DNA from: Candidatus Hadarchaeales archaeon
GTDB taxonomy: Archaea > Hadarchaeota > Hadarchaeia > Hadarchaeales > WYZ-LMO6
NCBI GenBank assembly: GCA_038736355.1
Contig: JAVYML010000001.1
Coordinates: 62,001 to 126,000, forward strand
Direction of reading: 5' to 3'
Length of the DNA: 64,000 nt
In this document: positions 1-64,000 of the stretch, piece by piece
How positions within the stretch are numbered: position 1 is the first letter of the stretch
Layout: the number at the start of each line of letters is the position of its first letter
Program-made: the position numbers and the translations under genes
The notes under the pieces: model-generated
What the model saw: only the letters and a program-made list of their open reading frames with translations
What the model was told of the DNA's origin: nothing
The model's database searches: none

Positions 1-189
1 CTCCACCTCGATGGCCCCCTCTGGGCACTTCAGCTCGCATGCCCTACAGGCACAGCACTCCTCCCCCCTCACCACCTTCGCGACCTTCCTTCCCCTCCCC
101 TCCTCGAGCCCGAAGACCCCGGCGGGGCAGACCTCTACACACCTTGCACACCCTGTGCACTTCTCCTCCCTTATCCTTACCCCCACCAT
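1..189 (-). CDS. 2x[4Fe-4S] ferredoxin, 3' end beyond the window
   Basis: Reading the minus strand from the ATG at 187-189 gives 63 open codons to the window edge. Two cysteine groups are visible: CTGCARCVEVCP at about residues 11-22 and CCACRACELKCP at about 44-55. Each has the CxxCxxCxxxCP spacing of a bacterial/archaeal 4Fe-4S ligand set, so the product is a ferredoxin-like electron carrier or the N-terminal ferredoxin domain of a larger oxidoreductase. The gene is too short for a routine ORF cutoff because it is cut by the edge. It diverges from the arsenic genes at 260 onward. No partner enzyme is visible, so its redox partner cannot be named. Confidence 0.85.
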   Translation of the reverse strand, partial: MVGVRIREEKCTGCARCVEVCPAGVFGLEEGRGRKVAKVVRGEECCACRACELKCPEGAIEVE

Positions 190-259
190 CCAGCTCTCTG
201 GTCTCCCCTAGAATATAATGGTAGCTTTCACCAAAAAACTTTTATATAAATTTATATTG
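190..259 (+). promoter_or_regulatory. Promoter region between ferredoxin and acr3
   Basis: The 70 bases between the divergent ferredoxin and acr3 genes turn AT-rich at the right end. A TATA-like stretch (CTTTTATATAAATT) lies at about 239-252. An archaeal TATA box there would start transcription near 265-275, which makes the ATG at 269 or 308 a better start for the permease than the upstream in-frame ATG at 218. ArsR from the same cluster could bind here, but I see no convincing operator palindrome. Confidence 0.5.
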
Positions 260-1341
260 ATGAAAACGATGCCCAAGCACCAGACCCCCGACTTTCAGGC
301 AAAAAAGATGGTGGTGAAAAGGGGACTGGGTCTCTGGGAAAAGTACCTCTCGGTGTGGGTGGCCCTCTGCATCCTCACCGGAATCTTTCTGGGCCGGACC
401 TTCCCGGAAATCTCCGACGCCCTGGCGAAGGTGGAGGTGGCCCACGTCTCCATCCCCATCGCGGCCTGCCTCTTCGCCATGATTTACCCCATCATGGTCC
501 AGATAAGCTTCGAGGAGATCAAAAGGGCCAGCCGCTCCCCCAAGCCCATAGGGCTCACCCTCTTCATGAACTGGGCCGTCAAGCCCTTCACCATGACCTT
601 CTTCGCCTGGCTCTTCCTCGCGGGAGTCTTCTCAGGCTTTCTTTCCCCCGAACAGGTCGAGCAGTAGAGCCGGGATGATCCTGCTGGGGGTGGCCCCCTG
701 CACGGCCATGGTGCTGGTGTGGAGCTACCTGGCGAGGGGAAACATGGGACACACGCTGGTGATGACCGCCATCAACTCCCTCACCATGGTCTTACTCTAC
801 GCCCCCCTCGCCACCTTCCTGCTGGGAGTCTCGGGGATAAGGGTGCCCTGGGAAACCATAGCCTTCTCGGTGATGGTCTACATCTGCACCCCCCTGGTCG
901 CGGGGTACTACACCAGGAGAGAGGTCCTGGAGCGGAAGGGGGAGGAGTGGTTCAGCAGAAGGCTGGTGCCGGCGCTCGGCAGGATGGCCATCGCCGCCCT
1001 CCTCATCACCCTAGTGATCCTCTTCGCCTACCAGGGGCACCTCATCACCGAGATACCGGGCATCATAGGGATGATCACCGCCGGGATCTTCGCCAACATC
1101 CTCCTGGTCTTCGGCATCCTATGTGGTAGCCAGGATCATCCACTTGGGATACGAAGACGCCGCCCCAGCCGCCATCATAGCGGGGAGCAACCACTTCGAG
1201 GTGGCCATCGCCGTGGCCATCTCCCTCTTCGGGGTGGAGTCTGGGGCTGCCCTGGCCACGGTGGTAGGGGTGCTGACGGAGGTACCCCTCATGCTCTTCC
1301 TGGTGTTCCTTTGCAGAAAAACAAGAGGTTTTTTCGGCTGA
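260..1341 (+). pseudogene. acr3: ACR3-type arsenite efflux permease, broken by two frameshifts
   Basis: Three consecutive segments in different frames together match one ACR3 arsenite/H+ antiporter. Segment 1 (to the TAG at 665-667) ends GFLSPEQVEQ. Segment 2 (from about 675) begins MILLGVAPCTAMVLVW, the conserved ACR3 core with its membrane Cys. Segment 3 (from about 1123) reads [18 protein letters not shown] and [18 protein letters not shown], the ACR3 C-terminal signature. The breaks lie at about 665-675 and 1118-1125; at each, one extra base or two missing bases restores homology. The start is uncertain (ATG 260, 269 or 308). ArsR follows 16 bases later, supporting an arsenic operon. The damage may be real decay or sequencing/assembly indels; hydrophobic coding character is intact on both sides of each break, which leans towards a recent or technical cause. 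Confidence 0.8.
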
Positions 1342-1357
1342 GGGGAGAGGAACTAAG

Positions 1358-1618
1358 ATGGGTACCCGAGAACTCAGGGTGCTGAAATGTTTAAGCGACG
1401 AGACCAGGTACAGGATCTTCCTCCTTCTGGGGGAGGGGGAAAAGTGCGTGTGCGAGCTGGTGAGGGAACTCAGGAAAGAACAGCCGCTGATCTCCCACCA
1501 CCTGAGGCTGATGAAGAAGTGCGGTCTGGTCTCCAGCAGGAATGAGGGGAGGAGGACCTACTACAGGATCAGCAAGCCCGAACTTTCAGAGCTCCTGGAG
1601 GTCCTCAAGAAGCTCTGA
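1358..1618 (+). CDS. arsR: ArsR/SmtB-family metalloregulator
   Basis: 86-residue winged-helix repressor. The N-terminal helix (LRVLKCLSDETRYRIFLLL) is followed by CVCEL at residues 30-34, equivalent to the CxC As(III)/Sb(III)-binding motif of ArsR (ELCVCDL), with a further Cys at position 11. The recognition helix region reads QPLISHHLRLMKKCGLV and the wing is SSRNEGRRTYYRI. In this family metal binding releases the repressor from DNA and derepresses the efflux gene. It follows the acr3 remnant by 16 bases with a purine-rich Shine-Dalgarno (GGGGAGAGGAA) ahead of the ATG. The regulator is intact while the pump is frameshifted, which is odd if the pump is truly dead. Confidence 0.9.
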   Translation: MGTRELRVLKCLSDETRYRIFLLLGEGEKCVCELVRELRKEQPLISHHLRLMKKCGLVSSRNEGRRTYYRISKPELSELLEVLKKL

Positions 1619-1668
1619 GCCATCCCTCCAAGAGGGCCCCTTTTATGGAGGGAGGAGAGAAATCGGAG

Positions 1669-2607
1669 ATGCTCACCCTCGAGGATCTGGCCAGGATGGC
1701 CCAGCTCTCCTCCGCCCTCGAGGTGTGCGGTCATCCCAAGCCCGGAAACGTGCACCGCACCTCAGACTTTCCGGATGCCACCTTCGAGCAGTTCGTGGCC
1801 AGCACCATCGCGATAGGCCCCGCCATGCTCCTCGCCGCCCGCAGGGGCTTCTCGGTGGGGAAGGGGGAACTGCGGAAGGAGGAGGTGGGACTGGGGGGGA
1901 TCATGGAGGAAGCCATGAGGGAAACTAGGAAATGGCAAAAAGATGGAAACACCAACCTGGGAACGATCCTCCTCCTCACCCCCCTCACTGCCGCCGCCGG
2001 CTGGGTGTTAGCAGAGGAGGGTAGGATAGGGGGGGAATCCCTTCGCCGGCGCCTCTCCGAGCTCCTCAAAGCCACTACCCCGGAGGATGCCGTGGGGCTT
2101 TACCGTACCGTCCTCCTCGCCGAGCCCGCCGGGCTGGGGAAGCTTGAGGACCTCGATGTAAACGATCCACGTTCTCAAGAAGAGCTGAGGAGGAGGGGGA
2201 TCTCAGCTTACGAAGTCATGAGGATCTGCTCAGGATGGGATGACGTGGCGAGGGAGTGGGTAACCGATTATTCCATAACCTTCGAGTTCGGTTATCCCAC
2301 CCTCGTCAGGATCTATCGACAGACGAACCACATCAACACCACCACCGTCCAAACCTTCCTCGAACTCCTGGCCTTCCGTCCCGATACCTTCGTGGCCAGA
2401 ATCAAGGGAAGGAAGAAAGCGGAGGAAGCTTCACAGAAGGCCAGAAGGGTGCTGGAGGAAGGAGGAATGCTGACGGAGAGGGGAAGGAGGATGGTGAAGG
2501 AACTGGATGAAGAGTTCAAAGGAGAAGACATAAACCCGGGAACCACCGCCGACCTCACCGCTTCCTCCTGGATGCTGGCCCTCCTCCTAGAAGGGATAAG
2601 ACCCTAA
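1669..2607 (+). CDS. CitG/MdcB-like (triphosphoribosyl-dephospho-CoA synthase family) protein
   Basis: About 312 residues of the COG1767 family. The N-terminal part holds the family signature ALEVCGHPKPGNVHRTSDFPD (residues about 17-37); later come NTNLGTILLLTPLTAA and the C-terminal DINPGTTADLTASS. In bacteria this family makes the prosthetic-group precursor of citrate and malonate decarboxylases from ATP and dephospho-CoA. No such decarboxylase is visible here. Archaeal members recur beside methanofuran/H4MPT genes, and this one opens such a cluster, so a role in C1 cofactor metabolism is more likely, though its reaction is unknown. I prefer the ATG at 1669, which follows a GGAGGGAGGAGAG ribosome-binding site; an in-frame ATG at 1645 overlaps a TTTTATGG TATA-like element. 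Confidence 0.8.
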   Translation: MLTLEDLARMAQLSSALEVCGHPKPGNVHRTSDFPDATFEQFVASTIAIGPAMLLAARRGFSVGKGELRKEEVGLGGIMEEAMRETRKWQKDGNTNLGTILLLTPLTAAAGWVLAEEGRIGGESLRRRLSELLKATTPEDAVGLYRTVLLAEPAGLGKLEDLDVNDPRSQEELRRRGISAYEVMRICSGWDDVAREWVTDYSITFEFGYPTLVRIYRQTNHINTTTVQTFLELLAFRPDTFVARIKGRKKAEEASQKARRVLEEGGMLTERGRRMVKELDEEFKGEDINPGTTADLTASSWMLALLLEGIRP

Positions 2608-2644
2608 CCCCACCACTAAATAGGGGGAAAGGAGAGGCTTGTTG

Positions 2645-3289
2645 ATGGTTTCACCCCAAGCACTTGGTCTAAGGGAGGCTCCGGGGGAAGTAATCCTTTC
2701 CACCCTCAATCCTGACTCCTCACCCCATGCTGCCACCGTGGGGGTTAGACTCAAGGGCGAGGAAGTGGAAATGTTACTCTTCCATCCCTCCACTTCCCTC
2801 TCCAACCTCAAGAGGGAGGGAGAAGGGGTACTGAACGTGACGGACGACGTGAACTTGCTCGTGAGATTGGCCCTCAGGGAACTTCTCTCCCCACCCAAAC
2901 TCGAGTTCCTCCCCTCCCCTCCGGGCAAGGTTCCCAGGCTGAAGGGGATGAGAGGATATGCGAACCTGAGGGTGAAAAGGATAGAGGAAGAGGAGGTGGA
3001 GGACGAGCTGGGACCCTCAAGGACCTCAAGGGTGACCTGCCTCGTGGAAAGGGTGGAGGTACTCTCACAGTACGTGAAACCCTTCTTGAGGTCCGAGTTC
3101 CTCCTGTTGGAAGCCGCGGTGATAGCCAGCAGAATCCTGGTCGCGAAGGAAAGGGGTTTGAAGGTGAGGAGGATGATGGAGGAGCTGAGGAGGATGGTGG
3201 AGGAATGTCTCCGCCTTTCCCCCTCCTCCCAGGAGGCCAAAACGGCTGAAGAGCTTCTGGGGGCTGTTGAAAAGAGGATGATCGGATGA
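2645..3289 (+). CDS. DUF447 family protein of the C1-cofactor cluster
   Basis: 214-residue protein with the start of the archaeal DUF447 family (GLREAPGEVILSTLNPDSSPHAATVGVRL), a fold related to flavin-reductase/split-barrel FMN-binding proteins. The C-terminal half is helical and Lys/Arg/Glu-rich. Members of this family recur in H4MPT/methanofuran gene clusters in archaea and in methylotrophic bacteria, but no activity is firmly assigned. I chose the ATG at 2645, about 8 bases after a GGAGAG Shine-Dalgarno, over the in-frame TTG at 2639. A CTAAATAG TATA-like site precedes it at 2616-2623. Its stop overlaps the next start (ATGA at 3286-3289), indicating translational coupling with the DHPS-like gene. 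Confidence 0.8.
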   Translation: MVSPQALGLREAPGEVILSTLNPDSSPHAATVGVRLKGEEVEMLLFHPSTSLSNLKREGEGVLNVTDDVNLLVRLALRELLSPPKLEFLPSPPGKVPRLKGMRGYANLRVKRIEEEEVEDELGPSRTSRVTCLVERVEVLSQYVKPFLRSEFLLLEAAVIASRILVAKERGLKVRRMMEELRRMVEECLRLSPSSQEAKTAEELLGAVEKRMIG

Positions 3290-4797
3290 GGGTTCTCCTC
3301 CTCACGGGAAGGCTCGCCTCTTCCCTCGTGAGGAAATACTCCAAGGTGGAAGGGGTGGAAGCGGAGGTGGTGGTGGCCCCCGTTCCCGTCGCCACTTTCC
3401 TCACACCTTCCCTAGCCGTGAGGGAATTGGAGAAGAAGGGAACCAAGGGCTACGATCTCGTCCTCCTACCAGGAATGGTAAGGTTCGACCCTTCCGAGGT
3501 GGAGAGGAGGATAGGGATTCCCACTTACAGAGGCCCCAAACATGCCGCTGACCTGCCCTTGGTCCTAGAAAAACTTGGGGAAGTGGAGCTTTCAAAGGAA
3601 GTCCCGGCCTGCGAACTCCTGAGGGAGGAGGCGAGGAAAAGGGCGGAGAGACTCCTGAAGGAGGTGGAAAGAAAGGCTGAGGAGAATCCGGGAGAGGGGG
3701 CCTTCCTCTTGGATGGGCTGGGGATAGGAGGATCCTTCCCCCCGAGGGTGATGGCGGAAATCGTGGACGCCCCCCTCCTCCCCCAAGAGGAAGTTTTGGA
3801 AAGGGCGAGGAGGTATCTCGAGGAGGGGGCGGAGATCCTGGATGTGGGGATGGTGGCTGGAAGGAGTTTCCCCGAAAAGGCTGGGGAGCTGGTCTCCCTC
3901 CTCAAGAAGGAATTCGGGGTACCCGTGAGCATCGATACCTTCAACCTCGAAGAAATCTCCCGGGCGGTGGAGGAGGGGGCGGACTTGGTTTTAAGCCTCG
4001 ATCGCTCTTCCCTGAGGAAGTTCGATAAAGCCGAAACGGCCGTGGTACTCGTCCCACCGCGTGTGGAGAGGGGGAAGAGGAAGAGGGAACTGCTGGACTT
4101 GGTGGAGGAGGCCAGGAAGAGGGGTTTCGAGAAGGTGGTGGCAGATCCCCTTTTGGAACCCCTCAACCTGGGCTTCCTGGACTCGGTGAGGGTGCTGGCG
4201 GAAGTGAGGGAGGAGAGGCCCGAGCTACCCCTCCTGATGGGGGTAGGGAACGTGGTGGAACTCTGCGACGCCGATTCCCCAGGCATGATGGCCCTGCTTG
4301 CGGGAATGGGGATGGAGATAGGGGTCAGCCTCTTCCTGACCGCGGAAGCCAGCGACAAAACGGAGGGAAGCGTGGGCGAGCTGAGGAGGGCCAGGGACAT
4401 GATGCTCCTGGCCAGGGAGAGGGGTTCCGTGCCCAAGGACTTGGGACTGGATCTCCTCTTCTTCAAAGAGAAGAGGAAGAGGGAGGAACCCTACGATCCC
4501 TCCCCGGAGGCTGGAGCCAAGGTTCTGGAAGAAAAACCCATGGAAACCCCATTGAGGCTTGGGGAGAGCTTCTTCAGGATAAGGGTGGAGGGAGGGGAGA
4601 TAAGGGCCGTGCTCTATCGGGGGAAAAGGGCGGAGGTGGTCTTCAGGGGAAAGAGCGCGGAGGGTCTCTGCAGGAGGATCCTGGAGGAGGGGATAACCGA
4701 CCCCTTCCATGCCGCCTATCTGGGAAGGGAGTTGCAGAAGGCGGAGATAGCCCTGAAGACCGGAAGGAGCTACGTGCAGGAAGGAGAGCTTTTCTAA
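3286..4797 (+). CDS. Dihydropteroate synthase-related protein (DUF6513 / DHPS-like / DUF4346 type)
   Basis: 503 residues in three parts. An N-terminal Rossmann-like domain (MRVLLLTGRLASSLVRKYS..., about 1-130) is followed by a TIM-barrel resembling dihydropteroate synthase (about 150-400, with EEGAEILDVGMVAG, VPVSIDTFN and ADPLLEPLNLGF where DHPS has its pterin-binding loops). A C-terminal domain (about 430-503) ends in DPFHAAYLGRELQKAEIAL, typical of DUF4346. This corresponds to the archaeal dihydropteroate synthase-related family linked by context to methanopterin synthesis. DHPS itself joins a pterin to p-aminobenzoate; the archaeal substrate would differ, since H4MPT uses a ribofuranosyl-aminobenzene. 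The start overlaps DUF447 by four bases, so the two are probably co-expressed. Confidence 0.85.
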   Translation: MRVLLLTGRLASSLVRKYSKVEGVEAEVVVAPVPVATFLTPSLAVRELEKKGTKGYDLVLLPGMVRFDPSEVERRIGIPTYRGPKHAADLPLVLEKLGEVELSKEVPACELLREEARKRAERLLKEVERKAEENPGEGAFLLDGLGIGGSFPPRVMAEIVDAPLLPQEEVLERARRYLEEGAEILDVGMVAGRSFPEKAGELVSLLKKEFGVPVSIDTFNLEEISRAVEEGADLVLSLDRSSLRKFDKAETAVVLVPPRVERGKRKRELLDLVEEARKRGFEKVVADPLLEPLNLGFLDSVRVLAEVREERPELPLLMGVGNVVELCDADSPGMMALLAGMGMEIGVSLFLTAEASDKTEGSVGELRRARDMMLLARERGSVPKDLGLDLLFFKEKRKREEPYDPSPEAGAKVLEEKPMETPLRLGESFFRIRVEGGEIRAVLYRGKRAEVVFRGKSAEGLCRRILEEGITDPFHAAYLGRELQKAEIALKTGRSYVQEGELF

Positions 4798-4800
4798 GCA

Positions 4801-4813
4801 GCTATTTTATAGC
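4801..4813 (+). promoter_or_regulatory. TATA-like element upstream of mfnB
   Basis: GCTATTTTATAGC is an AT-rich, nearly symmetrical element immediately after the DHPS-like stop. It lies 23-35 bases before the mfnB ATG, the right distance for a TATA box driving a leaderless or short-leader mfnB transcript. It suggests a promoter inside the C1 cluster. Confidence 0.5.
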
Positions 4814-4835
4814 GGACCACTCCAAGGATGAGAGC

Positions 4836-5543
4836 ATGGCCCTTCTCCTCGTGAGCGTGAGGGACGTGGAAGAGGCCCTGGAGGCGGTTAAGGGGGGTGC
4901 AGACATCGTGGACGTGAAGAACCCACTTGAAGGTTCTCTTGGGGCGGCCTTTCCCTGGATCATCTCGGAGGTCAGAAAACTCCTCCCTTCCTTTCCCTTG
5001 AGCGCCACCATAGGTGACTTCCCCTCCCTCCCCGGAAGTGCCTCCCTGGCCTGCCTGGGGGCCCTGCAGGCTGGCGCCGATTTCGTAAAGATCGGGCTCA
5101 AGGGACCGAGGACGAGGGAGGAGGCCCTTTCCCTTTTAAAGGCCGTGGTGAGGACCGTCGACTTTTGGGGGAAGGGAGAAGCCGTTGCATGTGCCTATGG
5201 GGACTTCGAGAGGGCTGGGACCTTAGATCCCTTCCTCCTACCCGAGTTGGCCGCTGAAGCCGGGGCAAGGGTGGTCATGCTCGACACGGCGGTGAAGGAC
5301 GGTAAACCCCTTCCCTCCTTCCTTTCCCTCTCGGAGCTGAAGGAGTTCTCCGAGAAGGCACATTCGATGGGATTGTTGGTGGCCCTTTCGGGTTCCCTTG
5401 GGGAAAGGGAAATCGAAAAACTGAAGGGACTGGCGGATGTGATAGGCGTCAGGGGGGCCGTCTGTCCTTCGGGGAGGGGGGGGAAACTCTCACCAGAACT
5501 CGTGGGAAGACTGAAAGGGCTGCTGAAGGATCTTCCTCGATGA
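4836..5543 (+). CDS. mfnB: MfnB, (5-formylfuran-3-yl)methyl phosphate synthase
   Basis: 235-residue TIM-barrel protein of the DUF556 family. MfnB condenses two glyceraldehyde-3-phosphate molecules into 4-(hydroxymethyl)-2-furancarboxaldehyde phosphate, the first committed step of the methanofuran furan ring. The strand-1 motif VDVKNPLEGSLGA carries Asp26 and Lys28, matching the catalytic Asp/Lys pair near positions 25 and 27 of the Methanocaldococcus enzyme. Other family landmarks are LSATIGDFP and GADFVKIGLKG, and the late strand ends in DVIGVRGAVCPSGRGG. Length is normal for the family. The stop overlaps mfnD by four bases (ATGA), so the two are translationally coupled. Confidence 0.93.
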   Translation: MALLLVSVRDVEEALEAVKGGADIVDVKNPLEGSLGAAFPWIISEVRKLLPSFPLSATIGDFPSLPGSASLACLGALQAGADFVKIGLKGPRTREEALSLLKAVVRTVDFWGKGEAVACAYGDFERAGTLDPFLLPELAAEAGARVVMLDTAVKDGKPLPSFLSLSELKEFSEKAHSMGLLVALSGSLGEREIEKLKGLADVIGVRGAVCPSGRGGKLSPELVGRLKGLLKDLPR

Positions 5544-6592
5544 AAGTTCTCCTCCTGGAGTTCGCCTCCTCCTTCGGAGGATCCCCCTCCCTCCTGCCTG
5601 AGGGTTTCGCCCTCCTCAGGATGATGGCCTCCCAGTTCGAAGAGGCAGGCTTCCAACCCCTTTCCCTCCTCCACCCCAACCTCCGCTGGCTCAGGGATTT
5701 TCTGCCGGGAAGGGTGGAGAGCTCCCTTCCCCCCTCCCTTCCCGAAGTCGCCCTTCCCATCGCCCCTCCCAGAGAGCTAGTGGAACTCACCGGATGGCTC
5801 GAGAGGAAAGGGGTGAAGGTACTGGGCACGGACAGGGAAGGGGCGAGGAGGATGGGGGATAAGTGGCTCACTTACCTCGCCCTGAGGGGGAGGATCAACC
5901 TCCCACCCTCCACGCTCATCCCTCCACGCTCGGGGAAATGGTTGGTGAAACCCAGGTGGGGAGCGGGCGGGGAGGGGATAAGGTTCGGGAAAAGGAGGAA
6001 GGAAGGGGAATTCTTCCAGGAGTTCGTGGAGGGAATTCCCGCGAGCTGCTGCCTGCTGGTGGGTGAGGAGCCCTTCGTTCTCTCCCTCAATCGACAGGTG
6101 CTCTCCCTCGGGAGGAACATCCGCTATCTGGGAAGTGATGTGCCCTTGAGGCTCCCACCCTCCCTTTCCAGGCAGTGCAAGGAAATGACTAGGAAGAGCG
6201 CCCAGCTCCTAGGAGCAAAGGGGATCTGCGGAGTGGACCTCGTGGTGGGGAGGAAACCGTACTTCATCGAATTCAATCCCCGCCCCACCACCTCCTTCCT
6301 CGCCCTGGTGAGGATCCTCCGGGGAAACCTGGCCGAAATGTTGGTGGAAGGAAGGGGGAAGGGTTCGATCGGGGGGGAGGCCTGTGTGAGGATCCTGGAG
6401 GCTCCCCCCCTTCCCCCCGGAGGGATGGAGGGAATGGAGGAAGTGGAGGGTCTCCTCACCCCTCCAGTGGCCACGGAAAAGGGCTTCAAGATGGTGGTGG
6501 TGGGATGGGGAAGGGACCTGAAGGAGGCTCTCCAGAGGATGGAGGAAACGAGGGAGGAAGTGAGGAAAAGGTTCAGCGCTTGGAGCTCTTGA
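5540..6592 (+). CDS. mfnD: MfnD, tyramine-L-glutamate ligase (ATP-grasp)
   Basis: 350-residue ATP-grasp ligase. In methanofuran synthesis MfnD joins glutamate to tyramine using ATP. The N-terminal pre-ATP-grasp domain begins MKVLLLEFASSFGG, typical for the family. The ATP-binding part includes WLVKPRWGAGGEGIRF (about residues 133-148), and the metal-binding strand YFIEFNPRPTTSFLA (about 240-254) carries the Glu and Asn that hold Mg-ATP. Position directly after mfnB and before mfnF/mfnE fixes the pathway. The last 20 bases overlap the convergent ferritin-like gene. The C-terminal extension (residues about 290-350) is less conserved. Confidence 0.88.
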   Translation: MKVLLLEFASSFGGSPSLLPEGFALLRMMASQFEEAGFQPLSLLHPNLRWLRDFLPGRVESSLPPSLPEVALPIAPPRELVELTGWLERKGVKVLGTDREGARRMGDKWLTYLALRGRINLPPSTLIPPRSGKWLVKPRWGAGGEGIRFGKRRKEGEFFQEFVEGIPASCCLLVGEEPFVLSLNRQVLSLGRNIRYLGSDVPLRLPPSLSRQCKEMTRKSAQLLGAKGICGVDLVVGRKPYFIEFNPRPTTSFLALVRILRGNLAEMLVEGRGKGSIGGEACVRILEAPPLPPGGMEGMEEVEGLLTPPVATEKGFKMVVVGWGRDLKEALQRMEETREEVRKRFSAWSS

Positions 6593-6863
6593 GCTCCTCC
6601 ACTTCCTTCTTACCCTTCTCCAGCTCCCCTACCTGTTCCCTGTCCTTTTCCAAGAGGAGGGCTTGGAATTCCCCCAGATGGGTTTTCTCTTCCCTAGCTA
6701 TGTCGAGCAGTAGCTTCCTCACCAGTTCGCTGTTAGCCATCGCGGCCATCTGCTCGTAGAAGTTGATGGCATCCAGCTCCGCTATCATTCCCGCCCTGAG
6801 GATTTCCCTATCGAGCTCCTCCTTCCTGAGTTTCTTCACTTCCGTTGGAAGTTCCGATAACAT
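6573..6863 (-). CDS. Short ferritin-like di-iron protein (encapsulated-ferritin type)
   Basis: 96 residues, all helical. Two metal-ligand helices are visible: ELDAINFYEQMA (about residues 29-40) and DIAREEKTHLGEFQALL (about 54-70), which carry the Glu and ExxH ligands of short ferritin-like proteins. The same paired-helix pattern occurs in encapsulin-cargo ferritins, which dimerise to build a di-iron site that oxidises Fe(II). The tail (residues 72-96) is charged and coiled-coil-like. No encapsulin shell gene is in the window, so encapsulation is not shown. It sits on the opposite strand inside the methanofuran cluster and shares a divergent promoter region with mfnF. Confidence 0.72.
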   Translation of the reverse strand: MLSELPTEVKKLRKEELDREILRAGMIAELDAINFYEQMAAMANSELVRKLLLDIAREEKTHLGEFQALLLEKDREQVGELEKGKKEVEELKSSKR

Positions 6864-6931
6864 CGAAAAACTCTTTTTTTAGTCCATATTAGCCCATCGC
6901 AAGCCTTCCTTATACCCTTCCCCACAGACCT
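6864..6931. promoter_or_regulatory. Divergent promoter region between ferritin-like gene and mfnF
   Basis: 68 bases, the only AT-rich gap in this part of the cluster. On the plus strand CTTATACC at about 6908-6915 sits about 20 bases before the mfnF start. On the minus strand TAATATGG and an A-rich run lie 15-35 bases before the ferritin-like ATG. No clear operator palindrome is seen. Confidence 0.4.
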
Positions 6932-7945
6932 ATGGAGATGTCTTCCCTGGGTATTGACCTAGGCGGAGCCCACACCAAAGCCGTGCTCTTGGAAGGGGGA
7001 AGGGTGAAAGCCTCCCTCCTCCGCTACCTTCCCCTCTGGAAGGAAAGGGAGAAGGTGGGAGACCTCCTCAGAGAGTTGGAAAGGTGGGGACCGGAGAGGG
7101 TGGGGGTGGTGATGACGGGTGAATTGGCCGATGTATTTGAGACGAGGGAAGAGGGGGTGAAGGAACTGGCCAAGGAGGTATGGGGGGTGTGGAAGGGAAA
7201 GGCTCTTTTCCTCACCCTCGGTGGTGAATTGGTGGGGATGAGAAAGGTCCTATCCGATCCCCTTTCTGTGGCAGCTTCCAACTGGGTAGCCAGTGGGCTC
7301 GTCGTGGCAAGGGATTTTCCCGATTCCCTCCTCGTGGATGTGGGGAGCACGACCACCGATCTCATCCCGCTCGTGGGGGGGAGGGTGGCCAACCTGGGAA
7401 GCACGGATTTCCAGAGACTCAAGAGAGGAGAACTCGTTTATACGGGGGTCATACGCACCCCCGTGGCCTGCGTACTGGGAGAGGTGGAGGGAATAGGGAT
7501 GGCGGCGGAGAACTTCGCGGTGATGGGGGATGTCTATCTCCTCCTGGGCAAGCTAAACCCGAAGGAATACACGTGTGAAACTCCCGATGGGAGGGGAAAA
7601 GACGTGAAGAGTTGCGAGAGGAGGCTGGCAAGGATCTTTTGTTCCGATCCGGAAGAGGTGGGGAGGAACTTCCTCAGGAAGTGCGCCAGGATCCTCCATA
7701 GGAAACAGGTGGAGAAGGTGGCGGAGAAAATGGGGAAAGTGAAGAAAAGGTATGGGCTGGAGGGCTGCCCCGTGGTGGTCACGGGGGTAGGAAGAGAGAT
7801 CGTGGGGAGGGAAGCTGCCTTAAGGGCTGGATTCAAGAAGGTGGTGGATCTAGGAGGGATATGGGGGAAGGAAGCGGCCCTCATGACCCCGGCCTTCTCC
7901 ATGGGCAAACTGGTCGAGGAGGTGGTCGGACGGATGCCGTGGTGA
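6932..7945 (+). CDS. mfnF: MfnF-like ASKHA-fold enzyme of methanofuran assembly
   Basis: 337-residue protein of the H4MPT-linked C1-transfer family related to hydantoinase/acetate-kinase-fold proteins. MfnF couples the aminomethylfuran diphosphate to gamma-glutamyltyramine, giving the core of methanofuran. The phosphate-1 loop is GIDLGGAHTKAVLL (residues about 7-20); the second nucleotide loop is LLVDVGSTTTDLIPL (about 133-147). A Cys-containing stretch, KEYTCETPDGRGKDVKSCERR, follows, as usual for this family. ATG 6932 is used; ATG 6938 is equally possible and neither has a strong Shine-Dalgarno. The stop overlaps the mfnE start. Confidence 0.87.
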   Translation: MEMSSLGIDLGGAHTKAVLLEGGRVKASLLRYLPLWKEREKVGDLLRELERWGPERVGVVMTGELADVFETREEGVKELAKEVWGVWKGKALFLTLGGELVGMRKVLSDPLSVAASNWVASGLVVARDFPDSLLVDVGSTTTDLIPLVGGRVANLGSTDFQRLKRGELVYTGVIRTPVACVLGEVEGIGMAAENFAVMGDVYLLLGKLNPKEYTCETPDGRGKDVKSCERRLARIFCSDPEEVGRNFLRKCARILHRKQVEKVAEKMGKVKKRYGLEGCPVVVTGVGREIVGREAALRAGFKKVVDLGGIWGKEAALMTPAFSMGKLVEEVVGRMPW

Positions 7946-8562
7946 AAGTGGGGGGAAGTCTGCAGGAAAAGGAGGAGGCCTTGAAGAAGGTCTGCTCCCT
8001 CCTCCGCCTGCTTTCCGACGACTACGATCTGGTGGTGGTTCCGGGAGGGGGGAGGATGGTGGAAACGGTGAGGGAACTCCAGCGTGAGCTGGGCTTTTCG
8101 GAAGAGGTAGCCCACTGGATGGCCATCTTGGGAATGGAAGCCTATGGGATCCTCCTGAGGGAACTCCTGAGATGGAGGTGCGTTACCTCCCTCAAGGAGG
8201 TGAAGGGAGGAACGGTCTTCCTGCCCTTTCTCGAACTCAGGAAGGAAAAGAAGCTAGAGAGGTCCTGGAGGCTCACCTCCGATTCCATTGCCGCCTGGGT
8301 CTGTGGGAAGGTGGAATGCCATACGCTGGTGCTGGTAAAGGGGATAGAGGGGATAAGGGAAGGAGGAAGGCTGAGGAGGGTCCTGACCACGAAAGAACTG
8401 AGGGAAATGGGAACGAACGTGGTGGATCCCCTCCTTCCCGATCTTCTGGAAAAGAACAGGATCACCTGCTGGGTGGTGGGAGTGAAGGGGATGGAGGGAT
8501 TGGAAGAAGCCCTCAGGGGTGGGGAGACCCTCGGGACCAAGATCGTTCCGGTGGTGGAGTGA
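7939..8562 (+). CDS. mfnE: MfnE, [5-(aminomethyl)furan-3-yl]methyl phosphate kinase
   Basis: About 207 residues of the amino-acid-kinase fold. MfnE phosphorylates aminomethylfuran phosphate to the diphosphate that MfnF consumes. The N-terminus VVKVGGSLQ is the phosphate loop; LVVVPGGGRMVETVRELQ is the second glycine-rich loop; LTSDSIAAWVCGKV and TLVLVKGIEGI match the nucleotide-binding part of the family. No ATG suits the N-terminus, so I use the GTG at 7939 (GTG 7942 is the alternative). Either overlaps the mfnF stop at 7943-7945, indicating tight coupling. Confidence 0.87.
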   Translation: MVKVGGSLQEKEEALKKVCSLLRLLSDDYDLVVVPGGGRMVETVRELQRELGFSEEVAHWMAILGMEAYGILLRELLRWRCVTSLKEVKGGTVFLPFLELRKEKKLERSWRLTSDSIAAWVCGKVECHTLVLVKGIEGIREGGRLRRVLTTKELREMGTNVVDPLLPDLLEKNRITCWVVGVKGMEGLEEALRGGETLGTKIVPVVE

Positions 8563-9278
8563 AGCTCATTCCCGTGCTGGATGTGAGAGGAGGGATGGCC
8601 GTCCATGCCATAGGGGGTAGGAGGAAAGAATATAGACCCGTGAGGAGTGTGCTGGCCGAAGACTCCTCCCCCCTCTCGCTGGTGAAGGGCTATTTCAGCC
8701 TGAACCTGAGGGAGCTCTACTTCGCCGATCTGGACGCCATCGAAAAGACGGGTAACAACCTTCCTTCCCTTTCCGAAGTGGTGAGGGAAGGGGCGGAAGT
8801 AATGGTGGATGCCGGTTTTGAGCGGGCAGAAGATGCCAAACCCTACGCCGAGGCGGGGGTGAAGAAGCTGGTGATGGCCACGGAAACCCTCAGGAGCTTC
8901 GAGGAAGTGAGGAAGGCCCTGGACTATGGTCTGCCCCTCGTGGGAAGTCTAGACCTGAGGAGGGGAAGGGTGGTAGCCCGCTCCGAAGAGGTAAAGGGTC
9001 CGGTGGCCAGGGTGATCCAGGCTTTCGAAAGGGAGGGGGTCTCCGAGCTCCTCCTCCTCAACCTGGACAGGGTAGGCACTTCAACGGGCCCCAACCTCGC
9101 CCTCCTCCAAAGGGTCCTGCGCCTTACCCATCTCCCCCTCCTGGTGGGAGGGGGGGTGAGGGGCATGGGGGACCTCAGACTCCTCAAGAGGATGGGGGTT
9201 TCAGGGGTTCTCCTCGCCACCTCCCTTCACCTGGGCAGGGTGGGAAAGGAGGAAGTGAAGGAAATCCTGGCACCCTAA
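8559..9278 (+). CDS. HisA/HisF-like TIM-barrel protein of the methanofuran cluster
   Basis: 239 residues starting GTG AAG CTC (VKLIPVLDVRGGMAVHAIGG), overlapping the mfnE stop by four bases. The fold is that of ProFAR isomerase (HisA): the strand-1 Asp is in PVLDVRGG, followed by LRELYFADLDAIEKTG, and the phosphate-binding loops are LLVGGGVRG and GVLLATSLH. It belongs to a HisA-related archaeal family separate from histidine genes that recurs beside methanofuran and H4MPT genes in archaea and methylotrophs. No other his gene is in the window, so a histidine role is unlikely. Its reaction is unknown; a sugar-phosphate or aminofuran isomerisation would fit the fold. Confidence 0.78.
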   Translation: MKLIPVLDVRGGMAVHAIGGRRKEYRPVRSVLAEDSSPLSLVKGYFSLNLRELYFADLDAIEKTGNNLPSLSEVVREGAEVMVDAGFERAEDAKPYAEAGVKKLVMATETLRSFEEVRKALDYGLPLVGSLDLRRGRVVARSEEVKGPVARVIQAFEREGVSELLLLNLDRVGTSTGPNLALLQRVLRLTHLPLLVGGGVRGMGDLRLLKRMGVSGVLLATSLHLGRVGKEEVKEILAP

Positions 9279-10432
9279 GCCAAGAGTCTCAGGATTTCTT
9301 CGGCCGTTCTCCTAGCGCTTTCCAGCGCTTCCTCCCTCCTCGGTGCGAACTCGAGCACACTGCAGACCGGTTGTCCCTTCCCTATCCCCTGTCCCTTCCA
9401 GGGGAGATCGACCACACCGGGGAACTTCCTCAGGTCCGGTGCCGTTCCTTCCCTCGGAGCGTACAGAACGAGCTTGACCGAAGAGCCCCTCGCCTCTCCG
9501 TATTTCCCTCCTCCACCGCTGCACCACCTGAAATGTTCCTCCACCAAGTTTATTCCCAGCACTCCCTCCACCTGCTCCAAGGTTCCCTGAAACCTAGGAT
9601 TCACCTCCACCACCCAAGCCTCCCCCCCCGAAAGAACGAAGTCCACACCATTGCTTCCCACCAATCCCAGCTCAGAACACAGGACCTCGGCGTACTCCCT
9701 AACCCTCTCCACTTCCTCCCCATCCTCCAAGGGGACCACCCCTCCACAGTAGGAGAAGGGGCTTGGGGCGCAAAGCCAAGCCTCACCTATCAGCTGTTCG
9801 TTCACCGTCAGACAAACCGCCTCCCCCCTTCCACAGAGCAGGCTGGCGCTGACATTCCTTCCCGGCAAGTACTTCTGTACCACCACCCTCTTCGAAGGGG
9901 AAGAGGCAAGCTCGAAACCCTTCCTCGCCTCTTCACCCGATCTGGCCAAGAAAATCCCCCTTCCCCCTCCACCCAAAAGGGGCTTCAGGAGTACGGGATA
10001 ACCCAGCTCCTCCCCCCTTTCTTCCGCCTCTTCCGGACTCTTGACCTCCTCGGTGGGGGGAAAGGGAAGACCCAACCTCGAGGCGACGCGGAAGAGGTCC
10101 TCCTTCGCCCTCCTCACCCTTTCCCATCCGTTGCCCACGAGCAGTCCTTTCCTCTCCAACTCCCTTAACAAGTCCGGCTGATGCTCCATGCCCGAAGTAC
10201 AGAGCACGGCGTCCACCTCGTGCTCCTCTAAGGCCCTGAAACAGAGCTCTTTCCAATCCAACCTCTCCCGTGGAAGGGAAGGGGGAGGAGGGAAAACAGC
10301 CTCCGCGAGGGAGCAGAGGTCCAGGTCCCTGAAGCGGTCCACTGCCAATGCCCTCAGGCCCAGGGCCCTAGCCGCCTTCACCACGGGCCTGGTGTTGACC
10401 CCCACCACCAGTACCGTTCTCAGATCCTCCAC
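9275..10432 (-). CDS. ATP-grasp carboligase-like protein (COG2232 type)
   Basis: 385 residues. The N-terminal Rossmann domain begins TVLVVGVNTRPVVKAARALG. The ATP-grasp core has PVLLKPLLGGGGRGIFLA (about residues 143-160) and WVVEVNPRFQGTLEQVEG with the metal-binding Glu and Asn (about 268-285). It belongs to the archaeal predicted ATP-dependent carboligase group related to carbamoyl-phosphate and biotin-carboxylase ligases, and relatives occur near H4MPT/methanofuran genes. It is convergent with the HisA-like gene, with stops overlapping by four bases. The start is GTG at 10432 after GGGGAGAG. A role in adding glutamates or other carboxylates to methanofuran is possible but unproven. Confidence 0.75.
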   Translation of the reverse strand: MEDLRTVLVVGVNTRPVVKAARALGLRALAVDRFRDLDLCSLAEAVFPPPPSLPRERLDWKELCFRALEEHEVDAVLCTSGMEHQPDLLRELERKGLLVGNGWERVRRAKEDLFRVASRLGLPFPPTEEVKSPEEAEERGEELGYPVLLKPLLGGGGRGIFLARSGEEARKGFELASSPSKRVVVQKYLPGRNVSASLLCGRGEAVCLTVNEQLIGEAWLCAPSPFSYCGGVVPLEDGEEVERVREYAEVLCSELGLVGSNGVDFVLSGGEAWVVEVNPRFQGTLEQVEGVLGINLVEEHFRWCSGGGGKYGEARGSSVKLVLYAPREGTAPDLRKFPGVVDLPWKGQGIGKGQPVCSVLEFAPRREEALESARRTAEEILRLLA

Positions 10433-10485
10433 CTCTCCCCTCGGGCGGGGAAAAACTAAAGGTCTGATCCTTCCCCAACCCTTGT

Positions 10486-10652
10486 CTAGATCTCCCCTGC
10501 CCTGAACTTTTCCGCAATCCTTCCTCGGGCATACAGGAGTACAGGAACCTGTTGATCTCCTCCAGCCACTCCAGCTTCTGCCTAGGGGAGAGCTTCAGGT
10601 ACTCCCTGAGCTTTTCCTCGCTCACCACATACCGGGAGCCCCTTCCCCTCAT
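10486..10652 (-). pseudogene. Small helical partner of the nucleotidyltransferase, frameshifted
   Basis: The frame opening at the ATG 10650-10652 reads VVSEEKLREYLKLSPRQKLEWLEEINRFLYSC, the N-terminal two thirds of a small helical protein commonly paired with MNT/DUF6036-type nucleotidyltransferases. After about 10530 the family-like ending (RIAEKFRAGEI, stop TAG at 10486-10488) is in another frame, so a one-base shift separates the two halves. It overlaps the nucleotidyltransferase stop by four bases, as in a two-gene module. The function is probably that of a small toxin-antitoxin-like partner; family naming is from memory of the sequence pattern. Confidence 0.6.
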
Positions 10653-11137
10653 TTCGCCATCCTCCCCATCCTCTCCACCTTCCCCAGGGCCTCAAGGTCG
10701 GAGAGATCCTGGAAGCGTCCGGAATACTCCTTGAGCTTCAAATCCCTCCGGAGACCAGGGGAATGGTGATCCTCCCCGCCCCCACCACTTCCCTCCTAGC
10801 ATAGGCCTTTCCGAAGTCCAGGGGATGATCCAGGATCAGGTCTACTCCTTCGTAGGGTACCCGCGGGTTTTTGAAGCTGAAAGCCTTCCTGTTTTTCTCC
10901 TTTCTCCATCTCTCCAAGTTTTCCACGGTGATATCCCCAAAGGTGACTGGCACTCTGGGTCTATAGCCTCCTCATCGCTCCCAAGAACTTCTCCAGGTTG
11001 CGTGCTCCCGGCTGGAGGAGAAGGTCCAAATCGGCTGTGGCTCTGGGCACACCGTACAGGTTCACCGCTATTCCGCCAGCTATCAGGTACCTCACTTTTC
11101 TTCGGTTCAGCTCCCCCAACACCCTCCCGTAGTACAT
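10649..11137 (-). pseudogene. MNT-fold nucleotidyltransferase, two compensating frameshifts
   Basis: From the ATG at 11135-11137 the protein reads VRYLIAGGIAVNLYG then VPRATADLDLLL, the GG...DxD active-site pattern of minimal nucleotidyltransferases (DUF6036/AbiEii-like). This frame stops at 10961-10963, but the adjacent frame continues as GYRPRVPVTFGDI and runs to a stop at 10738-10740. The end (DLKLKEYSGRFQDLSDLEAL) returns to the first frame and finishes at 10649. So two indels, at about 10965-10980 and 10735-10750, break an otherwise recognisable gene of about 162 codons. TTAATATC about 25 bases ahead of the ATG is a likely TATA box for a leaderless transcript. Confidence 0.72.
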
Positions 11138-11179
11138 CAATAACCTTCAAAGCCGGGATATTAAGGACCTCAAGAGTGC

Positions 11180-14029
11180 CTACTTGCCCCACCTCCTCAG
11201 CATCTCCTCGCGCTCCTTCTCCAGAACCCTCTCTATGAAGGAGGTGGAGAACTCCCTCTCCCTCTTCAGGATCTCCTCCGCCGCCTTGGGGGTGATGTGC
11301 CTCCCCGCCAGAGCCAGGGCCGCTAGCCTGCCGTATCGGGAGAGGAGCCTGGCGCTCTCCACCACCTTCTTCCAGACCTCCCCCTCCCTTCCCCTCTCCG
11401 CCAGCTCCGCCGCCTTCCTCACCTCCTCCTCGGGCTCCTCCGCCATCCCTATCTCCGCGCTTCCGCACCTGGGACACCTGGGCCTCTCCTCCAGCTCGTG
11501 GAGGGGAAGCTCCCTGAACCAAGAACGGCAGGAGACACAGGCAAAGGTCCTCACTTCCCCCAGCAACCTCGCCCGTGCGGAGGCCACGACCAGAAGCCTC
11601 AACCTCCCGGGGACGGCCGGCTCCATTCCCACCCTGTGCTGCCTCCAGATCTGATAGGAGAGGGGGGTGGGATGGTCCCTCTCCCCAAGGGATTTCACCT
11701 CTATCTCACCCGAACGCATGAGGCGAAGCACCTCGGCCGTCCTTTCCAAGTCGAGATCCTTCTGTACCACTTCCTTGAAGGTTTCCTCGAATACGGGAGT
11801 ACCCTTGAGGGAAACCATCAGCTTGTCCACGAGGGAATGGGTGAGTTCCACTTCTTTCCTCAGGACTCCCATCCTCCTCGCCACCTGAACCAACCTCCAC
11901 CTGAAGAACCTGCTACCCTCCACGATTTCCCTCAGGTCCTCCTCCCTCCCCCTCCTGAGCAGGGATACCACCCTTTCGGGATCGAGGGAAGGGGAGCGCA
12001 GGACCAAACGATAGGGATCCACCCTTGAGGCCACGGTCTCCACCAGTTCCGAGGAAAGGGTCTGGGCCAAGAACCTCGCAAGGGTGCGGTTCACCAGGGT
12101 GCCAAAGCATGCCCCCACCACGCAGAATTCCCCCACCTTTTCCACCACCACTCTCCTATCCGTGGGGAGGGGGAGACCTTCCCTCAGCTGTGAAAACATC
12201 TCGGAGAGGGGAGACTCCAGTTCCCCTTCCTCCACTCCATACTCCCTCGCCAGTTCCCTCCTCACCTCTTCTTCCCCCCTTCCCTGGAGGAAGGCTTCTT
12301 CCACTCTCCTCCTGATCCTCCCCACTTCCTGCGCCACGGAAAAGGGAACGGGGATTTCCTCCCCTATCCAGCTCGGAACCGCCCCCACGGGATCCTCATC
12401 CCTCTTCACGTAGACCTTCGAGGAGAACACCTGAACGATCTTCCAGATTTCCCCTCCCAAGGTGAACTTCACTCCCGGCTCTCCGTACTCCGCCATGAAG
12501 GAATCGTCCAGCACCCCCACGGGTTGTCCGCTCTCGTCATCCACCACCAAGTACTGCTTCAGGTCGGGGATCATCGAAAGGTTCTCAAAATAATACTGGA
12601 AGAGCCTCGCTGGTGGTCCCGCCCTTTCCACCACCTTTCCATCCTCCGAGAGCCTGAGGAACCTCCCGCTCAAACCCTGTGCGAATTCCACGACCTTCAG
12701 CACTTCCTCCTTCCCCAGCCCCCTGAAGGGATAGGCCTTCCTGAAGAGCTCCACCACCTCCTCCACCTCCACCCTCCTCCTCCGGAGGAGGAGGGAGGCC
12801 AGGGAATGGAGGAGGACGTCGAGGGGCTTTTCTGGGACCTTCACCGGCTCGAGTTCCTTCCTCCTCGCATGCGAGAGGATGACCATGGCCTCCAGCATGT
12901 CGTCCGGGTCTTGAACCACCACTATTCCCTTAGCCACCTTTCCCAGCCTGTGGCCGCTCCTCCCCACCCTCTGGAGCAAACGGGTGACCTGTCTGGGGGA
13001 ATTGTACTGGATGACCAGATCCACCCTTCCTATGTCCAACCCCAGTTCGAGGGAGGAAGTACTCACCAGCCCCTTCACCTCGCCCTCCTTCAGTCCCCTT
13101 TCCGCCCTTACCCTCGAGAAACTGGAGAGGGAACCGTGATGAACGCTCACGGGAAATTTCACATCCCAGAGCTTGAAACGATTGGCCAGGATCTCCGCCA
13201 TGGGACGGGTATTGGTGAAGAGGAGGGTGGAGCCGTGGGTTTCCATCAGCCTCCTGATCTCCCTCAGCCTAGCCGCCACCTCCGGAAAGGTGTAGAGCTT
13301 GGATGCCAGCTCCCTGTCCTCTTCCGTAGGTTTGGGATAGACCACCCCGAGCTCCATTTCCTTTTCCATGCTCACGTCCACAACTTCGCACTCCCTTCCT
13401 TCCCCCACCAAGAAACGGGCCACTTCCTCGGGGGAGCCTATCGTGGCCGAGAGCCCCACGATCTGGAAATCCCCACAGAGGGCCCTTAGCCTCTCCAGCG
13501 AGAGGGAAAGCTGGGCCCCCCTCTTGTTATCCGCCAGCTCGTGTACCTCGTCCACGATCACCCACCTCACGGTTTTCAGGTGGCCGCTGAGCCTCCTCCC
13601 CGCCAGCAAGATCTGCAGGCTTTCGGGAGTGGTGATGAGGACCTCGGGGGGGACGAGGGCCTGCTTCTGGCGCTCCGAGGGAAGGGTGTCTCCATGTCTC
13701 ACCGCTACCTTCAGGTCCAGCGCCCTGCACCACCATTCCAGCCTCTCGAGCATGTCCCGGTTGAGCGCCCGCAGGGGTGTGAGGTAGAGGATCCTCACCC
13801 CCTTCCCCTCTGGCTGGGAGAGGAGGAGGAGATGGAGAACGGGGAGAAAGGCCCCCTCCGTTTTCCCCGATCCACTCGGGGCTATCAGGAGGACGTTCTT
13901 CCCCTCTAGAATCTTGGGAAGGGCGAATCTCTGGGGGGGTGTGGGTTCGGAGAAGCCCCTTTTCTCCAAGAGGCTCCTGAGGGGTTTCAGGAGCAGCTGG
14001 AAGGGGTTGTTCTCAGAGATACTCTCCAC
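11180..14029 (-). CDS. lhr: Lhr-family superfamily 2 ATP-dependent helicase
   Basis: 949 residues, the usual size of archaeal Lhr cores. Motif I is APSGSGKT at residues 50-57, motif II is DEVHEL, motif III is GLSATIGSP, and motif VI is QRVGRSGHR. The two RecA domains are followed by the winged-helix and Lhr-specific domains. Near the C-terminus a zinc ribbon reads CVSC then CPRCG (about residues 833-860), seen in part of the archaeal Lhr group. Lhr enzymes unwind or anneal nucleic acids, translocate 3' to 5', and act in replication-coupled repair. The start overlaps the upstream hypothetical gene by 17 bases. No damage is seen, in contrast to the neighbouring nucleotidyltransferase module. 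Confidence 0.92.
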   Translation of the reverse strand: MESISENNPFQLLLKPLRSLLEKRGFSEPTPPQRFALPKILEGKNVLLIAPSGSGKTEGAFLPVLHLLLLSQPEGKGVRILYLTPLRALNRDMLERLEWWCRALDLKVAVRHGDTLPSERQKQALVPPEVLITTPESLQILLAGRRLSGHLKTVRWVIVDEVHELADNKRGAQLSLSLERLRALCGDFQIVGLSATIGSPEEVARFLVGEGRECEVVDVSMEKEMELGVVYPKPTEEDRELASKLYTFPEVAARLREIRRLMETHGSTLLFTNTRPMAEILANRFKLWDVKFPVSVHHGSLSSFSRVRAERGLKEGEVKGLVSTSSLELGLDIGRVDLVIQYNSPRQVTRLLQRVGRSGHRLGKVAKGIVVVQDPDDMLEAMVILSHARRKELEPVKVPEKPLDVLLHSLASLLLRRRRVEVEEVVELFRKAYPFRGLGKEEVLKVVEFAQGLSGRFLRLSEDGKVVERAGPPARLFQYYFENLSMIPDLKQYLVVDDESGQPVGVLDDSFMAEYGEPGVKFTLGGEIWKIVQVFSSKVYVKRDEDPVGAVPSWIGEEIPVPFSVAQEVGRIRRRVEEAFLQGRGEEEVRRELAREYGVEEGELESPLSEMFSQLREGLPLPTDRRVVVEKVGEFCVVGACFGTLVNRTLARFLAQTLSSELVETVASRVDPYRLVLRSPSLDPERVVSLLRRGREEDLREIVEGSRFFRWRLVQVARRMGVLRKEVELTHSLVDKLMVSLKGTPVFEETFKEVVQKDLDLERTAEVLRLMRSGEIEVKSLGERDHPTPLSYQIWRQHRVGMEPAVPGRLRLLVVASARARLLGEVRTFACVSCRSWFRELPLHELEERPRCPRCGSAEIGMAEEPEEEVRKAAELAERGREGEVWKKVVESARLLSRYGRLAALALAGRHITPKAAEEILKREREFSTSFIERVLEKEREEMLRRWGK

Positions 14030-14471
14030 CCCTTCCCAGCCTCCTCTTGAGCTCCTCCAGCTTCCTCCTGAGCTCCCTTCCCGCCTTCTGGTACTCGGAG
14101 AGGAAATCCGAAAGGGTACGGGTAGACTCCGTGCGACATCCCATCCCGGAGGCTATCACCAATTTGTCCCTCGAGGAAGGATGGAAGGAAGCCAGACCAA
14201 AAGGAACGGGCTCCCCTTCCTCCATCACCCTCCTTATCTCCTCATCCATCCTCTTCACCGCGAACTTGGCACCCACTCCCAGGAGCTCGAAGGGACTCAC
14301 CATTTCCCCCTTGATCTGCCAAAGCCCCAGTCCGGGCGCGTGGAAGAAGAGGTCTCCGTAACCGTAGTCGTCCCCTCCCATCAGCACCCTCCATTCTTTC
14401 CTCAGGGAGGGATACTTCTGATACTTCTGACGCATCTCCTCCATTACCTCCGCCACGGACTTCACCCTCAT
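14013..14471 (-). CDS. Hypothetical protein coupled to lhr
   Basis: 152 residues; I do not recognise the family. The central part (WRVLMGGDDYGYGDLFFHAPGLGLWQIKG) looks like a small alpha/beta domain; a run of helices (FAVKRMDEEIRRVMEEG) follows, and the C-terminus (YQKAGRELRRKLEELKRRLG) is a basic amphipathic helix. There is no signal peptide or membrane segment, so it should be cytosolic. It ends inside the first codons of lhr and lies one base from the acylphosphatase stop, so it is part of a four-gene minus-strand operon. Coupling to lhr hints at a nucleic-acid-related role, but only by context. Confidence 0.7.
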   Translation of the reverse strand: MRVKSVAEVMEEMRQKYQKYPSLRKEWRVLMGGDDYGYGDLFFHAPGLGLWQIKGEMVSPFELLGVGAKFAVKRMDEEIRRVMEEGEPVPFGLASFHPSSRDKLVIASGMGCRTESTRTLSDFLSEYQKAGRELRRKLEELKRRLGRGGEYL

Positions 14472-14472
14472 C

Positions 14473-14745
14473 TCACCACCTTATCCTGAAGCCCTCTTCC
14501 CCCTTGGGTTCTTCCCACCTTACCTCCACCCCATCCACCCTCGCTCCCGGAGGACCCTTCCTGCAGAAGTTCAGCATCTCCTCCACCTTCTCCCTTTCAC
14601 CTTCAAAAACCGCCTCCACCCTCCCATCGGGCAAGTTCCTCACCCATCCACCCACTCCCAGCCTGGAAGCCAGCTCGCTGGTCCTGTACCTGAAGAAGAC
14701 CCCCTGAACCTTACCGCTCACGTAGACATGGGCCCTTACCCTCAT
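14473..14745 (-). CDS. acyP: Acylphosphatase
   Basis: 90 residues, the typical length. The phosphate-binding loop [12 protein letters not shown] carries the catalytic Arg (about residue 19) and [18 protein letters not shown] carries the catalytic Asn (about 37). The enzyme hydrolyses carboxyl-phosphate bonds such as that of acetyl phosphate or 1,3-bisphosphoglycerate. It is the second gene of the HAD-AcyP-hypothetical-Lhr operon, with eight bases between the HAD stop and its start. Confidence 0.93.
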
Positions 14746-14753
14746 CCCACCAC

Positions 14754-15401
14754 CTACCCGAAGCCATTGGCCAGCTTATCCCTGAATTCCCTTAAGTCCC
14801 TTACCACGAACTCCCCAGAGGTCCTCCCCTTCCTGTCTAGATAAAAGGCCCTTATCCCCACCCTCCTAGGAACCAGGTAATCGTGCTCGAAGTGATCCCC
14901 CACATGAACGAGTTCGGAGGGGAGAAGGGAGCACTCCCTCAGGATCGTGAGGTAGGTCTCCTCCGATCTCTTGATCTTCCTGAAATCCGAAAAGGAGGAA
15001 AAGAAGCGGTCGAAGCAATCCTCCAGACCCAGCACCCTCAGCTGGAAGGAGGCGAACTCCCTAGGAGCATTGGTGAGGAGGAGGAGCCTGTACCCCCTCT
15101 CCTTCAGCCAACGGAGTACCTCCGGTGCTTCGGGATACACCCTCACCGCCCCCTTTGAGCGCTCGAAGAGCTCTTGGGGATCCACCCTCAGGTCGAACTT
15201 CTTCAGCCAGTACTGGAGGTCATACCATTCGAGTCTTCCATCCCCCACCCTATCGTACTCTTCCTTCACCACCCTCTTGGCCTCCTCCAACGGAAGCCCG
15301 TGCCTGAGGGAGTAGGCTCGGGGTATCTCCTCCAGCCACACCTTGTTGGCAAAGCTCATGTCCACGATGGTGCCGTCCAGATCCAGGGAGACCGCCTTCA
15401 T
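14754..15401 (-). CDS. HAD-superfamily phosphatase
   Basis: 215 residues. Motif I is LDLDGTIVD with the nucleophile and acid-base Asp (residues 7 and 9); motif II is [10 protein letters not shown]; motif III contains Lys in [10 protein letters not shown]; motif IV is [12 protein letters not shown]. The helical cap between motifs I and II (about residues 15-85) places it in the C1-cap group of phosphoglycolate-phosphatase-like enzymes. The substrate cannot be read from the sequence. It is the first gene of a minus-strand operon with acyP and lhr and diverges from the parA-like gene at 15476. Confidence 0.88.
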
Positions 15402-15475
15402 CGTTTCTTCTTTATAATTGGGGGATTAAGAGGGTTGGCACCGGGCTATTTTAGGGTTCTAGGGAAAAGGAGAAT
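15402..15475. promoter_or_regulatory. Divergent promoter region, HAD gene and parA-like gene
   Basis: 74 bases. On the plus strand GCTATTTTAGG at about 15446-15456 is a plausible TATA box about 20-30 bases before the parA-like start, and AGGGAAAAGGAG gives a Shine-Dalgarno. On the minus strand ATTATAAAG lies close to the HAD start. Confidence 0.4.
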
Positions 15476-16270
15476 GTGCCCACGAAGACCAAAAAAAAGC
15501 TTCCAGCCCTCCTCCTCAGGCCCCCCAAGAAGGAAAAGGGAGTGGAAATCAAGCCCAGAGAAGCCAAGATCATAGGAGTCTTTTCCTGCAAGGGAGGGGT
15601 GGGAAAGACCACCGTCGTCTCCAACCTTGCCTCGAGCCTTACGGACCTCAAGCGGAAGGTTCTGGCGGTGGATGCCAACCTGGGAGCCCCCAACCTCGGC
15701 CTACACTTCGGGGAGCTCACCCCCAAGATCACCATCCACGACGTGATCTCCTCCGATCTTCCCATCGAGGAAGCCGTTCTGAAAATCCAGGGGATATCCA
15801 TGATCCTGGGCTCCATAGCCTACGAGGACGAGGTGAAACCCCCAGATCTGCGCGAGCTCCTTTCCCCCCTCAAGAGGGATTACGAACTCATCCTCTTGGA
15901 CTCAGCCCCAGGGATAGGGAGTGAGGTGGTAGCAGCCCTCAAAGCCTGCACGGGGATGATCATCGTCACCAATCCCTACGTACCCACCATAGCCAGCACC
16001 CTCAAGACCTTTAGGGCGGCCGAAAAGTACAGGGTCCCCATCTTGGGGGTGGTGGTCAACAGGGTGGCGGGGGAACCCTTCGAGCTCTCGATAGGGGAGA
16101 TAAGGAAAGCCCTGGGCTGGCCCGTGATAGGGGTGATTCCGGAAGACAAGAGGGTGAGGGAATCCACGGCGGCTGGCATTCCCGTGGTGAAGTATCGCCC
16201 CAGATCCAAGGCCGCCGTCAAGCTCAGGGAGCTCGCCTCCTTCCTTTCCGAGCGCCTGAAGACCCTCTAA
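15476..16270 (+). CDS. MinD/ParA-family ATPase associated with giant gene G2
   Basis: 264 residues. A basic Pro/Lys-rich N-terminus (about 30 residues) precedes the deviant Walker A GVFSCKGGVGKTTVVSNLAS with the signature Lys. The A' box is AVDANLGAPNLGLHFG and Walker B is LILLDSAPGIGSEV. It is clearly paralogous to the MinD at 26453-27232 (shared SIAYxxEV, EIRxxLGWP and GxPVV blocks). Such ATPases form ATP dimers on membranes or nucleoids and position or activate partner machines. The start is GTG at 15476; the ATG at 15474 is out of frame. Its 3' end overlaps the convergent G2 gene by 47 bases, so the two reading frames are physically interlocked. Partnership with G2 is inferred from position and from the MinD gene beside G1. 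Confidence 0.88.
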   Translation: MPTKTKKKLPALLLRPPKKEKGVEIKPREAKIIGVFSCKGGVGKTTVVSNLASSLTDLKRKVLAVDANLGAPNLGLHFGELTPKITIHDVISSDLPIEEAVLKIQGISMILGSIAYEDEVKPPDLRELLSPLKRDYELILLDSAPGIGSEVVAALKACTGMIIVTNPYVPTIASTLKTFRAAEKYRVPILGVVVNRVAGEPFELSIGEIRKALGWPVIGVIPEDKRVRESTAAGIPVVKYRPRSKAAVKLRELASFLSERLKTL

Positions 16271-19200
16271 CCCTCCTCTTCAGCACCTCCCTTCTCTTAC
16301 GCTTCACCACTTCTTCTAGGACCTCCCAGGAGGCCAGTTCTTTCCTCGCCCTCCTCCTCAGTTTTTCCATTTCCAGCTGGGTGAGACCCGCCTTCTTTCT
16401 CCTCTCCCTGATGAACCTTTCCAAGGCCTCCACCGCCACCCTCTCCGGTTTGGCCAGGCGCCTGCGCACTGGCACCACCTTGGGCATGCCAGCCCTGCGC
16501 AGGAGGGAGGAGAGCCTCGCCAGACTCTCCCTTTCCCTGCTGCTTAACCTCACCCTCTCTCTAAGCACCTTCCTGCGCTCCCTTTCCGTGGCCCTCTTGA
16601 GGAGACCCATCATCCTCCCATACCTAAAGGACCAGCTTACTTGGTAGAGGGAGAAGCCCAACATTGCCAAGATCATGCCCAAGAAGATCAGGAGAAGGAG
16701 GGTGGAAGAAGGGGCTGCCGGCACTTCGAAGACGGGGAGGAGGGAAACGGGTGGGAGGGGAACCGGTTTCACCCTCTGCCCGTAGAGGAGGAAGGTACCA
16801 AGTTCTTCCGTCCTGAACTGGAAGTAGAGGTACTCCCCGTCCTTCCCCGAGACCTCTAGGTTGAGTTCCTCTAGGGAGGGAATCCTCTTCACCCTTATGG
16901 TCCTCACGTCTATTCTTTCCTCCCTTATCCACCGACGGCTCACCTTCACCTCCACCCTCGCTTGGGAAAGGGGAGTGTCGGGGGTGAGATGGAAGTATCG
17001 GTAGGGAACCGAGTCGGAGGGGAGGTGGAGGGGGAAATCTTCCGCCTCCCAGATCACCATCGTTACCCTTCCACTCTCCCTCACCTCGATCTCAAGCTTG
17101 TGAAGACATGTTCCCAGCCAGCTCAGCTCCACCGTTCTCGAAATCCCCGCCTCCATATAGTCCAGCTGGACCTCACGCTGGGAGGGGGGTGCCCAACCCT
17201 TCACCCCTACCTTCCACTCCTCGAGAGGTACCCACTCCAGGGCGAAGGGGGGCCCACCCACGATCACCCATCCCCAGCCCGCAACCGTCACCGCCTCCGC
17301 CTCCCATCCATCCAGCTTCCTCCATCCATGGGGAGCCACGATCCCTCCCACCCTGTTCTCCAGCTGCACCCATCCCTTCATGGGAGGACCCTTCATGGAG
17401 AAGTTCCTTCCCTCCACCATCCTCCAGGAGGCAGGATGTTGCACCATCACCCTCCTCTCCTCCAGCTTCCTCCATCCCACCCCTCCCCTCGCCCCGATAT
17501 TCCACTTCTCCACCTCCCTCCAAACGGCGGAGATGGTCCTGGAGGAAACCGTGCTTCCTTCCAGCCTTACCCATCCCCTCTCTTCCCGAGCGGAAAGACC
17601 GGCGCTCCAGTCCTCCAGACGCCACCATTTCCTTATGGTGAAACTCCACACCTCGGTGAGGTTCTCATGGCCCGCTTCATCCCTTGCCCTCACCCTCCAG
17701 TAGTAGGTTCCGGGAAGGGAGAAACCCACGATGAGGTAGTTTTCATGCGTGTTTTCCGCATGGACGAAGGGCCAAACCATCCCCGGCTCGCTGTCCACCA
17801 CGAACTCGTAGAGAACGGAGGTATTGTCCCTCGCGCTCCTCCACTTGAACATGAGGGTGAAGGTCTCCACTTCCATCCCATTGGCGGGTGAGAGGAGCTC
17901 CAAGCCCGAAGGAGGCCAGAGGTCCGTGAAGAAGGAAAAGGTGGGGGAGTTCTCACTTTCCTTTCCGGAGTTGTCCCTAGCCTGTACCCTCCAGTAGTAG
18001 GTGAGGTTGTCCTCGAGGGGAGGCCAGACCTCCCAGCGATCGTTCTCCCTCCAGTCGGAATCCGCCACCACGTTTTCGAAGTTCTCGTCCACAGCCACCC
18101 ATATCCTATGGAGGACGGGCTGGGAGATGTCCCAGGAGGGTTGCCAAACGAGGAGGGGCGAGGGAACGCCCACCACCTTCCCGTTCTCGGGGGAGAGGGG
18201 AAGGGGAGCGGGTGGTGAAGCGTTCTCCACCCTGAACCACCATGAAGGAGTTTCGAAAACATTACCCGCCTTGTCCACGGCCAAGACCCTCCACTCGTAA
18301 TCGTTGTCCGGGAGGGAGAGGGGAACCTCCCACCAGTTCTCGAGAATCCAGCCCGAATCCAGGTAGTTCTCCACCACACCCTTCCTACAAACTAGGACCC
18401 TGTACCTGAGGGGGGTGGAATTGTCTGTTCCCTCCCTCCAGGTGAGGACGGGCTGGGAGTTCTCCAGCGTAGCCCCGTTATCGGGCCAGAGGAGGGAGAC
18501 GTCCTGGGGAGGAAGCGTATCCAGCCTGAACCAGCGCACCTCCGAATGTTCTCCTTCGTTCCCCGCGTTGTCCTTGGACTGGACCCTCCAGTACCAGATC
18601 CCGTCTGGTAGGGTCAGATCCATCTTCCAGTTCTCCCCTTCCAGCCATCCCGAGCTCGCGTTTTCATAGGGGAACTCCCCGTGGTCGCTGAGGATCACCC
18701 TGTACCTCACGGGTAGGGAGTTCTCGCCCACGGAACTCCACCGGAACTCCACCTCCCTGAGGCTCTCCCCGTTCTCCGGGGAGAGGAGGGAAGGGGCGGG
18801 GGGTGGGACCCTGTCGAGCTGGAAGGTACGGGGAGGGGTGAAGGGACTCCAGTTACCCGCTCCATCCCTGCTCCTCACCTTCCAGGTGTAGATCCCGTCC
18901 ACGGGTAGGGGTGGCACCTGCCAGAAGTTCTCAGACACCGTCACATCGTAAACCGTGACCGGACCGTACTCCACCTTCACGTTGTAGCTGAGCGGGAGGG
19001 AGATGTCCCACACACTTTCCCATCTCAGAACGGGGGTACTGTTGTTCAGGTTTTCGCCTTCGGCCGGGGAGAGGAGGAGGGGGGCAGGGGGAGGGGTGAG
19101 GTCCACCCTGAAGCTCCGGATGGAGGAAGGCGCGGGGCCCTCGTTCCCCGCGTTGTCCCTCACGAAGACCCTCCAATAGTAGATGTTCTCCTGCAGGGGG

Positions 19201-22200
19201 GAGGGAACCCAGTAATTCTGCTGGATCCAGCCAGAATTCTCCACCAACCGCGTGAAGAGCCAATCCAGGGCCAACTGCACGAAGAAGCTCAGGGGGCGGG
19301 AGTTCTCGGGTGGAGAGGACCAGGTGAGGAGCGGGGTGGGAGTGTTCAGGTTCTCACCGTCAGCGGGAGAAAGGGGAGTGGGGGCCGAGGGGGGAAGGGT
19401 GTCCACCCTGAAGGTCCGGATTTCCGACCACTCCCCCACCAGACCCAATACGGAGGCCCTGACACGCCAGTAGTACAGATTATCGGGAAGGGGGGAAAGA
19501 GCGTAGCAATTCTCGGTCAGCACCTGGTCCAGGAGCAAGGAGGGGAAGTCCTGGAACCATCCCTCCACCACGCAAAGGTCCACGTGGAGGATCGTCCTGA
19601 CATCGCCGGGGGTGTCCTCTAGATACCTCAGGTGGATCGCCCCATCCACCAGATACTTTGGCAGTTCCAGCGAGTCGAAGGAGAACTGCAGGGTCCTTTC
19701 CTCCCCTCCAAGCATGCCCAGGAACCTCCAGCCACTTCTCTCCCACACGTATACCCCCACGTTCTCATCCCCGCTCGTCCTGCCTTTCACCTTCAACACG
19801 TAGTGGGTGGCCTGTGGTACGTTCTCTATCCTGTGTTCCCAGTTGAGGGTGTTGTCCTCCTCGTTCTCCGCTATGTTCTCGCAAATCCCATCCTCCCACC
19901 AGGTGTTCTCCAAGGATCCTCCCACCACCTCCCCCCTTCTGGAAGAACCGTCCACCAGCTGCAGGGGCTCGCTTCCCACCCTGGCGTTCTCCGTTCTCCA
20001 CTCGGGCGCCTCGGAGGAGAGCTGGAGCCTGTAGTTGTCCGCCAGGAAAACGGCTTCCCAGCCCAGCGTGGGTGCATTCTCTTTCATGTTCCTCCCGTTC
20101 TCGGGGAAGAGGAGTACGGGCGCCCGCACGTTCGCGGGAAGGAAGACCGTCCACTCCTCCATCACCCCCCACCAAGCCTGAACCGTGCGAACCGCATCAC
20201 TCCAGCCTTCCAACCACCCCCAGCCCGAGAAGGGGGCCTCAATTCCGCCTCCCCATCCCTCCAGTATCCTCCAGCCCGAGGGAGAGGACGCGTGACCCTC
20301 CCATCCCTCCAGCACCTCCCATCCCGCTGGCGCCTCACTCCCAACTGTCCATCCCTCCAGCACCTCCCACCTGCACACCCTGAACCACCTGACCTCAGAC
20401 CATTCACTCGCGTTCCCCGCGAGGTCGAGAGCCCTCACGCGCCAGCTGTAAACTCCCGGGGAAGGAGGCACCCAGGTGTAAGTACTCTCTTCCACCTCCC
20501 CATTCTCGTGGAGGATGGGGGAGAGGTTCTGCCCCGCCCCCACCTGCAGATGGTAGCCATCCACCCCGGAGGGAGCATCCACGGAAGAAGTCCACCCCAG
20601 CTGGATGGGCCCAAGCTCCAGGAAGGCACCGTTCTCGGGGAAGAGGGGCTCCACCCCGGAGGGAGGAGTATTGTCCACACCGAAGAGACGGTTTTCCGAC
20701 CATGGCCCCACGTTCCCGGCGTTGTCCCTGGCCCTCACCCTCCAGAGGTACCTTCCCTCGTCCAGCGTGGTGGCGAAGGAGGTGGAGTCCGTCCACACGT
20801 TCTCCCTCACCAGCAGGCTGGGATAGTAGAGGATCACCAAGTTGTAGGTAACGGGGAGGGAGTTTTCCTCCACCGCTCCCCAGCTCAAAATCGGTGAGGT
20901 CTGCACCCACCTGTCGTTCTCCGGGGAGAGGAGGGAGGGGGCGGAGGGAGGAAGGGTGTCCACGCGGAACCTCCTCCAGTCGGAGAAGAGACCCGTGTTG
21001 CCGGCATTGTCCCTGGCTAGGACCCTCCACCACCAGATACCGTCCTCCTTGAAGGAAGTCTCGTAGCTGGTGGAGGAGATCCAGGCATTCTCCGCTATGT
21101 TGACCTTATCGGGGGAGACCTCCACGTAGTACGTCAGCGGAAGGGAGTTCTCCGGTGGGGCCTGCCAGGTCAGGGTGGGGGTGTTGTCCCCCACGTTCTC
21201 GCCGGCCAAAGGACTCAGGGGAATGGGCTTGGCCGGGGGTACCGTATCCACCCTGAAGCTCCAGACCTCGGACCAGGGGGAGTTCTCCCCTCCCCTGAAC
21301 ATCCTCACCCTCCAGTAGTAGAGGTTGTCCTGGAGTCCGTTCTCCAGCTCGTGGGAGGTGACCGTGAGGCCTCTCTTCCAGTAGATGATGGGCTCGGAGA
21401 AGGTGGGCTCGTTGTCCACCTGGAGCTCGAAGTTGTCTGCGGGCTGGAGGTTCTCCCAGCTCAGGGTGGGGGTGGTATCCCTGGTGTTGGTCCCGGAGGG
21501 CGGGGAGAGGGGGAGGGGGGAGGGAACGGGGGAAGAGAGGGTTGAGGTCCAAGAATCGAGGGAGTACCAGAAAGCGGGAAGGAAGGGCCTGGCCGTCCAG
21601 TTCTCCAGTACCCTCCAGAGAAGAAGGGAGGAAATTCCCAGCATCCAAGCTTCGGCCTCTCTCCAGCTGGAAGGCTGAGAAGAGGAAGCGCCCAACCATC
21701 CCTCCACTTCCTTCCAGGACGCCCCCGCGTTTACCAGGACTTCCCTTTCCTCCAGCTCTTGCCAGCCTGCCCCACTCTTTCCTTCTCCCGACCAGCCTTC
21801 CACTTCTCTCCACCGAATGAGGGTGCCCGTTACCGCCATCCAGTCTTCTACTCTCACCCACTGAATCCTCGCTTCACCATTCGCGTCCCAGCAGTCCTGC
21901 ATCCTCCATTCGGCCGGTCCTATACCCTCTTCCCGCCAGCATTCTAGGGGACTCCAGTTGGAAGTGGTGGCAAACCAAACAGAACCCCCCTCTAAAGCCT
22001 TCCAGAAGGCTGGAGCCTGGAAAGCGACCCTCCAGCCCTCCACCTCTAACCAAGAAGATGTTGCCTCCATCCCTCCGTACCACAAGTCCTGGATCGACCA
22101 ACGGGCTGGGGCCCAAGCCATCATCGTCCAACCCTCCAGCGCCCGCCAGCCCGAAGGAGAAGGAAGACCAACCGTCCAACCCTCCAGAGCATACCAGACC

Positions 22201-25200
22201 CATTGAGTGCAAACCGTTATCGTCCAACCCTCCAGTGTCCTCCAGGCGGTTGGAGAAATCGATTGTAACTGCCATTCCTCCAGTTTCCTCCAACCGGCTA
22301 CCGTCTCCGTTCTCTCTATCCATTCCTCCAGTTTCCTCCAGCCCGAGGGGGAGGGGAGCCATGCCTGCCATTCCTCCAGTTTCCTCCAGCTGGAAAGCGC
22401 CTCCTTCCTTCCCGTCCATCCCTCCACCTCTTGCCACCGGGCGGATGCCCCTGCGCTCCCCCACCTAGAGTCCAGGGACTTCCACCAACTAGGGGTCCCC
22501 ATGGAAGCGATCCACCCCTCGAGGGAAGACCAACTCCCGATCGCTAGAGTACCCATGGACCAGCCGTCAAGCTCCTTCCAACCCGCTTCCGCCAGGAGGG
22601 AAACCATCCATTCCTCCGCCTTTTGCCATCCGGGGAGATACCCGGCACCCACCCTCCATCCCTCCAGCACCTCCCACCTGCACACCCTGAACCACCTGAC
22701 CTCCGACCACTCTCCCGGATTTCCCGCGTTGTCCCATGCCCTGACGCGCCAGCAGTATTCCCCTGGCTCTAGGAGGAGGGAGGAACGGTTTTCCGCGGAG
22801 TTCTCCCTCCACTTCGGGGAGGAAAAATCAGGGTCGGTGTCCACCTCTGCCTCGTACCACCTTATCCCCGCCCCCTCGTCCGTCGCGTTCTCCCACTCCA
22901 GCTCCACCTGCTGACCAACGCAACCCTCGTTCTCGGGGCGGAGTAAGGTAACCTTAGAAGGAGGAGTGTTATCGACCCTGAACCACCTTCCACCCGACCA
23001 ACCGCTCCAGTTCCCCGCATTGTCCTTTGCCCCCACCCTCCACCAGTAGGTGCCCTCAGGAAGGAGGAGGGAGAGAGAAGTAGAAGTAGTCCAGAGCTCC
23101 TCCACCTTTAGGTAGAAGTTTTCATCGTAAGCGAGGAGGAAGCCGTAGAGGACGGGGAGGGAGTTCTCCTGAACGGACTGCCAGATGAAAACTGGGGAGG
23201 AGGTTGTCCAGCCCCCGTTTTCGGGCTGGAGTTGACCAGGAACTTGCGGGGAAAGGGTGTCTATCCTGAAGGAGCGGGTCTCTGAGAAGAGACCCGTGTT
23301 GCCGGCATTGTCCCTGGCTAGGACCCTCCAGTAATAAACCCCATCGGGAAGGGAGGGGAAAACCTCCCAGCAGGAGGATGAAACCCAATCCTTTCTCACC
23401 ACGTTCTCGGGCTCAAAGTATCTCGAGATTGAGACCTCCACGTAGTACGTCAGCGGGAGGGAGTTCTCCAGTGGGGCCTGCCAGGTCAGGGTGGGGGTGT
23501 TGTCCCCCACGTTCTCGCCGGCCAAAGGACTCAGGGGAATGGGCTTGGCCGGGGGTACCGTATCCACCCTGAAGCTCCAGACCTCGGACCAGGGGGAGTT
23601 CTCCCCTCCCCTGAACATCCTCACCCTCCAGTAGTAGAGGTTGTCCTGGAGTCCGTTCTCCAGCTCGTGGGAGGTGACCGTGAGGCCTCTCTTCCAGTAG
23701 ATGATGGGCTCGGAGAAGGTGGGCTCGTTGTCCACCTGGAGCTCGAAGTTGTCTGCGGGCTGGAGGTTCTCCCACTCCAAAATGGGGGAGATCCGGGTGT
23801 TGTACCCATCATTGGGGAAAATCAGACTGGGCCGTGGGACGGGAGAAGAAGAGAAACAGGACCAGGAGTCGAAAGGAAGCCAGGAACCCTGAAAAACTTG
23901 GAAGGAGGCCGACCACCTCTCCGTCTCCCTCCAAGCTCCGGTGATTCCCCCCACACTTCCCTGCCAGCTCTCCACCCCCCTCCAGAGGGGCTGGGTCATC
24001 GCCACACCACCAAAACCTTCCAGTTTGTACCAGAAAACGGAAGAGGGAAGGAACACCGCATATCCTTCAAGGACCTGCCAGACCGCTGGAGAGGTCGTGA
24101 GGATCATCCACTCCTCCATCCTTTCCCAGTCCCCTCTCGTCGAACAGGATCCTCCCCATCCCTCCAGTTCCTTCCACACATGCGGTGCCACCACCGTCCC
24201 CATCCACCCCTCCACCTCTCGCCAAGAAGCCCGGCCGGCCGAGCCCGTCCACCAGGACTCCAGTTCTTTCCAAAGACGGACGGTGAAGTAGTAGTTCTCG
24301 GACCAATCGCTCTCCCATCCCGCTCCGTCCCTGGCCTTCACCCTCCAGCGGTAGCTCCCGCTTTCAAGGGCGTTCTCCAGCGAGTGCACGTTTTCCGCGA
24401 GGAACAGGCGATAGAGGAGGCTCAGATCCTCGTATACTTCCAGCTCGTACGTGACGCCAGAAATGTCCTCCACCCCGCTCCATCCCAGGGTGGGAGTGGG
24501 GGTCTCCACGGTGGCCCCGTTCTCGGGAAGGGAGGGGGAGGGGGTGGCGGGTGGAGTGTTGTCGTAACCCACCTCCGCCTCCGCTCCCGGAGGGGCCCGC
24601 TCGTAGTTCCCCCTGTCATCCCACGCCCTGGAATAGAACTGGTAGTGCCCCTGTCCGTTGGGGGGAACAAAGGGGAAGGTATAGGGAGGGGTGGAGAGGT
24701 TGTCGTAGAGGGTCCAGGAGCTCCAGCTGGAGTTGTCGGGGGAGTAGCGGAACCAGAGCTCCACGTTCTCCACGGACCCATCGTTATCATGGGCCTCCAC
24801 CTCCACGAGGATGGGGGAGGAGGTCTGCCAGTAGGGGAAGAGGGGCTTAACCAGGGTGAAGGGGAAGACCTTCAGGGTGAAGGTGTAGGGCTGGGACCAG
24901 TTCTCGTTCCCTGCCCCGTCCACGGCGCAGACCCTCCAGTGATAGGGTGAGAAGTTCTCGCAGAGCTTGTTTTCGAGCCTGTGTTGATTCTCCGTCAACC
25001 CCGTTTTCCTGTAGAGGGGTGAACCGAAGTCAGGGTCGTTGTCTATTTCCAGGATGTAGCTCACGCCGCTCGAGTCCCAGACGCTGGACCAGAGGAAGAG
25101 GGGCTGATCTTCCAACAAATTGTCCCCGTCCATGGGTGAGAGGGGGGAAGGTGAGGGGGGAAAGACCGTGTCCACGGTGAAGCTCCTGACCTCCGACCAA

Positions 25201-25673
25201 GGGGAGCTGAGGGCTCCGGCCTTGGCCCTGACCTTCCAGTACCAGATGCCATCGGGAAGACCCGGAGAGGGGACCGTGTACTCGCTGGAGGTGGAGAAGA
25301 CGTTGATCTCGGGGGAAATGAAGTTGGGATCGTTGTCCACCAAAAGTTGATAGGAAGTGGCTCCTTCTACGTCCGACCAGTCGAGGGTGGGAGTGGCTAT
25401 GGGGAGGAAGGAAGCGTGGAGAGGACGGAGCAGCTGGGGAGGCCCCAGCGTCCTCACCCCTCCCTCCCAGCTCTCCAGAGCCGACCATCCCACCGTTCCC
25501 TCCCCTCCACCCGTCCAGCTTTCCAGCTCATACCAATCCTCGGCCAGAACGGGAGAAAGGGAGGAAAAGAGGAGCAGGAGGCTCAGGAGGAGGGAGAGGG
25601 AAGCCTCTGTCCTCTCCGCAGGGGAGGAATCCCTCCTCTGGACCCTCTCGCAGGAGACGGTGCGCACCTCCAC
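16224..25673 (-). CDS. Giant surface protein G2: Fn3-like domains, W-repeats, PGF-pre-PGF-like domain, TM anchor, basic tail
   Basis: 3149 residues. A hydrophobic signal sequence (SLSLLLSLLLLFSSLSPVLA, about 26-45) follows a polar lead, so the mature chain should be extracellular. The body alternates Fn3-like domains (ending in YYWRVRAxDNAGN and WSEVRxFRVDT) with five W-repeat blocks. A domain with YRYFHLTPDTPLSQARVEV and WIREERIDVRTI (about 2840-2960) resembles PGF-pre-PGF. One membrane segment (STLLLLIFLGMILAMLGFSL, about 2988-3010) is followed by a strongly basic tail of about 140 residues, predicted cytosolic. The regulator at 25779 diverges from it and a MinD-like gene converges on it. 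Function is unknown; an adhesive or structural stalk is the simplest reading. The basic tail could contact the MinD-like ATPase, nucleic acid or lipid head groups. Confidence 0.85.
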   Translation of the reverse strand: MEVRTVSCERVQRRDSSPAERTEASLSLLLSLLLLFSSLSPVLAEDWYELESWTGGGEGTVGWSALESWEGGVRTLGPPQLLRPLHASFLPIATPTLDWSDVEGATSYQLLVDNDPNFISPEINVFSTSSEYTVPSPGLPDGIWYWKVRAKAGALSSPWSEVRSFTVDTVFPPSPSPLSPMDGDNLLEDQPLFLWSSVWDSSGVSYILEIDNDPDFGSPLYRKTGLTENQHRLENKLCENFSPYHWRVCAVDGAGNENWSQPYTFTLKVFPFTLVKPLFPYWQTSSPILVEVEAHDNDGSVENVELWFRYSPDNSSWSSWTLYDNLSTPPYTFPFVPPNGQGHYQFYSRAWDDRGNYERAPPGAEAEVGYDNTPPATPSPSLPENGATVETPTPTLGWSGVEDISGVTYELEVYEDLSLLYRLFLAENVHSLENALESGSYRWRVKARDGAGWESDWSENYYFTVRLWKELESWWTGSAGRASWREVEGWMGTVVAPHVWKELEGWGGSCSTRGDWERMEEWMILTTSPAVWQVLEGYAVFLPSSVFWYKLEGFGGVAMTQPLWRGVESWQGSVGGITGAWRETERWSASFQVFQGSWLPFDSWSCFSSSPVPRPSLIFPNDGYNTRISPILEWENLQPADNFELQVDNEPTFSEPIIYWKRGLTVTSHELENGLQDNLYYWRVRMFRGGENSPWSEVWSFRVDTVPPAKPIPLSPLAGENVGDNTPTLTWQAPLENSLPLTYYVEVSISRYFEPENVVRKDWVSSSCWEVFPSLPDGVYYWRVLARDNAGNTGLFSETRSFRIDTLSPQVPGQLQPENGGWTTSSPVFIWQSVQENSLPVLYGFLLAYDENFYLKVEELWTTSTSLSLLLPEGTYWWRVGAKDNAGNWSGWSGGRWFRVDNTPPSKVTLLRPENEGCVGQQVELEWENATDEGAGIRWYEAEVDTDPDFSSPKWRENSAENRSSLLLEPGEYCWRVRAWDNAGNPGEWSEVRWFRVCRWEVLEGWRVGAGYLPGWQKAEEWMVSLLAEAGWKELDGWSMGTLAIGSWSSLEGWIASMGTPSWWKSLDSRWGSAGASARWQEVEGWTGRKEALSSWRKLEEWQAWLPSPSGWRKLEEWIERTETVAGWRKLEEWQLQSISPTAWRTLEGWTITVCTQWVWYALEGWTVGLPSPSGWRALEGWTMMAWAPARWSIQDLWYGGMEATSSWLEVEGWRVAFQAPAFWKALEGGSVWFATTSNWSPLECWREEGIGPAEWRMQDCWDANGEARIQWVRVEDWMAVTGTLIRWREVEGWSGEGKSGAGWQELEEREVLVNAGASWKEVEGWLGASSSQPSSWREAEAWMLGISSLLLWRVLENWTARPFLPAFWYSLDSWTSTLSSPVPSPLPLSPPSGTNTRDTTPTLSWENLQPADNFELQVDNEPTFSEPIIYWKRGLTVTSHELENGLQDNLYYWRVRMFRGGENSPWSEVWSFRVDTVPPAKPIPLSPLAGENVGDNTPTLTWQAPPENSLPLTYYVEVSPDKVNIAENAWISSTSYETSFKEDGIWWWRVLARDNAGNTGLFSDWRRFRVDTLPPSAPSLLSPENDRWVQTSPILSWGAVEENSLPVTYNLVILYYPSLLVRENVWTDSTSFATTLDEGRYLWRVRARDNAGNVGPWSENRLFGVDNTPPSGVEPLFPENGAFLELGPIQLGWTSSVDAPSGVDGYHLQVGAGQNLSPILHENGEVEESTYTWVPPSPGVYSWRVRALDLAGNASEWSEVRWFRVCRWEVLEGWTVGSEAPAGWEVLEGWEGHASSPSGWRILEGWGGGIEAPFSGWGWLEGWSDAVRTVQAWWGVMEEWTVFLPANVRAPVLLFPENGRNMKENAPTLGWEAVFLADNYRLQLSSEAPEWRTENARVGSEPLQLVDGSSRRGEVVGGSLENTWWEDGICENIAENEEDNTLNWEHRIENVPQATHYVLKVKGRTSGDENVGVYVWERSGWRFLGMLGGEERTLQFSFDSLELPKYLVDGAIHLRYLEDTPGDVRTILHVDLCVVEGWFQDFPSLLLDQVLTENCYALSPLPDNLYYWRVRASVLGLVGEWSEIRTFRVDTLPPSAPTPLSPADGENLNTPTPLLTWSSPPENSRPLSFFVQLALDWLFTRLVENSGWIQQNYWVPSPLQENIYYWRVFVRDNAGNEGPAPSSIRSFRVDLTPPPAPLLLSPAEGENLNNSTPVLRWESVWDISLPLSYNVKVEYGPVTVYDVTVSENFWQVPPLPVDGIYTWKVRSRDGAGNWSPFTPPRTFQLDRVPPPAPSLLSPENGESLREVEFRWSSVGENSLPVRYRVILSDHGEFPYENASSGWLEGENWKMDLTLPDGIWYWRVQSKDNAGNEGEHSEVRWFRLDTLPPQDVSLLWPDNGATLENSQPVLTWREGTDNSTPLRYRVLVCRKGVVENYLDSGWILENWWEVPLSLPDNDYEWRVLAVDKAGNVFETPSWWFRVENASPPAPLPLSPENGKVVGVPSPLLVWQPSWDISQPVLHRIWVAVDENFENVVADSDWRENDRWEVWPPLEDNLTYYWRVQARDNSGKESENSPTFSFFTDLWPPSGLELLSPANGMEVETFTLMFKWRSARDNTSVLYEFVVDSEPGMVWPFVHAENTHENYLIVGFSLPGTYYWRVRARDEAGHENLTEVWSFTIRKWWRLEDWSAGLSAREERGWVRLEGSTVSSRTISAVWREVEKWNIGARGGVGWRKLEERRVMVQHPASWRMVEGRNFSMKGPPMKGWVQLENRVGGIVAPHGWRKLDGWEAEAVTVAGWGWVIVGGPPFALEWVPLEEWKVGVKGWAPPSQREVQLDYMEAGISRTVELSWLGTCLHKLEIEVRESGRVTMVIWEAEDFPLHLPSDSVPYRYFHLTPDTPLSQARVEVKVSRRWIREERIDVRTIRVKRIPSLEELNLEVSGKDGEYLYFQFRTEELGTFLLYGQRVKPVPLPPVSLLPVFEVPAAPSSTLLLLIFLGMILAMLGFSLYQVSWSFRYGRMMGLLKRATERERRKVLRERVRLSSRERESLARLSSLLRRAGMPKVVPVRRRLAKPERVAVEALERFIRERRKKAGLTQLEMEKLRRRARKELASWEVLEEVVKRKRREVLKRRVRGSSGARKGRRRAP
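17200..17635 (-). repeat. W-repeat block of G2, membrane-proximal, degenerate
   Basis: About nine degenerate units, for example WREVEKWNIGARGGVG and WRKLEERRVMVQHPAS, between the last Fn3-like domain and the PGF-pre-PGF-like domain. Several units have lost the second Trp, so this block is more eroded than the others. Confidence 0.7.
20125..20375 (-). repeat. W-repeat block of G2 (about five units)
   Basis: Units such as WEVLEGWTVGSEAPAG and WEVLEGWEGHASSPSG follow directly on an Fn3-like domain ending WFRVCR. The first unit and its junction are nearly identical in DNA to the junction near 22657-22710. Confidence 0.8.
21115..21458 (-). repeat. Near-identical internal duplication of G2, copy A
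   Basis: About 344 bases that match 23431-23774 with only about two mismatches seen by eye, at a constant offset of 2316 bases. It encodes the end of one Fn3-like domain and the following one (ENLQPADNFELQVDNEPTF... and YYWRVRMFRGGENSPWSEV). Confidence 0.85.
21525..22680 (-). repeat. Largest W-repeat block of G2 (about 24 units)
   Basis: About 24 uninterrupted units, nearly all exactly 16 residues (48 bases): WRKLEEWQAWLPSPSG, WRKLEEWIERTETVAG, WRKLEEWQLQSISPTA, WRTLEGWTITVCTQWV and so on. Positions 1 and 7 are Trp, position 4 is hydrophobic, position 5 is Glu/Asp, and the rest varies. The block runs into an Fn3-like domain through SPVPSPLPLSPPSG. Confidence 0.88.
23431..23774 (-). repeat. 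Near-identical internal duplication of G2, copy B
   Basis: Second copy of the 344-base duplication at 21115-21458. Both copies lie at equivalent places, just after a W-repeat block, so a whole W-block plus Fn3 module appears to have been copied. Confidence 0.85.
23850..24275 (-). repeat. W-repeat block of G2 (about nine units)
   Basis: Units include WREVEGWMGTVVAPHV, WKELEGWGGSCSTRGD, WERMEEWMILTTSPAV and two 17-residue variants at the end. A short two-unit block (YELESWTGG, WSALESWEGG) also lies right behind the signal peptide at about 25435-25540. Confidence 0.85.
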
Positions 25674-25728
25674 CCGCCAATGAAACCTCTCTCCCTCCCC
25701 TCCCTCGCCGGTTTCCCAGGGAAGTTTT

Positions 25729-25748
25729 GTTTCGATTTAAATCGAAAC
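25729..25748. promoter_or_regulatory. Perfect 20-bp palindrome between G2 and its divergent regulator
   Basis: GTTTCGATTTAAATCGAAAC is a perfect inverted repeat with a central TTTAAA. It lies 56 bases upstream of the G2 start and 31 bases upstream of the regulator GTG. The core can serve as a TATA element for either gene, and TTAAAAAG follows at 25750-25757. This is the layout expected for an operator of the dimeric winged-helix protein encoded at 25779, giving coupled control of the regulator and G2. Confidence 0.75.
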
Positions 25749-25778
25749 CTTAAAAAGGAAAGTGGAGGAGGGAGAGGG

Positions 25779-26417
25779 GTGAGGAAGATAGACAGGGTGA
25801 TGAGGGAGATCCTCCACCAATACCACGAGAAGGGAAGGAGGTTCTTCAACCAGAAGGAGCTGGCGGAAAACTGCGGTCTTTCCCTGGGAACGGTGAACCC
25901 CCTCATTTCGAAGTTCGAGCTCATGGGGATGGTGGAGAGGAGGCCCTTGGGCTTCAGACTGGTGGATCCCAAAAGGATGCTCCTCTACTGGGCGGCCACC
26001 AGGGAAATCTCTGGGGATGTGGTCTACACCACCTTTTCCGCCGAAACCCTTTCCAAGGTGGAAGAAAGGCTCTCCTCCCTCGGTCTCCTCACCGCCCACT
26101 CCGGATACAGGAGACTTTTCGGTTTCTGTCCCGTGGACTACTCCAGGGTTTTCGTCTACGCTCCCCCCGAGGAAGTAAGGAGGATCTATGGACCCAAGAA
26201 GAAAAGGCCCAACCTCTTCGTCCTTACCCCCGACGAGCACCTCCTGAGGCTGGGGAAAAAGGGAGCCGTGCCACCCGTTCAGCTCTACGTGGATCTTTGG
26301 CAACTGGGCTCGCTGGCGGGAAGGTTGCTGGAGGACCTCGAACACAGATTGGGGGAGGCGCCGGCCAGGGCAGTGGAGGAGGTGGCCAGGGAAAGGACTC
26401 AGCCTAGGGAAACGTAA
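25779..26417 (+). CDS. Winged-helix regulator divergent from G2
   Basis: About 212 residues. The first 70 form a winged helix: KIDRVMREILHQYHEKG, then NQKELAENCGLSLGTVNPLISKFELMGMV as helix-turn-helix and RRPLGFRLVDP as wing. The C-terminal part (RRLFGFCPVDYSRVFVYAPPEEVRRIYG; NLFVLTPDEHLLRLG; PPVQLYVDLWQLG) resembles the effector-like domain of archaeal AbiEi-type antitoxin/regulator proteins. GTG 25779 follows GGAGGAGGGAGAGG; a later ATG at 25800 is possible. The reading frame stays open further upstream, but that part runs antisense through the G2 signal-peptide region and is not coding. It probably controls G2 and itself through the palindrome at 25729-25748. Confidence 0.8.
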   Translation: MRKIDRVMREILHQYHEKGRRFFNQKELAENCGLSLGTVNPLISKFELMGMVERRPLGFRLVDPKRMLLYWAATREISGDVVYTTFSAETLSKVEERLSSLGLLTAHSGYRRLFGFCPVDYSRVFVYAPPEEVRRIYGPKKKRPNLFVLTPDEHLLRLGKKGAVPPVQLYVDLWQLGSLAGRLLEDLEHRLGEAPARAVEEVARERTQPRET

Positions 26418-26452
26418 CTCCTTGAACCATCGAACTTCGGGAGGGACTGGGA

Positions 26453-27232
26453 CTACTTCTTGGAACCCCTCTTGGCCTTCTTCTTGGCCTTCTTCCTGAC
26501 CCTCATGCGCCTGAGGTAGGAGAGGAGCTGAGAGGAGAGCTTCAGATAACCCAGCGCCGCGGGAGAGCGGGGGGCCCAGAGCACCACGGGGGTTCCCCTC
26601 GTGATGCTTTCCGGAACCATCTCATCCTCGGGGATCTCGGCAAGCGAAGGCCAGCCCAACGTCCTCCTGATTTCGGAGATGGGTATTTCCCACCTCTTCC
26701 CCGTAACCCTCGTGAGGACGCAACCTATCACCGGAACCTTCAGACGCTCTGCCATCCTCAGGGTCTGCAGGGTGCCCGCTATCGCGGGGATCTGGGGCTG
26801 GCAACAGACGATGATGGCATCACAAACCCTCATGGCTGCCGTGACCTCTGGGGCGAAACCGGGAGCGGTGTCCAGGATGATGAGTTCGTATTTCTTCCTG
26901 AGAACTTCCACGATGGGGGAAAAATCCACGGCTGGAACCTCCTCCGTGTAAGCCACGGAACCCGGGAGGAGGTGAAGGCCATAGGGGGTCTTGATCAGGG
27001 CCTCCTCCACCCTCATCCTTCCGTACACCAAATCCTGCACCACCACGGGTGGGTCCACCACACCCAGATAGAGACCGAGGTTGGAGGCCGTCATGTTGGT
27101 CTCCATGATCACCACCTTCCCCTTTTTCTTCTGGGCAATGGCCGCCCCCAGATTGGAAACCGTGGTGGTCTTCCCCACACCTCCCTTCGCCGAAAATACC
27201 CCGAGCACAAAACCCCTCCTCCTCAAGACCAA
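26453..27232 (-). CDS. MinD/ParA-family ATPase, third gene of the G1 operon
   Basis: 259 residues. The deviant Walker A is GVFSAKGGVGKTTTVSNLG, the A' region is VIMETNMTASNLGLYLG (Glu instead of the usual Asp), and Walker B is LIILDTAPGFAPEV. The C-terminus is a run of Lys/Arg (KKAKKKAKRGSKK) rather than the amphipathic helix of bacterial MinD, which could bind acidic lipid or nucleic acid. The start is TTG at 27232 after GGAGGGAGAGG; no ATG fits. It lies 72 bases behind the coiled-coil gene, which itself lies three bases behind G1, so the order G1, coiled coil, MinD reads as one operon. A positioning or activation role for the G1 complex is inferred. Confidence 0.87.
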   Translation of the reverse strand: MVLRRRGFVLGVFSAKGGVGKTTTVSNLGAAIAQKKKGKVVIMETNMTASNLGLYLGVVDPPVVVQDLVYGRMRVEEALIKTPYGLHLLPGSVAYTEEVPAVDFSPIVEVLRKKYELIILDTAPGFAPEVTAAMRVCDAIIVCCQPQIPAIAGTLQTLRMAERLKVPVIGCVLTRVTGKRWEIPISEIRRTLGWPSLAEIPEDEMVPESITRGTPVVLWAPRSPAALGYLKLSSQLLSYLRRMRVRKKAKKKAKRGSKK

Positions 27233-27304
27233 GCCTCTCCCTCCAGCTGTTTCAACCCCTCAAAAGTCCCCATCATCCTACATCGTCAGGAATTACTTTA
27301 AAAA

Positions 27305-28216
27305 TCACTTGGTGGAAAGGAGGAGATTCAGGATCCTGGAGGAAACCCTCTCCAAAACCCTCACCTTCTCATTGAGCTTGGAGAGCTCCCTCTTGTACTT
27401 GGTCTCCAACCTCTTCACTTCTCTTTTCTGTTCCTCCCTTAGGGTCTCGAGCTCATCCTTTCTGGAGGCCATCTTCTCATAGTATTCCCTGATCTCCTGG
27501 GCAAGACGTTTCATGGTCTCCAGATCCCCCGTGAGCTTTGCCAGCTCCGCCTTCGTCACCGCCTGCTTCACCACCACATCCATCTGGCTCACCATCTTCT
27601 CCAAGGGCTTCACCGTCTCCTCCAGGGTGGCGAGCTTGAGGGAAAGGTTGGTCACGTCCCTGAAACCACGCTGGAACTCCAGGAAGGCTGCCATCACCTT
27701 ATCCGCCATCACTTCCACTTGATCCTTCAGCTGCTGAATCCTGAGCATGTTCTTCCTGGCCTCATCGGTCATTCCCAGGATGGTTTCCATCCCCTTGAAC
27801 TGGGCCACGGTGGACCTGAACTCCTTCATTTCGTTCATCAGGCTCTTGATCATGTCCTCCAGGGCCACCAGCTTAGTATTCAGCTTCTCTATCTCCGCAT
27901 CCCTCCTCATGATGGCGGCCCTGAACTCCTCGGGTCTTATCCCCTCTATGGCCATGAGGGCTTTCTCTGCCTTCGCCTTCAGTTCGGCGTTGTCCTTGGC
28001 CTGCGTGAGGACCATCGACCTTATCTCCCCAATCTTTTCGCTCAGGGTGGTGAACCTCGCATCGTAAACCTCCCTGAAGCTGGCGAGGGCAGTGACCTGG
28101 GCCTCCAGCTGATCAAGCCTCATCGCGAGGGGAGGTGACTTCTCACCCTTTTCCGCCGGCGGGGGGGCAGGATCTTCCTTTTTCTCCTCCTTCTCCCCTT
28201 TCTTCTTCAACTTCAT
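27305..28216 (-). CDS. Cytosolic coiled-coil protein, second gene of the G1 operon
   Basis: 303 residues; no known family recognised. A Lys/Glu/Pro-rich lead (about 1-30) precedes almost continuous predicted coiled coil (RLDQLEAQVTALASFREVYDA to the end) with heptad-like Leu/Met/Ile spacing. There is no signal peptide or membrane span. It starts three bases after the G1 stop, so it is translationally linked to the G1 ATPase tail. A likely role is a scaffold or adaptor between the G1 cytosolic ATPase domain and the MinD-like ATPase; G1 itself has coiled coils both outside (about residues 6940-7085) and after the ATPase core. Confidence 0.85.
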   Translation of the reverse strand: MKLKKKGEKEEKKEDPAPPPAEKGEKSPPLAMRLDQLEAQVTALASFREVYDARFTTLSEKIGEIRSMVLTQAKDNAELKAKAEKALMAIEGIRPEEFRAAIMRRDAEIEKLNTKLVALEDMIKSLMNEMKEFRSTVAQFKGMETILGMTDEARKNMLRIQQLKDQVEVMADKVMAAFLEFQRGFRDVTNLSLKLATLEETVKPLEKMVSQMDVVVKQAVTKAELAKLTGDLETMKRLAQEIREYYEKMASRKDELETLREEQKREVKRLETKYKRELSKLNEKVRVLERVSSRILNLLLSTK

Positions 28217-28219
28217 CCT

Positions 28220-31200
28220 TCATCCCTTCTTCTTGTTGGAGCCACCATTTTTGCCCCCATTTTTCTTTCTCTTTTCCTCCGCTTTAGCCTTCTCCTCGGG
28301 CTCCTCCGGCTTCTCCCCCTTGGCCTCGGGATGAACCATCTCCTCTTCTTTCTCCTCCTTCAGGGGTTTCCCAGCCTCACCGTGCTTCACTTCCTTCTTC
28401 GGACCCAGGATTTCCTTGTAGGCCTCTATGATCTCCGGTGGCCTCTTCATCATCGCCAGCTGCCTCTCGCGCTCCCTCAGGGCTGCAAGCTGGGCCCTCT
28501 TGATTTCCTCCTCCGGCACCAGCTCGATTACCCTCTTGATGCCCTTGAGCTTGTGCTTGGCACAAAGCTCATCCACCCTGGGCTCCAGGGAATCGAGGTA
28601 GGCATTCACCATGTCGAAGGAAGCCTCCTCCAGCTTGCGCTGGGCCAGGCCAAGCTCGATCCTCAGGTCGAAGACATCCACCCCCTTCTCCTCCAGTTTC
28701 TTCAGCTTGAACTTGATGTTCTCTATCCTGTCGTCGGCGGCGTAGTACTTGTCCAGCTCCTCTGGAGAGAGCCTGAAGGGAGAGTGTAGGATGGGCCTGA
28801 AGTTCACGTAGTACGGTCTGCCGCGGTTGTAGTCTGGGTTCACGACCATCCCGAAGCCTATGGGTGCCCTCGAAACGGATCTCACGTGCTCCTCACCGTA
28901 CTTCATGGCTATGCGCTGGAGCTCTCCCTCCTCCCTCGTCCAGAACTGTATCTGGGTGCGGCAGTTCGTCTGGATGGTTTCGGAGAAGTCGGCTATGGTC
29001 TGGGAAACCAGCATCACCCCTATTCCCCACTTCCTGAATTCCCTGACCGCCCTCTCCAGCTGGATGACACCGGCCCCCGTTCCACCGTACTTCGGGAGAA
29101 GCCTGTGTACTTCGTCGAAGATCAGGAGCACCTTCAGCTCCGGATACTCCCTGGGCTGTGACTCGAAGATGGACTGAATCACGTTGGTCACGAAGATGTC
29201 CATGTCACCGGGCTTGAGCCTCTCTATCACGAACACCGTGATCTTACCCCTGGCCTCCTCACCGAGCAGTTCCTTCATGTCTATCTTCTGCCTCGGATTC
29301 GTGATCAGCTTCACCACACCCGGGAAGCTCCTGGCATCGGCTTCCGTGAGACCGAACTTCGGATAGTGGGAAAGCATGCGCTCGTCCGTGCACTTGCGGA
29401 GGAAGCCCGTCCACTGGGCGGTGGGATCGAAGACGATCACGTTCTTACCCTGCTTCAGGGCCTCTTCCGCTATGACCATGGAGGAGATGGTCTTTCCACC
29501 CCCGGTGGCACCGGCGGTGATGACGTGCATCCTCAGGTCGGAGAGCTTGAGATAGGCATCGCGCTTGGCCTCTGCCAGCGTACCCAATTTGATGGCATCT
29601 GGACCTGGCTTGGGAAGCTCCTCCAGGAAGAGGGTGGCCTCGAACCTGCGCTTGGCACTCCTCCTCTTCTTCACATACCTGTAGGAGAACCTTCCCGCCA
29701 CCCCCATGCCCACCATGCAGAGGAGGAGGAGGGCCAGCATCCACAGGGGCAGGCCCAGGACCCTCAACTCCCTGGGAGGCCTCCTCACCTGCATGAAGCT
29801 CTGATCGGGGGTGAGTTTGAACTCCTTACCGGCCCAAACATACCTCCCGCCCGTCCTTATCAGGTAATCTCCTTCAGGTAGGTTCTCCGGTACCCTGAGT
29901 TCGAAAGTGTGCAGCTTGACCTCTCCCGCCTCCAGCTCCAAGTTCTCCGCTACCTCCGCGACTATCTCTCCGGCCGTGCTCACCAGTTGGACGGAGACGG
30001 AGGAGGAAATGCGCGAATTGCCAAGGTTTTTGACCTCCACCCCCACCCTCAGGGTCTTGCCCGGAGCTATGCTGGGTGGCACCATCTTCAGCTCCGCCCT
30101 GAGGTACTTCCTCACCTCCACGGTATCCGTGGCGCTCACCGAGATCACGTCGCCGTTGAGTCTGTAGTCGGCCCTCGCCCTCACGAGGTAATAGCCTTCC
30201 TCCGCATTTTCGGGTACCATAAGCGTTGTATCCACCGCCAAGGTTTCACCCGCCTCCACCAACCTTGCCTGTCCGGTGGCATCGGGCAATACCACCACTC
30301 CGGCCGAGGTGAGGAGCTCCAGGAAGAGCTGGGTCTCCGAAGCCATCTCCCCCATGTTGACCAGCGTGACCTTCACGGGCAGGAGCCCTCCCGGAGAAAC
30401 CGTCCTCATCATGGGGGTGACCTTCAGGTCGAAGAGACCCCTGGCGCTTGGCAGGACCCTGATGGTGACGGGTACGCTCTTCTCCACGTATGCATCCTTG
30501 ATCACCACTTCTCCCGTGTAGGTCTTGGGTGGGGTCTTCCTCGGAATCTTCACCGAGACCTTGATCTTCCCGCTCTCGCCCGGGTTGAGGGTCAGGAGGG
30601 TGGGACTGAAGGTGAGGAAGCCCTCGTCCTTCACTTCACCCGTCGAGTCCGGCCTGAGGTCCAGCGGGATGAAGGCGTTGTTCTTCACCGTGAGATACAC
30701 GTCCGCCGTCCCCTCCTGGTAGAGCTCCAGGGAGAGGGACTCGGGATCCACCGTGATGGGTTCCCTGGGGGCGACGTTCTCCATCATCAGCCTGAAGGCA
30801 TTCTCCATCAGGGACTGGAGCCTGAGGGCAGACTCGCTCTCCTGCTGCCTGAGGTTCTCTATCCCTTGCCAGACCGTCTGGAAGCCCGACCAGAGGGCAT
30901 TGATCATGTTCTCCATCAGGTTCACCGAGGTGCCCTGCAGGGCGATCAGGTTCTCCAGGATCTGGCTCATGGTCTGGAGCGGGCTCAGCAGGGTGTTCTC
31001 CAGCGTCTTCATGTTCTCTTGCGTGACCAGGCCGGAGACGATGGCTGCCATGTTGTCCACCACGCTCTTCAGGTTCTCGGCCGCGCTGGACATGGTGCCC
31101 GAGGCCTGGGTGAGGGCACTGGTGGCCTGCTCCATCTGGGAGATGGTGTTCTCCAGCCTGAGCACCTGGGTGGCGAAGGGATCGTACTCCGCAAGCACGT

Positions 31201-34200
31201 AACAGGCGACCTGGGAGCGCAAATTGTCCTCGGCGGTGAGGGTGTATTTCGTGATATCGATGGTCCCTCCCTGGTTGATCCATGTTCCGCTCCTCACCCT
31301 GGTCCAGAAGTCCCATCCCTCCGCCCTGTACATCCTCAGGTACCACACGTCACCCACCCGACTCAGGTAGGAGGAGAAGTCGAAGGTGAGGGTGAGCCTG
31401 GAGAAGTTGTCCGTGAAAACGGGATGGAGCAGGACGGCCACGGAGCGGTGGGTGGCCCTGGTCCCGTCCACGCTGGTGAAGGCAGAGGGCGGGAGGTCCA
31501 CCCTCACCAGGTTCTCCAGGTTGTCGTAGGGCTGGAGCTGGTCCAGGTTGAGGTTCTCGTACCTGAGGGTGATGCCCTGCTCGGTGAGTTTCACCTCCAG
31601 GTCGAAGCGCCCGGCGAACACCTGCTTCTCGTACCTGCCCTGGTCATCGGTACTTACCTCGAAGGCCTTCTCAGAGGTTCCCACCTCGTAGAAGGTGAAG
31701 GTGGTGGGCACGGGTATTCCCTCCAGCTTCTTCACCTCACCCCTGAGGTTGATGGGCCTCCCGGCCAGGATCTCCCTGGAGTTCTCCCCCTTCAGGCCCT
31801 CCGCGTCCGTTCCCTTCACCTCCACCAGGTACAGACCGCGCTTGGGGAAGGTGTGGGTGAAGGAGTAGTCTCCGTTGTCGAGGGTCTGGACGGTTCTCAC
31901 GGGTTGTCCCTGCACGTAGACCTGGAGGGTGATGCGGGAGGCGGGGATGAGATCCGGGAGGGAGAGGGCCCTGCCGCTGAAGCCGAAGGGTACTCCCTCG
32001 GGAGCCACCTCGCCCTGAGGTATCAGGGAAATCCAGAGGGTTCCGGTGGTGAGGACGACCTGGTTCTCGACCTCCAGCCCCCTGCGGTCCGTCACCCTCA
32101 CCCTCACGTTCTCCCTGCCCACCTGCTGGGGTGCGGTGAGGACGGTGGAGTAGCCGCCCGTCTGGGAGGTTGGGAGGATCCGCTCGGTACCGAGGAAGGT
32201 CAGGATCACGTTCTCGTTCTCCACCGGGATGCCGTCGGGAAGGAGGGTGAGGGTTCCGCTGGCCGTCACGTTCTCACCCGGATTCACCACGTAGTCGCTC
32301 AGCACCAGGGACAGGCGGAGGGCCTTCACCTGGTATTGAACGGTCTGGTTGTACACGTACCCGCTTATCCCGTTGGCGGTGAGGATGGAAACGTCGAGGT
32401 TCTTGGAATAGGTACCCAGTGTCTGGGGGGCGGTGTAGGAAGCGTAAGTCCTCCAGTACCCATCCCTCACGTGGGTGAGACCGGGCGGGCTGGGGGTGGC
32501 CCCATCCACCTTCACCGTCACACTTCCCATCGTCACGGGGAAGAGTTCGGAACCGTTGTTCTCCAGGATCCTCACGGCAAGGTAGAAGTTCTCCCCCGGG
32601 TTGAGCACGCCGTCGAACTGGCCGTGGGAGTCGAGGGTACCGAACCACTGGAACTGCACTATCCTCTGCTCGAAGTACTGGGTGTTCTCACCCACGATTC
32701 CATCGGGGTTCTGCAGGCGCACGTACACGGTGTGCTTGGAGGGGGCGGGGGCATCCTTGGTGTAGAGATAGAACCAGTCACCGTTCTCGTCGGTGTAAAC
32801 GGTGGACTCGTAGAACCCGTCCACCCTTATCTCCACCGCCGTGTTTTTGACGGGGGTCCCGTCGGGCAGGAGCACGGCCTTTCCGCTCATGGTGAAGTTC
32901 TGGTCGAGCGTGACGATGTTGTCATCGAAGGTGAGGGAGAGGCTGATCGTCTTGACCCTCAGCTCCTTCACGTTCTCGCTCCAGAAGACTCCCACGGTGG
33001 TGCTGGCCTTCCCGTAGTAGGTTCCAATACGGGAGGGGGAGAGGAAGGTGATGGAGTAGTAGCCGTTGGCATCGGTGAAGTTCTCTCCTCCTCCCGCCCA
33101 GTTCCCGTTCTCGTCGAAGAGGGAGAAGGTTACCTTGTTGAAGGCCACGGGCTCGTTGCCAGGCTGTAACACCGCCCTCCCGCTCACGGTGTTGGGCTGG
33201 GAGGGATTCACCACCTCGTCCGCGTACTCCATGGAGATGTCTATTCTCCTGACGGAGAGGGTGGTGAAGTTCTCCCCGGTGATCCCCTCGGCAGCCGTGA
33301 TCCTCACCCTGTACTCGTAGACCCCTATCTGGGTGGGGGCGTAGATCTCGAAGCGGTAGGAACCGAAGAGGTCCGTGTTGTCCACGGCTATGACGGAGTT
33401 GTCACGGAGGAGGGTGATGGTGGTGTTGATGACAGGAGAACCCTCGGGCCTCAGCCTCACCTCACCCGAGATCCTCATGGCCTCTCCCGGGTTGGCCTCG
33501 TTCCTTGGGACCCCCGCCGTGTCGGTGAGGGAGAGGGAGACGGTGAGGGTCTTGACGGTGAAGATGGCGGAGTTCTCTCCCCTGATCCCCTCGGAGCTGA
33601 CCGCCCAAGCGAGGAGCTGGTGTGGTCCGAGGGTGGAGGGAGCGCTCACCCCTATGCTGTACCTCCCGTTCTCGTCCGTGCTTCCCTCCCCGGCTATCTG
33701 CCCGTCCACGTACACCGTGACGGTGGCGGAGGTCTCCGGAACGTTCTCCCAGACCCTCCTCACCTCCCCGGAGACGGTGAGGGGCTGGCCCGGGTTCACC
33801 ACGTAGTCGTCCAGGGAAACCGTGACCGAGAGGGTCTCCACCTTGAAGATGAGCTGGTTCTCCTCCCTGGTGCCCTCCTTGTCGGTGAGGGCCACCCTTA
33901 CCACGTGCAGCCCCAGCACGTTGCTGGAGAGGGTCAGGGAGTACTCCCCGTTCTCATCCGTGGGAAGGTTCTCCAGCGGAGAGTCGTCCAAGTACACCTC
34001 CACGTTCTCCCCCACCACGGGGGAGTTCTCGGGCTGCCAACTGGCCCTCCCGTAGACCGTAAGGCTCTCCCCTGGGTTCACCGCGTTGTCGGAGAGGAAG
34101 AGGGTGAGTACCAGGTCCTCGATTCTGAGCCTGAAGGGTGAACTCCAGTCGCCCGCGTTGCCCGCCCTGTCCACGGCGCGGACACGCCAGTACCAGGTGC

Positions 34201-37200
34201 CCACGGACAGGGAGTTCTCCTGCGGGAGGGTGAAGCTGTTCTCCCTTATGTTCTCGAAGGTGAGCGGGGAGGAGAAGCCCTCATCCTCATCCAGCTGGAG
34301 GACGAAGTGGTCCACGCCGCTTACTTCCTCGGTCTGGGAGGTGTTGTCGGGAACATTCTCCCAGCCGAAGGAGGGAGTGTTATCGGAAGTGACCTTCCCG
34401 TTCTCGGGGGAGTAGAGCTGCGGGGTGAGGGGCTTCACCCTGTCCACCACCAGCTCGTAGACCCGTGACCACTCACCCGGCTCGTTGGGGGCGGCGCGGT
34501 CGTAGGCCCTCACCCTCCACCAGTACCTACCGTCGTACGGGTAGAACACCGTCACCTCGGAGGAGGTCAGGTAATCCGGGTTGGAGGAGAAGTACTCGCT
34601 GGGCAGGAGGGAAGTGAACTGCGGGTTCAGAGAGACCTGGATCTGGTAGTGGTCTATCCCCGAAGCATCCCTCACGTCCTCCCAGTCGTGGTTCACCACC
34701 ACGTAGTCCCCCGCCACCCTGTTCTCGGCCGCGTTGTTCTCGGGCGCATAGAGGGCAGGACCGTAGGGTCTGGTGAGGTCCACCACGAAGTTCCAGATGG
34801 TGCAGGATTCCCACGGAGGAACATTACCCGCGTTGTCCCAGGCCCTGACCCTGAAGTAGAAGTTGTCTTCCCTGAAGCCCGCCGAGGGATATCCGGGATC
34901 TCCCAGGGACCATACGTTGTCCACCGTGGTCCCGGAGTAGTCCACGGAGCTGAAGTCCGGATCGTTGTCCACCTGGATCTCGTAGTGGGAGAGCCCCGCC
35001 ACCTCTCCCGTGGGGGAGTTGGAGCGATCGCTGACCTGGTTCCAGCTCAGGGGGGTGAACCTGTCACCCACGATCTGGCCGTGTAACGGGGAGTTCTCCG
35101 GCAGGTCGGGGGGAAGGGTGTCCACCAGCAGCTCCCAGACCTCTGAGAAGGCCCCAGCCTTTCTCTCCCCTCCCATCAGGCCGTCCCAGGCCCTTACCTT
35201 CCAGTAGTAGTATTCGTCTCCCAGGCCAGAGGAGGGCTGGTAGGAGTTCTCCGCCACGTTCTCAAGGATCTCCGGAGAACCGAAGTCCGGGTCGTTGTCC
35301 ACCCAGAGCTCGTAGGTCACTCCCGTCACATCGTAGACCTTTGTCCAGGAGAAGATGGGCCTGTTGTCCTTCGTCACCCTTCCGTTCTCGGGAGAGAGGA
35401 GGACTGGAGCCGGGGGCGGGTTCACGTCCACCACGAAGGTGAAGGGTGGCTCGAAGTCGCTGGCGTTGTTGGCCAGGTCCCATGCCCTGACCCTCCAGTA
35501 GTACCTGTTGTCCGCCAGCTCCAGCTGCTTGGTGGAAGAGGTGAGGTTCTCCCTCAGCACCAACTGGGTAAAGAGGTTATCCTTTGCCACCCAGAGCTCG
35601 TAGCAGGCGAGACCGGCCACATCCCCCGAGGGTGATCTGGATCTGTCCACCACGTCCCCCCATGCCAAAGTCACGAGGTTGTCGTTCAGGATGTCATTGT
35701 TTTCGGGCAGGGCCTTGGAAGGCACGTCCGGGGGAAGGGTGTCGAGCAACACGCTCCATACCTCAGACCAGGCGGACTCGTTGCCCGCGTTGTCCTTCAC
35801 CTTGACCCTCCAGTAGTAGCGCTCATCCTGCGGGGCCCCTCCACCGTAAAAGATGAAGGTACGCTCGGAGAGGGAGACCGTGGCGCTCTTGTAGTAGGGG
35901 GAGGTCGGGGAGAAGGCCGTGCTGTTATCCACCTCGATAACATAGGCTCCCTCGGCCGGGATGCCGTAGAGGTCCCAGGCATCCTGCCAGTCGAACCTTA
36001 TGCTGTAGTTGTTGGTGATCGCATTGTTGTGGGGTGAGGAAAGCGTCGGTGGACTGGGTGGGGTGAGGTCCACGATGAGGATCCAGGGGGCCTCGTTCTC
36101 GCTCACGTTCCCCGCCCAGTCCCAGGCCCTCACCAACCACCTCCACTCTCCCTCAGGAACCGTCAGGGTGCGGCTGGTCCCGAACACATTTTCTGAGATC
36201 CTGTATCCCGTGGCCACGTTCTCCAGGGTAAGCTCGTACCACCTAACCCCGGCGTTCTCTCCCGTGGGGGAGTTGGAGGTGTCCTCCACCGACTGCCAGT
36301 AGAAGGTCACGGTGTTCTCCTTGGTCACCACCCTCTGGGGAGGATCGTCCACTCCCGTGTCGGGTGAGACGTCCACCTTCGGTGGAGCGGGAGGAGCCAC
36401 CGTATCCACCAGGAAGGTCCAGGTGCTGCTGAATTCGCTCACGTTGCCCGCCCAGTCCCAGACCCTGACCCTCCAGGAGTAATTCTCGTCCGGAAGGGAG
36501 GAGGAGGGCTGGAAGCTGTTATCGCTCACGTTCTCCAAGACCTCTGGGGAGCTGAAGTCGGGATCGTTGTCCACCCAGAGCTCGTAGTACCTCACTCCCG
36601 CGTTCTCACCGGTGGGTGACCAGGACCTGTCCACAACCGCCGACCACCTGAACACCGGCCTGTTGTCCCTTGTTCTGGTCCCGTTCGCCGGGGCCTGCAG
36701 GCTCGGTATGTCTGGGGGTCTGATATCCACCAGCAGGGTCCTTACCTCAGAGGTGCTATAGTTGCCTGCGTTGTCCCAAACCCTTACCCTCCAGAACCAG
36801 TTCTCGTCGGGCAGTTCCAACGTCCTGAAGTTCTCCGTGAGGTTCTCCTGCAGGAAGGGGGAAGAGAAGTCGGGATCGTTGTCCACCCAGAGCTCGTAGT
36901 ACCTCACCCCCGCGACTTCACCCGTGGGGGAGTTGGAGGTGTCGATCACGTAGCTCCAAGTAAAGGTCTGGAGGTTCTCCCTGGTCACCAGCCCGTTCGC
37001 GGGGATGTCCAGCGTGGTGACCTGCGGAGGAACGGTGTCTAGCAGGAAGGAATAGGTCACGGAGTTCTCACCCACATTCCCCGCCCTATCCGTGGCCCTA
37101 ACCCTCCAGTAATACCTTTCATCCGTAAGAGTTACCATCCTAGAGTTCGTGCTGGCGGTGTAGGAGGAGGGGGAGCTGAAGTCGGGATCGTTGTCCACGA

Positions 37201-40200
37201 AGAGCGTATAGAAAGCTATTCCAGAGAGGTCCTCCGGGACGCTCCAGGTAAAGGTCACCGCCGCGGAGTTCCTCATTCCACCATTTTCAGGAAGCATGGG
37301 AACAGGTGGGGGAGGTGGAGTGGTATCCACGATGAAGCTCCAGGTGGTGGACCAGCTTCCAGCGTTCCCCGCCCAGTCCCAGGCCCTCACCCTATAGAAC
37401 CAGTTCTCATCCGTGAAACCGAGGGAAGGATAGTTCTCATCCGATCCAAGGGCGAAAACGTTGTCTGGAGTGAACTGGATGAGGAGGGGAGAGCCGAAGT
37501 CGGGATCGTTGTCCACCCAGAGCTCGTAGTACCTGAGCCCGGAAACCTCGCCCGTGGATGAACGGGAGAGATCCACCACGCCGCTCCAAGTAAGCGTGGG
37601 ATTCTTCTCCTTGGTGATCAAACCATCGCTGGGGGAGGAGGATGGGGCTGGAGGTGGGACGGTGTCCACCATCAGGGAGAAGGATATCGACCAATCACCC
37701 ACATGGCCCAGCACGTCATAGGCCCTTACCCTCCAGAAGTAGTTCTCATCCGGCAACTCCGTCGAGACCTCCCAGAAGTTGTCAAACACATTTTCTCTTA
37801 CCTCCGGGGAGCTGAAGTCGGAATCGTTGTCCACCCAGAGCTCGTACTTCCAGATCCCAGCCAGGTCGTAGGGTCTGCTCCAGCTCAGGACGGGGGTATT
37901 GTCGTTGGTGCTTGAACCGTTGGGGGGTGAGAGCAGAACCGGGCGTTCGGGTGGAGTGGTGTCCACGATGAAGCTCCAGGTGGTGGACCAGCTTCCAGCG
38001 TTCCCCGCCCAGTCCCAGGCCCTCACCTTCCAAGAGTAGTTCCCGTCGGGGAGGACCGCGGAGAAGGAGTTCTCCGGATGGGAAACATTCTCCCTCACCT
38101 CCGGAGAGCTGAAGTCGGGATCGTTGTCCACCCAGACTTCGTAGTACCTAACCCCCGCGGCTTCACCCGTGGGGGAATAGGAGGCATCGGTGGACTGGGA
38201 CCATTCGAAGGTGAGGGTAGTATTCTCCGTAACATAACCATGGTAGGGAGAGGAGAGAGCAGGGGTGGAGGGAGGACAGGTGTCCCTCAGGAAAGTGGAG
38301 ACCTCGGACCAGCTGCCCTGGTTCCCAGCCCGGTCTATGGCCCTTACCCTCCAGAAGTAGTTCTCATCCGAAGAGATCTCCAGGTAGAGATAGGAAGCGG
38401 AGGGTTCCTCCTCGAATTCTGGGGAGCTGAAGTCCGGATCGTTGTCCACCTGCAGGTGGTAACGATCCACACCCGAATAGTCGTCGGTGGCCTCGGTCCA
38501 AGCGAAGCGAATCAACGTGGTGTTGGTTCTGATTCCTACGGGCTCGAGTGGTGTGGGTGTGGAGGGTCCGGTGGTGTCTATGATGAGGATCCAGGGGGCC
38601 TCGTTCTCGCTCACGTTCCCCGCCCAGTCCCAGGCCCTCACGATCCAGCGGTAAATCCCTGGGGAAAGCGTCACGTTCTTCGTGGTGGAGGTGAGGGAAT
38701 TATCGTAGTGGGCGTAGGGCGGGACGAAGTCGTCGTCCACGATCAGCTCATAATGGGCTACTCCGGCATTCTCACCGGTGGGGGAGCGGGAGCTGTCCGA
38801 GGAGGGACCCCAAGTGAGGGTCACGGTAAGGTTGGTAGTGATGTAGCCGTTAGAGGGTGCGACCTTCGGCGGAACCGTTGGAGCAAGGGTGTCCACGAGG
38901 AAGGTCCAGGTGCTGCTGAAGTCGCTGGCGTTGCCAACCCAGTCCCAGACGCGCACACGATAGAGATAGTTCTCATCGCCCAGCTCGAAGGTGAAGGTAT
39001 AGGAGTTCTCGGTCAGGTTCTCGACGAGGAGGGGAGAGCTGAAGTCTGGATCGTTGTCCACCCAGAGCTCGTAGTACCTAACCCCCGCGACTTCACCCGT
39101 GGGGGAGTTGGAACGGTCCCGGACCGAGGACCAGCTAAGCGTGGGGGTGTTATCGTTGGTCTTCATGAGGTGCTGAGGTGAGGTTTCCGGGACTTCTGGA
39201 GGTACGGTGTCCACGAGGAGGGAGCGCACGATCGAATCCGCAAAGTTCCCGGCCTCATCCCACACCCTGACCTTCCAGAACCAGTTCTCGTCGGGTAGCT
39301 GGAGGGTCCTCTCCAACAGGGTCAGGTTCTCCTGGTGGAAGGGTGAGGAGAAGTCGGAATCGTTGTCCACCCAGAGCTCGTAGTACCTTATCCCCGCATT
39401 CTCTCCCGTGGGGGAACGGGAGAGATCGCTCACCGAAGCCCATCTGAAGGTAACCAGATTTTCCCTCGTCCGGTATCCATCGACGGGCTGGCTGAGGGTC
39501 GTGGCCGGAACCACCGTATCCACCAACAGGGTTCTCACCTCCGAGAAGGGTGAGGGGGTACCCCAGACGTACATCCTGACCTTCCAGAAGTAGTTCTCGT
39601 CACCCAAGCCTGGCTGCGGAACGGTGAAGGAGTTTTCAAGGGTGTTCTCCTTCACCTCCGGGGAGCCGAAGTTGGGGTCGTTGTCCACCCAGACTTCGTA
39701 CTTCTCCGCCAAGAGTCTCGAGACCCACCTGAGGGTCGGGGTGTTTTCGTTGGTCTTGAATCCATCCTCAGGCGAAACCAGCCTGACCCATCTCTCCACC
39801 GCGAAGACGAAGAAGCCCGACCACTCACCCACGTTCCCGGCCGTGTCCCTGGCCCTCACCCTCCAGAGGTAAACCTCTTCGGACAGGGTGCAGGTATGGG
39901 AGTTCTCCCACAGGTTGTCGTTCTCGTACACGAGGTGCGCCTCATCGGGATAGGTGAAGAGCTGGAGGTGGTAGATCACACCGGAGTTGTCCTCCACTGG
40001 CATCCATTCGAAGGTGACCTGACTGCCCGTCGTGCCCATGTTCTCAGGCAGGAACGGCTGGGGTGCGGGAGGAGCAAGGGTATCGACCCTGAACTTCCTG
40101 GTCTCGGAGTTGTCACCGATGTTCCCCACATTGTCCCTGGCGCAGACCCTCCAGTAATACAGACCGTCCGGCAGGGAGGGGGTGACCGTCCAGAAGTTCT

Positions 40201-43200
40201 CGTATATCCAGCCGCTCTCCCTCACCACCTGGGTGAACTGGTTGTCCGTCGCCACCCAGACGTAGAACATCACGGGCCTGGAAACATCCCAGACGTTCTC
40301 CCAGCTCAGGAAGGGTGTGTTATCAGAGGTGTTCTCCCCGCTCGGTGGTGTGTAGAGGACGGGCGGGGCCGGGGGCTGGGTCTCGACCCTGAACCACCTC
40401 CTCGGGGTTTCAAAGAGGTTCCCAGCGTTGTCCCTAGCGATGACCCTCCACTCATAGTCGTTGTCCGACAGAGGCGGCGAAACACTCCAATTATTGGCGA
40501 GGATCCAGCCCGAATCCCTGTAGTTCTCCTCCAGTCCCACCCTGTTGATGAGCACCCTGTAGGTGACGGGCAGGGAATTGTCCACGGCGGGATTCCACTC
40601 CAACGGGGGCTGGGCGAGCACATGGGCTCCGTTCTCCGGCCAGATCAAGAAAACGTTCTCGGGTGGCAGCGTGTCAACCCTGAACCAGCGCGTCTGGCTG
40701 TTCTCCCCCACGTTCCCAGCGTTGTCCCTAGTGCAGACCCTCCAGTAGTACACGCCATCCTCCAGCTCCGGTGCGGTCCAAGAAGTTCCCCCAAACCAAC
40801 CCGAGTCCGCAACTATGGAGAGGAAGGAAGCATCGCGGGCCACCCAGATCCTGTAGAGCAAGGGGGGCGACATCTCCGCCCCTCCCGTCTCATCGGTGGT
40901 CACTTCCTCCCAGGTGAAGGAGGGCGTGTTGTCGTTGAGGTTCTCTCCCTGTACGGGTGAGAGCGGAACGGGTGGGGACGGACGCTTGGTGTCTATCCTG
41001 AACCAGATGTCTTCGCAGAAGTTCCCTATGTTACCGGCGTCGTCCTGGGCCTGTACGCACCAGTAATACTCATCATCCGATCTTTGGTCCGGATACTTGC
41101 AATTCTCTTCCTCGACCCAACCACTCGTCCAGAGAACCAGGTGCAGGATGTTCTTGAGTTGCACCCTGTATTTCAGAGGATAGGAGTTCTCGGGAGGTGC
41201 CTGCCAGCGGAAGTTGGGGGAGTTGTCGTTTATCTTTATCCCCACGGGCCACAGGGGCACGGGGGGAGCTGGGGGAAGGGTGTCCACCCTGAAGGCGAAG
41301 ACCATGGAGTTGTCGCTGTAGTTGTAGAACTCGTCCCTGGCGCAGACCCTCCAGTAGTACAGACCGTCCGGCAGGGAGGGGGTGACCGTCCAGAAGTTCT
41401 CGTATATCCAGCCGCTCTCCCTCACCACCTGGGTGAACTGGTTGTCCGTCGCCACCCAGACCTTGTAAACCACGGTGGTGAGGTCGAAGGCATTCTCCCA
41501 ACGGAGCGTGGGGGTGATGTTGTTCAGGTTCTCGAAGTTTTGCGGGGAAACCGGAACCGGGGTGGTTGGGCGGGAAGTGTCTATGGTCATCTTCCGGTTC
41601 TCGGACCAGGGACCGATGTTCCCCGCGTTGTCCCTTGCGCAGACCCTCCAGTACCAGATTCCGTCGGGTATGGGGAAGCTCTCCCAGCTGGTCGCCTCCA
41701 TCCATCCCGAGGTGTAATTCTCATGACCGAAACCTGGATCGTCGGAGATGGAAACACGGTAGGTGAGGGGCAGGGAATCCTCCACGCTCCCATCCACTTC
41801 ATTCTCAACCGGCTCCCATTCGAAGTTGACGGTGTTATCGTTCGTCTTTACCTCATGGGGAGGAAGGATGAGGACGGGGGCGGCTGGTGGCGTGAGGTCG
41901 ATCACCAGCCTCCTGTTTTCAGACCAAGATCCCTCGTTCCCCGCATTATCCCTTGCCTTGACCCTCCAGTACCAGGCACCTTCGGTGAGAGTTGCGGTCC
42001 AGCTCGTGTTCTCGATCCAGCCCGAACCCAGATTTTCATAAGAGAAGCTTGGAGTGTCGCTGATGGAAACGTAGTAGAGTACTGGTCTGGAGTTCTCCTC
42101 CACGGCATTCCAGGAAAGCTGCACCTCGGTCCTGTTCTCTTTGTGGTTGTCGGGTGGGGAAGAGAGAATCGGCTCAGCGGGTGGGAGGGTGTCCACCCTG
42201 AAGTACCATATGGCGCTCGCATCGCTGGAGTTCCCGGCGTTGTCGACCGCGTAGACCTTCCAGTAGTACCTTCCGTCGGGCAGGGGTGGGACGATTTCCC
42301 ACTGGGTGTTCTCACCACTCCCGTAGTCGTAGAGGATGGCGTTCCTTACCTGGTCCAGCGTTATGGCGTCGTATACGAGAACGTAGTAGGCCACCGGATA
42401 AGAGTTCTCTTCCACAGGTTCCCAATCGAGTAAGGGTGTGTTGTCGTTGAGGTTCTCATTGTTCTTGGGGGAGACGAGTACGGGTGGGAGGGGCTGGGTT
42501 ATGTCGACGGACACGCTCCAGATGGCAGACCATTCCGACCAGGCACCGGGGAACGGGCCCGCGCCGTCGCTGTCCCTGTACTGTTTCACCCTCCAGTAGT
42601 AGGTACCGGTCCCGGGCAGCTCGTAGGTGTAACTTTTACTGGCAGTGGTCGTGTCGAGGAGGAAAGGTTCCGCAAAGGTGTTCTCATAGTCTATCTGGAG
42701 GTTGTAGTAATCGGCCGGCAAAACGTTGTCCCAAGAGAAATTGACCACCCTATCCGCTTGTCCGGACTTGTCGGGAGGTAAGAGCAGCCTTGGGGATGGA
42801 ACGGGGGCCGAAACCGTGTCCAGCCATCCCTCCAGCGCATACCATTCTACCCTGGTCGGGAAAACACAACTCCAGACTTCCAGCACAAGCCAGCTAACGG
42901 GGGCGTCGACCCGCGAGGTCCATTCCTCCATTCCGTACCAGACCGCCGGGGCTGCGGTCCAGGCTGCCCAGACCTCCAGCGGATGCCAGACCACGGGGAC
43001 TGAAGAGACGGTGGGGGTCCAGGAGTCCAAAGAAAGCCAGTGAGCGGGGGCGTATGTGTGTCCAGTCCACTCCTCCAGGCTCATCCATCCCATCAACTGG
43101 GTCGGGACACCAAGGGTCCATCCCTCGAGGACACGCCAGGTACCCGCGTAGAAGTTGCGGACCTGGGACCAAGGCCCCTCCCATCCCACGGCGTCGATGG

Positions 43201-46200
43201 CGCAGACCCTCCAGAAGTACAGGCCGAAGGTGGGAAGGATGACCGTATGGGAGTTCTCGGTGACGAAGGAGTTTTCGTAAACGGTGATGGAGAAGTCGGG
43301 AGTGGTCGAGACCTGGATCCTGTACCTAGCCACTCCCGAACCCGGACTCGGGTCCGAGCCCGTGTACCACCTGAGGATGGGAGACAGGTTGTCGGTGAAG
43401 CAGGAATTGTTCTCCGGCAGGTAAAGTTGGACCTGGTTGGGCGGGGTCCTGTCCACCCCGAAGGTGGCTAGGTCAGACCACGGCCCCGCGTTCCCTGCGT
43501 TGTCCACCGCCCGTACCCTCCAAGTGTAGTAGTCCTCCGTGATGATGGGTGGATCCACCACCCAGTTCTCATTCTCGTCGCCGGTCACCCAGAGGTCCCT
43601 CGTGGAACCGTATGCCGCCCCTGAGATCTGAATCTGGATGTGGTACCTGAGGGGGAGGGAATTCTCCTGGACGGGGAGGTACCAGCGGAGGTTGGGGGCC
43701 CCGTTGGTCCAGACTCCTCCCGTCGGGTAGTCGAGGATGGGGGCGGGCGGGGGAACGGTGTCCAGCCTGAAGGAGCTGACCGACCAGGCCCCGACGTTTC
43801 CCGCGTTATCCCAGGCCCTCACCCTCCAGTAATAGACGTTGTCCGGCAGGATGATGGGGACTTCCCTGTAATCCTCCGTGAACCCGTTGTCGCTCCAGAT
43901 CACCTGGTCGAAGTTGACATCTGTGGCAACCTGAACCTCATAGGTGACGGGAGTGGCTTCCTCCGGGGTTCCGTCCACCTCCGTGGTCACGGGCTCCCAG
44001 TCGAGGAGGGGCGTGGAATCGTTCAGGTTCTCCCCGTTCCTAGGAGCCAGGAGGATCGGGGCCGCGGGGGCCTGGGTATCAACCCTGAAGGTCCAGATCT
44101 CCGACCATGGACCGGTGGCACCCGTTCTCTTCTGTCTCACCCTCCAGTAGTAGAGGCCATCCGGGAAGGATGTGAGGAAGGTCTTGTTCGGGGAGACGAG
44201 CCCATAGGCGGGTCTGTATACCTCGGACCAGTCGTTGTCGTTGTCGACCTCCAGGTCAAAGGTGTCTGCGGGCTGCACGTTCTCCCAGCTGAAGGTTGGG
44301 GAGGCATTGGGGGTGTTGATGCCGTTGGGTGGGGTCAGCAAACGGGGCGCCGGAACGGGGGCATCCACGGTTCCCGTCCAGCTCTCCATCCCGTACCATC
44401 CGGCCGGGGCAACTACCACCGTCGACCAGCTCTCCACCGCGCCCCACCGCGCCGGGGAAGGAACAACCGCGGTCCAGGAGTCCAATGAACACCAGATCAC
44501 GGGAACGGAGGAAACGGTTCCTGTCCAGGAGTCCAGGGAGTACCAGAAGAGGGGGACGGAGGAGACCGTGGAGGTCAAACTGTCCAGCGGGTACCAGATC
44601 ACGGGAACGGAGGAAACGGTTCCTGTCCAACCCTCGATCATGCGCCAGCTGGCTGGAGCGCTAAAGAGGAGGGCCCATCCCTCGACCTCCCTCCAGCTCA
44701 CGGGAACCGAGCTCACCGTGACCCACCACCCCTCCACTTCCTGCCACACCACCGGCACGGAGCCCAAGGAAGCACTCCATCCCTCCAGCGTCCTCCATGT
44801 GGCCGTTCTCACGCTTCTGACCTCGGACCAGGGACCCTCGTTCCCAGCCTTGTCCACTGCCTTGACGCGCCAGTAGTAGGTCCCCAGGGCTGGGAAGATG
44901 TACTGGTAGTCGTTGTCGGGGTAGGGCTGGTTCTCGTCCACTAGGAGGGAAGTGAAGGAGGGATCGGTGGCTATCTGGATCCAGTAGTTCTCCGTTCCCG
45001 AGGGTGTGTCCACGGCGGTCTGCCAAACGAATACCACCACCGTACCGTTTTCGAAGGCCTGCTGGTTTTCGGGGGAGGAGAGCTGGACCTGCGGGGGTGG
45101 GGTGGCATCCACCCTGAAGCCCACCGCGGAACAGAAGGCGCTGGGGTTCCCGGCGTTGTCTATGGCCCTTATGCGCCAGTAGTAGTAACCCTGCGTTAGC
45201 GGTGGGACCGTCCAGTTCTCCCCGTAGAGCTGGTTCTCCTGGACCACGATGGTGAAGTCGCTCCAGTTCTCGGTCGCGATTTGGACATGATATCTCACGG
45301 GACGTGAGTTGTCCTCCACCGCCTGCCAGGTAAGGTTGGGGGTGGTCCTCGTCCAGGCGTCGTCCCTGGGCCAGACGGGAACGGGGACGGGGGGAGGCGT
45401 GGTGTCGATGCGGAAGACCACTTCCGTGTTGTCGCCCACGTTCCCCGCGTTGTCCCTGGCCCTCACCCTCACGCGGTAGAGATTGTCGGGGAGGGAGGGG
45501 AGGGTGTACTGGTTCTCGGGAATCCAGGCGGAGACGTGCTCGGGGGAGGAGAAGTCGGGATCGTTGTCCACGATCACCTGGTAAAGCAGGGGGAGAGAGT
45601 ACTCGGGCGAACCGTCGTACTGCTTGGTCACATTTTCCCACCTTATGGTGGGGGTGCTCGTTCCCAGGTTCTCCCCCTGCAGGGGGGAGAGCACCACGGG
45701 GGAGGCCGGCCTGGTCAGATCCACGCGGAACTGCCAAGTCTCGGAGTTCTCGGAGTCCACCCCGCTCCTCGTCATGCGGACGCGCCAGTAGTACAGACCA
45801 TCCGCCAGCTCCAGCAGGTCCTCGGCAGGGTTGTAGTTGGGAACGGTCTTGGGCTTGCTCACGCAGGGGGAGCTGAAGTCGGGATCGTTGTCCACCCAGA
45901 TCCAGAAGGAGTCGGCTGGCTGGAGGTTCTCCCAGGTGAGGGTGGGCTGGCGTGTATTGAGGTTCCTGCCGTTCTCGGGGGAGAGAAGCCGCGGGGCGGG
46001 AACGGGGGCGGAAGCAGTGGCCTGCCATTTCTCCAAGATGCGCCACTCCACCGTGGTGTAGGCCCCCGCCGTCCAGGCCTCTAGCTCCCTCCATCCCGTG
46101 ATGGGGGCCCCCGAAGAGGTAATCCATCCCTCGAGGACGAACCAGCACCTGAGGATGAGGGAGCGGGTCTCTGACCAGGGACCCTCGTTCCCCACCGCGT

Positions 46201-49200
46201 CTATGGCCCTGACCCTCCAGTAGTAGGTCCCTATCCCCAGGAAGTTGTAGGAATAGGAGTTCTCGGTGGGCGGGAGAAGGGTGTTCACTAGGGGGGAGAG
46301 GAAATCGGGGGCATCATCTATCTGGATCCTGTAGTTCGCGAGCCCGGAACCTCCATCCACGGTGGTATACCATTGGAGGACCAGGGAGAGCTGGTCGGTG
46401 AAGGTTACACCATTTTCCGGCCAGTAAAGCTGGACCTGCGGGCACTCGTTGTCGATGCGGAAGCTCCTGCTCCCGCTCCAGTCGCTCACGTTTCCGGTTC
46501 CAGCGTTGTCCCTGGCCCTGACCTGCCAGTACCAGACGGTGTTGTTCTCGTAGCAGGGAAGGGCCACCCAGTTGTCGTCCGTGATCCATCCCGAGGAATA
46601 GACCCCGGTCTGGAAGCTCGGGTCCTGCGAGACCCTGATCTCGTAGAACACGGGAGTGGATAGCTCCGTGTTGCCCGCGTTGTCCAGTGTGACGGCTGCC
46701 CAGTCGAGGTTGGGGAGGGCGGCCACCCAGGCCCCGGTGGCCGGCCAGGAGGGCTGGGGCACGGCGGGCGGAACAGTATCGATGCGGAAGCTCCGGTAAG
46801 TGGTGGGCCAGGACCCTACATTACCCGCATTGTCCTTGGCCCTGACCTTCCAGTAGTAGGTGTTGTCGGAAAGGGCGGAGGGGATTTGGTAGTTGTCGGT
46901 GGTGATCCAGTCCGTGGGATATCCGGGCACGGAGCTCAGGAAGGAGGAATCGTAGGCTATCCACACCTGGTAGAGGAGGGGATAGGAGTTCTCGGCCGGA
47001 GGCTCCCAGTCCAGGAGGGGCGTGCTGGTGTTCAGGACCGCCCCGTCCGCGGGTGAGACGAGCGTGGGTGGACCAGGTGGGAGGGTGTCGATGCGGAAGC
47101 TCCAGGGGGAGGTCCAGGCGTACCAGGAGTTGTTGAAGTACCTCTGAATCCTCCAGTAGTACAGGCCATCGTCGAGCGGGGTGGGCGGGGTCCAGGCGTT
47201 CTCGGTGCCGGGGATGGCGCTGTTGTCCACCACCACGTTGTTGAAGAAGTAGTCGGTGGCGATCTGGATGCGGTAGTTGTCCGCCGCCACGCTCTCCCAC
47301 TGGAAGGTGGGCTGCGCGTTGTTGAGGTTGAGCCCGTCGGTGGGGTAGATCAGGTTGGGGAGGGTGGAGACGTTGAAACGTACCCAGTCCACCTTGGGGC
47401 CGTTCTCTCCCGTGAGGATGGCATGCTGGGAGGAGAAGTAGATCCTGTACTGGATGTAGCGGTTGTCTGGGATGTTCTCCATGGTGGTGGCGGCGGCCTC
47501 GAAGTAGGTGGAGGAGGTCCCGTCCGGCCCCATCCAATCCGTCCAGTTAAGGTTGTCCCCGCTCACCCTCACCTGCAACTTCACGTCGGAGGTCGCCCAG
47601 AAGGCCTCCTCTATCCTGACCATGTCCAGGATGAGGTAAGTGGGAGTAGCGTCGCTCGGGCTGTCGTCCCTGAACCTGATGTGCACGCTGTCGCCGTCCA
47701 GATAGTTCTCGATGGGGGAGAGGCGGAAGGTGATGGTGGAGGGGGCCTTCCTGGGCATGTAGTACTCTGTGCACTGCCAGCTGCTGGAGGCCACGTTCCA
47801 CACGTCGATCCAGATGTACTCCAAATCATTGTAGGTGTACCCTCTGATTTTCAGGTCGTAGTTCTCATAGCCCGTGGTGATCCCGGTTATGGTGTACTGC
47901 CAGTTCAGGGACTGACCGGCGGCGGTTGTGGATTTGACCCTTGTATAGTTGAGCATGAAGGATGTGCTCACCGTGTCGAACTGGGTCGGGATGTCGGTCT
48001 GGACGTATCTGACCCTCACCTTTCCTGTACCGAGGATGTAGGGGGTGCCGGTGAGCTCGTAAGACCACTGGGTTGGGGTCTTCGAATCAAGGAGGCCGAC
48101 ATAGTCCCACTCCCCGACATCGAAGTCCCAGAGATAAACCTCAATATTTTCGTCGTCGCCGGTGAGGTAGTACGCGACTTCCAGCGTGTATGATGCCCTT
48201 CCGGTCGGAGCCATCAATGTATGGATGACCTCAAGGTTGTAGCCGGGCTTTACCCCGCGCACCCCGATGTAGTCAACGTAGATCTTTGTGATGCTCTCTT
48301 TAGTGTTATCATTGTCTACTATTCTTACGTGCACGTTCTCTCCTCCGAAGAGGAAATCGGGATGCAACTGAACGCTAAAAACAGTCCAAACATCCTTCGT
48401 GAGGTCCCCCAGCCTCACCCAAGTTCCAGGGCTCTGGGAATTCTCAACCTCCACGTGGAATTTGTCGAGGGTGTTGCTGAGCTTGTAATAAATCTCCAAA
48501 AAGTAATTTTCTGCTAGGGGAATGTTATCTACATTCTCATATACCTCCAGCCCGTAAAGGGTCGGCCAGTGGCGCCTGCAGCTGAGGTCCGCCCTTCCGT
48601 GAACGGGATTAGGCGGGAGCTCGCTAACCACAAACCGGATTGATGGGGTTGCGCTGAGGTTGTTCCAGGTCGAGCCGCTATTCGTGGACCAAATGGGGAA
48701 GATCCCGTCGTACGCTGGAGCGGCACCGTCATCGGCCAGAACTATCCCGAGTATGTAGTTATTATACCAGTGGGTCTTGAGCACGATTCTCGCCGTGTCA
48801 TCACCAGCGGTAGTTGCAGCGCTCCAAGCAGAACCATTCCACTGCTTCCGCGAAATAGTTGCTCCATCACCCCACAAAAGCCAGGCATAGCCAGGGGGGG
48901 AAAACAGATAAGTTAGAGCGGCATTGTAATCTGTTCCAGCCTCAGTCGCCGCGTCATGCTCAGCGTCTAGAGTCCAAGTACCGACTCCGTCCCATCTGAT
49001 AGTGTTCAGATCGGCACCGGCATCTTGGCTCACCAGAATCATCTTATTGTCGGATGGATGCGCCACGAGCTCAAGCCACTGAGCAGCTCCACCGAACTGG
49101 GCCGAGTAATCGTTGGTGGTAATGGCCGAGAGAGAGGTCCCATCCCAAATTCTGTAGCTAATACCGTTAACCGCACTCGAAGCCCAAACAAAGATGGCAC

Positions 49201-52024
49201 GACCAGAGAGGCTCTCGTAAGCCACCTCCACCCTATTACCACTTGTAGCGGCGGCGGTAGCCCAACTCGCACCGCTGCCGAGATTGTCCCACATGTTTAG
49301 ATCCCCCCTCCATACCATCCCGTAGACATTCGCGTTACTGTCCACCATGATCATGGCTATGTCGTTGTTATCGGGGAGGGGATTTGGAGCAAGCTCTATC
49401 CAAACTGGGTAGCCCGTCAGAGGCACGCTGACCGTCGCCTCAGAGGACCAGCTGCTCCCATCCCATAGTCTGTAGGCGAAGACTCCCGCAGTATCGTCCA
49501 AGTTATATACCACAAGGGCTCTGTCATTTCCGTTCTCATAGGCAATATCGAAGGGCCTCTTGGACGTCGTCGCCCAAGTAGTGGAGGATACCGTCAGGGG
49601 AGCGCTCCAGCTCCCGGTTGTCCCGTCATACACATAGAAGGAGATATATCCCGAGTCGTCGTATACCCCCAGAATCATTTCATTGCGGGTTCTGGCGGAC
49701 TCAAGCCTAACCCATTGAACTACTCCGGGGGCTGCCGGAGGAGTGGGCATGGCTACCCATTCCGACCCGTTCCATTCCTTCACCCCAGGAACCTCGGTAC
49801 CGGTGGAATAGACTGCCACGGCTTTCGGCTGCTCAAATATCTGTATTCCGCCCTCGATGTAGGTGGCATACCCTTCAGCCTCCTGCTGCTGGTAAGAGAA
49901 GTTCTCTATCCTGCCCCTGCGGTTTTCGTAATACTGAGCGTAGGTGTAGGCAGTGGCGCTGTATGAGTTCTCATATATGTTCTCGTAATTGCTTCCCCCT
50001 GCCTCCGTGGTGTCCGCGACCTCCATGGCATTTTCCGTGTCGATGGTCCCGCCCGCAACTACTGTTTCGTTCTCCGGACTCTCCATCACAGTATAAGTGA
50101 CGCCACCTGCCGCCCCAGTCTCGCTCAGGTTCTCGTAGGATCCATCATCCGGATTCCGTGTGTTCTCGTAGGTCCCCTGCCACTGTGTCCCAACCCTTGC
50201 GCTCCCGTCCTTGAGGGTGTCTGGCTCGGCCCCAACGTAGGCTATATTTGTGGCACCCCCCTGAGGTTCCGTGAAGCTCCAGACTAGGTTGTCCCACTGG
50301 GCCACCCCTCCCGCGTCGAAGACCCTGGAGGTAAACCTTCCCTGCGTGTACCCGTAGATCAGCCTCACCACATCCCCCACGTTCTCCGTGTTCTCGTGGG
50401 TTCCCAAGGAGAACTCCTCGTTCGTGTTGTCCACGAAGGCGAAGGTGGAGAAGCCCGGGGTCCTAGCCAGGAAGAGGATCTCCCCACTCTCCTCACCCAC
50501 CTCCACCGTGGGCAGCTCCTCCCATCCAGGCTCCCCGTAGTGGAAGAGGACGGCCCTGCTACCCGAGGGGTTGGAGCCCCTCAGCCATCCCTTCGGAACG
50601 GCAAATTCTATCTCCGCCTCCTCCAGGTCCTCCCTGGCGACGGAGGGGGAGATCTCCACATAAGCCAGGACCCTCTTACCCTCCAGCGGGGGGACCTCCT
50701 CCGGCTTTCCGGGGCTCACGTAGACCTCCACCCCCTCCAGATCCCTAGCGGCCCTCAGGCTCACGGCCCTGAGCAGGAGGCCCTGTCCTCCGAAGTCCGC
50801 CCTTTTCTTCTCCCCTGCCCTCATCCTGCCCACGACCGCCTTCCGGCCGTGCCTGGGTTCGGCCCTTATCCCCCAGACCTTGGGTCCATTTTCCCCGCTC
50901 AGCCTTGGATCCTCGCTTCTCAGGAAGACCCTGACCTGCAGGTACCTAGAGGGCGGGAGGAAGGAAAGATCGACGGGGGGTGAGGTGAAGAAGGTGTTGG
51001 GGGTACCATCGGGACCCATCCACTCGCTCCAGCTCTCCCCGTCGGTGCTCACCCTTACCTGCAGGTCCACCCGCGAGAGGGCCGGGGTGCCCGCGCCCCC
51101 CGCCGGAACCTGCTCCTGGCCCCCTGCGTTCTCCTCCATCCCTTCCCGTGAACCCTCGTTCTCGGAAGGGACGGGGATAATATCCCGACCCTCCACGGTT
51201 CCCTGATCTGATGGGGTCTCTTCTTCGGTCTGGGGCTCTAGATTTTCCTGAACCCCCGTTCCTTGGTTCTGGTCCTCCTGGGTCCCCTCGTTTTCGACAA
51301 CACCCCCGTTCTCGAGACTTTCTCCTACAACTTCTTGATTCTCTGCCGGGATCGGACTTTCATTCTCCGGGGGGGCCTCCTGTACTCCTTCTCCGTTTTC
51401 AGCTGCACTCCCATTTTCGAAACCATTTTCCTGTGCCTCCTGGAGCTGGCCCAGTCCCTCCGAGTTTTCAGGGTTCTCCGTCCATCCCTCCGCCACCCCT
51501 TCGCTCGGGGAAGAAGCGTTCTCGACGGTGCTCCCGGCGGGGCTCACCTCGAGGGACTGGCCCTCCGCCGAACCCCCAGCGCCCTGGGTCCCCGTCCCAG
51601 GCATGGAGGGCTCGTTCTCCTCCCAGGTCAGGAGGCTCCACCTCACCACCCTCCCCGCGTCGAAGATCTCCGAGACGAAGGACCCCTGCGTGCACCCCGG
51701 GAGGAGCCTCACCACGCCCCCCGCGTTCTCCGTGTTCTCGAAGAGGGGATAGGAGATGGAGGGAAGGGGAGAGGAGGGAGAAGCGGCCACGGGAAAAACG
51801 GGAACGGAGGAGGTGAGGAGGAAGAGGGTGAGGAGGAGGGAGAGGCTTCTCCTCAGCGCCTCCCAGGTACAGAGGGGGGGCGCGGAGGCGGCCCGCCCCT
51901 CAAAAAAGAGGTCGCCTCCGCACGAGGGTTGGGGATAAAGGGGCTTCGGACGGGAGGGGGGCCGCGGAACGGAGTAGCTGGGCTCGACCTCGACAGCGGA
52001 GCCTTCAACAATCTCGCCACTCAC
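28220..52024 (-). CDS. Giant trans-envelope protein G1: Fn3/W-repeat/Ig-like stalk fused to a cytosolic HerA-type ATPase
   Basis: 7934 residues, GTG start at 52022-52024 after GAGGGGGGCCGAGG. A Pro-rich lead of about 57 residues precedes a signal sequence (SLSLLLTLFLLTSSVPVFPV). Next come an Asn/Glu-rich linker (about 140-310), a PGF-pre-PGF-like domain, a beta-propeller-like region (about 720-1130), about 40 Fn3-like domains (about 1540-5975) with three W-repeat blocks, about eight Ig-like domains carrying VVNPGQPLTVSG motifs (5975-6760), a coiled coil (6940-7085) and three more Ig-like domains. A single TM (LPLWMLALLLLCMVGMGVAG, about 7422-7443) leads to a cytosolic ATPase: Walker A GATGGGKT (about 7500), Walker B LKVLLIFDEVHRLLP (about 7630), sensor VSQTIADFSETI. 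This is the HerA/VirB4/FtsK superfamily core, normally a hexameric DNA or protein translocase. The tail is Lys/Glu-rich. One polypeptide would span the envelope; its function is unknown. Confidence 0.9.
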   Translation of the reverse strand: MSGEIVEGSAVEVEPSYSVPRPPSRPKPLYPQPSCGGDLFFEGRAASAPPLCTWEALRRSLSLLLTLFLLTSSVPVFPVAASPSSPLPSISYPLFENTENAGGVVRLLPGCTQGSFVSEIFDAGRVVRWSLLTWEENEPSMPGTGTQGAGGSAEGQSLEVSPAGSTVENASSPSEGVAEGWTENPENSEGLGQLQEAQENGFENGSAAENGEGVQEAPPENESPIPAENQEVVGESLENGGVVENEGTQEDQNQGTGVQENLEPQTEEETPSDQGTVEGRDIIPVPSENEGSREGMEENAGGQEQVPAGGAGTPALSRVDLQVRVSTDGESWSEWMGPDGTPNTFFTSPPVDLSFLPPSRYLQVRVFLRSEDPRLSGENGPKVWGIRAEPRHGRKAVVGRMRAGEKKRADFGGQGLLLRAVSLRAARDLEGVEVYVSPGKPEEVPPLEGKRVLAYVEISPSVAREDLEEAEIEFAVPKGWLRGSNPSGSRAVLFHYGEPGWEELPTVEVGEESGEILFLARTPGFSTFAFVDNTNEEFSLGTHENTENVGDVVRLIYGYTQGRFTSRVFDAGGVAQWDNLVWSFTEPQGGATNIAYVGAEPDTLKDGSARVGTQWQGTYENTRNPDDGSYENLSETGAAGGVTYTVMESPENETVVAGGTIDTENAMEVADTTEAGGSNYENIYENSYSATAYTYAQYYENRRGRIENFSYQQQEAEGYATYIEGGIQIFEQPKAVAVYSTGTEVPGVKEWNGSEWVAMPTPPAAPGVVQWVRLESARTRNEMILGVYDDSGYISFYVYDGTTGSWSAPLTVSSTTWATTSKRPFDIAYENGNDRALVVYNLDDTAGVFAYRLWDGSSWSSEATVSVPLTGYPVWIELAPNPLPDNNDIAMIMVDSNANVYGMVWRGDLNMWDNLGSGASWATAAATSGNRVEVAYESLSGRAIFVWASSAVNGISYRIWDGTSLSAITTNDYSAQFGGAAQWLELVAHPSDNKMILVSQDAGADLNTIRWDGVGTWTLDAEHDAATEAGTDYNAALTYLFSPPGYAWLLWGDGATISRKQWNGSAWSAATTAGDDTARIVLKTHWYNNYILGIVLADDGAAPAYDGIFPIWSTNSGSTWNNLSATPSIRFVVSELPPNPVHGRADLSCRRHWPTLYGLEVYENVDNIPLAENYFLEIYYKLSNTLDKFHVEVENSQSPGTWVRLGDLTKDVWTVFSVQLHPDFLFGGENVHVRIVDNDNTKESITKIYVDYIGVRGVKPGYNLEVIHTLMAPTGRASYTLEVAYYLTGDDENIEVYLWDFDVGEWDYVGLLDSKTPTQWSYELTGTPYILGTGKVRVRYVQTDIPTQFDTVSTSFMLNYTRVKSTTAAGQSLNWQYTITGITTGYENYDLKIRGYTYNDLEYIWIDVWNVASSSWQCTEYYMPRKAPSTITFRLSPIENYLDGDSVHIRFRDDSPSDATPTYLILDMVRIEEAFWATSDVKLQVRVSGDNLNWTDWMGPDGTSSTYFEAAATTMENIPDNRYIQYRIYFSSQHAILTGENGPKVDWVRFNVSTLPNLIYPTDGLNLNNAQPTFQWESVAADNYRIQIATDYFFNNVVVDNSAIPGTENAWTPPTPLDDGLYYWRIQRYFNNSWYAWTSPWSFRIDTLPPGPPTLVSPADGAVLNTSTPLLDWEPPAENSYPLLYQVWIAYDSSFLSSVPGYPTDWITTDNYQIPSALSDNTYYWKVRAKDNAGNVGSWPTTYRSFRIDTVPPAVPQPSWPATGAWVAALPNLDWAAVTLDNAGNTELSTPVFYEIRVSQDPSFQTGVYSSGWITDDNWVALPCYENNTVWYWQVRARDNAGTGNVSDWSGSRSFRIDNECPQVQLYWPENGVTFTDQLSLVLQWYTTVDGGSGLANYRIQIDDAPDFLSPLVNTLLPPTENSYSYNFLGIGTYYWRVRAIDAVGNEGPWSETRSLILRCWFVLEGWITSSGAPITGWRELEAWTAGAYTTVEWRILEKWQATASAPVPAPRLLSPENGRNLNTRQPTLTWENLQPADSFWIWVDNDPDFSSPCVSKPKTVPNYNPAEDLLELADGLYYWRVRMTRSGVDSENSETWQFRVDLTRPASPVVLSPLQGENLGTSTPTIRWENVTKQYDGSPEYSLPLLYQVIVDNDPDFSSPEHVSAWIPENQYTLPSLPDNLYRVRVRARDNAGNVGDNTEVVFRIDTTPPPVPVPVWPRDDAWTRTTPNLTWQAVEDNSRPVRYHVQIATENWSDFTIVVQENQLYGENWTVPPLTQGYYYWRIRAIDNAGNPSAFCSAVGFRVDATPPPQVQLSSPENQQAFENGTVVVFVWQTAVDTPSGTENYWIQIATDPSFTSLLVDENQPYPDNDYQYIFPALGTYYWRVKAVDKAGNEGPWSEVRSVRTATWRTLEGWSASLGSVPVVWQEVEGWWVTVSSVPVSWREVEGWALLFSAPASWRMIEGWTGTVSSVPVIWYPLDSLTSTVSSVPLFWYSLDSWTGTVSSVPVIWCSLDSWTAVVPSPARWGAVESWSTVVVAPAGWYGMESWTGTVDAPVPAPRLLTPPNGINTPNASPTFSWENVQPADTFDLEVDNDNDWSEVYRPAYGLVSPNKTFLTSFPDGLYYWRVRQKRTGATGPWSEIWTFRVDTQAPAAPILLAPRNGENLNDSTPLLDWEPVTTEVDGTPEEATPVTYEVQVATDVNFDQVIWSDNGFTEDYREVPIILPDNVYYWRVRAWDNAGNVGAWSVSSFRLDTVPPPAPILDYPTGGVWTNGAPNLRWYLPVQENSLPLRYHIQIQISGAAYGSTRDLWVTGDENENWVVDPPIITEDYYTWRVRAVDNAGNAGPWSDLATFGVDRTPPNQVQLYLPENNSCFTDNLSPILRWYTGSDPSPGSGVARYRIQVSTTPDFSITVYENSFVTENSHTVILPTFGLYFWRVCAIDAVGWEGPWSQVRNFYAGTWRVLEGWTLGVPTQLMGWMSLEEWTGHTYAPAHWLSLDSWTPTVSSVPVVWHPLEVWAAWTAAPAVWYGMEEWTSRVDAPVSWLVLEVWSCVFPTRVEWYALEGWLDTVSAPVPSPRLLLPPDKSGQADRVVNFSWDNVLPADYYNLQIDYENTFAEPFLLDTTTASKSYTYELPGTGTYYWRVKQYRDSDGAGPFPGAWSEWSAIWSVSVDITQPLPPVLVSPKNNENLNDNTPLLDWEPVEENSYPVAYYVLVYDAITLDQVRNAILYDYGSGENTQWEIVPPLPDGRYYWKVYAVDNAGNSSDASAIWYFRVDTLPPAEPILSSPPDNHKENRTEVQLSWNAVEENSRPVLYYVSISDTPSFSYENLGSGWIENTSWTATLTEGAWYWRVKARDNAGNEGSWSENRRLVIDLTPPAAPVLILPPHEVKTNDNTVNFEWEPVENEVDGSVEDSLPLTYRVSISDDPGFGHENYTSGWMEATSWESFPIPDGIWYWRVCARDNAGNIGPWSENRKMTIDTSRPTTPVPVSPQNFENLNNITPTLRWENAFDLTTVVYKVWVATDNQFTQVVRESGWIYENFWTVTPSLPDGLYYWRVCARDEFYNYSDNSMVFAFRVDTLPPAPPVPLWPVGIKINDNSPNFRWQAPPENSYPLKYRVQLKNILHLVLWTSGWVEEENCKYPDQRSDDEYYWCVQAQDDAGNIGNFCEDIWFRIDTKRPSPPVPLSPVQGENLNDNTPSFTWEEVTTDETGGAEMSPPLLYRIWVARDASFLSIVADSGWFGGTSWTAPELEDGVYYWRVCTRDNAGNVGENSQTRWFRVDTLPPENVFLIWPENGAHVLAQPPLEWNPAVDNSLPVTYRVLINRVGLEENYRDSGWILANNWSVSPPLSDNDYEWRVIARDNAGNLFETPRRWFRVETQPPAPPVLYTPPSGENTSDNTPFLSWENVWDVSRPVMFYVWVATDNQFTQVVRESGWIYENFWTVTPSLPDGLYYWRVCARDNVGNIGDNSETRKFRVDTLAPPAPQPFLPENMGTTGSQVTFEWMPVEDNSGVIYHLQLFTYPDEAHLVYENDNLWENSHTCTLSEEVYLWRVRARDTAGNVGEWSGFFVFAVERWVRLVSPEDGFKTNENTPTLRWVSRLLAEKYEVWVDNDPNFGSPEVKENTLENSFTVPQPGLGDENYFWKVRMYVWGTPSPFSEVRTLLVDTVVPATTLSQPVDGYRTRENLVTFRWASVSDLSRSPTGENAGIRYYELWVDNDSDFSSPFHQENLTLLERTLQLPDENWFWKVRVWDEAGNFADSIVRSLLVDTVPPEVPETSPQHLMKTNDNTPTLSWSSVRDRSNSPTGEVAGVRYYELWVDNDPDFSSPLLVENLTENSYTFTFELGDENYLYRVRVWDWVGNASDFSSTWTFLVDTLAPTVPPKVAPSNGYITTNLTVTLTWGPSSDSSRSPTGENAGVAHYELIVDDDFVPPYAHYDNSLTSTTKNVTLSPGIYRWIVRAWDWAGNVSENEAPWILIIDTTGPSTPTPLEPVGIRTNTTLIRFAWTEATDDYSGVDRYHLQVDNDPDFSSPEFEEEPSASYLYLEISSDENYFWRVRAIDRAGNQGSWSEVSTFLRDTCPPSTPALSSPYHGYVTENTTLTFEWSQSTDASYSPTGEAAGVRYYEVWVDNDPDFSSPEVRENVSHPENSFSAVLPDGNYSWKVRAWDWAGNAGSWSTTWSFIVDTTPPERPVLLSPPNGSSTNDNTPVLSWSRPYDLAGIWKYELWVDNDSDFSSPEVRENVFDNFWEVSTELPDENYFWRVRAYDVLGHVGDWSISFSLMVDTVPPPAPSSSPSDGLITKEKNPTLTWSGVVDLSRSSTGEVSGLRYYELWVDNDPDFGSPLLIQFTPDNVFALGSDENYPSLGFTDENWFYRVRAWDWAGNAGSWSTTWSFIVDTTPPPPPVPMLPENGGMRNSAAVTFTWSVPEDLSGIAFYTLFVDNDPDFSSPSSYTASTNSRMVTLTDERYYWRVRATDRAGNVGENSVTYSFLLDTVPPQVTTLDIPANGLVTRENLQTFTWSYVIDTSNSPTGEVAGVRYYELWVDNDPDFSSPFLQENLTENFRTLELPDENWFWRVRVWDNAGNYSTSEVRTLLVDIRPPDIPSLQAPANGTRTRDNRPVFRWSAVVDRSWSPTGENAGVRYYELWVDNDPDFSSPEVLENVSDNSFQPSSSLPDENYSWRVRVWDWAGNVSEFSSTWTFLVDTVAPPAPPKVDVSPDTGVDDPPQRVVTKENTVTFYWQSVEDTSNSPTGENAGVRWYELTLENVATGYRISENVFGTSRTLTVPEGEWRWLVRAWDWAGNVSENEAPWILIVDLTPPSPPTLSSPHNNAITNNYSIRFDWQDAWDLYGIPAEGAYVIEVDNSTAFSPTSPYYKSATVSLSERTFIFYGGGAPQDERYYWRVKVKDNAGNESAWSEVWSVLLDTLPPDVPSKALPENNDILNDNLVTLAWGDVVDRSRSPSGDVAGLACYELWVAKDNLFTQLVLRENLTSSTKQLELADNRYYWRVRAWDLANNASDFEPPFTFVVDVNPPPAPVLLSPENGRVTKDNRPIFSWTKVYDVTGVTYELWVDNDPDFGSPEILENVAENSYQPSSGLGDEYYYWKVRAWDGLMGGERKAGAFSEVWELLVDTLPPDLPENSPLHGQIVGDRFTPLSWNQVSDRSNSPTGEVAGLSHYEIQVDNDPDFSSVDYSGTTVDNVWSLGDPGYPSAGFREDNFYFRVRAWDNAGNVPPWESCTIWNFVVDLTRPYGPALYAPENNAAENRVAGDYVVVNHDWEDVRDASGIDHYQIQVSLNPQFTSLLPSEYFSSNPDYLTSSEVTVFYPYDGRYWWRVRAYDRAAPNEPGEWSRVYELVVDRVKPLTPQLYSPENGKVTSDNTPSFGWENVPDNTSQTEEVSGVDHFVLQLDEDEGFSSPLTFENIRENSFTLPQENSLSVGTWYWRVRAVDRAGNAGDWSSPFRLRIEDLVLTLFLSDNAVNPGESLTVYGRASWQPENSPVVGENVEVYLDDSPLENLPTDENGEYSLTLSSNVLGLHVVRVALTDKEGTREENQLIFKVETLSVTVSLDDYVVNPGQPLTVSGEVRRVWENVPETSATVTVYVDGQIAGEGSTDENGRYSIGVSAPSTLGPHQLLAWAVSSEGIRGENSAIFTVKTLTVSLSLTDTAGVPRNEANPGEAMRISGEVRLRPEGSPVINTTITLLRDNSVIAVDNTDLFGSYRFEIYAPTQIGVYEYRVRITAAEGITGENFTTLSVRRIDISMEYADEVVNPSQPNTVSGRAVLQPGNEPVAFNKVTFSLFDENGNWAGGGENFTDANGYYSITFLSPSRIGTYYGKASTTVGVFWSENVKELRVKTISLSLTFDDNIVTLDQNFTMSGKAVLLPDGTPVKNTAVEIRVDGFYESTVYTDENGDWFYLYTKDAPAPSKHTVYVRLQNPDGIVGENTQYFEQRIVQFQWFGTLDSHGQFDGVLNPGENFYLAVRILENNGSELFPVTMGSVTVKVDGATPSPPGLTHVRDGYWRTYASYTAPQTLGTYSKNLDVSILTANGISGYVYNQTVQYQVKALRLSLVLSDYVVNPGENVTASGTLTLLPDGIPVENENVILTFLGTERILPTSQTGGYSTVLTAPQQVGRENVRVRVTDRRGLEVENQVVLTTGTLWISLIPQGEVAPEGVPFGFSGRALSLPDLIPASRITLQVYVQGQPVRTVQTLDNGDYSFTHTFPKRGLYLVEVKGTDAEGLKGENSREILAGRPINLRGEVKKLEGIPVPTTFTFYEVGTSEKAFEVSTDDQGRYEKQVFAGRFDLEVKLTEQGITLRYENLNLDQLQPYDNLENLVRVDLPPSAFTSVDGTRATHRSVAVLLHPVFTDNFSRLTLTFDFSSYLSRVGDVWYLRMYRAEGWDFWTRVRSGTWINQGGTIDITKYTLTAEDNLRSQVACYVLAEYDPFATQVLRLENTISQMEQATSALTQASGTMSSAAENLKSVVDNMAAIVSGLVTQENMKTLENTLLSPLQTMSQILENLIALQGTSVNLMENMINALWSGFQTVWQGIENLRQQESESALRLQSLMENAFRLMMENVAPREPITVDPESLSLELYQEGTADVYLTVKNNAFIPLDLRPDSTGEVKDEGFLTFSPTLLTLNPGESGKIKVSVKIPRKTPPKTYTGEVVIKDAYVEKSVPVTIRVLPSARGLFDLKVTPMMRTVSPGGLLPVKVTLVNMGEMASETQLFLELLTSAGVVVLPDATGQARLVEAGETLAVDTTLMVPENAEEGYYLVRARADYRLNGDVISVSATDTVEVRKYLRAELKMVPPSIAPGKTLRVGVEVKNLGNSRISSSVSVQLVSTAGEIVAEVAENLELEAGEVKLHTFELRVPENLPEGDYLIRTGGRYVWAGKEFKLTPDQSFMQVRRPPRELRVLGLPLWMLALLLLCMVGMGVAGRFSYRYVKKRRSAKRRFEATLFLEELPKPGPDAIKLGTLAEAKRDAYLKLSDLRMHVITAGATGGGKTISSMVIAEEALKQGKNVIVFDPTAQWTGFLRKCTDERMLSHYPKFGLTEADARSFPGVVKLITNPRQKIDMKELLGEEARGKITVFVIERLKPGDMDIFVTNVIQSIFESQPREYPELKVLLIFDEVHRLLPKYGGTGAGVIQLERAVREFRKWGIGVMLVSQTIADFSETIQTNCRTQIQFWTREEGELQRIAMKYGEEHVRSVSRAPIGFGMVVNPDYNRGRPYYVNFRPILHSPFRLSPEELDKYYAADDRIENIKFKLKKLEEKGVDVFDLRIELGLAQRKLEEASFDMVNAYLDSLEPRVDELCAKHKLKGIKRVIELVPEEEIKRAQLAALRERERQLAMMKRPPEIIEAYKEILGPKKEVKHGEAGKPLKEEKEEEMVHPEAKGEKPEEPEEKAKAEEKRKKNGGKNGGSNKKKG
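40142..40261 (-). repeat. Near-identical 120-base segment of G1, copy A
   Basis: Matches 41342-41461 with a single mismatch seen (taatac against tagtac); the offset is exactly 1200 bases, that is 400 codons or about four Fn3-like domains. It encodes FTQVVRESGWIYENFWTV and LPDGLYYWRVCARD. Confidence 0.85.
41342..41461 (-). repeat. Near-identical 120-base segment of G1, copy B
   Basis: Second copy of the segment at 40142-40261. The flanks diverge at once on both sides, suggesting local gene conversion or an old tandem duplication that has been homogenised. Confidence 0.85.
42800..43140 (-). repeat. W-repeat block of G1 (about seven units)
   Basis: Units include WMSLEEWTGHTYAPAH, WYGMEEWTSRVDAPVS and WYALEGWLDTVSAPVP, mixed 16- and 17-residue spacing, between two Fn3-like stretches. 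Confidence 0.85.
44355..44800 (-). repeat. W-repeat block of G1 (about nine units)
   Basis: Units include WQEVEGWWVTVSSVPVS, WYSLDSWTGTVSSVPVI and WCSLDSWTAVVPSPAR. The TVSSVPV half-unit is repeated almost unchanged, and the DNA between 44490 and 44640 is visibly repetitive. Confidence 0.87.
45998..46148 (-). repeat. Short W-repeat block of G1 (three units)
   Basis: WFVLEGWITSSGAPITG, WRELEAWTAGAYTTVE and WRILEKWQATASAPVP lie between Fn3-like domains 4 and 5. Each W-block in G1 follows an Fn3-like domain of the WSEVR type and ends in APVPxPRLL. Confidence 0.8.
47600..50250 (-). other. AT-richer domain insertion within G1, including a beta-propeller-like region
   Basis: Two halves of a repeated N-terminal module (FDAG...W strand near 50250-50395; EWMGPDGT...ENGPKV near 47350-47600) are separated here. 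The unbroken first copy of the module is at about 50850-51750. The inserted stretch encodes propeller-like blades (YRLWDGSSWSSEATV; YRIWDGTSLSAITT; KQWNGSAWSAAT) and several beta-sandwich-like domains. Base composition from about 48150 to 50100 is visibly less GC-rich than the rest of G1. Confidence 0.6.
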
Positions 52025-52219
52025 CCTCGGCCCCCCTCTGATTAAAAATCTGCTTTAACCTTATTTTAAAAATTTTCTATTTAAGTAAAAATAAAATTAT
52101 ACTTAACTCTGAAATGCTAGAGAAAGAGGAAAAGCTCCGAATCCTCCCACCTCTAAATGTATAAACAAAATTTAACTAAAATAGAAATCTTTTTATACCA
52201 CAATACAATTTGAATTAAA
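52025..52219. promoter_or_regulatory. AT-rich divergent promoter region, G1 and the Cys-rich micro-genes
   Basis: 195 bases of A/T-rich sequence in an otherwise GC-rich window. Towards G1 (minus strand) several TATA-like candidates such as TTTTTAAAAT lie 30-50 bases ahead of the GTG. Towards the plus strand TTTTTATA at 52190-52197 is 23-30 bases before the ATG at 52220, fitting a leaderless transcript. No long palindrome is seen. Confidence 0.6.
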
Positions 52220-52372
52220 ATGATGAGGGAAATACCCGTACATCCGGCACCCACCCTCTGCGGGAAGTGCGGTCTCTTCTACCTCTATCCCAAATGGCTG
52301 GACTACGAGCACAACCCCTGCCCCAGGTGCGATCACCCTAACAACGAACATCGGAAAGGAGGTGAGAAGTGA
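52220..52372 (+). CDS. 50-residue zinc-ribbon micro-protein
   Basis: ATG 52220 to TGA 52372 encodes a protein with CGKCG and CPRCD pairs (about residues 14-18 and 34-38) about 20 apart, a rubredoxin/zinc-ribbon knuckle arrangement. Between them lies FYLYPKWLDYEHNP. The TATA box 23-30 bases upstream supports real transcription, probably leaderless since no Shine-Dalgarno precedes it. A GGAGGTGA Shine-Dalgarno for the next gene is embedded in its last codons, and TGATG links the two. Function unknown; possibly a DNA-binding or adaptor zinc protein. It is divergent from G1. Confidence 0.7.
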   Translation: MMREIPVHPAPTLCGKCGLFYLYPKWLDYEHNPCPRCDHPNNEHRKGGEK

Positions 52373-52506
52373 TGGAAACCCTGTCGGCGGCGCTGAGGAA
52401 GGTGGGTCCCTGCGGCATGTATCTGAGGGATCCCCTCTGCCCTAGCACCCCTTCGGCCAAGTCAGCCGGATTGTGCCACCGCTGTCCCTTTGCCAAGAGG
52501 TCCTGA
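52372..52506 (+). CDS. 44-residue Cys-rich micro-protein
   Basis: ATG 52372 overlaps the previous stop and follows a clear GGAGGTGA Shine-Dalgarno. The product has four Cys in the second half of a small domain: PCGMYLRDPLCPS and LCHRCPFAKRS. The CHRC pair with upstream Cys suggests one bound zinc or a small Fe-S or disulfide-stabilised fold. It is not recognised. The strong ribosome-binding site and overlapping start are the main evidence that it is translated. Confidence 0.6.
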   Translation: METLSAALRKVGPCGMYLRDPLCPSTPSAKSAGLCHRCPFAKRS

Positions 52507-52632
52507 GCTCCCTGGGTAACAACCCGTATTTCTTGTGTCCAAGTTGGAGAACCATGGACAGCACCCTCTTTTTGTTAGATAGATACAACTGAATTTTTAT
52601 ACGAGAAAAATTTAATTACATAAGGTGGAAGG
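52507..52632 (+). promoter_or_regulatory. Terminator-like T tract and promoter of the HTH-parA pair
   Basis: CTCTTTTTG at about 52566-52574 is a T-rich stop signal for the micro-genes. TTTTTATAC at 52594-52602 lies about 30 bases before the TTG start at 52633, and AAGGTGGAAGG provides a Shine-Dalgarno. Confidence 0.5.
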
Positions 52633-53028
52633 TTGGAAATCCTGAAGGATCATCCCATCAAGCTCGAGATAGGAGGGGAGGAATGGGAAACCCTGGATGA
52701 GAAAAAGGCCTCGGAGGTCAGCGAGGCCCTCGCGGACCCCATCAGGAGGTGGATCTACCAAGAACTGGGGAAGGGTTCCCTCAGGCAGGCGGAGCTGGCC
52801 AAGAAGGCCAGCCAGGCCCTCGGCAAGAAGATCACGAACGTGCTCATCCGCTACCACCTGAACAAGCTCGCCTCGGCCGGGCTCGTGAGGTTCGAGAAGG
52901 ACGAATCCCGCCCCAGGGTGAAGATGGTGCACAGGTGTTGCGAGGTGAGGATCCAGGTGAGACCCTTCTCCCCGCCCTCCGCGGGGCTGGAGGAGGTGCT
53001 CGCTGAGACCCTGAGGAGGAGAGGCTGA
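52633..53028 (+). CDS. ArsR-like winged-helix protein paired with ParA
   Basis: 131 residues from a TTG start. The winged helix spans about residues 25-95: EALADPIRRWIYQELGKGSLRQAELAKKA, then TNVLIRYHLNKLASAGLVRFEKDE. There is no CxC metal motif, so it is unlikely to be a metal sensor. The C-terminal part carries a CC pair (HRCCEVRIQVRP). It overlaps parA by one base (TGATG), so the two form a regulator-ATPase pair like par operons. It is on the opposite strand from G1, about 610 bases from its start. Confidence 0.8.
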   Translation: MEILKDHPIKLEIGGEEWETLDEKKASEVSEALADPIRRWIYQELGKGSLRQAELAKKASQALGKKITNVLIRYHLNKLASAGLVRFEKDESRPRVKMVHRCCEVRIQVRPFSPPSAGLEEVLAETLRRRG

Positions 53029-53834
53029 TGCCCATCCTCTCGGTGATGGGAACCAAAGGAGGGGTGGGGAAGAGCACCGTGGCCATGGGGATCTCTGCCT
53101 GGCTCAGCAAGCTCCAGAAGGACATGGTCCTGCTGGTGGATGGGGACACCCACGTGAGGACGGTGGAACTGAAGATGTGTCCCGGGGCGGACGTGACCCT
53201 CTCCCAGGTGCTGGAGGGGAAGCACTCCCTAGCGGATGCCATCTACTCCTGCGCCCTCAAGGCGGGGGGAAGGCCCCTCTTCCCCAAACTGGCCATCCTC
53301 CCCGCCGGGGGAAGGTTCCTCCCTCCCGGGAGCAGGGACATCGTGGGCTTCGTGGAGCACACGGTGGGGAGGTTCGAGCGCATGCTCTCCACCCTCAGGA
53401 AGAGGTTTTCCTACATCATCGTGGATACACCCGCCTCCGTGGGGTTCGAGCACCTCATCCTAACCGCCATAGCCGACGCCCTCCTCTTCGTGGTGAACCC
53501 AGACCTGGATTCCATCCTCTCCTCGAAGATGACGGCGGAGGGGCTGAAGGGACTCCTGGGCCTACAGGCGGTAGGGGTGGTGGTGAACAGGGCACCACGA
53601 GGAAGCTCGGTGGAGGAGTGGGTCCTCCAGGCGGGGGAAATAGCTCCCGTCCTTGGGGTGATAGAGGACGACGAGCTCGTGGAGGACGCCTTCAGGAGGG
53701 ACTTACCCGTGGTGGCCCTTTATCCGGAGGCACCCTCCAGCCAGGCTTTGAAGAAAATCGCTGAGGAGATCCTGAAGCTGAGGATCGAGCCCACCAGGCT
53801 CCTCCCCAAGCTGGAGCTGGCGAGGGGCTCGTAG
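53028..53834 (+). CDS. ParA/MinD-family ATPase
   Basis: 268 residues. The deviant Walker A starts at the N-terminus (LSVMGTKGGVGKSTVAMGI), the A' box is LLVDGDTHVRTVEL, and Walker B is YIIVDTPASVGFEH. It is more distant from the two MinD-like proteins at 15476 and 26453 than these are from each other and carries an inserted segment with two Cys (KMCPGAD and YSCALKAGG). Coupling to an HTH gene is typical of partition or regulatory ParA systems. The third ParA/MinD gene within 38 kb, it may serve the giant proteins or an unrelated positioning task. Confidence 0.85.
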   Translation: MPILSVMGTKGGVGKSTVAMGISAWLSKLQKDMVLLVDGDTHVRTVELKMCPGADVTLSQVLEGKHSLADAIYSCALKAGGRPLFPKLAILPAGGRFLPPGSRDIVGFVEHTVGRFERMLSTLRKRFSYIIVDTPASVGFEHLILTAIADALLFVVNPDLDSILSSKMTAEGLKGLLGLQAVGVVVNRAPRGSSVEEWVLQAGEIAPVLGVIEDDELVEDAFRRDLPVVALYPEAPSSQALKKIAEEILKLRIEPTRLLPKLELARGS

Positions 53835-53843
53835 GGCTTATAT

Positions 53844-53876
53844 TTCTGGGGCAGAAGTTACTTCTGGGGCAGAAGT
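53844..53876. promoter_or_regulatory. Paired 15-bp direct repeats, each a hairpin, abutting the ATPase start
   Basis: TTCTGGGGCAGAAGT occurs at 53844-53858 and 53862-53876, spaced 18 bases. Each is itself an inverted repeat; the second is ACTTCTG-GGG-CAGAAGT with perfect 7-base arms. They fill the space between a TATA-like CTTATATT at 53838-53845 and the ATG at 53877. This is an operator-like arrangement covering the transcription start. Confidence 0.7.
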
Positions 53877-54926
53877 ATGCTCTTCGACGAGAGGCCCAAG
53901 GAGGAGAGACGGGACCTTTTTGGCAGGGAGAGGGAACTGGAGGAGCTGAAAAGGGCGGCGAAAAGACCCCTGGTGCTCCTCTTGGGAATAAGGAGGATAG
54001 GTAAAACCTCCCTCCTGAAGGTTGCGCTGAAGGAACTTGGGAGACCCACCCTCCTCCTGGACGCCCGAAACCTGGGAGAGAACTATGGCAGAAGAGAACT
54101 TTATTCCCATCTCGCCAACAGTCTCCAGCCCCTCCTCCCCAAGATGGAGAGGGTGCTCAGGGCGGTGAGGGGGGTGAGGATCCTGGGAACGGAAGTGGAA
54201 CTCCGATGGAAGGGGGAAGAGACCTTCTCCCTTTCGGAACTCTTCGATAAGCTCGACCGGGAAGGTGCGGTGATCGCCATAGACGAGGCCCAGAGGCTCA
54301 GGGGGCCCCTCTCCCCCGAGATAAGGAATGCCCTCGCCCACGCCTACGACTACGATCGGAACCTCACCTTCATCCTCACCGGCTCCGAGGTGGGCCTCCT
54401 CAGGGATTTTCTGGGAATCGAGGACGAGGCCTCCCCCCTGTACGGCAGGTATGCCCATGAGGTGGTGCTGGACAGGTTTGAGCGGGAGAAATCCTTGGAG
54501 TTCCTGAGAAAGGGATTCGAGGAGGCCGGAAGGAGGGTGGATGAGGGAGTTCTGGAAAGGGCGGTCGAAGAGCTGGACGGGATTCCCGGATGGCTCACCT
54601 TCTTCGGTAACTCCTATCTCTCCGGAAAGCCCGATCTTCCCTCCATCAAAAGAAAAGCTGTGGGGTTGGCGATGGAAGAGCTGAAGCACCTTTTGAAGGG
54701 AAGACCGAAGAGATATGGGCTGGTCCTCAAGGCCGTAGCCGAAGGGAAAGGGGGCTGGAGCGAGGTCAAGAGATACGTGGAAGAGAGGGAAGGGTGTACC
54801 CTTTCCACCAGCGTCCTGCATAACATCCTGGAGAACCTGGAGAAGATGAGCATCCTGAAGGACTACACTTTCCTGGATCCCGTCTACCGGGAGGCCGCCA
54901 AACTCCTTTATCCAAAACTGGTCTAA
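53877..54926 (+). CDS. Archaeal ATPase_2-family (STAND-like) AAA protein
   Basis: 349 residues. It begins FGREREL and has Walker A LGIRRIGKTSLLK (about residues 37-49), Walker B GAVIAIDEAQRLR, a sensor region NLTFILTGSEVGLL, then a winged-helix C-terminal domain. This fits the archaeal ATPase_2 (PF01637) family, which spreads widely in archaeal genomes, often with promoter palindromes. Its role is poorly known; some relatives are linked to mobile elements or toxin-antitoxin-like behaviour. The gene is intact, next to a second ATPase gene that has been split by an insertion element. The 54914-54940 inverted repeat overlaps its stop codon. Confidence 0.87.
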   Translation: MLFDERPKEERRDLFGRERELEELKRAAKRPLVLLLGIRRIGKTSLLKVALKELGRPTLLLDARNLGENYGRRELYSHLANSLQPLLPKMERVLRAVRGVRILGTEVELRWKGEETFSLSELFDKLDREGAVIAIDEAQRLRGPLSPEIRNALAHAYDYDRNLTFILTGSEVGLLRDFLGIEDEASPLYGRYAHEVVLDRFEREKSLEFLRKGFEEAGRRVDEGVLERAVEELDGIPGWLTFFGNSYLSGKPDLPSIKRKAVGLAMEELKHLLKGRPKRYGLVLKAVAEGKGGWSEVKRYVEEREGCTLSTSVLHNILENLEKMSILKDYTFLDPVYREAAKLLYPKLV

Positions 54927-54940
54927 TATGGACCAGTTTT
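54914..54940. promoter_or_regulatory. 27-bp inverted repeat (terminator and/or operator) between two ATPase genes
   Basis: AAAACTGGTC-TAATATG-GACCAGTTTT has perfect 10-base arms and ends in a T run, so it can act as a terminator hairpin for the first ATPase gene. A related but imperfect element, GGTCTAATATAGACT, follows at 54952-54966, with a TATA-like TTTTTATAAAAA between them. The two elements flanking a TATA box suggest an operator pair for the next ATPase gene (ATG 54969). Confidence 0.7.
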
Positions 54941-54968
54941 TTATAAAAACCGGTCTAATATAGACTGA

Positions 54969-55085
54969 ATGAAAAGGGAAGACTTCAAATACGTCATAGC
55001 GGAATGGCTTCAGCAGGGGATCCCGGAGGTCAAGGGAAGGGAAATCCTCCTGCCCTTGCACGGTCGTAACGGGGTTCTGAACTAA
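54969..55085 (+). pseudogene. N-terminal fragment of a DUF4143-type AAA ATPase, cut by the IS607 element
   Basis: MKREDFKYVIAEWLQQGIPE followed by a short stretch (VKGREILLPLHGRN) and a stop matches the usual N-terminus of archaeal AAA_14/DUF4143 ATPases, just before the Walker A loop. The homology then stops at about 55070, and the rest of the protein resumes at about 56905. The promoter and start are intact. Confidence 0.75.
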
Positions 55086-56293
55086 GTATGGACACGTATG
55101 GAGTCCACACCTAGTCCTTGGGCCTCACCGCCCTTGCCCCCCTCCGGGTTCATTGGGGGACTCATCAAGCTCGGCCCCTTTCGGGGGGAACCCGTGACTC
55201 CCCACATCCTAAGGAATTCCCTCCAGATGTTCCTCGCCGCATTCCCCTGCCTGTCAACCACGAGTCCGCACCTGGGGCACCTGAACTCGCCCGCCCCCCT
55301 CAGGTCTTTATTGTAGAACCCGCATCCGGAGCAGGTCCTGGAGGTGCCCCGAGCCTTCACAAAAATGGTGGCGTACCCGTTCCAGGCAGACTTGTACTCC
55401 ACGTACCTCTGCAGCTTGAGGTAGTCGTGCTTGGAGTTCTGCCTGTTCACGTTCCTGCTCTTCGTCCTGGCCACCCTCTCCTTGAAGTTCCTCAGGTCCT
55501 CGAAAACGTTGGTCCTTCCCGACAGCCGCTTGGCGAGCTTGTGCAGCGCGTCTTCAACCCTGTTCCTCTCCCTCGAGCGGTACTTCCCCAGGAGCCTCCT
55601 CCTGGTTTTATCGGGGAGCTTTTGGATCACCCTCCTCTTCAGCTCGTAGGTCCTGTGGATGGTATAAATTTCCTTCAGGTCCAGGGAGCAGTCGTTCTGC
55701 CCGTCGAAACCGTCCAGGGAAAGGAGATTTGTATCCCAGGCGACCGGGTTCTCTATCTTCAGCTCCGCTTTCTTCCTGACCGTCACTATGAGCTTATCCT
55801 GCTTGAGTATAAGTTCCCCGAGCTCCAATCCCCTTATCCTCTCCCAGCACCAGGCCTTCCTCAGGTCCAGGGTTACGCTCTCCCCATGCGGCCTCACCGA
55901 GATCCTGAGGACCCCGTTCCTGTAACTGTAGAGGGTCTCCTTGATCCTGACGAACCTCCTCTTCAGTTCGGGTTTCTCCCTTCCTGCCCTCCCCCGCAGG
56001 TACCTCTTCCTCCAGGACTTCAGGATGGAGTAGGCCTGCTTTATGGCCGAGTCCACATAGTGCTTTGAATAGGCCCATCCGGCGAGGTGCCTGTCCCTCA
56101 GCCCCTTCCTGAAAGCCCTGTCCTTCTTCAGGAACGGGATCAGCCTCTTTCCCCTCCTCTCCCAAACCATGCTCCCCCACAACTCGTCAAGGATGGCATT
56201 CAAGATCCGCATGTAGTCCTCTATGAGCCCGCCCACCTCGAGCTCGTGCGGTATCGAGTATGCCTTAACCAACAAGTTTCCTGACACCCTCAA
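55082..56293 (-). CDS. tnpB: TnpB, RNA-guided RuvC-type nuclease of an IS607 element
   Basis: 403 residues. RuvC-I is [15 protein letters not shown] (about 183-197), RuvC-II is [14 protein letters not shown] with the catalytic Glu, and RuvC-III is [15 protein letters not shown] with the catalytic Asp. The zinc finger is CSGCGF...CPRCG (about 322-345). The N-terminal part is basic and helical as in TnpB. All three acidic residues are present, so activity is possible. TnpB uses a right-end omega RNA overlapping its 3' end, here towards 55082, which would be the place to look. It overlaps the tnpA end by 29 bases. The C-terminal tail beyond the zinc finger (about 50 residues) is Gly/Pro-rich. 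Confidence 0.9.
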
Positions 56294-56905
56294 TCACCTC
56301 CTTATACTTGTGAGACCTCATGCCGTAGAGCTTTCCAGCGAAATGAGAGACTATGGTGATCAGGTCCTCAACAAGCTCTTCCTGAGGAGTTTTCTCTTCG
56401 TGGTTTATCACTTCTATTTCTGTTCCGAAAACCGAAAACATCTTTCTGAGTGTTTCAAAACCAAACCTCGTCAGCCTGTCCTCGTAGGCTATTACCAGCT
56501 TGGATATTTTTCTCTCCGAAACCATGTCCAAGAGCTTCAGGAAGTTTTTTCCGCTTTGGTTGAGCCCGGAACCAACATCCGTCAGAATCTGAATTTCACC
56601 GTAACCCATCTCCTTGGCGTAGCTTGAAATGAGCTGCTTCTGCCTTTCAAGATCATCTTTCTGGGTCGAAGACGAAACCCTCGCATACCCCACGACCATT
56701 TTTTCCTCCCTTAAATCGAAGATGCGCTTTATTTCGCTCTCGGGAATCCTCCTTCGTCCTCCAATGGTTCTAACACACCTGATCTTGCCCTGTCTATCCC
56801 ATTGCTGGATGGTCTAGGTGGTGACTCCAAGGAGTTTTTTTCGCCTCTTTGATCGTGTAAAGCCTTTCCATCCAAGTTTCTATCATATCAAGATATTTTT
56901 ATTTG
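55085..56905 (-). mobile_element. IS607-family element (tnpA remnant and tnpB)
   Basis: About 1.8 kb holding a serine-recombinase TnpA and an overlapping TnpB on the minus strand, inserted in a DUF4143-type ATPase gene. No terminal inverted repeats or target duplication are seen, as expected for IS607. Exact ends are not determined; they lie between about 55070 and 55086 on the left and 56872 and 56915 on the right. The Walker A part of the host ATPase (about 30-40 codons) seems missing or scrambled at the junctions. Confidence 0.75.
56265..56871 (-). pseudogene. tnpA: IS607 serine recombinase TnpA with frameshift and TAG stop
   Basis: The catalytic domain ([21 protein letters not shown] with the Ser nucleophile, then [13 protein letters not shown]) is open from the internal ATG at 56699. 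The N-terminal MerR-like domain is broken: from ATG 56869-56871 it starts MERLYTIKEAKK and shifts frame in a run of seven A at about 56835-56842. The corrected frame has TAG (complement at about 56814-56816) where CAG would give ...[28 protein letters not shown]. Two separate lesions point to inactivation, although translation of the catalytic part alone cannot be excluded. Confidence 0.78.
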
Positions 56906-57993
56906 GAAACTGCTGAAGGGGCAAGGCCAGTCCCGATGAAATCCTCTACCTCGACTTCGAACATGCCAGGTTAAAAGGGGTAACGGCGGCCGACCTGGAC
57001 GAAATGCTGGTAGGCTTCTACGAGCTCACGGGCAAAAGACCCAAGTACCTCTTCCTCGACGAAATCCAGGGAGTGAGGGACTATGGGGGCTGGTTCAGGA
57101 AGAGGCTCGACGCCAGGGTCTATCTTTCGGGTTCTTCCTCCGCCCTGACCCCCAAGAGGATTGCGGGGGAGCTGAGGGGAAGGTGCGTGAACTACGAAGT
57201 CTATCCGCTTTCCTTCAGGGAATACCTCTCCTTCCTAGGCCACAGCCCTCCAAAGCCCGAGGTCCTCCTCCACAGGGAGGAAAGGGGCAAACTCCTCTCC
57301 CTGCTGAGGGACTACCTCCAGTATGGTGCCTATCCCGCGGTTGCGCTGGAAGGGGACAAGAAGCGCGTGCTGAAGGCCTATTTCGACTCCGTGGTGGTCA
57401 GGGATCTGGGCGGAACACCCCTGGCCGAAACCCTCGCCCTCTACCTCACGGCGAACTATGCCCAACTGACGACCCTGAACAGGATCTACAACTACCTCCG
57501 GTCGCTGGGTTTCCAAGTGGGCAAGGAGAAGACCATGGAGCTCCTGGAGAGGGCGAGGGAGACCTACTTCGCGTTCACGATCGAACAGTTCAGGAAGAGC
57601 GAGAGGGAAAGGAAGATGAACCCCAAAAAGCTCTACATCGTGGATACCGGCTATCCCACCGCGCTGGGGTACGAGTTCTCGGTTTCGAGGGCCATGGAAA
57701 ACGCCGTCTACCTGGAACTCCTGAGGAGGGGGAAGGGGGAGGTGTACTACTGGAAAGAGTACGGGAAGAGCACCGGAGCTGAGGTCGACTTCGTGGTGAG
57801 CAAGAACTTCAGGGCGGAGGAGCTGATTCAGGTAACCTACGGGGAGGAAGAAATCAGGGAAAGGGAGGTAAGGGCTCTGGAAAAGGCAAAGGAGGAACTC
57901 GAACCCAAGAAGCTCAAGATCCTGACATGGGACTACAGAGGGGAAATAGAAGGGATGGAGGCCGTGCCGTTATGGTATTGGTTGCTGACATGA
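56905..57993 (+). pseudogene. C-terminal fragment of the DUF4143-type AAA ATPase
   Basis: From about 56925 the frame reads SPDEILYLDFEHARLKGVT, then YLFLDEIQGVRDYGGWFRKR (Walker B DEIQ), VYLSGSSSAL (sensor) and VYPLSFREYLSFLG. The DUF4143 C-terminal nuclease-like part ends in KSTGAEVDFVVSK. Everything after the Walker A is therefore present and the frame is open for about 330 codons to TGA 57991-57993. Together with 54969-55085 it is one gene interrupted by the IS607 element. The start of the open part at ATG 57004 could give a truncated protein without the P-loop. Confidence 0.82.
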
Positions 57994-58085
57994 GCGGTTC
58001 GCGAGTCCGTGCTGGAAAACCGACCATCGGTCCACTTCTCTGGGGTTAAGACGCCAGGAGAGCGGGAACTCCGCTTTGCAGAGCC
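57994..58085. other. Short convergent intergenic gap
   Basis: 92 bases between the ATPase fragment and the convergent G3 stop. CTCTGG...CCAGGAG can pair weakly, which might serve as a terminator. I see no RNA gene or ORF. Confidence 0.35.
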
Positions 58086-61000
58086 TCACTCAGTCCTCCC
58101 CATCAGCTTCTTCAGCTTCTCCAGGGTTTCCCTGGTCTCCGGGGCCCTCACCGTCTCTCCTTCCTTCTCGGGCAAGGGCCTGGCCCTTATCCTGATCTCC
58201 AGCTCCTCCGGTCGGACACGGGGCTCCACGGGCCTAATCACCCCTGCAAGCTTGGCAGGGGGCACTGCGGGCGGGGCCCTGCCGGCCCTGAGGAGGGACT
58301 GAAGGGCCTCCTCCGGAGCCGGAATGGGTGAGGGCCTGAGGGGTTTCAGGGTGAGGGGCTTGGCCTCGGGAAGCTCCTCGAAGGCTGGGCGGGCGGGTTC
58401 AAGCTTCCGCAAGGAAACGGCCGGAACCACCCTTTCGGGCAGCTTCAGCCTGGGACGCACCAGGCTGGACAGCGGAACCTTCGGGAGGATGGGGCGGAAG
58501 CGCCAGAGGTAGATGAAGTAGCCTGCCGCCCCCACCGCCATCAGGCTCCCCGCCAGGAGGAGGAGCAGGAGGGGCGGCCAGGAGAAGGGCGGGGGCAGGG
58601 TTGGGGCCTTCCTCCCGTACAGGGCCAGGGCCCTTGGGTAGAAGGTGAGCTCGGTCGAGAACACCAAAGCACCCTCTTCCCTTCCCTCCAGCTTCATGAG
58701 CACCTCCCTCCAGCCCTCACCGTCGAAGGCGAGGAGCTTGAGCCCTCCCTCCTTCACTCCCTTCTCTTCCATCCAGTCCTCCGAGACCTGGAGCTCCACC
58801 CTTGTTCCCTCCACCATCTGGGAGGAGGTGCTGAGGCCCAGCAGGGCCCCTCCGTACGCCCGCTCCAGGGAAGGCCAGAGGGCTCCCCTCACCTCTTCCC
58901 CCTTCACCTCCAGCAAGCCCAGCGAGACCACCCTCTGCTGCTCGCGGAAGACGATTCCTACCTTCCTCACGAACCAGGAGGGCGGGTGGAAGACGAACTC
59001 CACCTCCCCTCCCGGAGGCACGTTCTCCGCCATCTTCCTCAGGGAGGGGGTCAGGGTGAGGAAGCTTCCCACCGCGAAGGAGGAAGAGAGACCCGCCCCG
59101 TTCACCGCCCTCACCCTCCAGAAGTACCTCCCCTCCTTCAGTCCCTCGAGCCTGAAGGAGGGAGTACCCAGCTCCCTCACCGTCACCGGGGAGCCGAAGT
59201 CCGGATCGTTGTCCACCCAGAGCTGATAGGTCACTCCCGAGAGGTCAGAAACGGAAGACCAGTGGAGAGAAGGCTGGGTCGTTCCCACCATCTCACCCTC
59301 CCCTGGCGAGAGGAGGATGGGCACGGGAGGAGGTGTGAGATCAACCCCGCAGGAGGCCTTGGCCCTGAGGGGTGCGGGCTCCGTGAGGTTGTCGTTGTCC
59401 CTGGCCAAGGTATAGAACTCGTAGAATCCTTCCCCTTCTGGGGCGGTGAAGCTCCAGGACCAGGGTTCCCTCTCCGCCACCGCGAACTCCTTCCACTCTC
59501 CCCACACCACGTTGTCCCGGGAGTGCCTGTACCAGAGGGCTACCGACACCACGTATCCGTCGTTGTCCCAGGCGGTGGCGCTCACGGGGAAGGGCACCGT
59601 GTTCCTCCAGTACGGACGGAGCTCCAGCACGGAGGAGAGGGGCGGGAGGAACGGGAGGGCTTTCACCTTCAGGAGGAAGGGAGCGGTGCGCCTCTTCCCC
59701 TCCGCGTCCTCTCCCACCACCGTGAGGGAATAGGAGCCCTCTGGCGTCCCCCTCTCCACGCTGAGGTTGAGGGAGGAAGTGAAGGGAGGCATGCCCTCCC
59801 CGACCGAGAACTCCGCCAGCACCGTGGCGGGCAGGTTCTCCACCCTCAGCTTCACGGGGAGGGCGTAACCTCCGAAGGGCTCCACCCTCACCTGTACGGT
59901 GAGGCTCCCTCCCTCCGTCACCTCTCCCAGGCTCGGGCTGACCGAGAGACTGAAGTCCGCAGGTGGCGGCGGGGGAGGTGGAGGTGGCGGAGGTGGAGGA
60001 GGTGGAGAGGGCGTCTCCAGCCTGCCCTGCCAGCCCTCCAGCGCGAGCCAACCCGCACCGGCCCTAACCCAGGTCTGGAACTTCTCCAGTACCCTCCAGC
60101 CTGCCGGGAATCCAGCCTGCACCGTCCACCCTTCTGCCCTCCTCCACCCAGCCTGCGTGAAGAGGGGCGAACTCCATCCCTCCACCAGTTGCCAGCGTGC
60201 CGCCTCGGTTCCCGCCGAACCAAACCATCCTTCCACCGCGGACCATGAGGCCTCCGCCCAAATCCAGCTCTGCCAGGCTTCCGTCACCTTCCAGAGGCCC
60301 CTGGCCGAAACCCCCTCCTGCCAGCCCTCCAGCACCCTCCAGCCAGGAGGTGTGACCATTCCCTCCACCCACTCCTCCAATCCTTCCCAACCGGCCGCTC
60401 CACCCAGCGTGCCCGACCACCCTTCGAGCGCTGACCAGGCGAAGGGAACCAGGAGCGAGGACCACCAGGAGTCCGAAACCACCCAGCCCGCCACAGTCCA
60501 AGTTCCTCCCAGCCAGCCCTCCAGGCTTTCCCACCCCGCTGCCGTTCCCGTTCCTCCCGTCCAAGAGTCCAGCCCGTACCAGAGCATGGGGGCCCCTACC
60601 GCCGTCTGCCAGCTCTCAAGGGAGAGCCAGGCCTCCCTGAGCGTCACGATGAAGACCCCTGAAAAGTTCTCGTTCCCGGCCCCGTCCACCACCACCCTCC
60701 AGTAGTAAGTTCCGGCGGGAAGGAGGTCCTCGCAGGTGTGGTAATTCTCCGTTATTCCCACCTTGCGGTAGGAGAGGGGTGGGGAGAAGGTGGATTCGTT
60801 GTCCACCTGCAGCTCGTACTTCACCCCCGAAAGATCCGCAACGCTCGTCCAGCGGAAGGTCAGGCCTACTCTTGAAACCGTGCTTTCGTTCTCAGGCTCC
60901 AGCAGGGAGGGGGCAGGTGGAGGAACGGGGTCATAACCGCAGGAGGCGTCCGGGACGGGGGGCGGAGACTCGTGGTTGCCCGAGTTGTCCCAGGCCCTGG

Positions 61001-64000
61001 AGTAGAACTGGTAGTGGCCCGGACCGCTGGGCGGCTCGAAGTAGAAAGTGTAGGGCGGGGAGGTGAGGTAGTCGTAGAGGATCCAGGAGCCCCAGCTCTC
61101 GTTGTCGGGAGACCAGCGGAACCAGAGCTCCACGTTCTCCACGCGCCCGTCGGCATCGGAGGCGGAGGCGGAGAGGGTGATGGGCGCACTCTTCTTCCAG
61201 TAGGGAGAGACCGGCAGGACGGAGGAAACCGGTGGAACGAGCAGGGTGAAGGTGCGGACCTCGGAAACGTTCTCGTTCCCTGCCCCATCCACCGCCACTA
61301 CCCTCCAGTAGTAGTTGTTCTGGGGCAGGACGTTCTCTACCATGTGCTCGTTCTCCACAAGCATCTTCTGGTAAACGGGGGAGGAGAAGGTGGGATCGTC
61401 GTCCACCTGCAGGAGGTAGGTCACCCCGCTAAGGTCGGTGACGCTCGTCCAGCCGAAGGAGGGTCTTCCGGTGGAGTCCACCACCGTTTCCCCGTTCTCA
61501 GGATAGACCAGGGAGGGGGCCTGAACGGTGGGATCGTAGCCGCAAGCCGTGTCGGGGATAGGTGGCGGGGATTCATGGTTGCCGGAGTTGTCCCAGGCCC
61601 TGGAGTAGAACTGGTAGTGGCCCGGACCGCTGGGCGGCTCGAAGTAGAAAGTGTAGGGCGGGGAGGTGAGGTAGTCGTAGAGGATCCAGGAGCCCCAGCT
61701 CTCGTTGTCGGGAGACCAGCGGAACCAGAGCTCCACGTTCTCCACGCGCCCATCGGCGTCGGAGGCGGTGGCGGAGAGGGTGATGGGTGAGGTGCGGTAC
61801 CAGTACTGGGGCAGGGGCTGGAGCTGGGAGACCGGCGGGACGAGCAACCTGAGGAGGAAGGCCCTCGACACGTTTTCGTTACCGGCCCAATCCCTCGCCA
61901 CCACCCTCCACCAATAGTTGTCCTGGGGCAGGACGTTCTCTGTCTCGTGCCAGTTCTCCCTTATTCCCTCCTTCACGTACACCGGGGAGGAGAAGGACGG
62001 GTCGCGGTGGACCTCAAGCCTGTAGGTGACCCTGTCGCTTTCCCCGTCCTGGGAGGTGAACCAGCGGAAGGTGGGCCTTCCATCGGGCTCCTCCAGCAGG
62101 GCCCCGTTCTCCGGATGGACGGGGATGGGTTCGGTGGGAGGCGTCACATCGTACCCGACCGTGAACTGCCAGACCTCCGACCAGGGTGAGTTCTCCCCTC
62201 CCGCCTCAGCCCTGACCTTCCAGTAGTAGGTCCCGTTCTCCAGCTCGGTCACGAAGGTGTACTGGCTGGCCTGAACCACCTCCTCGAATGGGGACCCGAA
62301 GTTCTCGTCCTCGTCCACCCATAGGCGGTAGACCTCCGCACCCTCCACATCCGACCAGTCGAGGGTGGGGGTGTTGTCATTCAGCCAGGCATCGTTCTCG
62401 GGGGAGAGGAGGACGGGCGCACCCAGCGTGATCACCCTGCCCTGCCTGGAGTCCAGGAGGGACCAGCGGGCGGGTGCGGTGCTCCACCCCGTCCACTCCT
62501 CCACCTTCCTCCATCCTCCCACCCCTTCCAGGAGGATCTGCCACCCCTCCAGCTCGCTCCAGCTCGCTCCAGCTCCGACCGAACAGGTCCAGGACTCGAT
62601 TCCGCCCCACCCGGCGGCGGCCTGGAGTATCGCCAGCCAGTCTTCGACCTCCCTCCAGAGCACCGAGGTCGCACAGGTCGCAGTCCAGGAGTCAGCAGTA
62701 GACCAGGAAGCGGAGGTCAGGATTCCCCCTGCCCATCCCTCCACCTCTTCCCACCCAGCTCTGGTCTCCAGGGCATTCATCCATTCCTCCACCGCCCACC
62801 AGCTGGCCCCGGCCTGCACCGTTCCCGTCCAGGAATCGAGCCATGACCAGCTGGCGAGAGCGCTCACCGCTCCCGTCCAAGCCTCGACCTGCCGCCAGCC
62901 GGAGGGAGCCTGGGCCGAGCAGGACCAGTCCTCCACCGGCTGCCAGGAGGCTTGGGCCTGGAGTTCCTCCGTCCAGACCTCCAGCTGGTGCCATCCCACC
63001 GGTGTCTCGAGTCCTCCCGTCCAGCCCTCGACCGGCTGCCAGGAGGCGGGAGCGGTGATCACCTCCGTCCAGGAGTCCGCCGGACACCATCCCGCGGGGG
63101 CGGAGAGGGTTTCTGTCAGGGAGGCGAGAGGCTGCCAGAAGGCGGGGGCGGAGAGGGTTTCTGTCAGGGCCTCCAGCAGGATCCAAGAGGCCGGACCCTG
63201 GAGCATTCCCGTCCAGGAATCCAGCTGGTGCCAGGAAACCCGTGTCTCGAGACCCGAACTCCAGCCCTCCAGGGACTGCCAGGAGACGGGCGCGGAGAGC
63301 GCACCCGTCCAACCCTCTACCGGTTGCCAGCTGGCCGCGGCCCCTATTGCTCCCGTCCAGGAGTCAACCCCCAACCACCAGGCCCGTGCCTCGACCGAGT
63401 CCGTCCAAGAGTCCAGGGAGGACCAGGCGACTGCGGTTTCAGACTCACAAGTCCAGGTCTCCAGATGGGACCACTCGGCCGGGGATGAGAAGATGCCCGT
63501 CCAGCTTTCCGCCTGCCACCATCCGGCAGGAGCTAAAGCCCTTCCCGAAAGGGAGTCGATGGGCTGCCAACCAGCCACCGAGGACGCCGTCCCACTCCAA
63601 GAGTCGAGGAGCTGCCAGAAGACCGGGGAGAAAAGCATGCCCGTCCAAGAGTCTGCCTGCCACCAAGAGGCTTGGGCCAGGATTCCCTCCCACCATGATT
63701 CGGCCTGCACCCAGGAGCTTGGGGCCAGGACCGCGCCCGACCAGCCTTCCACTGGCCGCCAAGTGGCGGGTGCCACGAGGCCACCTATCCAAGACTCTGC
63801 CGGCAACCAGCCAGCCATGGTCTCCACCGCGAGCATCCAGGACTCCAGCCCCTGCCACCAGACCGAGGAGAGGAGGGTCTCCATCCATCCCTCCACTGGC
63901 TGCCAGGTAGCGGGTGCGGAACTCTCCGCGCTCCACTCCTCCATCAGGTGCCAGGTGGCCGGGGCTGGAACGTCCCCCGATAGGGAGTCCAGCGACCTCC
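58086..64000 (-). CDS. Giant surface protein G3, 5' end beyond the window
   Basis: At least 1970 residues; the frame is open through the right edge (GTTCCAGCC... continues the repeat), so the ATG at 63944 is not the start. From the N-terminal side there are about 33 uninterrupted W-repeats, Fn3-like domains (YYWKVRAEAGGENSPWSEV; YQFYSRAWDNSGNHE), 13 more W-repeats, a run of about 15 Pro (near 59960-60010), an Ig-like domain (FSLSVSPSLGEVTEGGSLTV), more Fn3-like domains, and a PGF-pre-PGF-like domain (VELQVSEDWMEEKGV). A TM (WPPLLLLLLAGSLMAVGAAGY, near 58520-58590) leads to a Pro/Arg-rich cytosolic tail of about 140 residues. Architecture matches G2 and the outer part of G1. The tail is not an ATPase. 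Confidence 0.85.
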   Translation of the reverse strand, partial: RSLDSLSGDVPAPATWHLMEEWSAESSAPATWQPVEGWMETLLSSVWWQGLESWMLAVETMAGWLPAESWIGGLVAPATWRPVEGWSGAVLAPSSWVQAESWWEGILAQASWWQADSWTGMLFSPVFWQLLDSWSGTASSVAGWQPIDSLSGRALAPAGWWQAESWTGIFSSPAEWSHLETWTCESETAVAWSSLDSWTDSVEARAWWLGVDSWTGAIGAAASWQPVEGWTGALSAPVSWQSLEGWSSGLETRVSWHQLDSWTGMLQGPASWILLEALTETLSAPAFWQPLASLTETLSAPAGWCPADSWTEVITAPASWQPVEGWTGGLETPVGWHQLEVWTEELQAQASWQPVEDWSCSAQAPSGWRQVEAWTGAVSALASWSWLDSWTGTVQAGASWWAVEEWMNALETRAGWEEVEGWAGGILTSASWSTADSWTATCATSVLWREVEDWLAILQAAAGWGGIESWTCSVGAGASWSELEGWQILLEGVGGWRKVEEWTGWSTAPARWSLLDSRQGRVITLGAPVLLSPENDAWLNDNTPTLDWSDVEGAEVYRLWVDEDENFGSPFEEVVQASQYTFVTELENGTYYWKVRAEAGGENSPWSEVWQFTVGYDVTPPTEPIPVHPENGALLEEPDGRPTFRWFTSQDGESDRVTYRLEVHRDPSFSSPVYVKEGIRENWHETENVLPQDNYWWRVVARDWAGNENVSRAFLLRLLVPPVSQLQPLPQYWYRTSPITLSATASDADGRVENVELWFRWSPDNESWGSWILYDYLTSPPYTFYFEPPSGPGHYQFYSRAWDNSGNHESPPPIPDTACGYDPTVQAPSLVYPENGETVVDSTGRPSFGWTSVTDLSGVTYLLQVDDDPTFSSPVYQKMLVENEHMVENVLPQNNYYWRVVAVDGAGNENVSEVRTFTLLVPPVSSVLPVSPYWKKSAPITLSASASDADGRVENVELWFRWSPDNESWGSWILYDYLTSPPYTFYFEPPSGPGHYQFYSRAWDNSGNHESPPPVPDASCGYDPVPPPAPSLLEPENESTVSRVGLTFRWTSVADLSGVKYELQVDNESTFSPPLSYRKVGITENYHTCEDLLPAGTYYWRVVVDGAGNENFSGVFIVTLREAWLSLESWQTAVGAPMLWYGLDSWTGGTGTAAGWESLEGWLGGTWTVAGWVVSDSWWSSLLVPFAWSALEGWSGTLGGAAGWEGLEEWVEGMVTPPGWRVLEGWQEGVSARGLWKVTEAWQSWIWAEASWSAVEGWFGSAGTEAARWQLVEGWSSPLFTQAGWRRAEGWTVQAGFPAGWRVLEKFQTWVRAGAGWLALEGWQGRLETPSPPPPPPPPPPPPPPPADFSLSVSPSLGEVTEGGSLTVQVRVEPFGGYALPVKLRVENLPATVLAEFSVGEGMPPFTSSLNLSVERGTPEGSYSLTVVGEDAEGKRRTAPFLLKVKALPFLPPLSSVLELRPYWRNTVPFPVSATAWDNDGYVVSVALWYRHSRDNVVWGEWKEFAVAEREPWSWSFTAPEGEGFYEFYTLARDNDNLTEPAPLRAKASCGVDLTPPPVPILLSPGEGEMVGTTQPSLHWSSVSDLSGVTYQLWVDNDPDFGSPVTVRELGTPSFRLEGLKEGRYFWRVRAVNGAGLSSSFAVGSFLTLTPSLRKMAENVPPGGEVEFVFHPPSWFVRKVGIVFREQQRVVSLGLLEVKGEEVRGALWPSLERAYGGALLGLSTSSQMVEGTRVELQVSEDWMEEKGVKEGGLKLLAFDGEGWREVLMKLEGREEGALVFSTELTFYPRALALYGRKAPTLPPPFSWPPLLLLLLAGSLMAVGAAGYFIYLWRFRPILPKVPLSSLVRPRLKLPERVVPAVSLRKLEPARPAFEELPEAKPLTLKPLRPSPIPAPEEALQSLLRAGRAPPAVPPAKLAGVIRPVEPRVRPEELEIRIRARPLPEKEGETVRAPETRETLEKLKKLMGRTE
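60010..60630 (-). repeat. W-repeat block of G3 (13 units)
   Basis: Thirteen tandem units, all but one of 16 residues, such as WYGLDSWTGGTGTAAG, WESLEGWLGGTWTVAG and WSALEGWSGTLGGAAG, ending at the poly-Pro linker. Confidence 0.88.
60984..61180 (-). repeat. Near-identical internal duplication of G3, copy A
   Basis: About 195 bases that match 61587-61783 almost perfectly at an offset of 603 bases. It encodes RVENVELWFRWSPDNESWGS and the following GPGHYQFYSRAWDNSGN segment. Confidence 0.85.
61587..61783 (-). repeat. Near-identical internal duplication of G3, copy B
   Basis: Second copy of the 60984-61180 segment. The related domain in G2 (near 24580-24790) has the same protein pattern, NVELWFRYSPDNSSWSSW, but is more divergent. 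Confidence 0.85.
62425..64000 (-). repeat. Largest W-repeat array: about 33 units of 16 residues in G3
   Basis: Uninterrupted array at a strict 48-base period, cut by the window edge. Examples: WQPVEGWTGALSAPVS, WQSLEGWSSGLETRVS, WHQLDSWTGMLQGPAS, WREVEDWLAILQAAAG. Consensus: W1, hydrophobic 4, E/D5, S/G/E6, W7, T/S8, hydrophobic 11, A/S13, P/A14, A/V15, S/G16. Confidence 0.92.

Follow-up and report, generated by a model that had tools for sequence, protein, structure and literature searches.

The closest described relatives of the protein reported here are the SPEARE proteins of the Nanohaloarchaeota, first described by Hamm et al. in 2019 (PMC6642349). Both that study and La Cono et al. (2023) report giant surface proteins of Ig type that have a single C-terminal transmembrane (TM) helix and a cytosolic ATPase (PMC6642349, PMC10266531). 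The later study describes an Ig stalk, a TM helix, a VirB4/TraG-like ATPase and a coiled coil, proposes that the protein acts as a secretion straw, and rejects the protease domain of the 2019 definition (PMC10266531). Related intracellular parts were noted in Woesearchaeota, Aenigmarchaeota, Micrarchaeota and Altiarchaeales, and proteomics placed the ectodomain in a different size fraction from the TM helix and cytosolic part (PMC6642349). This split reflects either processing or an artefact of sample preparation. For nanosized archaeal symbionts, a role of SPEARE proteins as weapons or straws is under discussion. The genomes used here include those of Ca. Nanohalovita BNXNv (G044), which encodes an 8,880-aa protein, and Ca. 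Nanohalococcus SVXNc (G192).

Several characterised motors are related to the ATPase of these proteins. In HerA, mutation shows that K154, D176, E356 and R381 are needed, and R381 is an arginine finger that acts in trans across the subunit interface (PMC4351679). TdtA of Thermus thermophilus forms a HerA-like hexamer that pushes DNA out together with a NurA homologue (PMC5365140). CedD is a TM-anchored ATPase that is essential for archaeal DNA import. FtsK and the coupling proteins of type IV secretion systems (T4SS) are also membrane-bound motors of this superfamily that move DNA. Other members of the superfamily secrete proteins, for example EccC of the type VII secretion system.

The window, which is the whole stretch of DNA analysed here (64,000 nucleotides), comes from a 1.27 Mb genome of the Hadarchaeota. 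It contains the following features, with residue numbers referring to the giant protein:

16224 to 25673, minus strand: 3,149-aa surface protein with a C-terminal TM helix and a basic cytosolic tail
26453 to 27232, minus strand: MinD-like ATPase gene, past the partner gene
27305 to 28216, minus strand: helical partner gene, 303 aa, starting 3 nt past the giant gene
28220 to 52024, minus strand: giant stalk-TM-ATPase gene, an open reading frame (ORF) of 7,934 aa with a GTG start
28556 to 28765, minus strand: conserved C-terminal helices, residues 7754-7823 (comparison and predicted structure)
28778 to 29596, minus strand: FtsK/HerA-type ATPase core, about residues 7477-7749, with K7511, D7533, E7638 and R7664
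29705 to 29761, minus strand: single TM helix, residues 7422-7440 (hydrophobicity and predicted structure)
29876 to 30268, minus strand: NEW3/CARDB-like domains adjoining the membrane, residues 7253-7383 (Pfam)
34118 to 47323, minus strand: 40 Fn3-like units, residues 1568-5969 (Pfam Ig_Rha78A_N, Big_13 and fn3)
44312 to 44782, minus strand: tryptophan repeat of 16-17 aa (ESWTGTVSS type), residues 2415-2571
51782 to 51838, minus strand: signal-type hydrophobic stretch, residues 63-81 (hydrophobicity)
53028 to 53834, plus strand: second MinD-like ATPase gene, lying upstream of the giant gene and divergent from it

The giant ORF contains no internal stops, and there are no N letters in the window. 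GC at the third codon position is 0.69-0.89 over the full length of the gene, and on this strand the two remaining frames carry 317 and 171 stops across it. The ORF is therefore a real coding sequence rather than a chance one. In the separately assembled genome of a sister species of the same genus (Hadesarchaea archaeon WYZ-LMO6, G002; L026/L032), the ectodomain, TM helix and ATPase also lie in one frame and are 94-95% identical, which together with the codon-position GC and the other-frame stops excludes a chance or frame artefact. The fusion recurs in approximately 70 other archaeal loci. The single frame of 7,934 residues given in the preliminary description of this locus is thus borne out, with no stop or frameshift between stalk and ATPase in either assembly.

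Only two hydrophobic stretches are present in the giant protein, at residues 63-81 and 7422-7440. The first is preceded by 62 residues, so the true start of the gene may lie elsewhere; besides the called GTG, the ORF has no alternative ATG, GTG or TTG upstream of residue 79. The N-terminal 1,490 aa or so have few Pfam matches. The Fn3-like array that follows is broken up by the tryptophan repeat, and further Big-, Ig-, NEW3- and CARDB-like domains are found in the ectodomain by Pfam. Past the conserved helices, the C-terminal end is charged and of low complexity. This layout agrees with the signal sequence, roughly 40 Fn3-like domains, Ig-like domains and one late TM helix seen earlier, and the count of Fn3-like units is 40.

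Like the SPEARE proteins, the giant protein has a signal sequence, tandem domains of Ig/Fn3 type that extend over thousands of residues, and a single TM helix late in the chain. A cytosolic ATPase, homologous to that of BNXNv_0298 (tails 39-40% identical), and a helical C-terminus are also common to both. The helical partner gene is also found downstream in nanohaloarchaeal loci. The preliminary description held that no described system has this fusion. This does not stand, since homologues are described in both studies, and the window protein is a member of an already described kind. It differs in coming from the Hadarchaeota and in having MinD-like neighbours. It also differs from the 2019 definition, as laminin-G and serine-protease domains have no Pfam match at 1e-3 in the giant protein, and it is therefore filed under the 2023 description and not under the 2019 domain list. 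The SPEARE loci of some nanohaloarchaea contain a tandem 620-aa ATPase paralogue, whereas the window locus does not and the next gene is the partner. Two of these companion ATPases (L063 8039-9910 and L023 14414-16300) have a signal stretch, a short ectodomain, a TM helix and the same motor. The domain PF03135, published for the companion ATPases, was not found by Pfam in these two copies. No mention of Hadarchaeota with a stalk-ATPase fusion was found in the open-licence literature, and the occurrence of the family in this phylum, which is not that of the published SPEARE proteins, is new.

The cytosolic tail carries Walker A (GATGGGKT) at residue 7505, the Walker B glutamate of IFDEVHR at residue 7638 and then VSQTIADFSETI, which places the three motifs named in the preliminary description. 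Both HerA_C and DUF87 score above cut-off in Pfam, and PDB searches by sequence and by fold return HerA hexamers as the best solved relatives, with FtsK later and EccCb1 among the fold matches. The earlier assignment of the tail to HerA/FtsK is supported by these matches. Among profile models, those of the VirB4/TraC/TrwB type match weakly. In an alignment with Sulfolobus HerA (4d2i), K154, D176, E356 and R381 correspond to K7511, D7533, E7638 and R7664. The K, D and R are invariant in a 62-sequence family alignment and the E is nearly so. As R7664 is the invariant counterpart of the arginine finger, it is a reasonable inference from sequence that the tail would assemble into a ring.

An AlphaFold2 single-chain model of the TM helix and tail is confident, with a mean pLDDT of 87.4, and shows two strands between the TM helix and the motor core. 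The HAS barrel of HerA is absent from this predicted structure. The tail had been called a complete HerA-type ATPase; its motor core is complete, but the N-terminal barrel is missing. The motor fold and the four catalytic residues are shared with HerA of Sulfolobus (4d2i) and Thermococcus (9x1m), and two family members have NurA next door, as in the HerA-NurA machine that acts on DNA ends. The tail differs from HerA in lacking the barrel, in being membrane-anchored with an ectodomain and in having approximately 15% identity in the structural alignment. CedD/CedB and VirB4 likewise combine a TM helix with an ATPase of the HerA/VirB4 class. CedD (NF053655) is the best NCBIfam match of the tail, but at 45.6 bits against a cut-off of 600, and the window family forms its own clade relative to CedD and similar outgroups. 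The N-terminal domain of VirB4 (PF03135) was not found in the tail by Pfam. TdtA, too, is a membrane-located HerA-like ATPase, and its neighbour belongs to the NurA family, as in two members of the present family; it differs in having no ectodomain and in lying on a mobile element. The giant protein is a SPEARE-type protein and is not a true HerA, CedD or VirB4.

An alignment of eight tails was searched against 393 archaeal genomes, each at least 80% complete. Archaeal stalk-TM-HerA fusions, the search for which had been suggested, are found: at a threshold of 1e-40, 58 of the 393 genomes match. Some matches are partial, mostly at contig ends; every other match reaches 1e-144 or better, which gives the family a sharp boundary. 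A single-sequence query against the genome contigs matches only in the sister species. The family is monophyletic relative to CedD and other HerA-like outgroups (support 0.94, in a tree with few outgroups that does not indicate which is sister), and the three Hadarchaeal members cluster within it. Only 3 of 28 Hadarchaeota genomes contain the family, which makes it patchy there, although assembly gaps may hide some members. A viral or plasmid origin was considered and rejected, as IMG/VR (alignment A2 patterns) and PLSDB plasmids (window tail) yielded no relatives.

Family members are marked by the motifs GxTGxGK, DPTAQW[TS]G, DEVHRLL, REFRKWG and SQV..DF. The TM helix lies directly ahead of the P-loop in all 72 extracted members, and all 24 complete ORFs have an N-terminal hydrophobic stretch. 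A strict motif pattern missed the P-loop in 16 members, but the alignment shows it intact in 72 of 72, and the idea of degenerate ATPases was dropped. One member (L103, G276a) has an altered Walker B (YDGIHTLL) and is possibly an inactive subunit; the same genome also has an intact member. Open frames reach 12,145 aa, while small complete members are approximately 620-690 aa, and ectodomains range from about 200 to more than 11,000 aa. The longest frames are 12,145 aa (G120:C8, L073), 11,262 aa (G073:C2, L086), 10,914 aa (G207:C54, L110) and 10,846 aa (G128:C9, L082), all of which exceed 9,409 aa, the reported maximum in cultivated archaea. This enormous variation in ectodomain size means that the motor can do its core job without a giant stalk. 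Together with the spread over 58 of 393 genomes, it suggests that what is conserved is not the giant stalk but a membrane motor and its partner.

The helical partner gene is so far undescribed and is nearly always encoded with the ATPase; no description of it was found in the open-licence literature on giant stalk-ATPase proteins. An iterated profile search recovered 56 relatives of the partner in the fetched loci, 55 of which pair with an ATPase gene. The partner lies at most three genes downstream of the ATPase in 60 of 69 informative loci and directly next to it in 45. Its core is 196 columns long and nearly gap-free, with the motif E..IGELRSM and a near-invariant proline, and the predicted structure consists of four long helices. 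Across 326 genomes, both genes are present in 50, the ATPase alone in three, the partner alone in two and neither in 271. One of the three ATPase-alone genomes is cut by a contig end and one contains a fragment. The co-occurrence (Fisher 1e-52, a value that ignores shared ancestry) covers many families of genomes. The distance matrices of partner and ATPase correlate with r 0.82, compared with at most 0.11 in permutations, again ignoring shared ancestry. Matches of the partner to the archaellum model FlaC_arch are below cut-off and of a generic coiled-coil type, and this identity was rejected. A second partner-like gene (L016/L017, G005:C2:23876-24442) is not adjacent to a family ATPase.

With the partner, the function of the giant protein can be tested as that of a two-gene machine. 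The minimal members and their partner genes are small, expressible targets, which opens to direct test the question of whether DNA, protein or nothing but the machines themselves is moved.

The reading that we favour, at about an even chance of being right as a whole, is that of a SPEARE-like stalk-TM-ATPase whose partner-associated ring motor moves a polymer, likeliest DNA, at cell contact. The stalk would be exported and anchored at the cell surface by its one TM helix, and the cytosolic tail and helical partner would form an FtsK/HerA-type ring. ATP hydrolysis would then drive the polymer through the ring at the membrane once the stalk, presumably an adhesin or reach device, had bound a neighbouring cell or surface. 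Of the possible cargoes DNA would be the likeliest, since DNA pumps are the closest relatives to have been characterised and NurA is coupled to two members of the family. The membrane-bound superfamily motors CedB/CedD and TdtA also move DNA, and the NurA-coupled members point in the same direction.

No gene for NurA, the nuclease that works with the DNA pump HerA, lies beside the 7,934-aa giant gene. NurA (PF09376, 1.1e-7, above cut-off) directly follows one family member each in G154 and G256, with overlapping genes (L121 2609-3601 and L117 5689-6708). Both of these members have a signal stretch, a short ectodomain and a TM helix, which suggests membrane-bound HerA-NurA pairs. The coupling is confined to these two members, whose genomes belong to a single family, and this counts against the favoured reading. 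One TM helix per subunit, no known channel protein and the enormous range of ectodomain sizes count against it as well. VirB6/TrbL (PF04610) was absent in 25 genomes, a weak test as the model also misses a CedD-bearing genome. A broader version of the DNA-pump reading is offered tentatively, as possible but on balance doubtful. It holds that the family is a widespread, T4SS-independent two-gene envelope machine of DPANN symbionts and other archaea, in which a TM-anchored HerA-like DNA motor with a near-obligate partner would carry stalks of any length for contact-dependent DNA exchange.

The single TM helix and the missing channel protein would also fit a device without transport, in which ring and partner form a membrane scaffold that clusters the adhesin, places it (with MinD) or pulls it. 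The near-obligate, long-helix partner favours such a scaffold, as do the MinD-like neighbours at both Hadarchaeal loci and two other family loci. These are four loci only, however, and the complete translocase active site with its strictly conserved arginine finger, together with NurA in two members, makes the scaffold a minority possibility. MinD/ParA-like genes are found near family genes of G005, G154 and G159. Only its position suggests that the second MinD-like gene of the window belongs to the system.

A protein secretion straw was proposed for the nanohaloarchaeal homologues (PMC10266531): the ATPase would be a type IV secretion motor, and effector proteins would pass through or along the stalk and enter an adjacent cell. 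The weak VirB4/TraC/TrwB-type matches and the EccC-type protein motors of the superfamily, with EccCb1 among the fold matches, are consistent with it. It is nevertheless unlikely, as the best structural match is HerA rather than VirB4, and PF03135, the VirB4 domain cited in its favour, was not found by Pfam in the tail or in the two nanohaloarchaeal companion ATPases. No VirB6-type channel was found in the weak PF04610 test described above, and the family also occurs in the Hadarchaeota, which are not known as symbionts.

A surface sensor, in which binding by the stalk would be relayed into the cell and the ATPase would switch cytosolic partners, would account for the one TM helix and for a constant cytosolic module under a variable ectodomain, and KaiC-like ATPases lie near family genes at seven loci. 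The motor-type active site and the lack of a signalling domain in the tail (Pfam) make it quite improbable. The original proposal for SPEARE proteins, a DNA-degrading restriction enzyme tail based on a Pfam ResIII match (PMC6642349), is barely credible and was rejected, as the tail has no endonuclease domain, the ResIII match is limited to the shared P-loop motor, HerA families score higher, and La Cono et al. also reject it (PMC10266531).

A second type of giant secreted protein lies near family genes at 13 loci. For the 3,149-aa surface protein of the window, position is likewise the only hint that it belongs to the system. At the other end of the window, an ORF of 1,952 aa (58086-64000, minus strand) is the last third of a further, 5,638-aa surface protein that runs on to approximately window coordinate 75002 (L031). 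This protein and the 7,934-aa protein match in their N-terminal parts (YPLFENTENAGG..RLLPG). A tandem repeat of 16-17 aa of the type ESWTGTVSSPASW is common to all three giants (16224-25673, 28220-52024 and 58086-64000). Between the second MinD-like gene and the 5,638-aa protein, a 403-aa ORF (55082-56293, minus strand) reads as having two C-terminal CxxC pairs like those of TnpB/IS605-type proteins.

Follow-up and report, generated by a model that had tools for sequence, protein, structure and literature searches.

A 16-residue tryptophan repeat in giant surface-type proteins of Hadarchaeota, encoded near MinD/ParA-like ATPases

Hadarchaea are uncultured archaea of the deep biosphere. The 64,000-nucleotide stretch of hadarchaeal DNA analysed here (the window) carries three giant genes on its minus strand, each encoding a predicted surface protein with arrays of a 16-residue unit that we term the Trp repeat. 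The first (16224–25673) encodes 3149 amino acids, with a signal peptide-like N-terminus, a C-terminal transmembrane segment (∼16647–16703) and a basic tail. Its 47 units fall into five blocks, likewise on the minus strand: two units right behind the signal peptide (25440–25535), then 9 (23835–24272), 23 (21522–22676, the largest array of this gene), 5 (20124–20369) and finally 8 diverged units (17187–17627). The second gene (28220–52024) encodes a protein of 7934 amino acids with many Ig/Fn3-like domains, a transmembrane segment at ∼29705–29761 and a C-terminal HerA/TraG-type ATPase domain; its 19 units form minus-strand arrays of 3 (45998–46144), 9 (44351–44797) and 7 (42797–43138). For the third, here called the 58086 gene, the window holds the C-terminal part (58086–64000) of a 5638-residue open frame that runs on to 75002. 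This gene has five arrays in all, Ig/Fn3-like domains, a PGF-pre-PGF-like domain, a predicted single C-terminal transmembrane segment (58512–58568, minus strand; mean hydropathy 2.1 over 19 residues) and a cytosolic tail. Its fourth array (62418–64000, minus strand) has 37 units at exact 16-residue spacing and ends at 64193, 193 bases past the window; in its fifth (60003–60629, minus strand), 13 units include a single 17-residue spacing, and a poly-proline tract comes next.

Each giant gene has a MinD/ParA-like ATPase gene in its neighbourhood; ATPases of this type are known to place cargo within cells. One, at 15476–16270 on the plus strand (TIGR01969, E 1e-53, 182.1 bits), lies tail-to-tail with the 16224–25673 gene and overlaps its end. 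Another, at 26453–27232 on the minus strand (E 1.4e-45, 155.4 bits), lies downstream of the 28220–52024 gene, and between the two is a gene for a predicted coiled-coil-like protein (27305–28216, minus strand) matching no curated family above cut-off. A third, more distant one (53028–53834, plus strand; E 6.8e-33, 113.9 bits) is convergent with the 58086 gene, 4.3 kb past its end. TIGR01969 (minD_arch) is the best match of all three, each below the 201.75-bit cut-off; judged by score and by the KGGVGK motif, they are members of the superfamily and not of the curated TIGR01969 subfamily.

By hydropathy, all three giant proteins have a hydrophobic N-terminal segment and a single C-terminal transmembrane segment with a tail. 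The same anchored layout is seen in L081 and L085, two homologues covered from end to end; homologues cut by contig ends show one end only, and L087 has no segment above the hydropathy threshold. The Trp-repeat proteins look secreted, with one C-terminal membrane anchor and a cytosolic tail. Two PGF-pre-PGF-like stretches (TIGR04213; E 4e-5 and 1.1e-3) are both below cut-off. The C-terminal domain of the 28220–52024 protein belongs to the HerA-type ATPases, with HerA_C at 39.1 bits (cut-off 22) and DUF87 at 37.6 bits (cut-off 23.2). We treat this fusion as a side finding and not as part of the repeat system, since the domain occurs in just 3 of 28 genomes, one of them lacking Trp-repeat units.

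The repeat itself is real. Counting the strict motif W-x3-[ED]-x-W gives 41, 20 and 117 occurrences in the three giant proteins, where shuffling leaves means of 1.95, 1.7 and 3.5, and a 16-position profile finds 47 units in the 16224–25673 gene, 19 in the 28220–52024 gene and 137 in the 58086 gene, 203 in total, where shuffled copies of all three proteins together give a mean of 1.75 and a maximum of 6. About 46 of the 137 units lie inside the window. A preliminary description of this DNA had counted 19, 49 and 46 units in genes G1, G2 and G3, which agrees with our 19, 47 and ∼46 if G1 is the 28220–52024 gene and G2 the 16224–25673 gene. It had also called Trp1, Trp7 and the acidic residue at position 5 nearly invariant. 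When the 62418–64193 array is read by phase alone, with no profile selection, W1 is present in 37/37 units, E/D5 in 36/37 and W7 in 32/37, and position 4 is hydrophobic in 37/37. The claimed absence of phase slip stands for this array of 37 units, but not elsewhere. Across all fetched arrays, which range from 2 to 38 units, spacings are 16 residues in 436 cases, 17 in 86, 18 in 13 and 15 in 5. In the 99 units of 17–18 residues the added residues sit after position 11, and h4, E5, W7 and h11 are kept at 85–100%. Free variation of the other positions was too strong a claim: position 11 is biased to V/L, 13 to A/T/S, 15 to A/V, 9 to G and 14 to P.

This regularity reflects selection on the motif at the protein level. 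Over 13 ortholog unit pairs, dN/dS is ∼0.11 at the motif positions (W1, h4, E5, W7), 0.24 in the flanks (bootstrap 0.20–0.28) and a relaxed 0.43 at the other repeat positions (bootstrap 0.28–0.63). This bears on whether the arrays are low-complexity filler, expanded by slippage and tolerated as unstructured linker. Array length does differ among close relatives, and some arrays are nearly identical internally (mean pair identity 0.96 in L041 and 0.90 in L063); yet the window's units, only ∼30% identical, retain both phase and motif, purifying selection is stronger on the motif than on the flanking domains, and the composition is Trp/Val/Leu-rich, not disorder-like. We already disfavour the filler explanation and regard it as highly unlikely.

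The low motif dN/dS beside relaxed other positions argues for constraint on a scaffold rather than on a specific ligand surface. The arrays could nonetheless be the sticky part of the protein, exposed W-x-E-x-W ladders binding polysaccharide, mineral or hydrophobic surfaces with an avidity set by array length. W1, E/D5 and W7 have the same parity in an extended strand and could share one face, aromatic–acid–aromatic faces are usual in carbohydrate binding, and adhesins and tapirins are among the nearest solved folds. Against this, the non-motif positions are relaxed and not conserved between orthologs, and the tryptophans could equally be core; we think such a binding role improbable.

The preliminary description recognised no named repeat family here, and Pfam, NCBIfam and PDB-sequence searches return no match that holds up. 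Pfam-A gives no hit covering the repeat in the window proteins. Among array members, DUF3499 (best E 1.5e-8; 13 of 20 members) and GalKase_gal_bdg (E 6.4e-7) were rejected because no stretch passes alone. There are 0 passing stretches for either; in the four members looked at singly, the DUF3499 hits span ∼30 of the 119 positions of the model and the GalKase_gal_bdg hits ∼12 of 49, and the scores are sums over repeated chance pieces. NCBIfam gives no match over the array; the OmpL47-type and PGF-pre-PGF models and two weak ones hit best outside the arrays. A profile search of PDB sequences with the array reaches a best E of 0.17, which is not significant.

We scanned the genomes of 84,980 species by pattern and found real units in Hadarchaeota records only, plus one metagenome-assembled genome (MAG). 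Among Hadarchaeota genomes, 17 of 28 carry the repeat. Of 54 stretches from the scan, 31 have at least three profile units, all of them archaeal, and the other 23, from bacteria, have 0–1. Ten viral contigs fit the loose pattern but have no profile units, and a stricter pattern leaves none, so a viral origin was rejected. The one MAG of another group with arrays (archaeon Bin_28_2_1) was likewise rejected as spread beyond the phylum. A neighbour gene on its contig is 82% identical to one in a Hadarchaeum genome, where the contig also bears a Trp-repeat gene along with a MinD gene. In relatives of the MAG (14 searched, 13 matching well) its identity is just 32–40%; misbinning is therefore the likelier explanation. 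By these searches and scans the Trp repeat is a Hadarchaeota-specific, unnamed family.

As to fold, the preliminary description had suggested beta-hairpins or solenoid coils with stacked tryptophans. AlphaFold2 (AF2), given 14 near-perfect units and no alignment, returns a parallel beta-solenoid at pLDDT 89.2; given the window's diverged array with 20 alignment rows, it reaches pLDDT 63.9 and pTM 0.47. The rows are non-overlapping; sliding 10-unit windows, whose overlapping rows MAFFT staggered (320 columns), were dropped. Both models are beta and solenoid-like, and solenoids are the nearest solved folds among the VIA matches listed; Foldseek gives no hit at E ≤ 0.001 for either. Disorder throughout, named beforehand as one outcome that would count against a repeating fold, is not what structure prediction gave. 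However, PMC11795689 documents a class of AF2 artefact in which near-perfect repeats are modelled as beta-solenoids with high confidence, and the input of our high-pLDDT model is exactly the case described there. Adjacent-unit covariation in 284 diverged units (256 position pairs, three scales) shows nothing beyond noise: the largest single lag-1 value has z 3.7 (volume, positions 3–3), and even the best parallel diagonal does not rise above noise. The class into which both models fall is in line with the solenoid idea, but as evidence this is weak, given the artefact risk, the diverged-array pLDDT and the unclear covariation. An acid conserved at position 5 would be uncomfortable inside a stacked solenoid core. 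The open-ended array sizes argue against closed rings or barrels.

The array borders would also fit another fold. Arrays begin directly off the last strand of an Fn3-type domain, as the preliminary description had it, and in most cases an A-P-x-P linker leads from their end to the next domain. They do not always sit between beta-sandwich domains, as that description had stated: the exceptions are the two units behind the 16224–25673 signal peptide and, in the 58086 gene, the last array, after which comes the poly-proline tract. The units could be beta-hairpins or edge strands derived from the Fn3 last (G) strand plus linker, making the array a string or antiparallel meander that extends the Fn3 edge, with no solenoid. 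When only unit positions 5–15 are scored, Fn3 last strands of the EVWTFRVDT type are over-represented among the best off-array windows: they make up 8 of the top 20, but 4.9% of the windows overall (binomial 2e-6, for domains that are not independent). This likeness over 11 positions is a lead and not a homology test, the two tryptophans are 6 apart in the unit but 4 apart in Fn3 PWSEVW, and both AF2 models, with the artefact caveat, look like parallel solenoids. We consider an Fn3-edge origin rather unlikely.

The link to MinD extends beyond the window. A MinD/ParA-like gene lies downstream of 15 of 19 Trp-repeat genes at a distance of up to 5 kb, and for 14 of them within ∼1.3 kb; the expected number for the 5-kb range is ∼0.6. 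These genes are related by descent and so not independent. The count covers genes for which the stop codon and 1.5 kb or more of downstream sequence were available; frames cut by contig ends, genes with <1.5 kb downstream and duplicates were dropped. No MinD-like gene was seen for the other four, of which one (L056) is, judging from its frames, probably part of a longer gene split by a frameshift. Genes of this MinD subfamily are also found beside tail-bearing proteins without detected Trp-repeat units, so it is the protein class, and not the repeat, that the ATPase is paired with. A physical link between tail and ATPase, proposed from gene neighbourhood, may exist.

We propose, with confidence evenly balanced, that a beta-rich, open-ended repeat makes stiff, length-adjustable rods between the Ig/Fn3-like beads of surface fibres, which a MinD-like ATPase may position. 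Each 16-residue unit would be one parallel beta-solenoid coil with W1, h4, E5 and W7 as structural signature, and the segment after position 11 a turn tolerating one or two added residues. Fibre length would be set by array length. Target binding would probably fall to the distal beta-sandwich domains and not to the Trp arrays. The cytosolic tail, or its partner, would be the cargo of the neighbouring ATPase, which would place or cluster the fibres on the cell, by analogy with Haloferax volcanii, where PMC11588486 describes MinD homologues positioning archaella and chemosensory arrays. A bolder version, which we hold only tentatively, is a new aromatic beta-solenoid class, with two stacked tryptophans and one acid per 16-residue coil, forming rods tens of nanometres long in fibres laid out by their own dedicated MinD/ParA-like ATPase. 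Our literature search found no description of such a positioned-fibre system (Trp rods with a dedicated MinD/ParA-like ATPase).

An unnamed repeat family marks the surface proteins of this uncultured phylum of archaea. Their gene neighbourhood links them to MinD-like ATPases, a partnership testable by co-localisation. A Trp-ladder solenoid, if true, would be a simple, length-programmable protein rod; whatever the fold, diverged natural Trp arrays are a fair test set for predictors that over-call beta-solenoids.

Several known systems share features with the one described here. Ice-nucleation protein repeats (PF00818) also form long arrays with a 16-residue period, but their consensus is unlike that of the Trp repeat, and the 16 Pfam families that 20 array members hit at E up to 10 do not include PF00818. 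CW_binding-type cell-wall/choline/glucan-binding repeats, to which the repetitive domain of large clostridial toxins belongs, are also short and contain Trp and acid, and are the best, non-significant PDB profile matches of the array; their period is ∼20, and they have no Pfam match here. Parallel beta-solenoid adhesins (two-partner-secretion EtpA, 8vbb; HMW1; HxuA) and tapirins are elongated surface proteins with beta coils, as proposed for the Trp arrays. The consensus-like model, itself suspect, aligns to 8vbb_A with a VIA-align Z of 15.7 and an rmsd of 2.6 Å over 218 residues, at 6% identity and with no sequence relation; to our knowledge, the strict 16-residue Trp/acid/Trp unit does not occur in two-partner-secretion adhesins or tapirins. 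Archaeal Fn3/Ig-like surface proteins with PGF-pre-PGF have the same Ig/Fn3-like beads, single C-terminal transmembrane segment and PGF-pre-PGF-like stretch, whereas the Trp repeat lies outside all scanned models, and the giant size and MinD neighbour are additional. Finally, the neighbour ATPases resemble the archaeal MinD homologues, such as MinD2 and MinD4 of Haloferax volcanii, in that TIGR01969 is their best match, but their proposed cargo is a giant surface protein instead of archaella.

The Trp repeat is real, under selection, specific to one lineage and without a family name; it is built into giant surface proteins that are anchored in the membrane and have a MinD-like partner gene. 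The 58086 gene, a minus-strand frame of 5638 aa running from 75002 (outside the window) to 58086, contains as its fourth array the stretch 62418-64193 (minus strand), with 37 units at spacings of exactly 16 residues throughout. Read by phase alone, W1 and hydrophobic 4 (h4) are each present in 37/37, E/D5 in 36/37 and W7 in 32/37. A 16-position profile finds 27, 22, 38 and 13 units in the other four arrays of this gene, and eight blocks in the remaining two giants (47 units in 16224-25673, 19 in 28220-52024); the total for the three giants is 203, against a mean of 1.75 after shuffling all three proteins.

Information is highest at W1, E/D5, W7 and h4, with weaker preferences for V/L at 11, small residues at 13, A at 15, G at 9 and P at 14. 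Pairwise unit identity inside each window array is only ∼24–39%, and adjacent units are barely more similar than distant ones, one block excepted; units from outside the window come near WQLIETWTGTVEAPAx or WNLIESWTGTVRAPTx. Since 99 units of 17–18 residues retain h4, E5, W7 and h11, their extra residues sit in the segment after h11.

Selection was assessed on the 16224-25673 gene, whose ortholog in a same-genus genome is 76% identical over 1695 aa (79% in the flanks, 62% in the repeats). Flank dN/dS is ∼0.24 (1481 codons; bootstrap 0.20–0.28), and within the repeats it is 0.11 at unit positions 1, 4, 5 and 7 (52 codons) versus 0.43 elsewhere (156 codons; 0.28–0.63); the motif is therefore selected at the protein level, and the rest of the repeat is relaxed, not diversifying. 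Only 6 of 51 aligned unit pairs agree at position 3, but this set mixes in poorly orthologous pairs and unequal arrays; the other congener's array that aligns with the 23-unit block is 8 units long.

All three giants have a hydrophobic N-terminal segment, one C-terminal transmembrane (TM) segment by hydropathy and a cytosolic tail. Domains beside the arrays match Big_13, Big_7, fn3, Ig_Rha78A_N, Ig_J and related models, and a PGF-pre-PGF stretch scores below threshold. Near the N-terminus of the 58086 protein, residues ∼480–1340 (coded in L009), judged by their sequence, form five tandem beta-sandwich-like domains of ∼165 residues each, a candidate distal binding part. The 28220-52024 gene (minus strand) encodes in one chain a 7934-aa surface protein with a single TM and, behind it on the cytosolic side, a pumping ATPase of HerA/TraG type (∼28940-29593, minus strand; HerA_C 39.1 bits, DUF87 37.6 bits); counting its own genome, 3 of the 28 from Hadarchaeota have a close relative, in one case within a 2588-aa frame without W units.

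The last strand of an Fn3-type domain lies no more than a few residues before each array (WFRVCR followed by WEVLEGW, for example), and most arrays exit through an A-P-V-P-A-P-type linker leading to the next domain; the exceptions are two units right behind the signal peptide in the 16224-25673 gene and an exit through poly-proline in the 58086 gene. When unit positions 5–15 were scored outside the arrays, Fn3 last strands made up 8 of the top 20 windows against a background of 4.9%, an enrichment suggesting that the unit may have grown out of an Fn3 last strand plus linker.

Given 14 near-perfect units from a Hadarchaeal relative and no alignment, AlphaFold2 produced an all-beta model (pLDDT 89.2, pTM 0.74), whose best Foldseek matches are beta-solenoids, none reaching E 0.001. 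EtpA-like folds are right-handed and hexapeptide enzymes left-handed; in VIA-align the right-handed types superpose well on the model (for EtpA, Z is 15.7 and the rmsd 2.6 Å over 218 residues), and the left-handed hexapeptide enzymes reach Z 14–15 but at rmsd >10 Å. The window's own units, with a 20-row alignment, gave a lower-scoring beta model (pLDDT 63.9, pTM 0.47) with two strands per unit in its better part, its nearest folds again being solenoids, without significance. According to PMC11795689, AlphaFold2 yields confident, unrealistic beta-solenoids for perfect repeats, stacked-acid ones included, a bias that the paper suggests may be confined to near-perfect repeats. On this evidence beta structure is likely, a solenoid is the leading guess and stacking of Trp is unproven; which side chains face inward is an inference. 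Unit number per array runs from 2 to 38 without a preferred value, which argues against closed rings.

We scanned 84,980 species, one genome each, with an exact-codon pattern for three units in a row; it matched 54 stretches, 31 of which hold at least three profile units. Of these 31, 27 carry the name Hadesarchaea or Hadarchaeum, L026 is assigned by its match pattern to a congener of the window's genome, and three come from a single MAG, Bin_28_2_1, of another archaeal group. That MAG is probably chimeric, with contigs L117, L118 and L120 Hadarchaeal in origin, since a gene adjoining its array (the one gene checked, on L117) shares 82% identity with Ca. Hadarchaeum and much less with the MAG's own relatives. 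The remaining 23 stretches, from bacterial records, have 0 or 1 profile unit each, and ten viral stretches matching the pattern have none. The pattern is present in 17 of the 28 Hadarchaeota genomes, and in 8 of the 11 with ≥90% completeness.

Literature searches on Hadesarchaea/Hadarchaeota, archaeal tryptophan-rich repeats and giant archaeal Fn3 tandem-repeat surface proteins brought up no description of the repeat, and one on Hadarchaeota adhesins or S-layers had no Hadarchaeota paper among the matches listed. By word search, the main text of the paper on a hexadecane-degrading Hadarchaeon enrichment (PMC10811742) lacks filament, adhes-, biofilm, attach and cell wall.

Past the 3′ end of every window giant (3/3) lies a MinD/ParA-like ATPase gene: 15476-16270, in tail-to-tail overlap with the 16224-25673 gene; 26453-27232, on the same strand as the 28220-52024 gene and behind a coiled-coil-like gene (27305-28216, minus strand) that separates it from that ATPase-bearing giant; and 53028-53834, 4.3 kb from the 58086 gene. 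Relatives of the coiled-coil-like gene occur at L090 and at L089, the latter next to the other HerA fusion. A TnpB/Cas12f1-like gene (55082-56293, minus strand) and an AAA_14/DUF4143 ATPase gene (57004-57993, plus strand), perhaps mobile-element insertions, separate the 58086 giant from its MinD-like gene.

Among 19 W-repeat genes (from 12 genomes, judging by the locus sources) with a stop codon and at least 1.5 kb of downstream sequence, 15 have a MinD/ParA-like gene within 5 kb (14 within ∼1.3 kb) against ∼3% expected at random points, although a binomial value is only indicative because these genes are related, not independent. Because members of this MinD subfamily also adjoin TM-and-tail proteins in which no W units were detected, the link is to the surface-protein class; Hadarchaeota may thus have a wider MinD-linked surface-protein system. 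Such MinD-like genes lie beside TM-plus-basic-tail proteins at L134, L135 and L128, with no W units detected in the stretch covered. In Haloferax volcanii, according to PMC11588486, MinD2 and MinD4 influence the positioning of archaella and chemosensory arrays; by analogy we propose that the neighbouring MinD/ParA-like ATPases would position the giant surface fibres.
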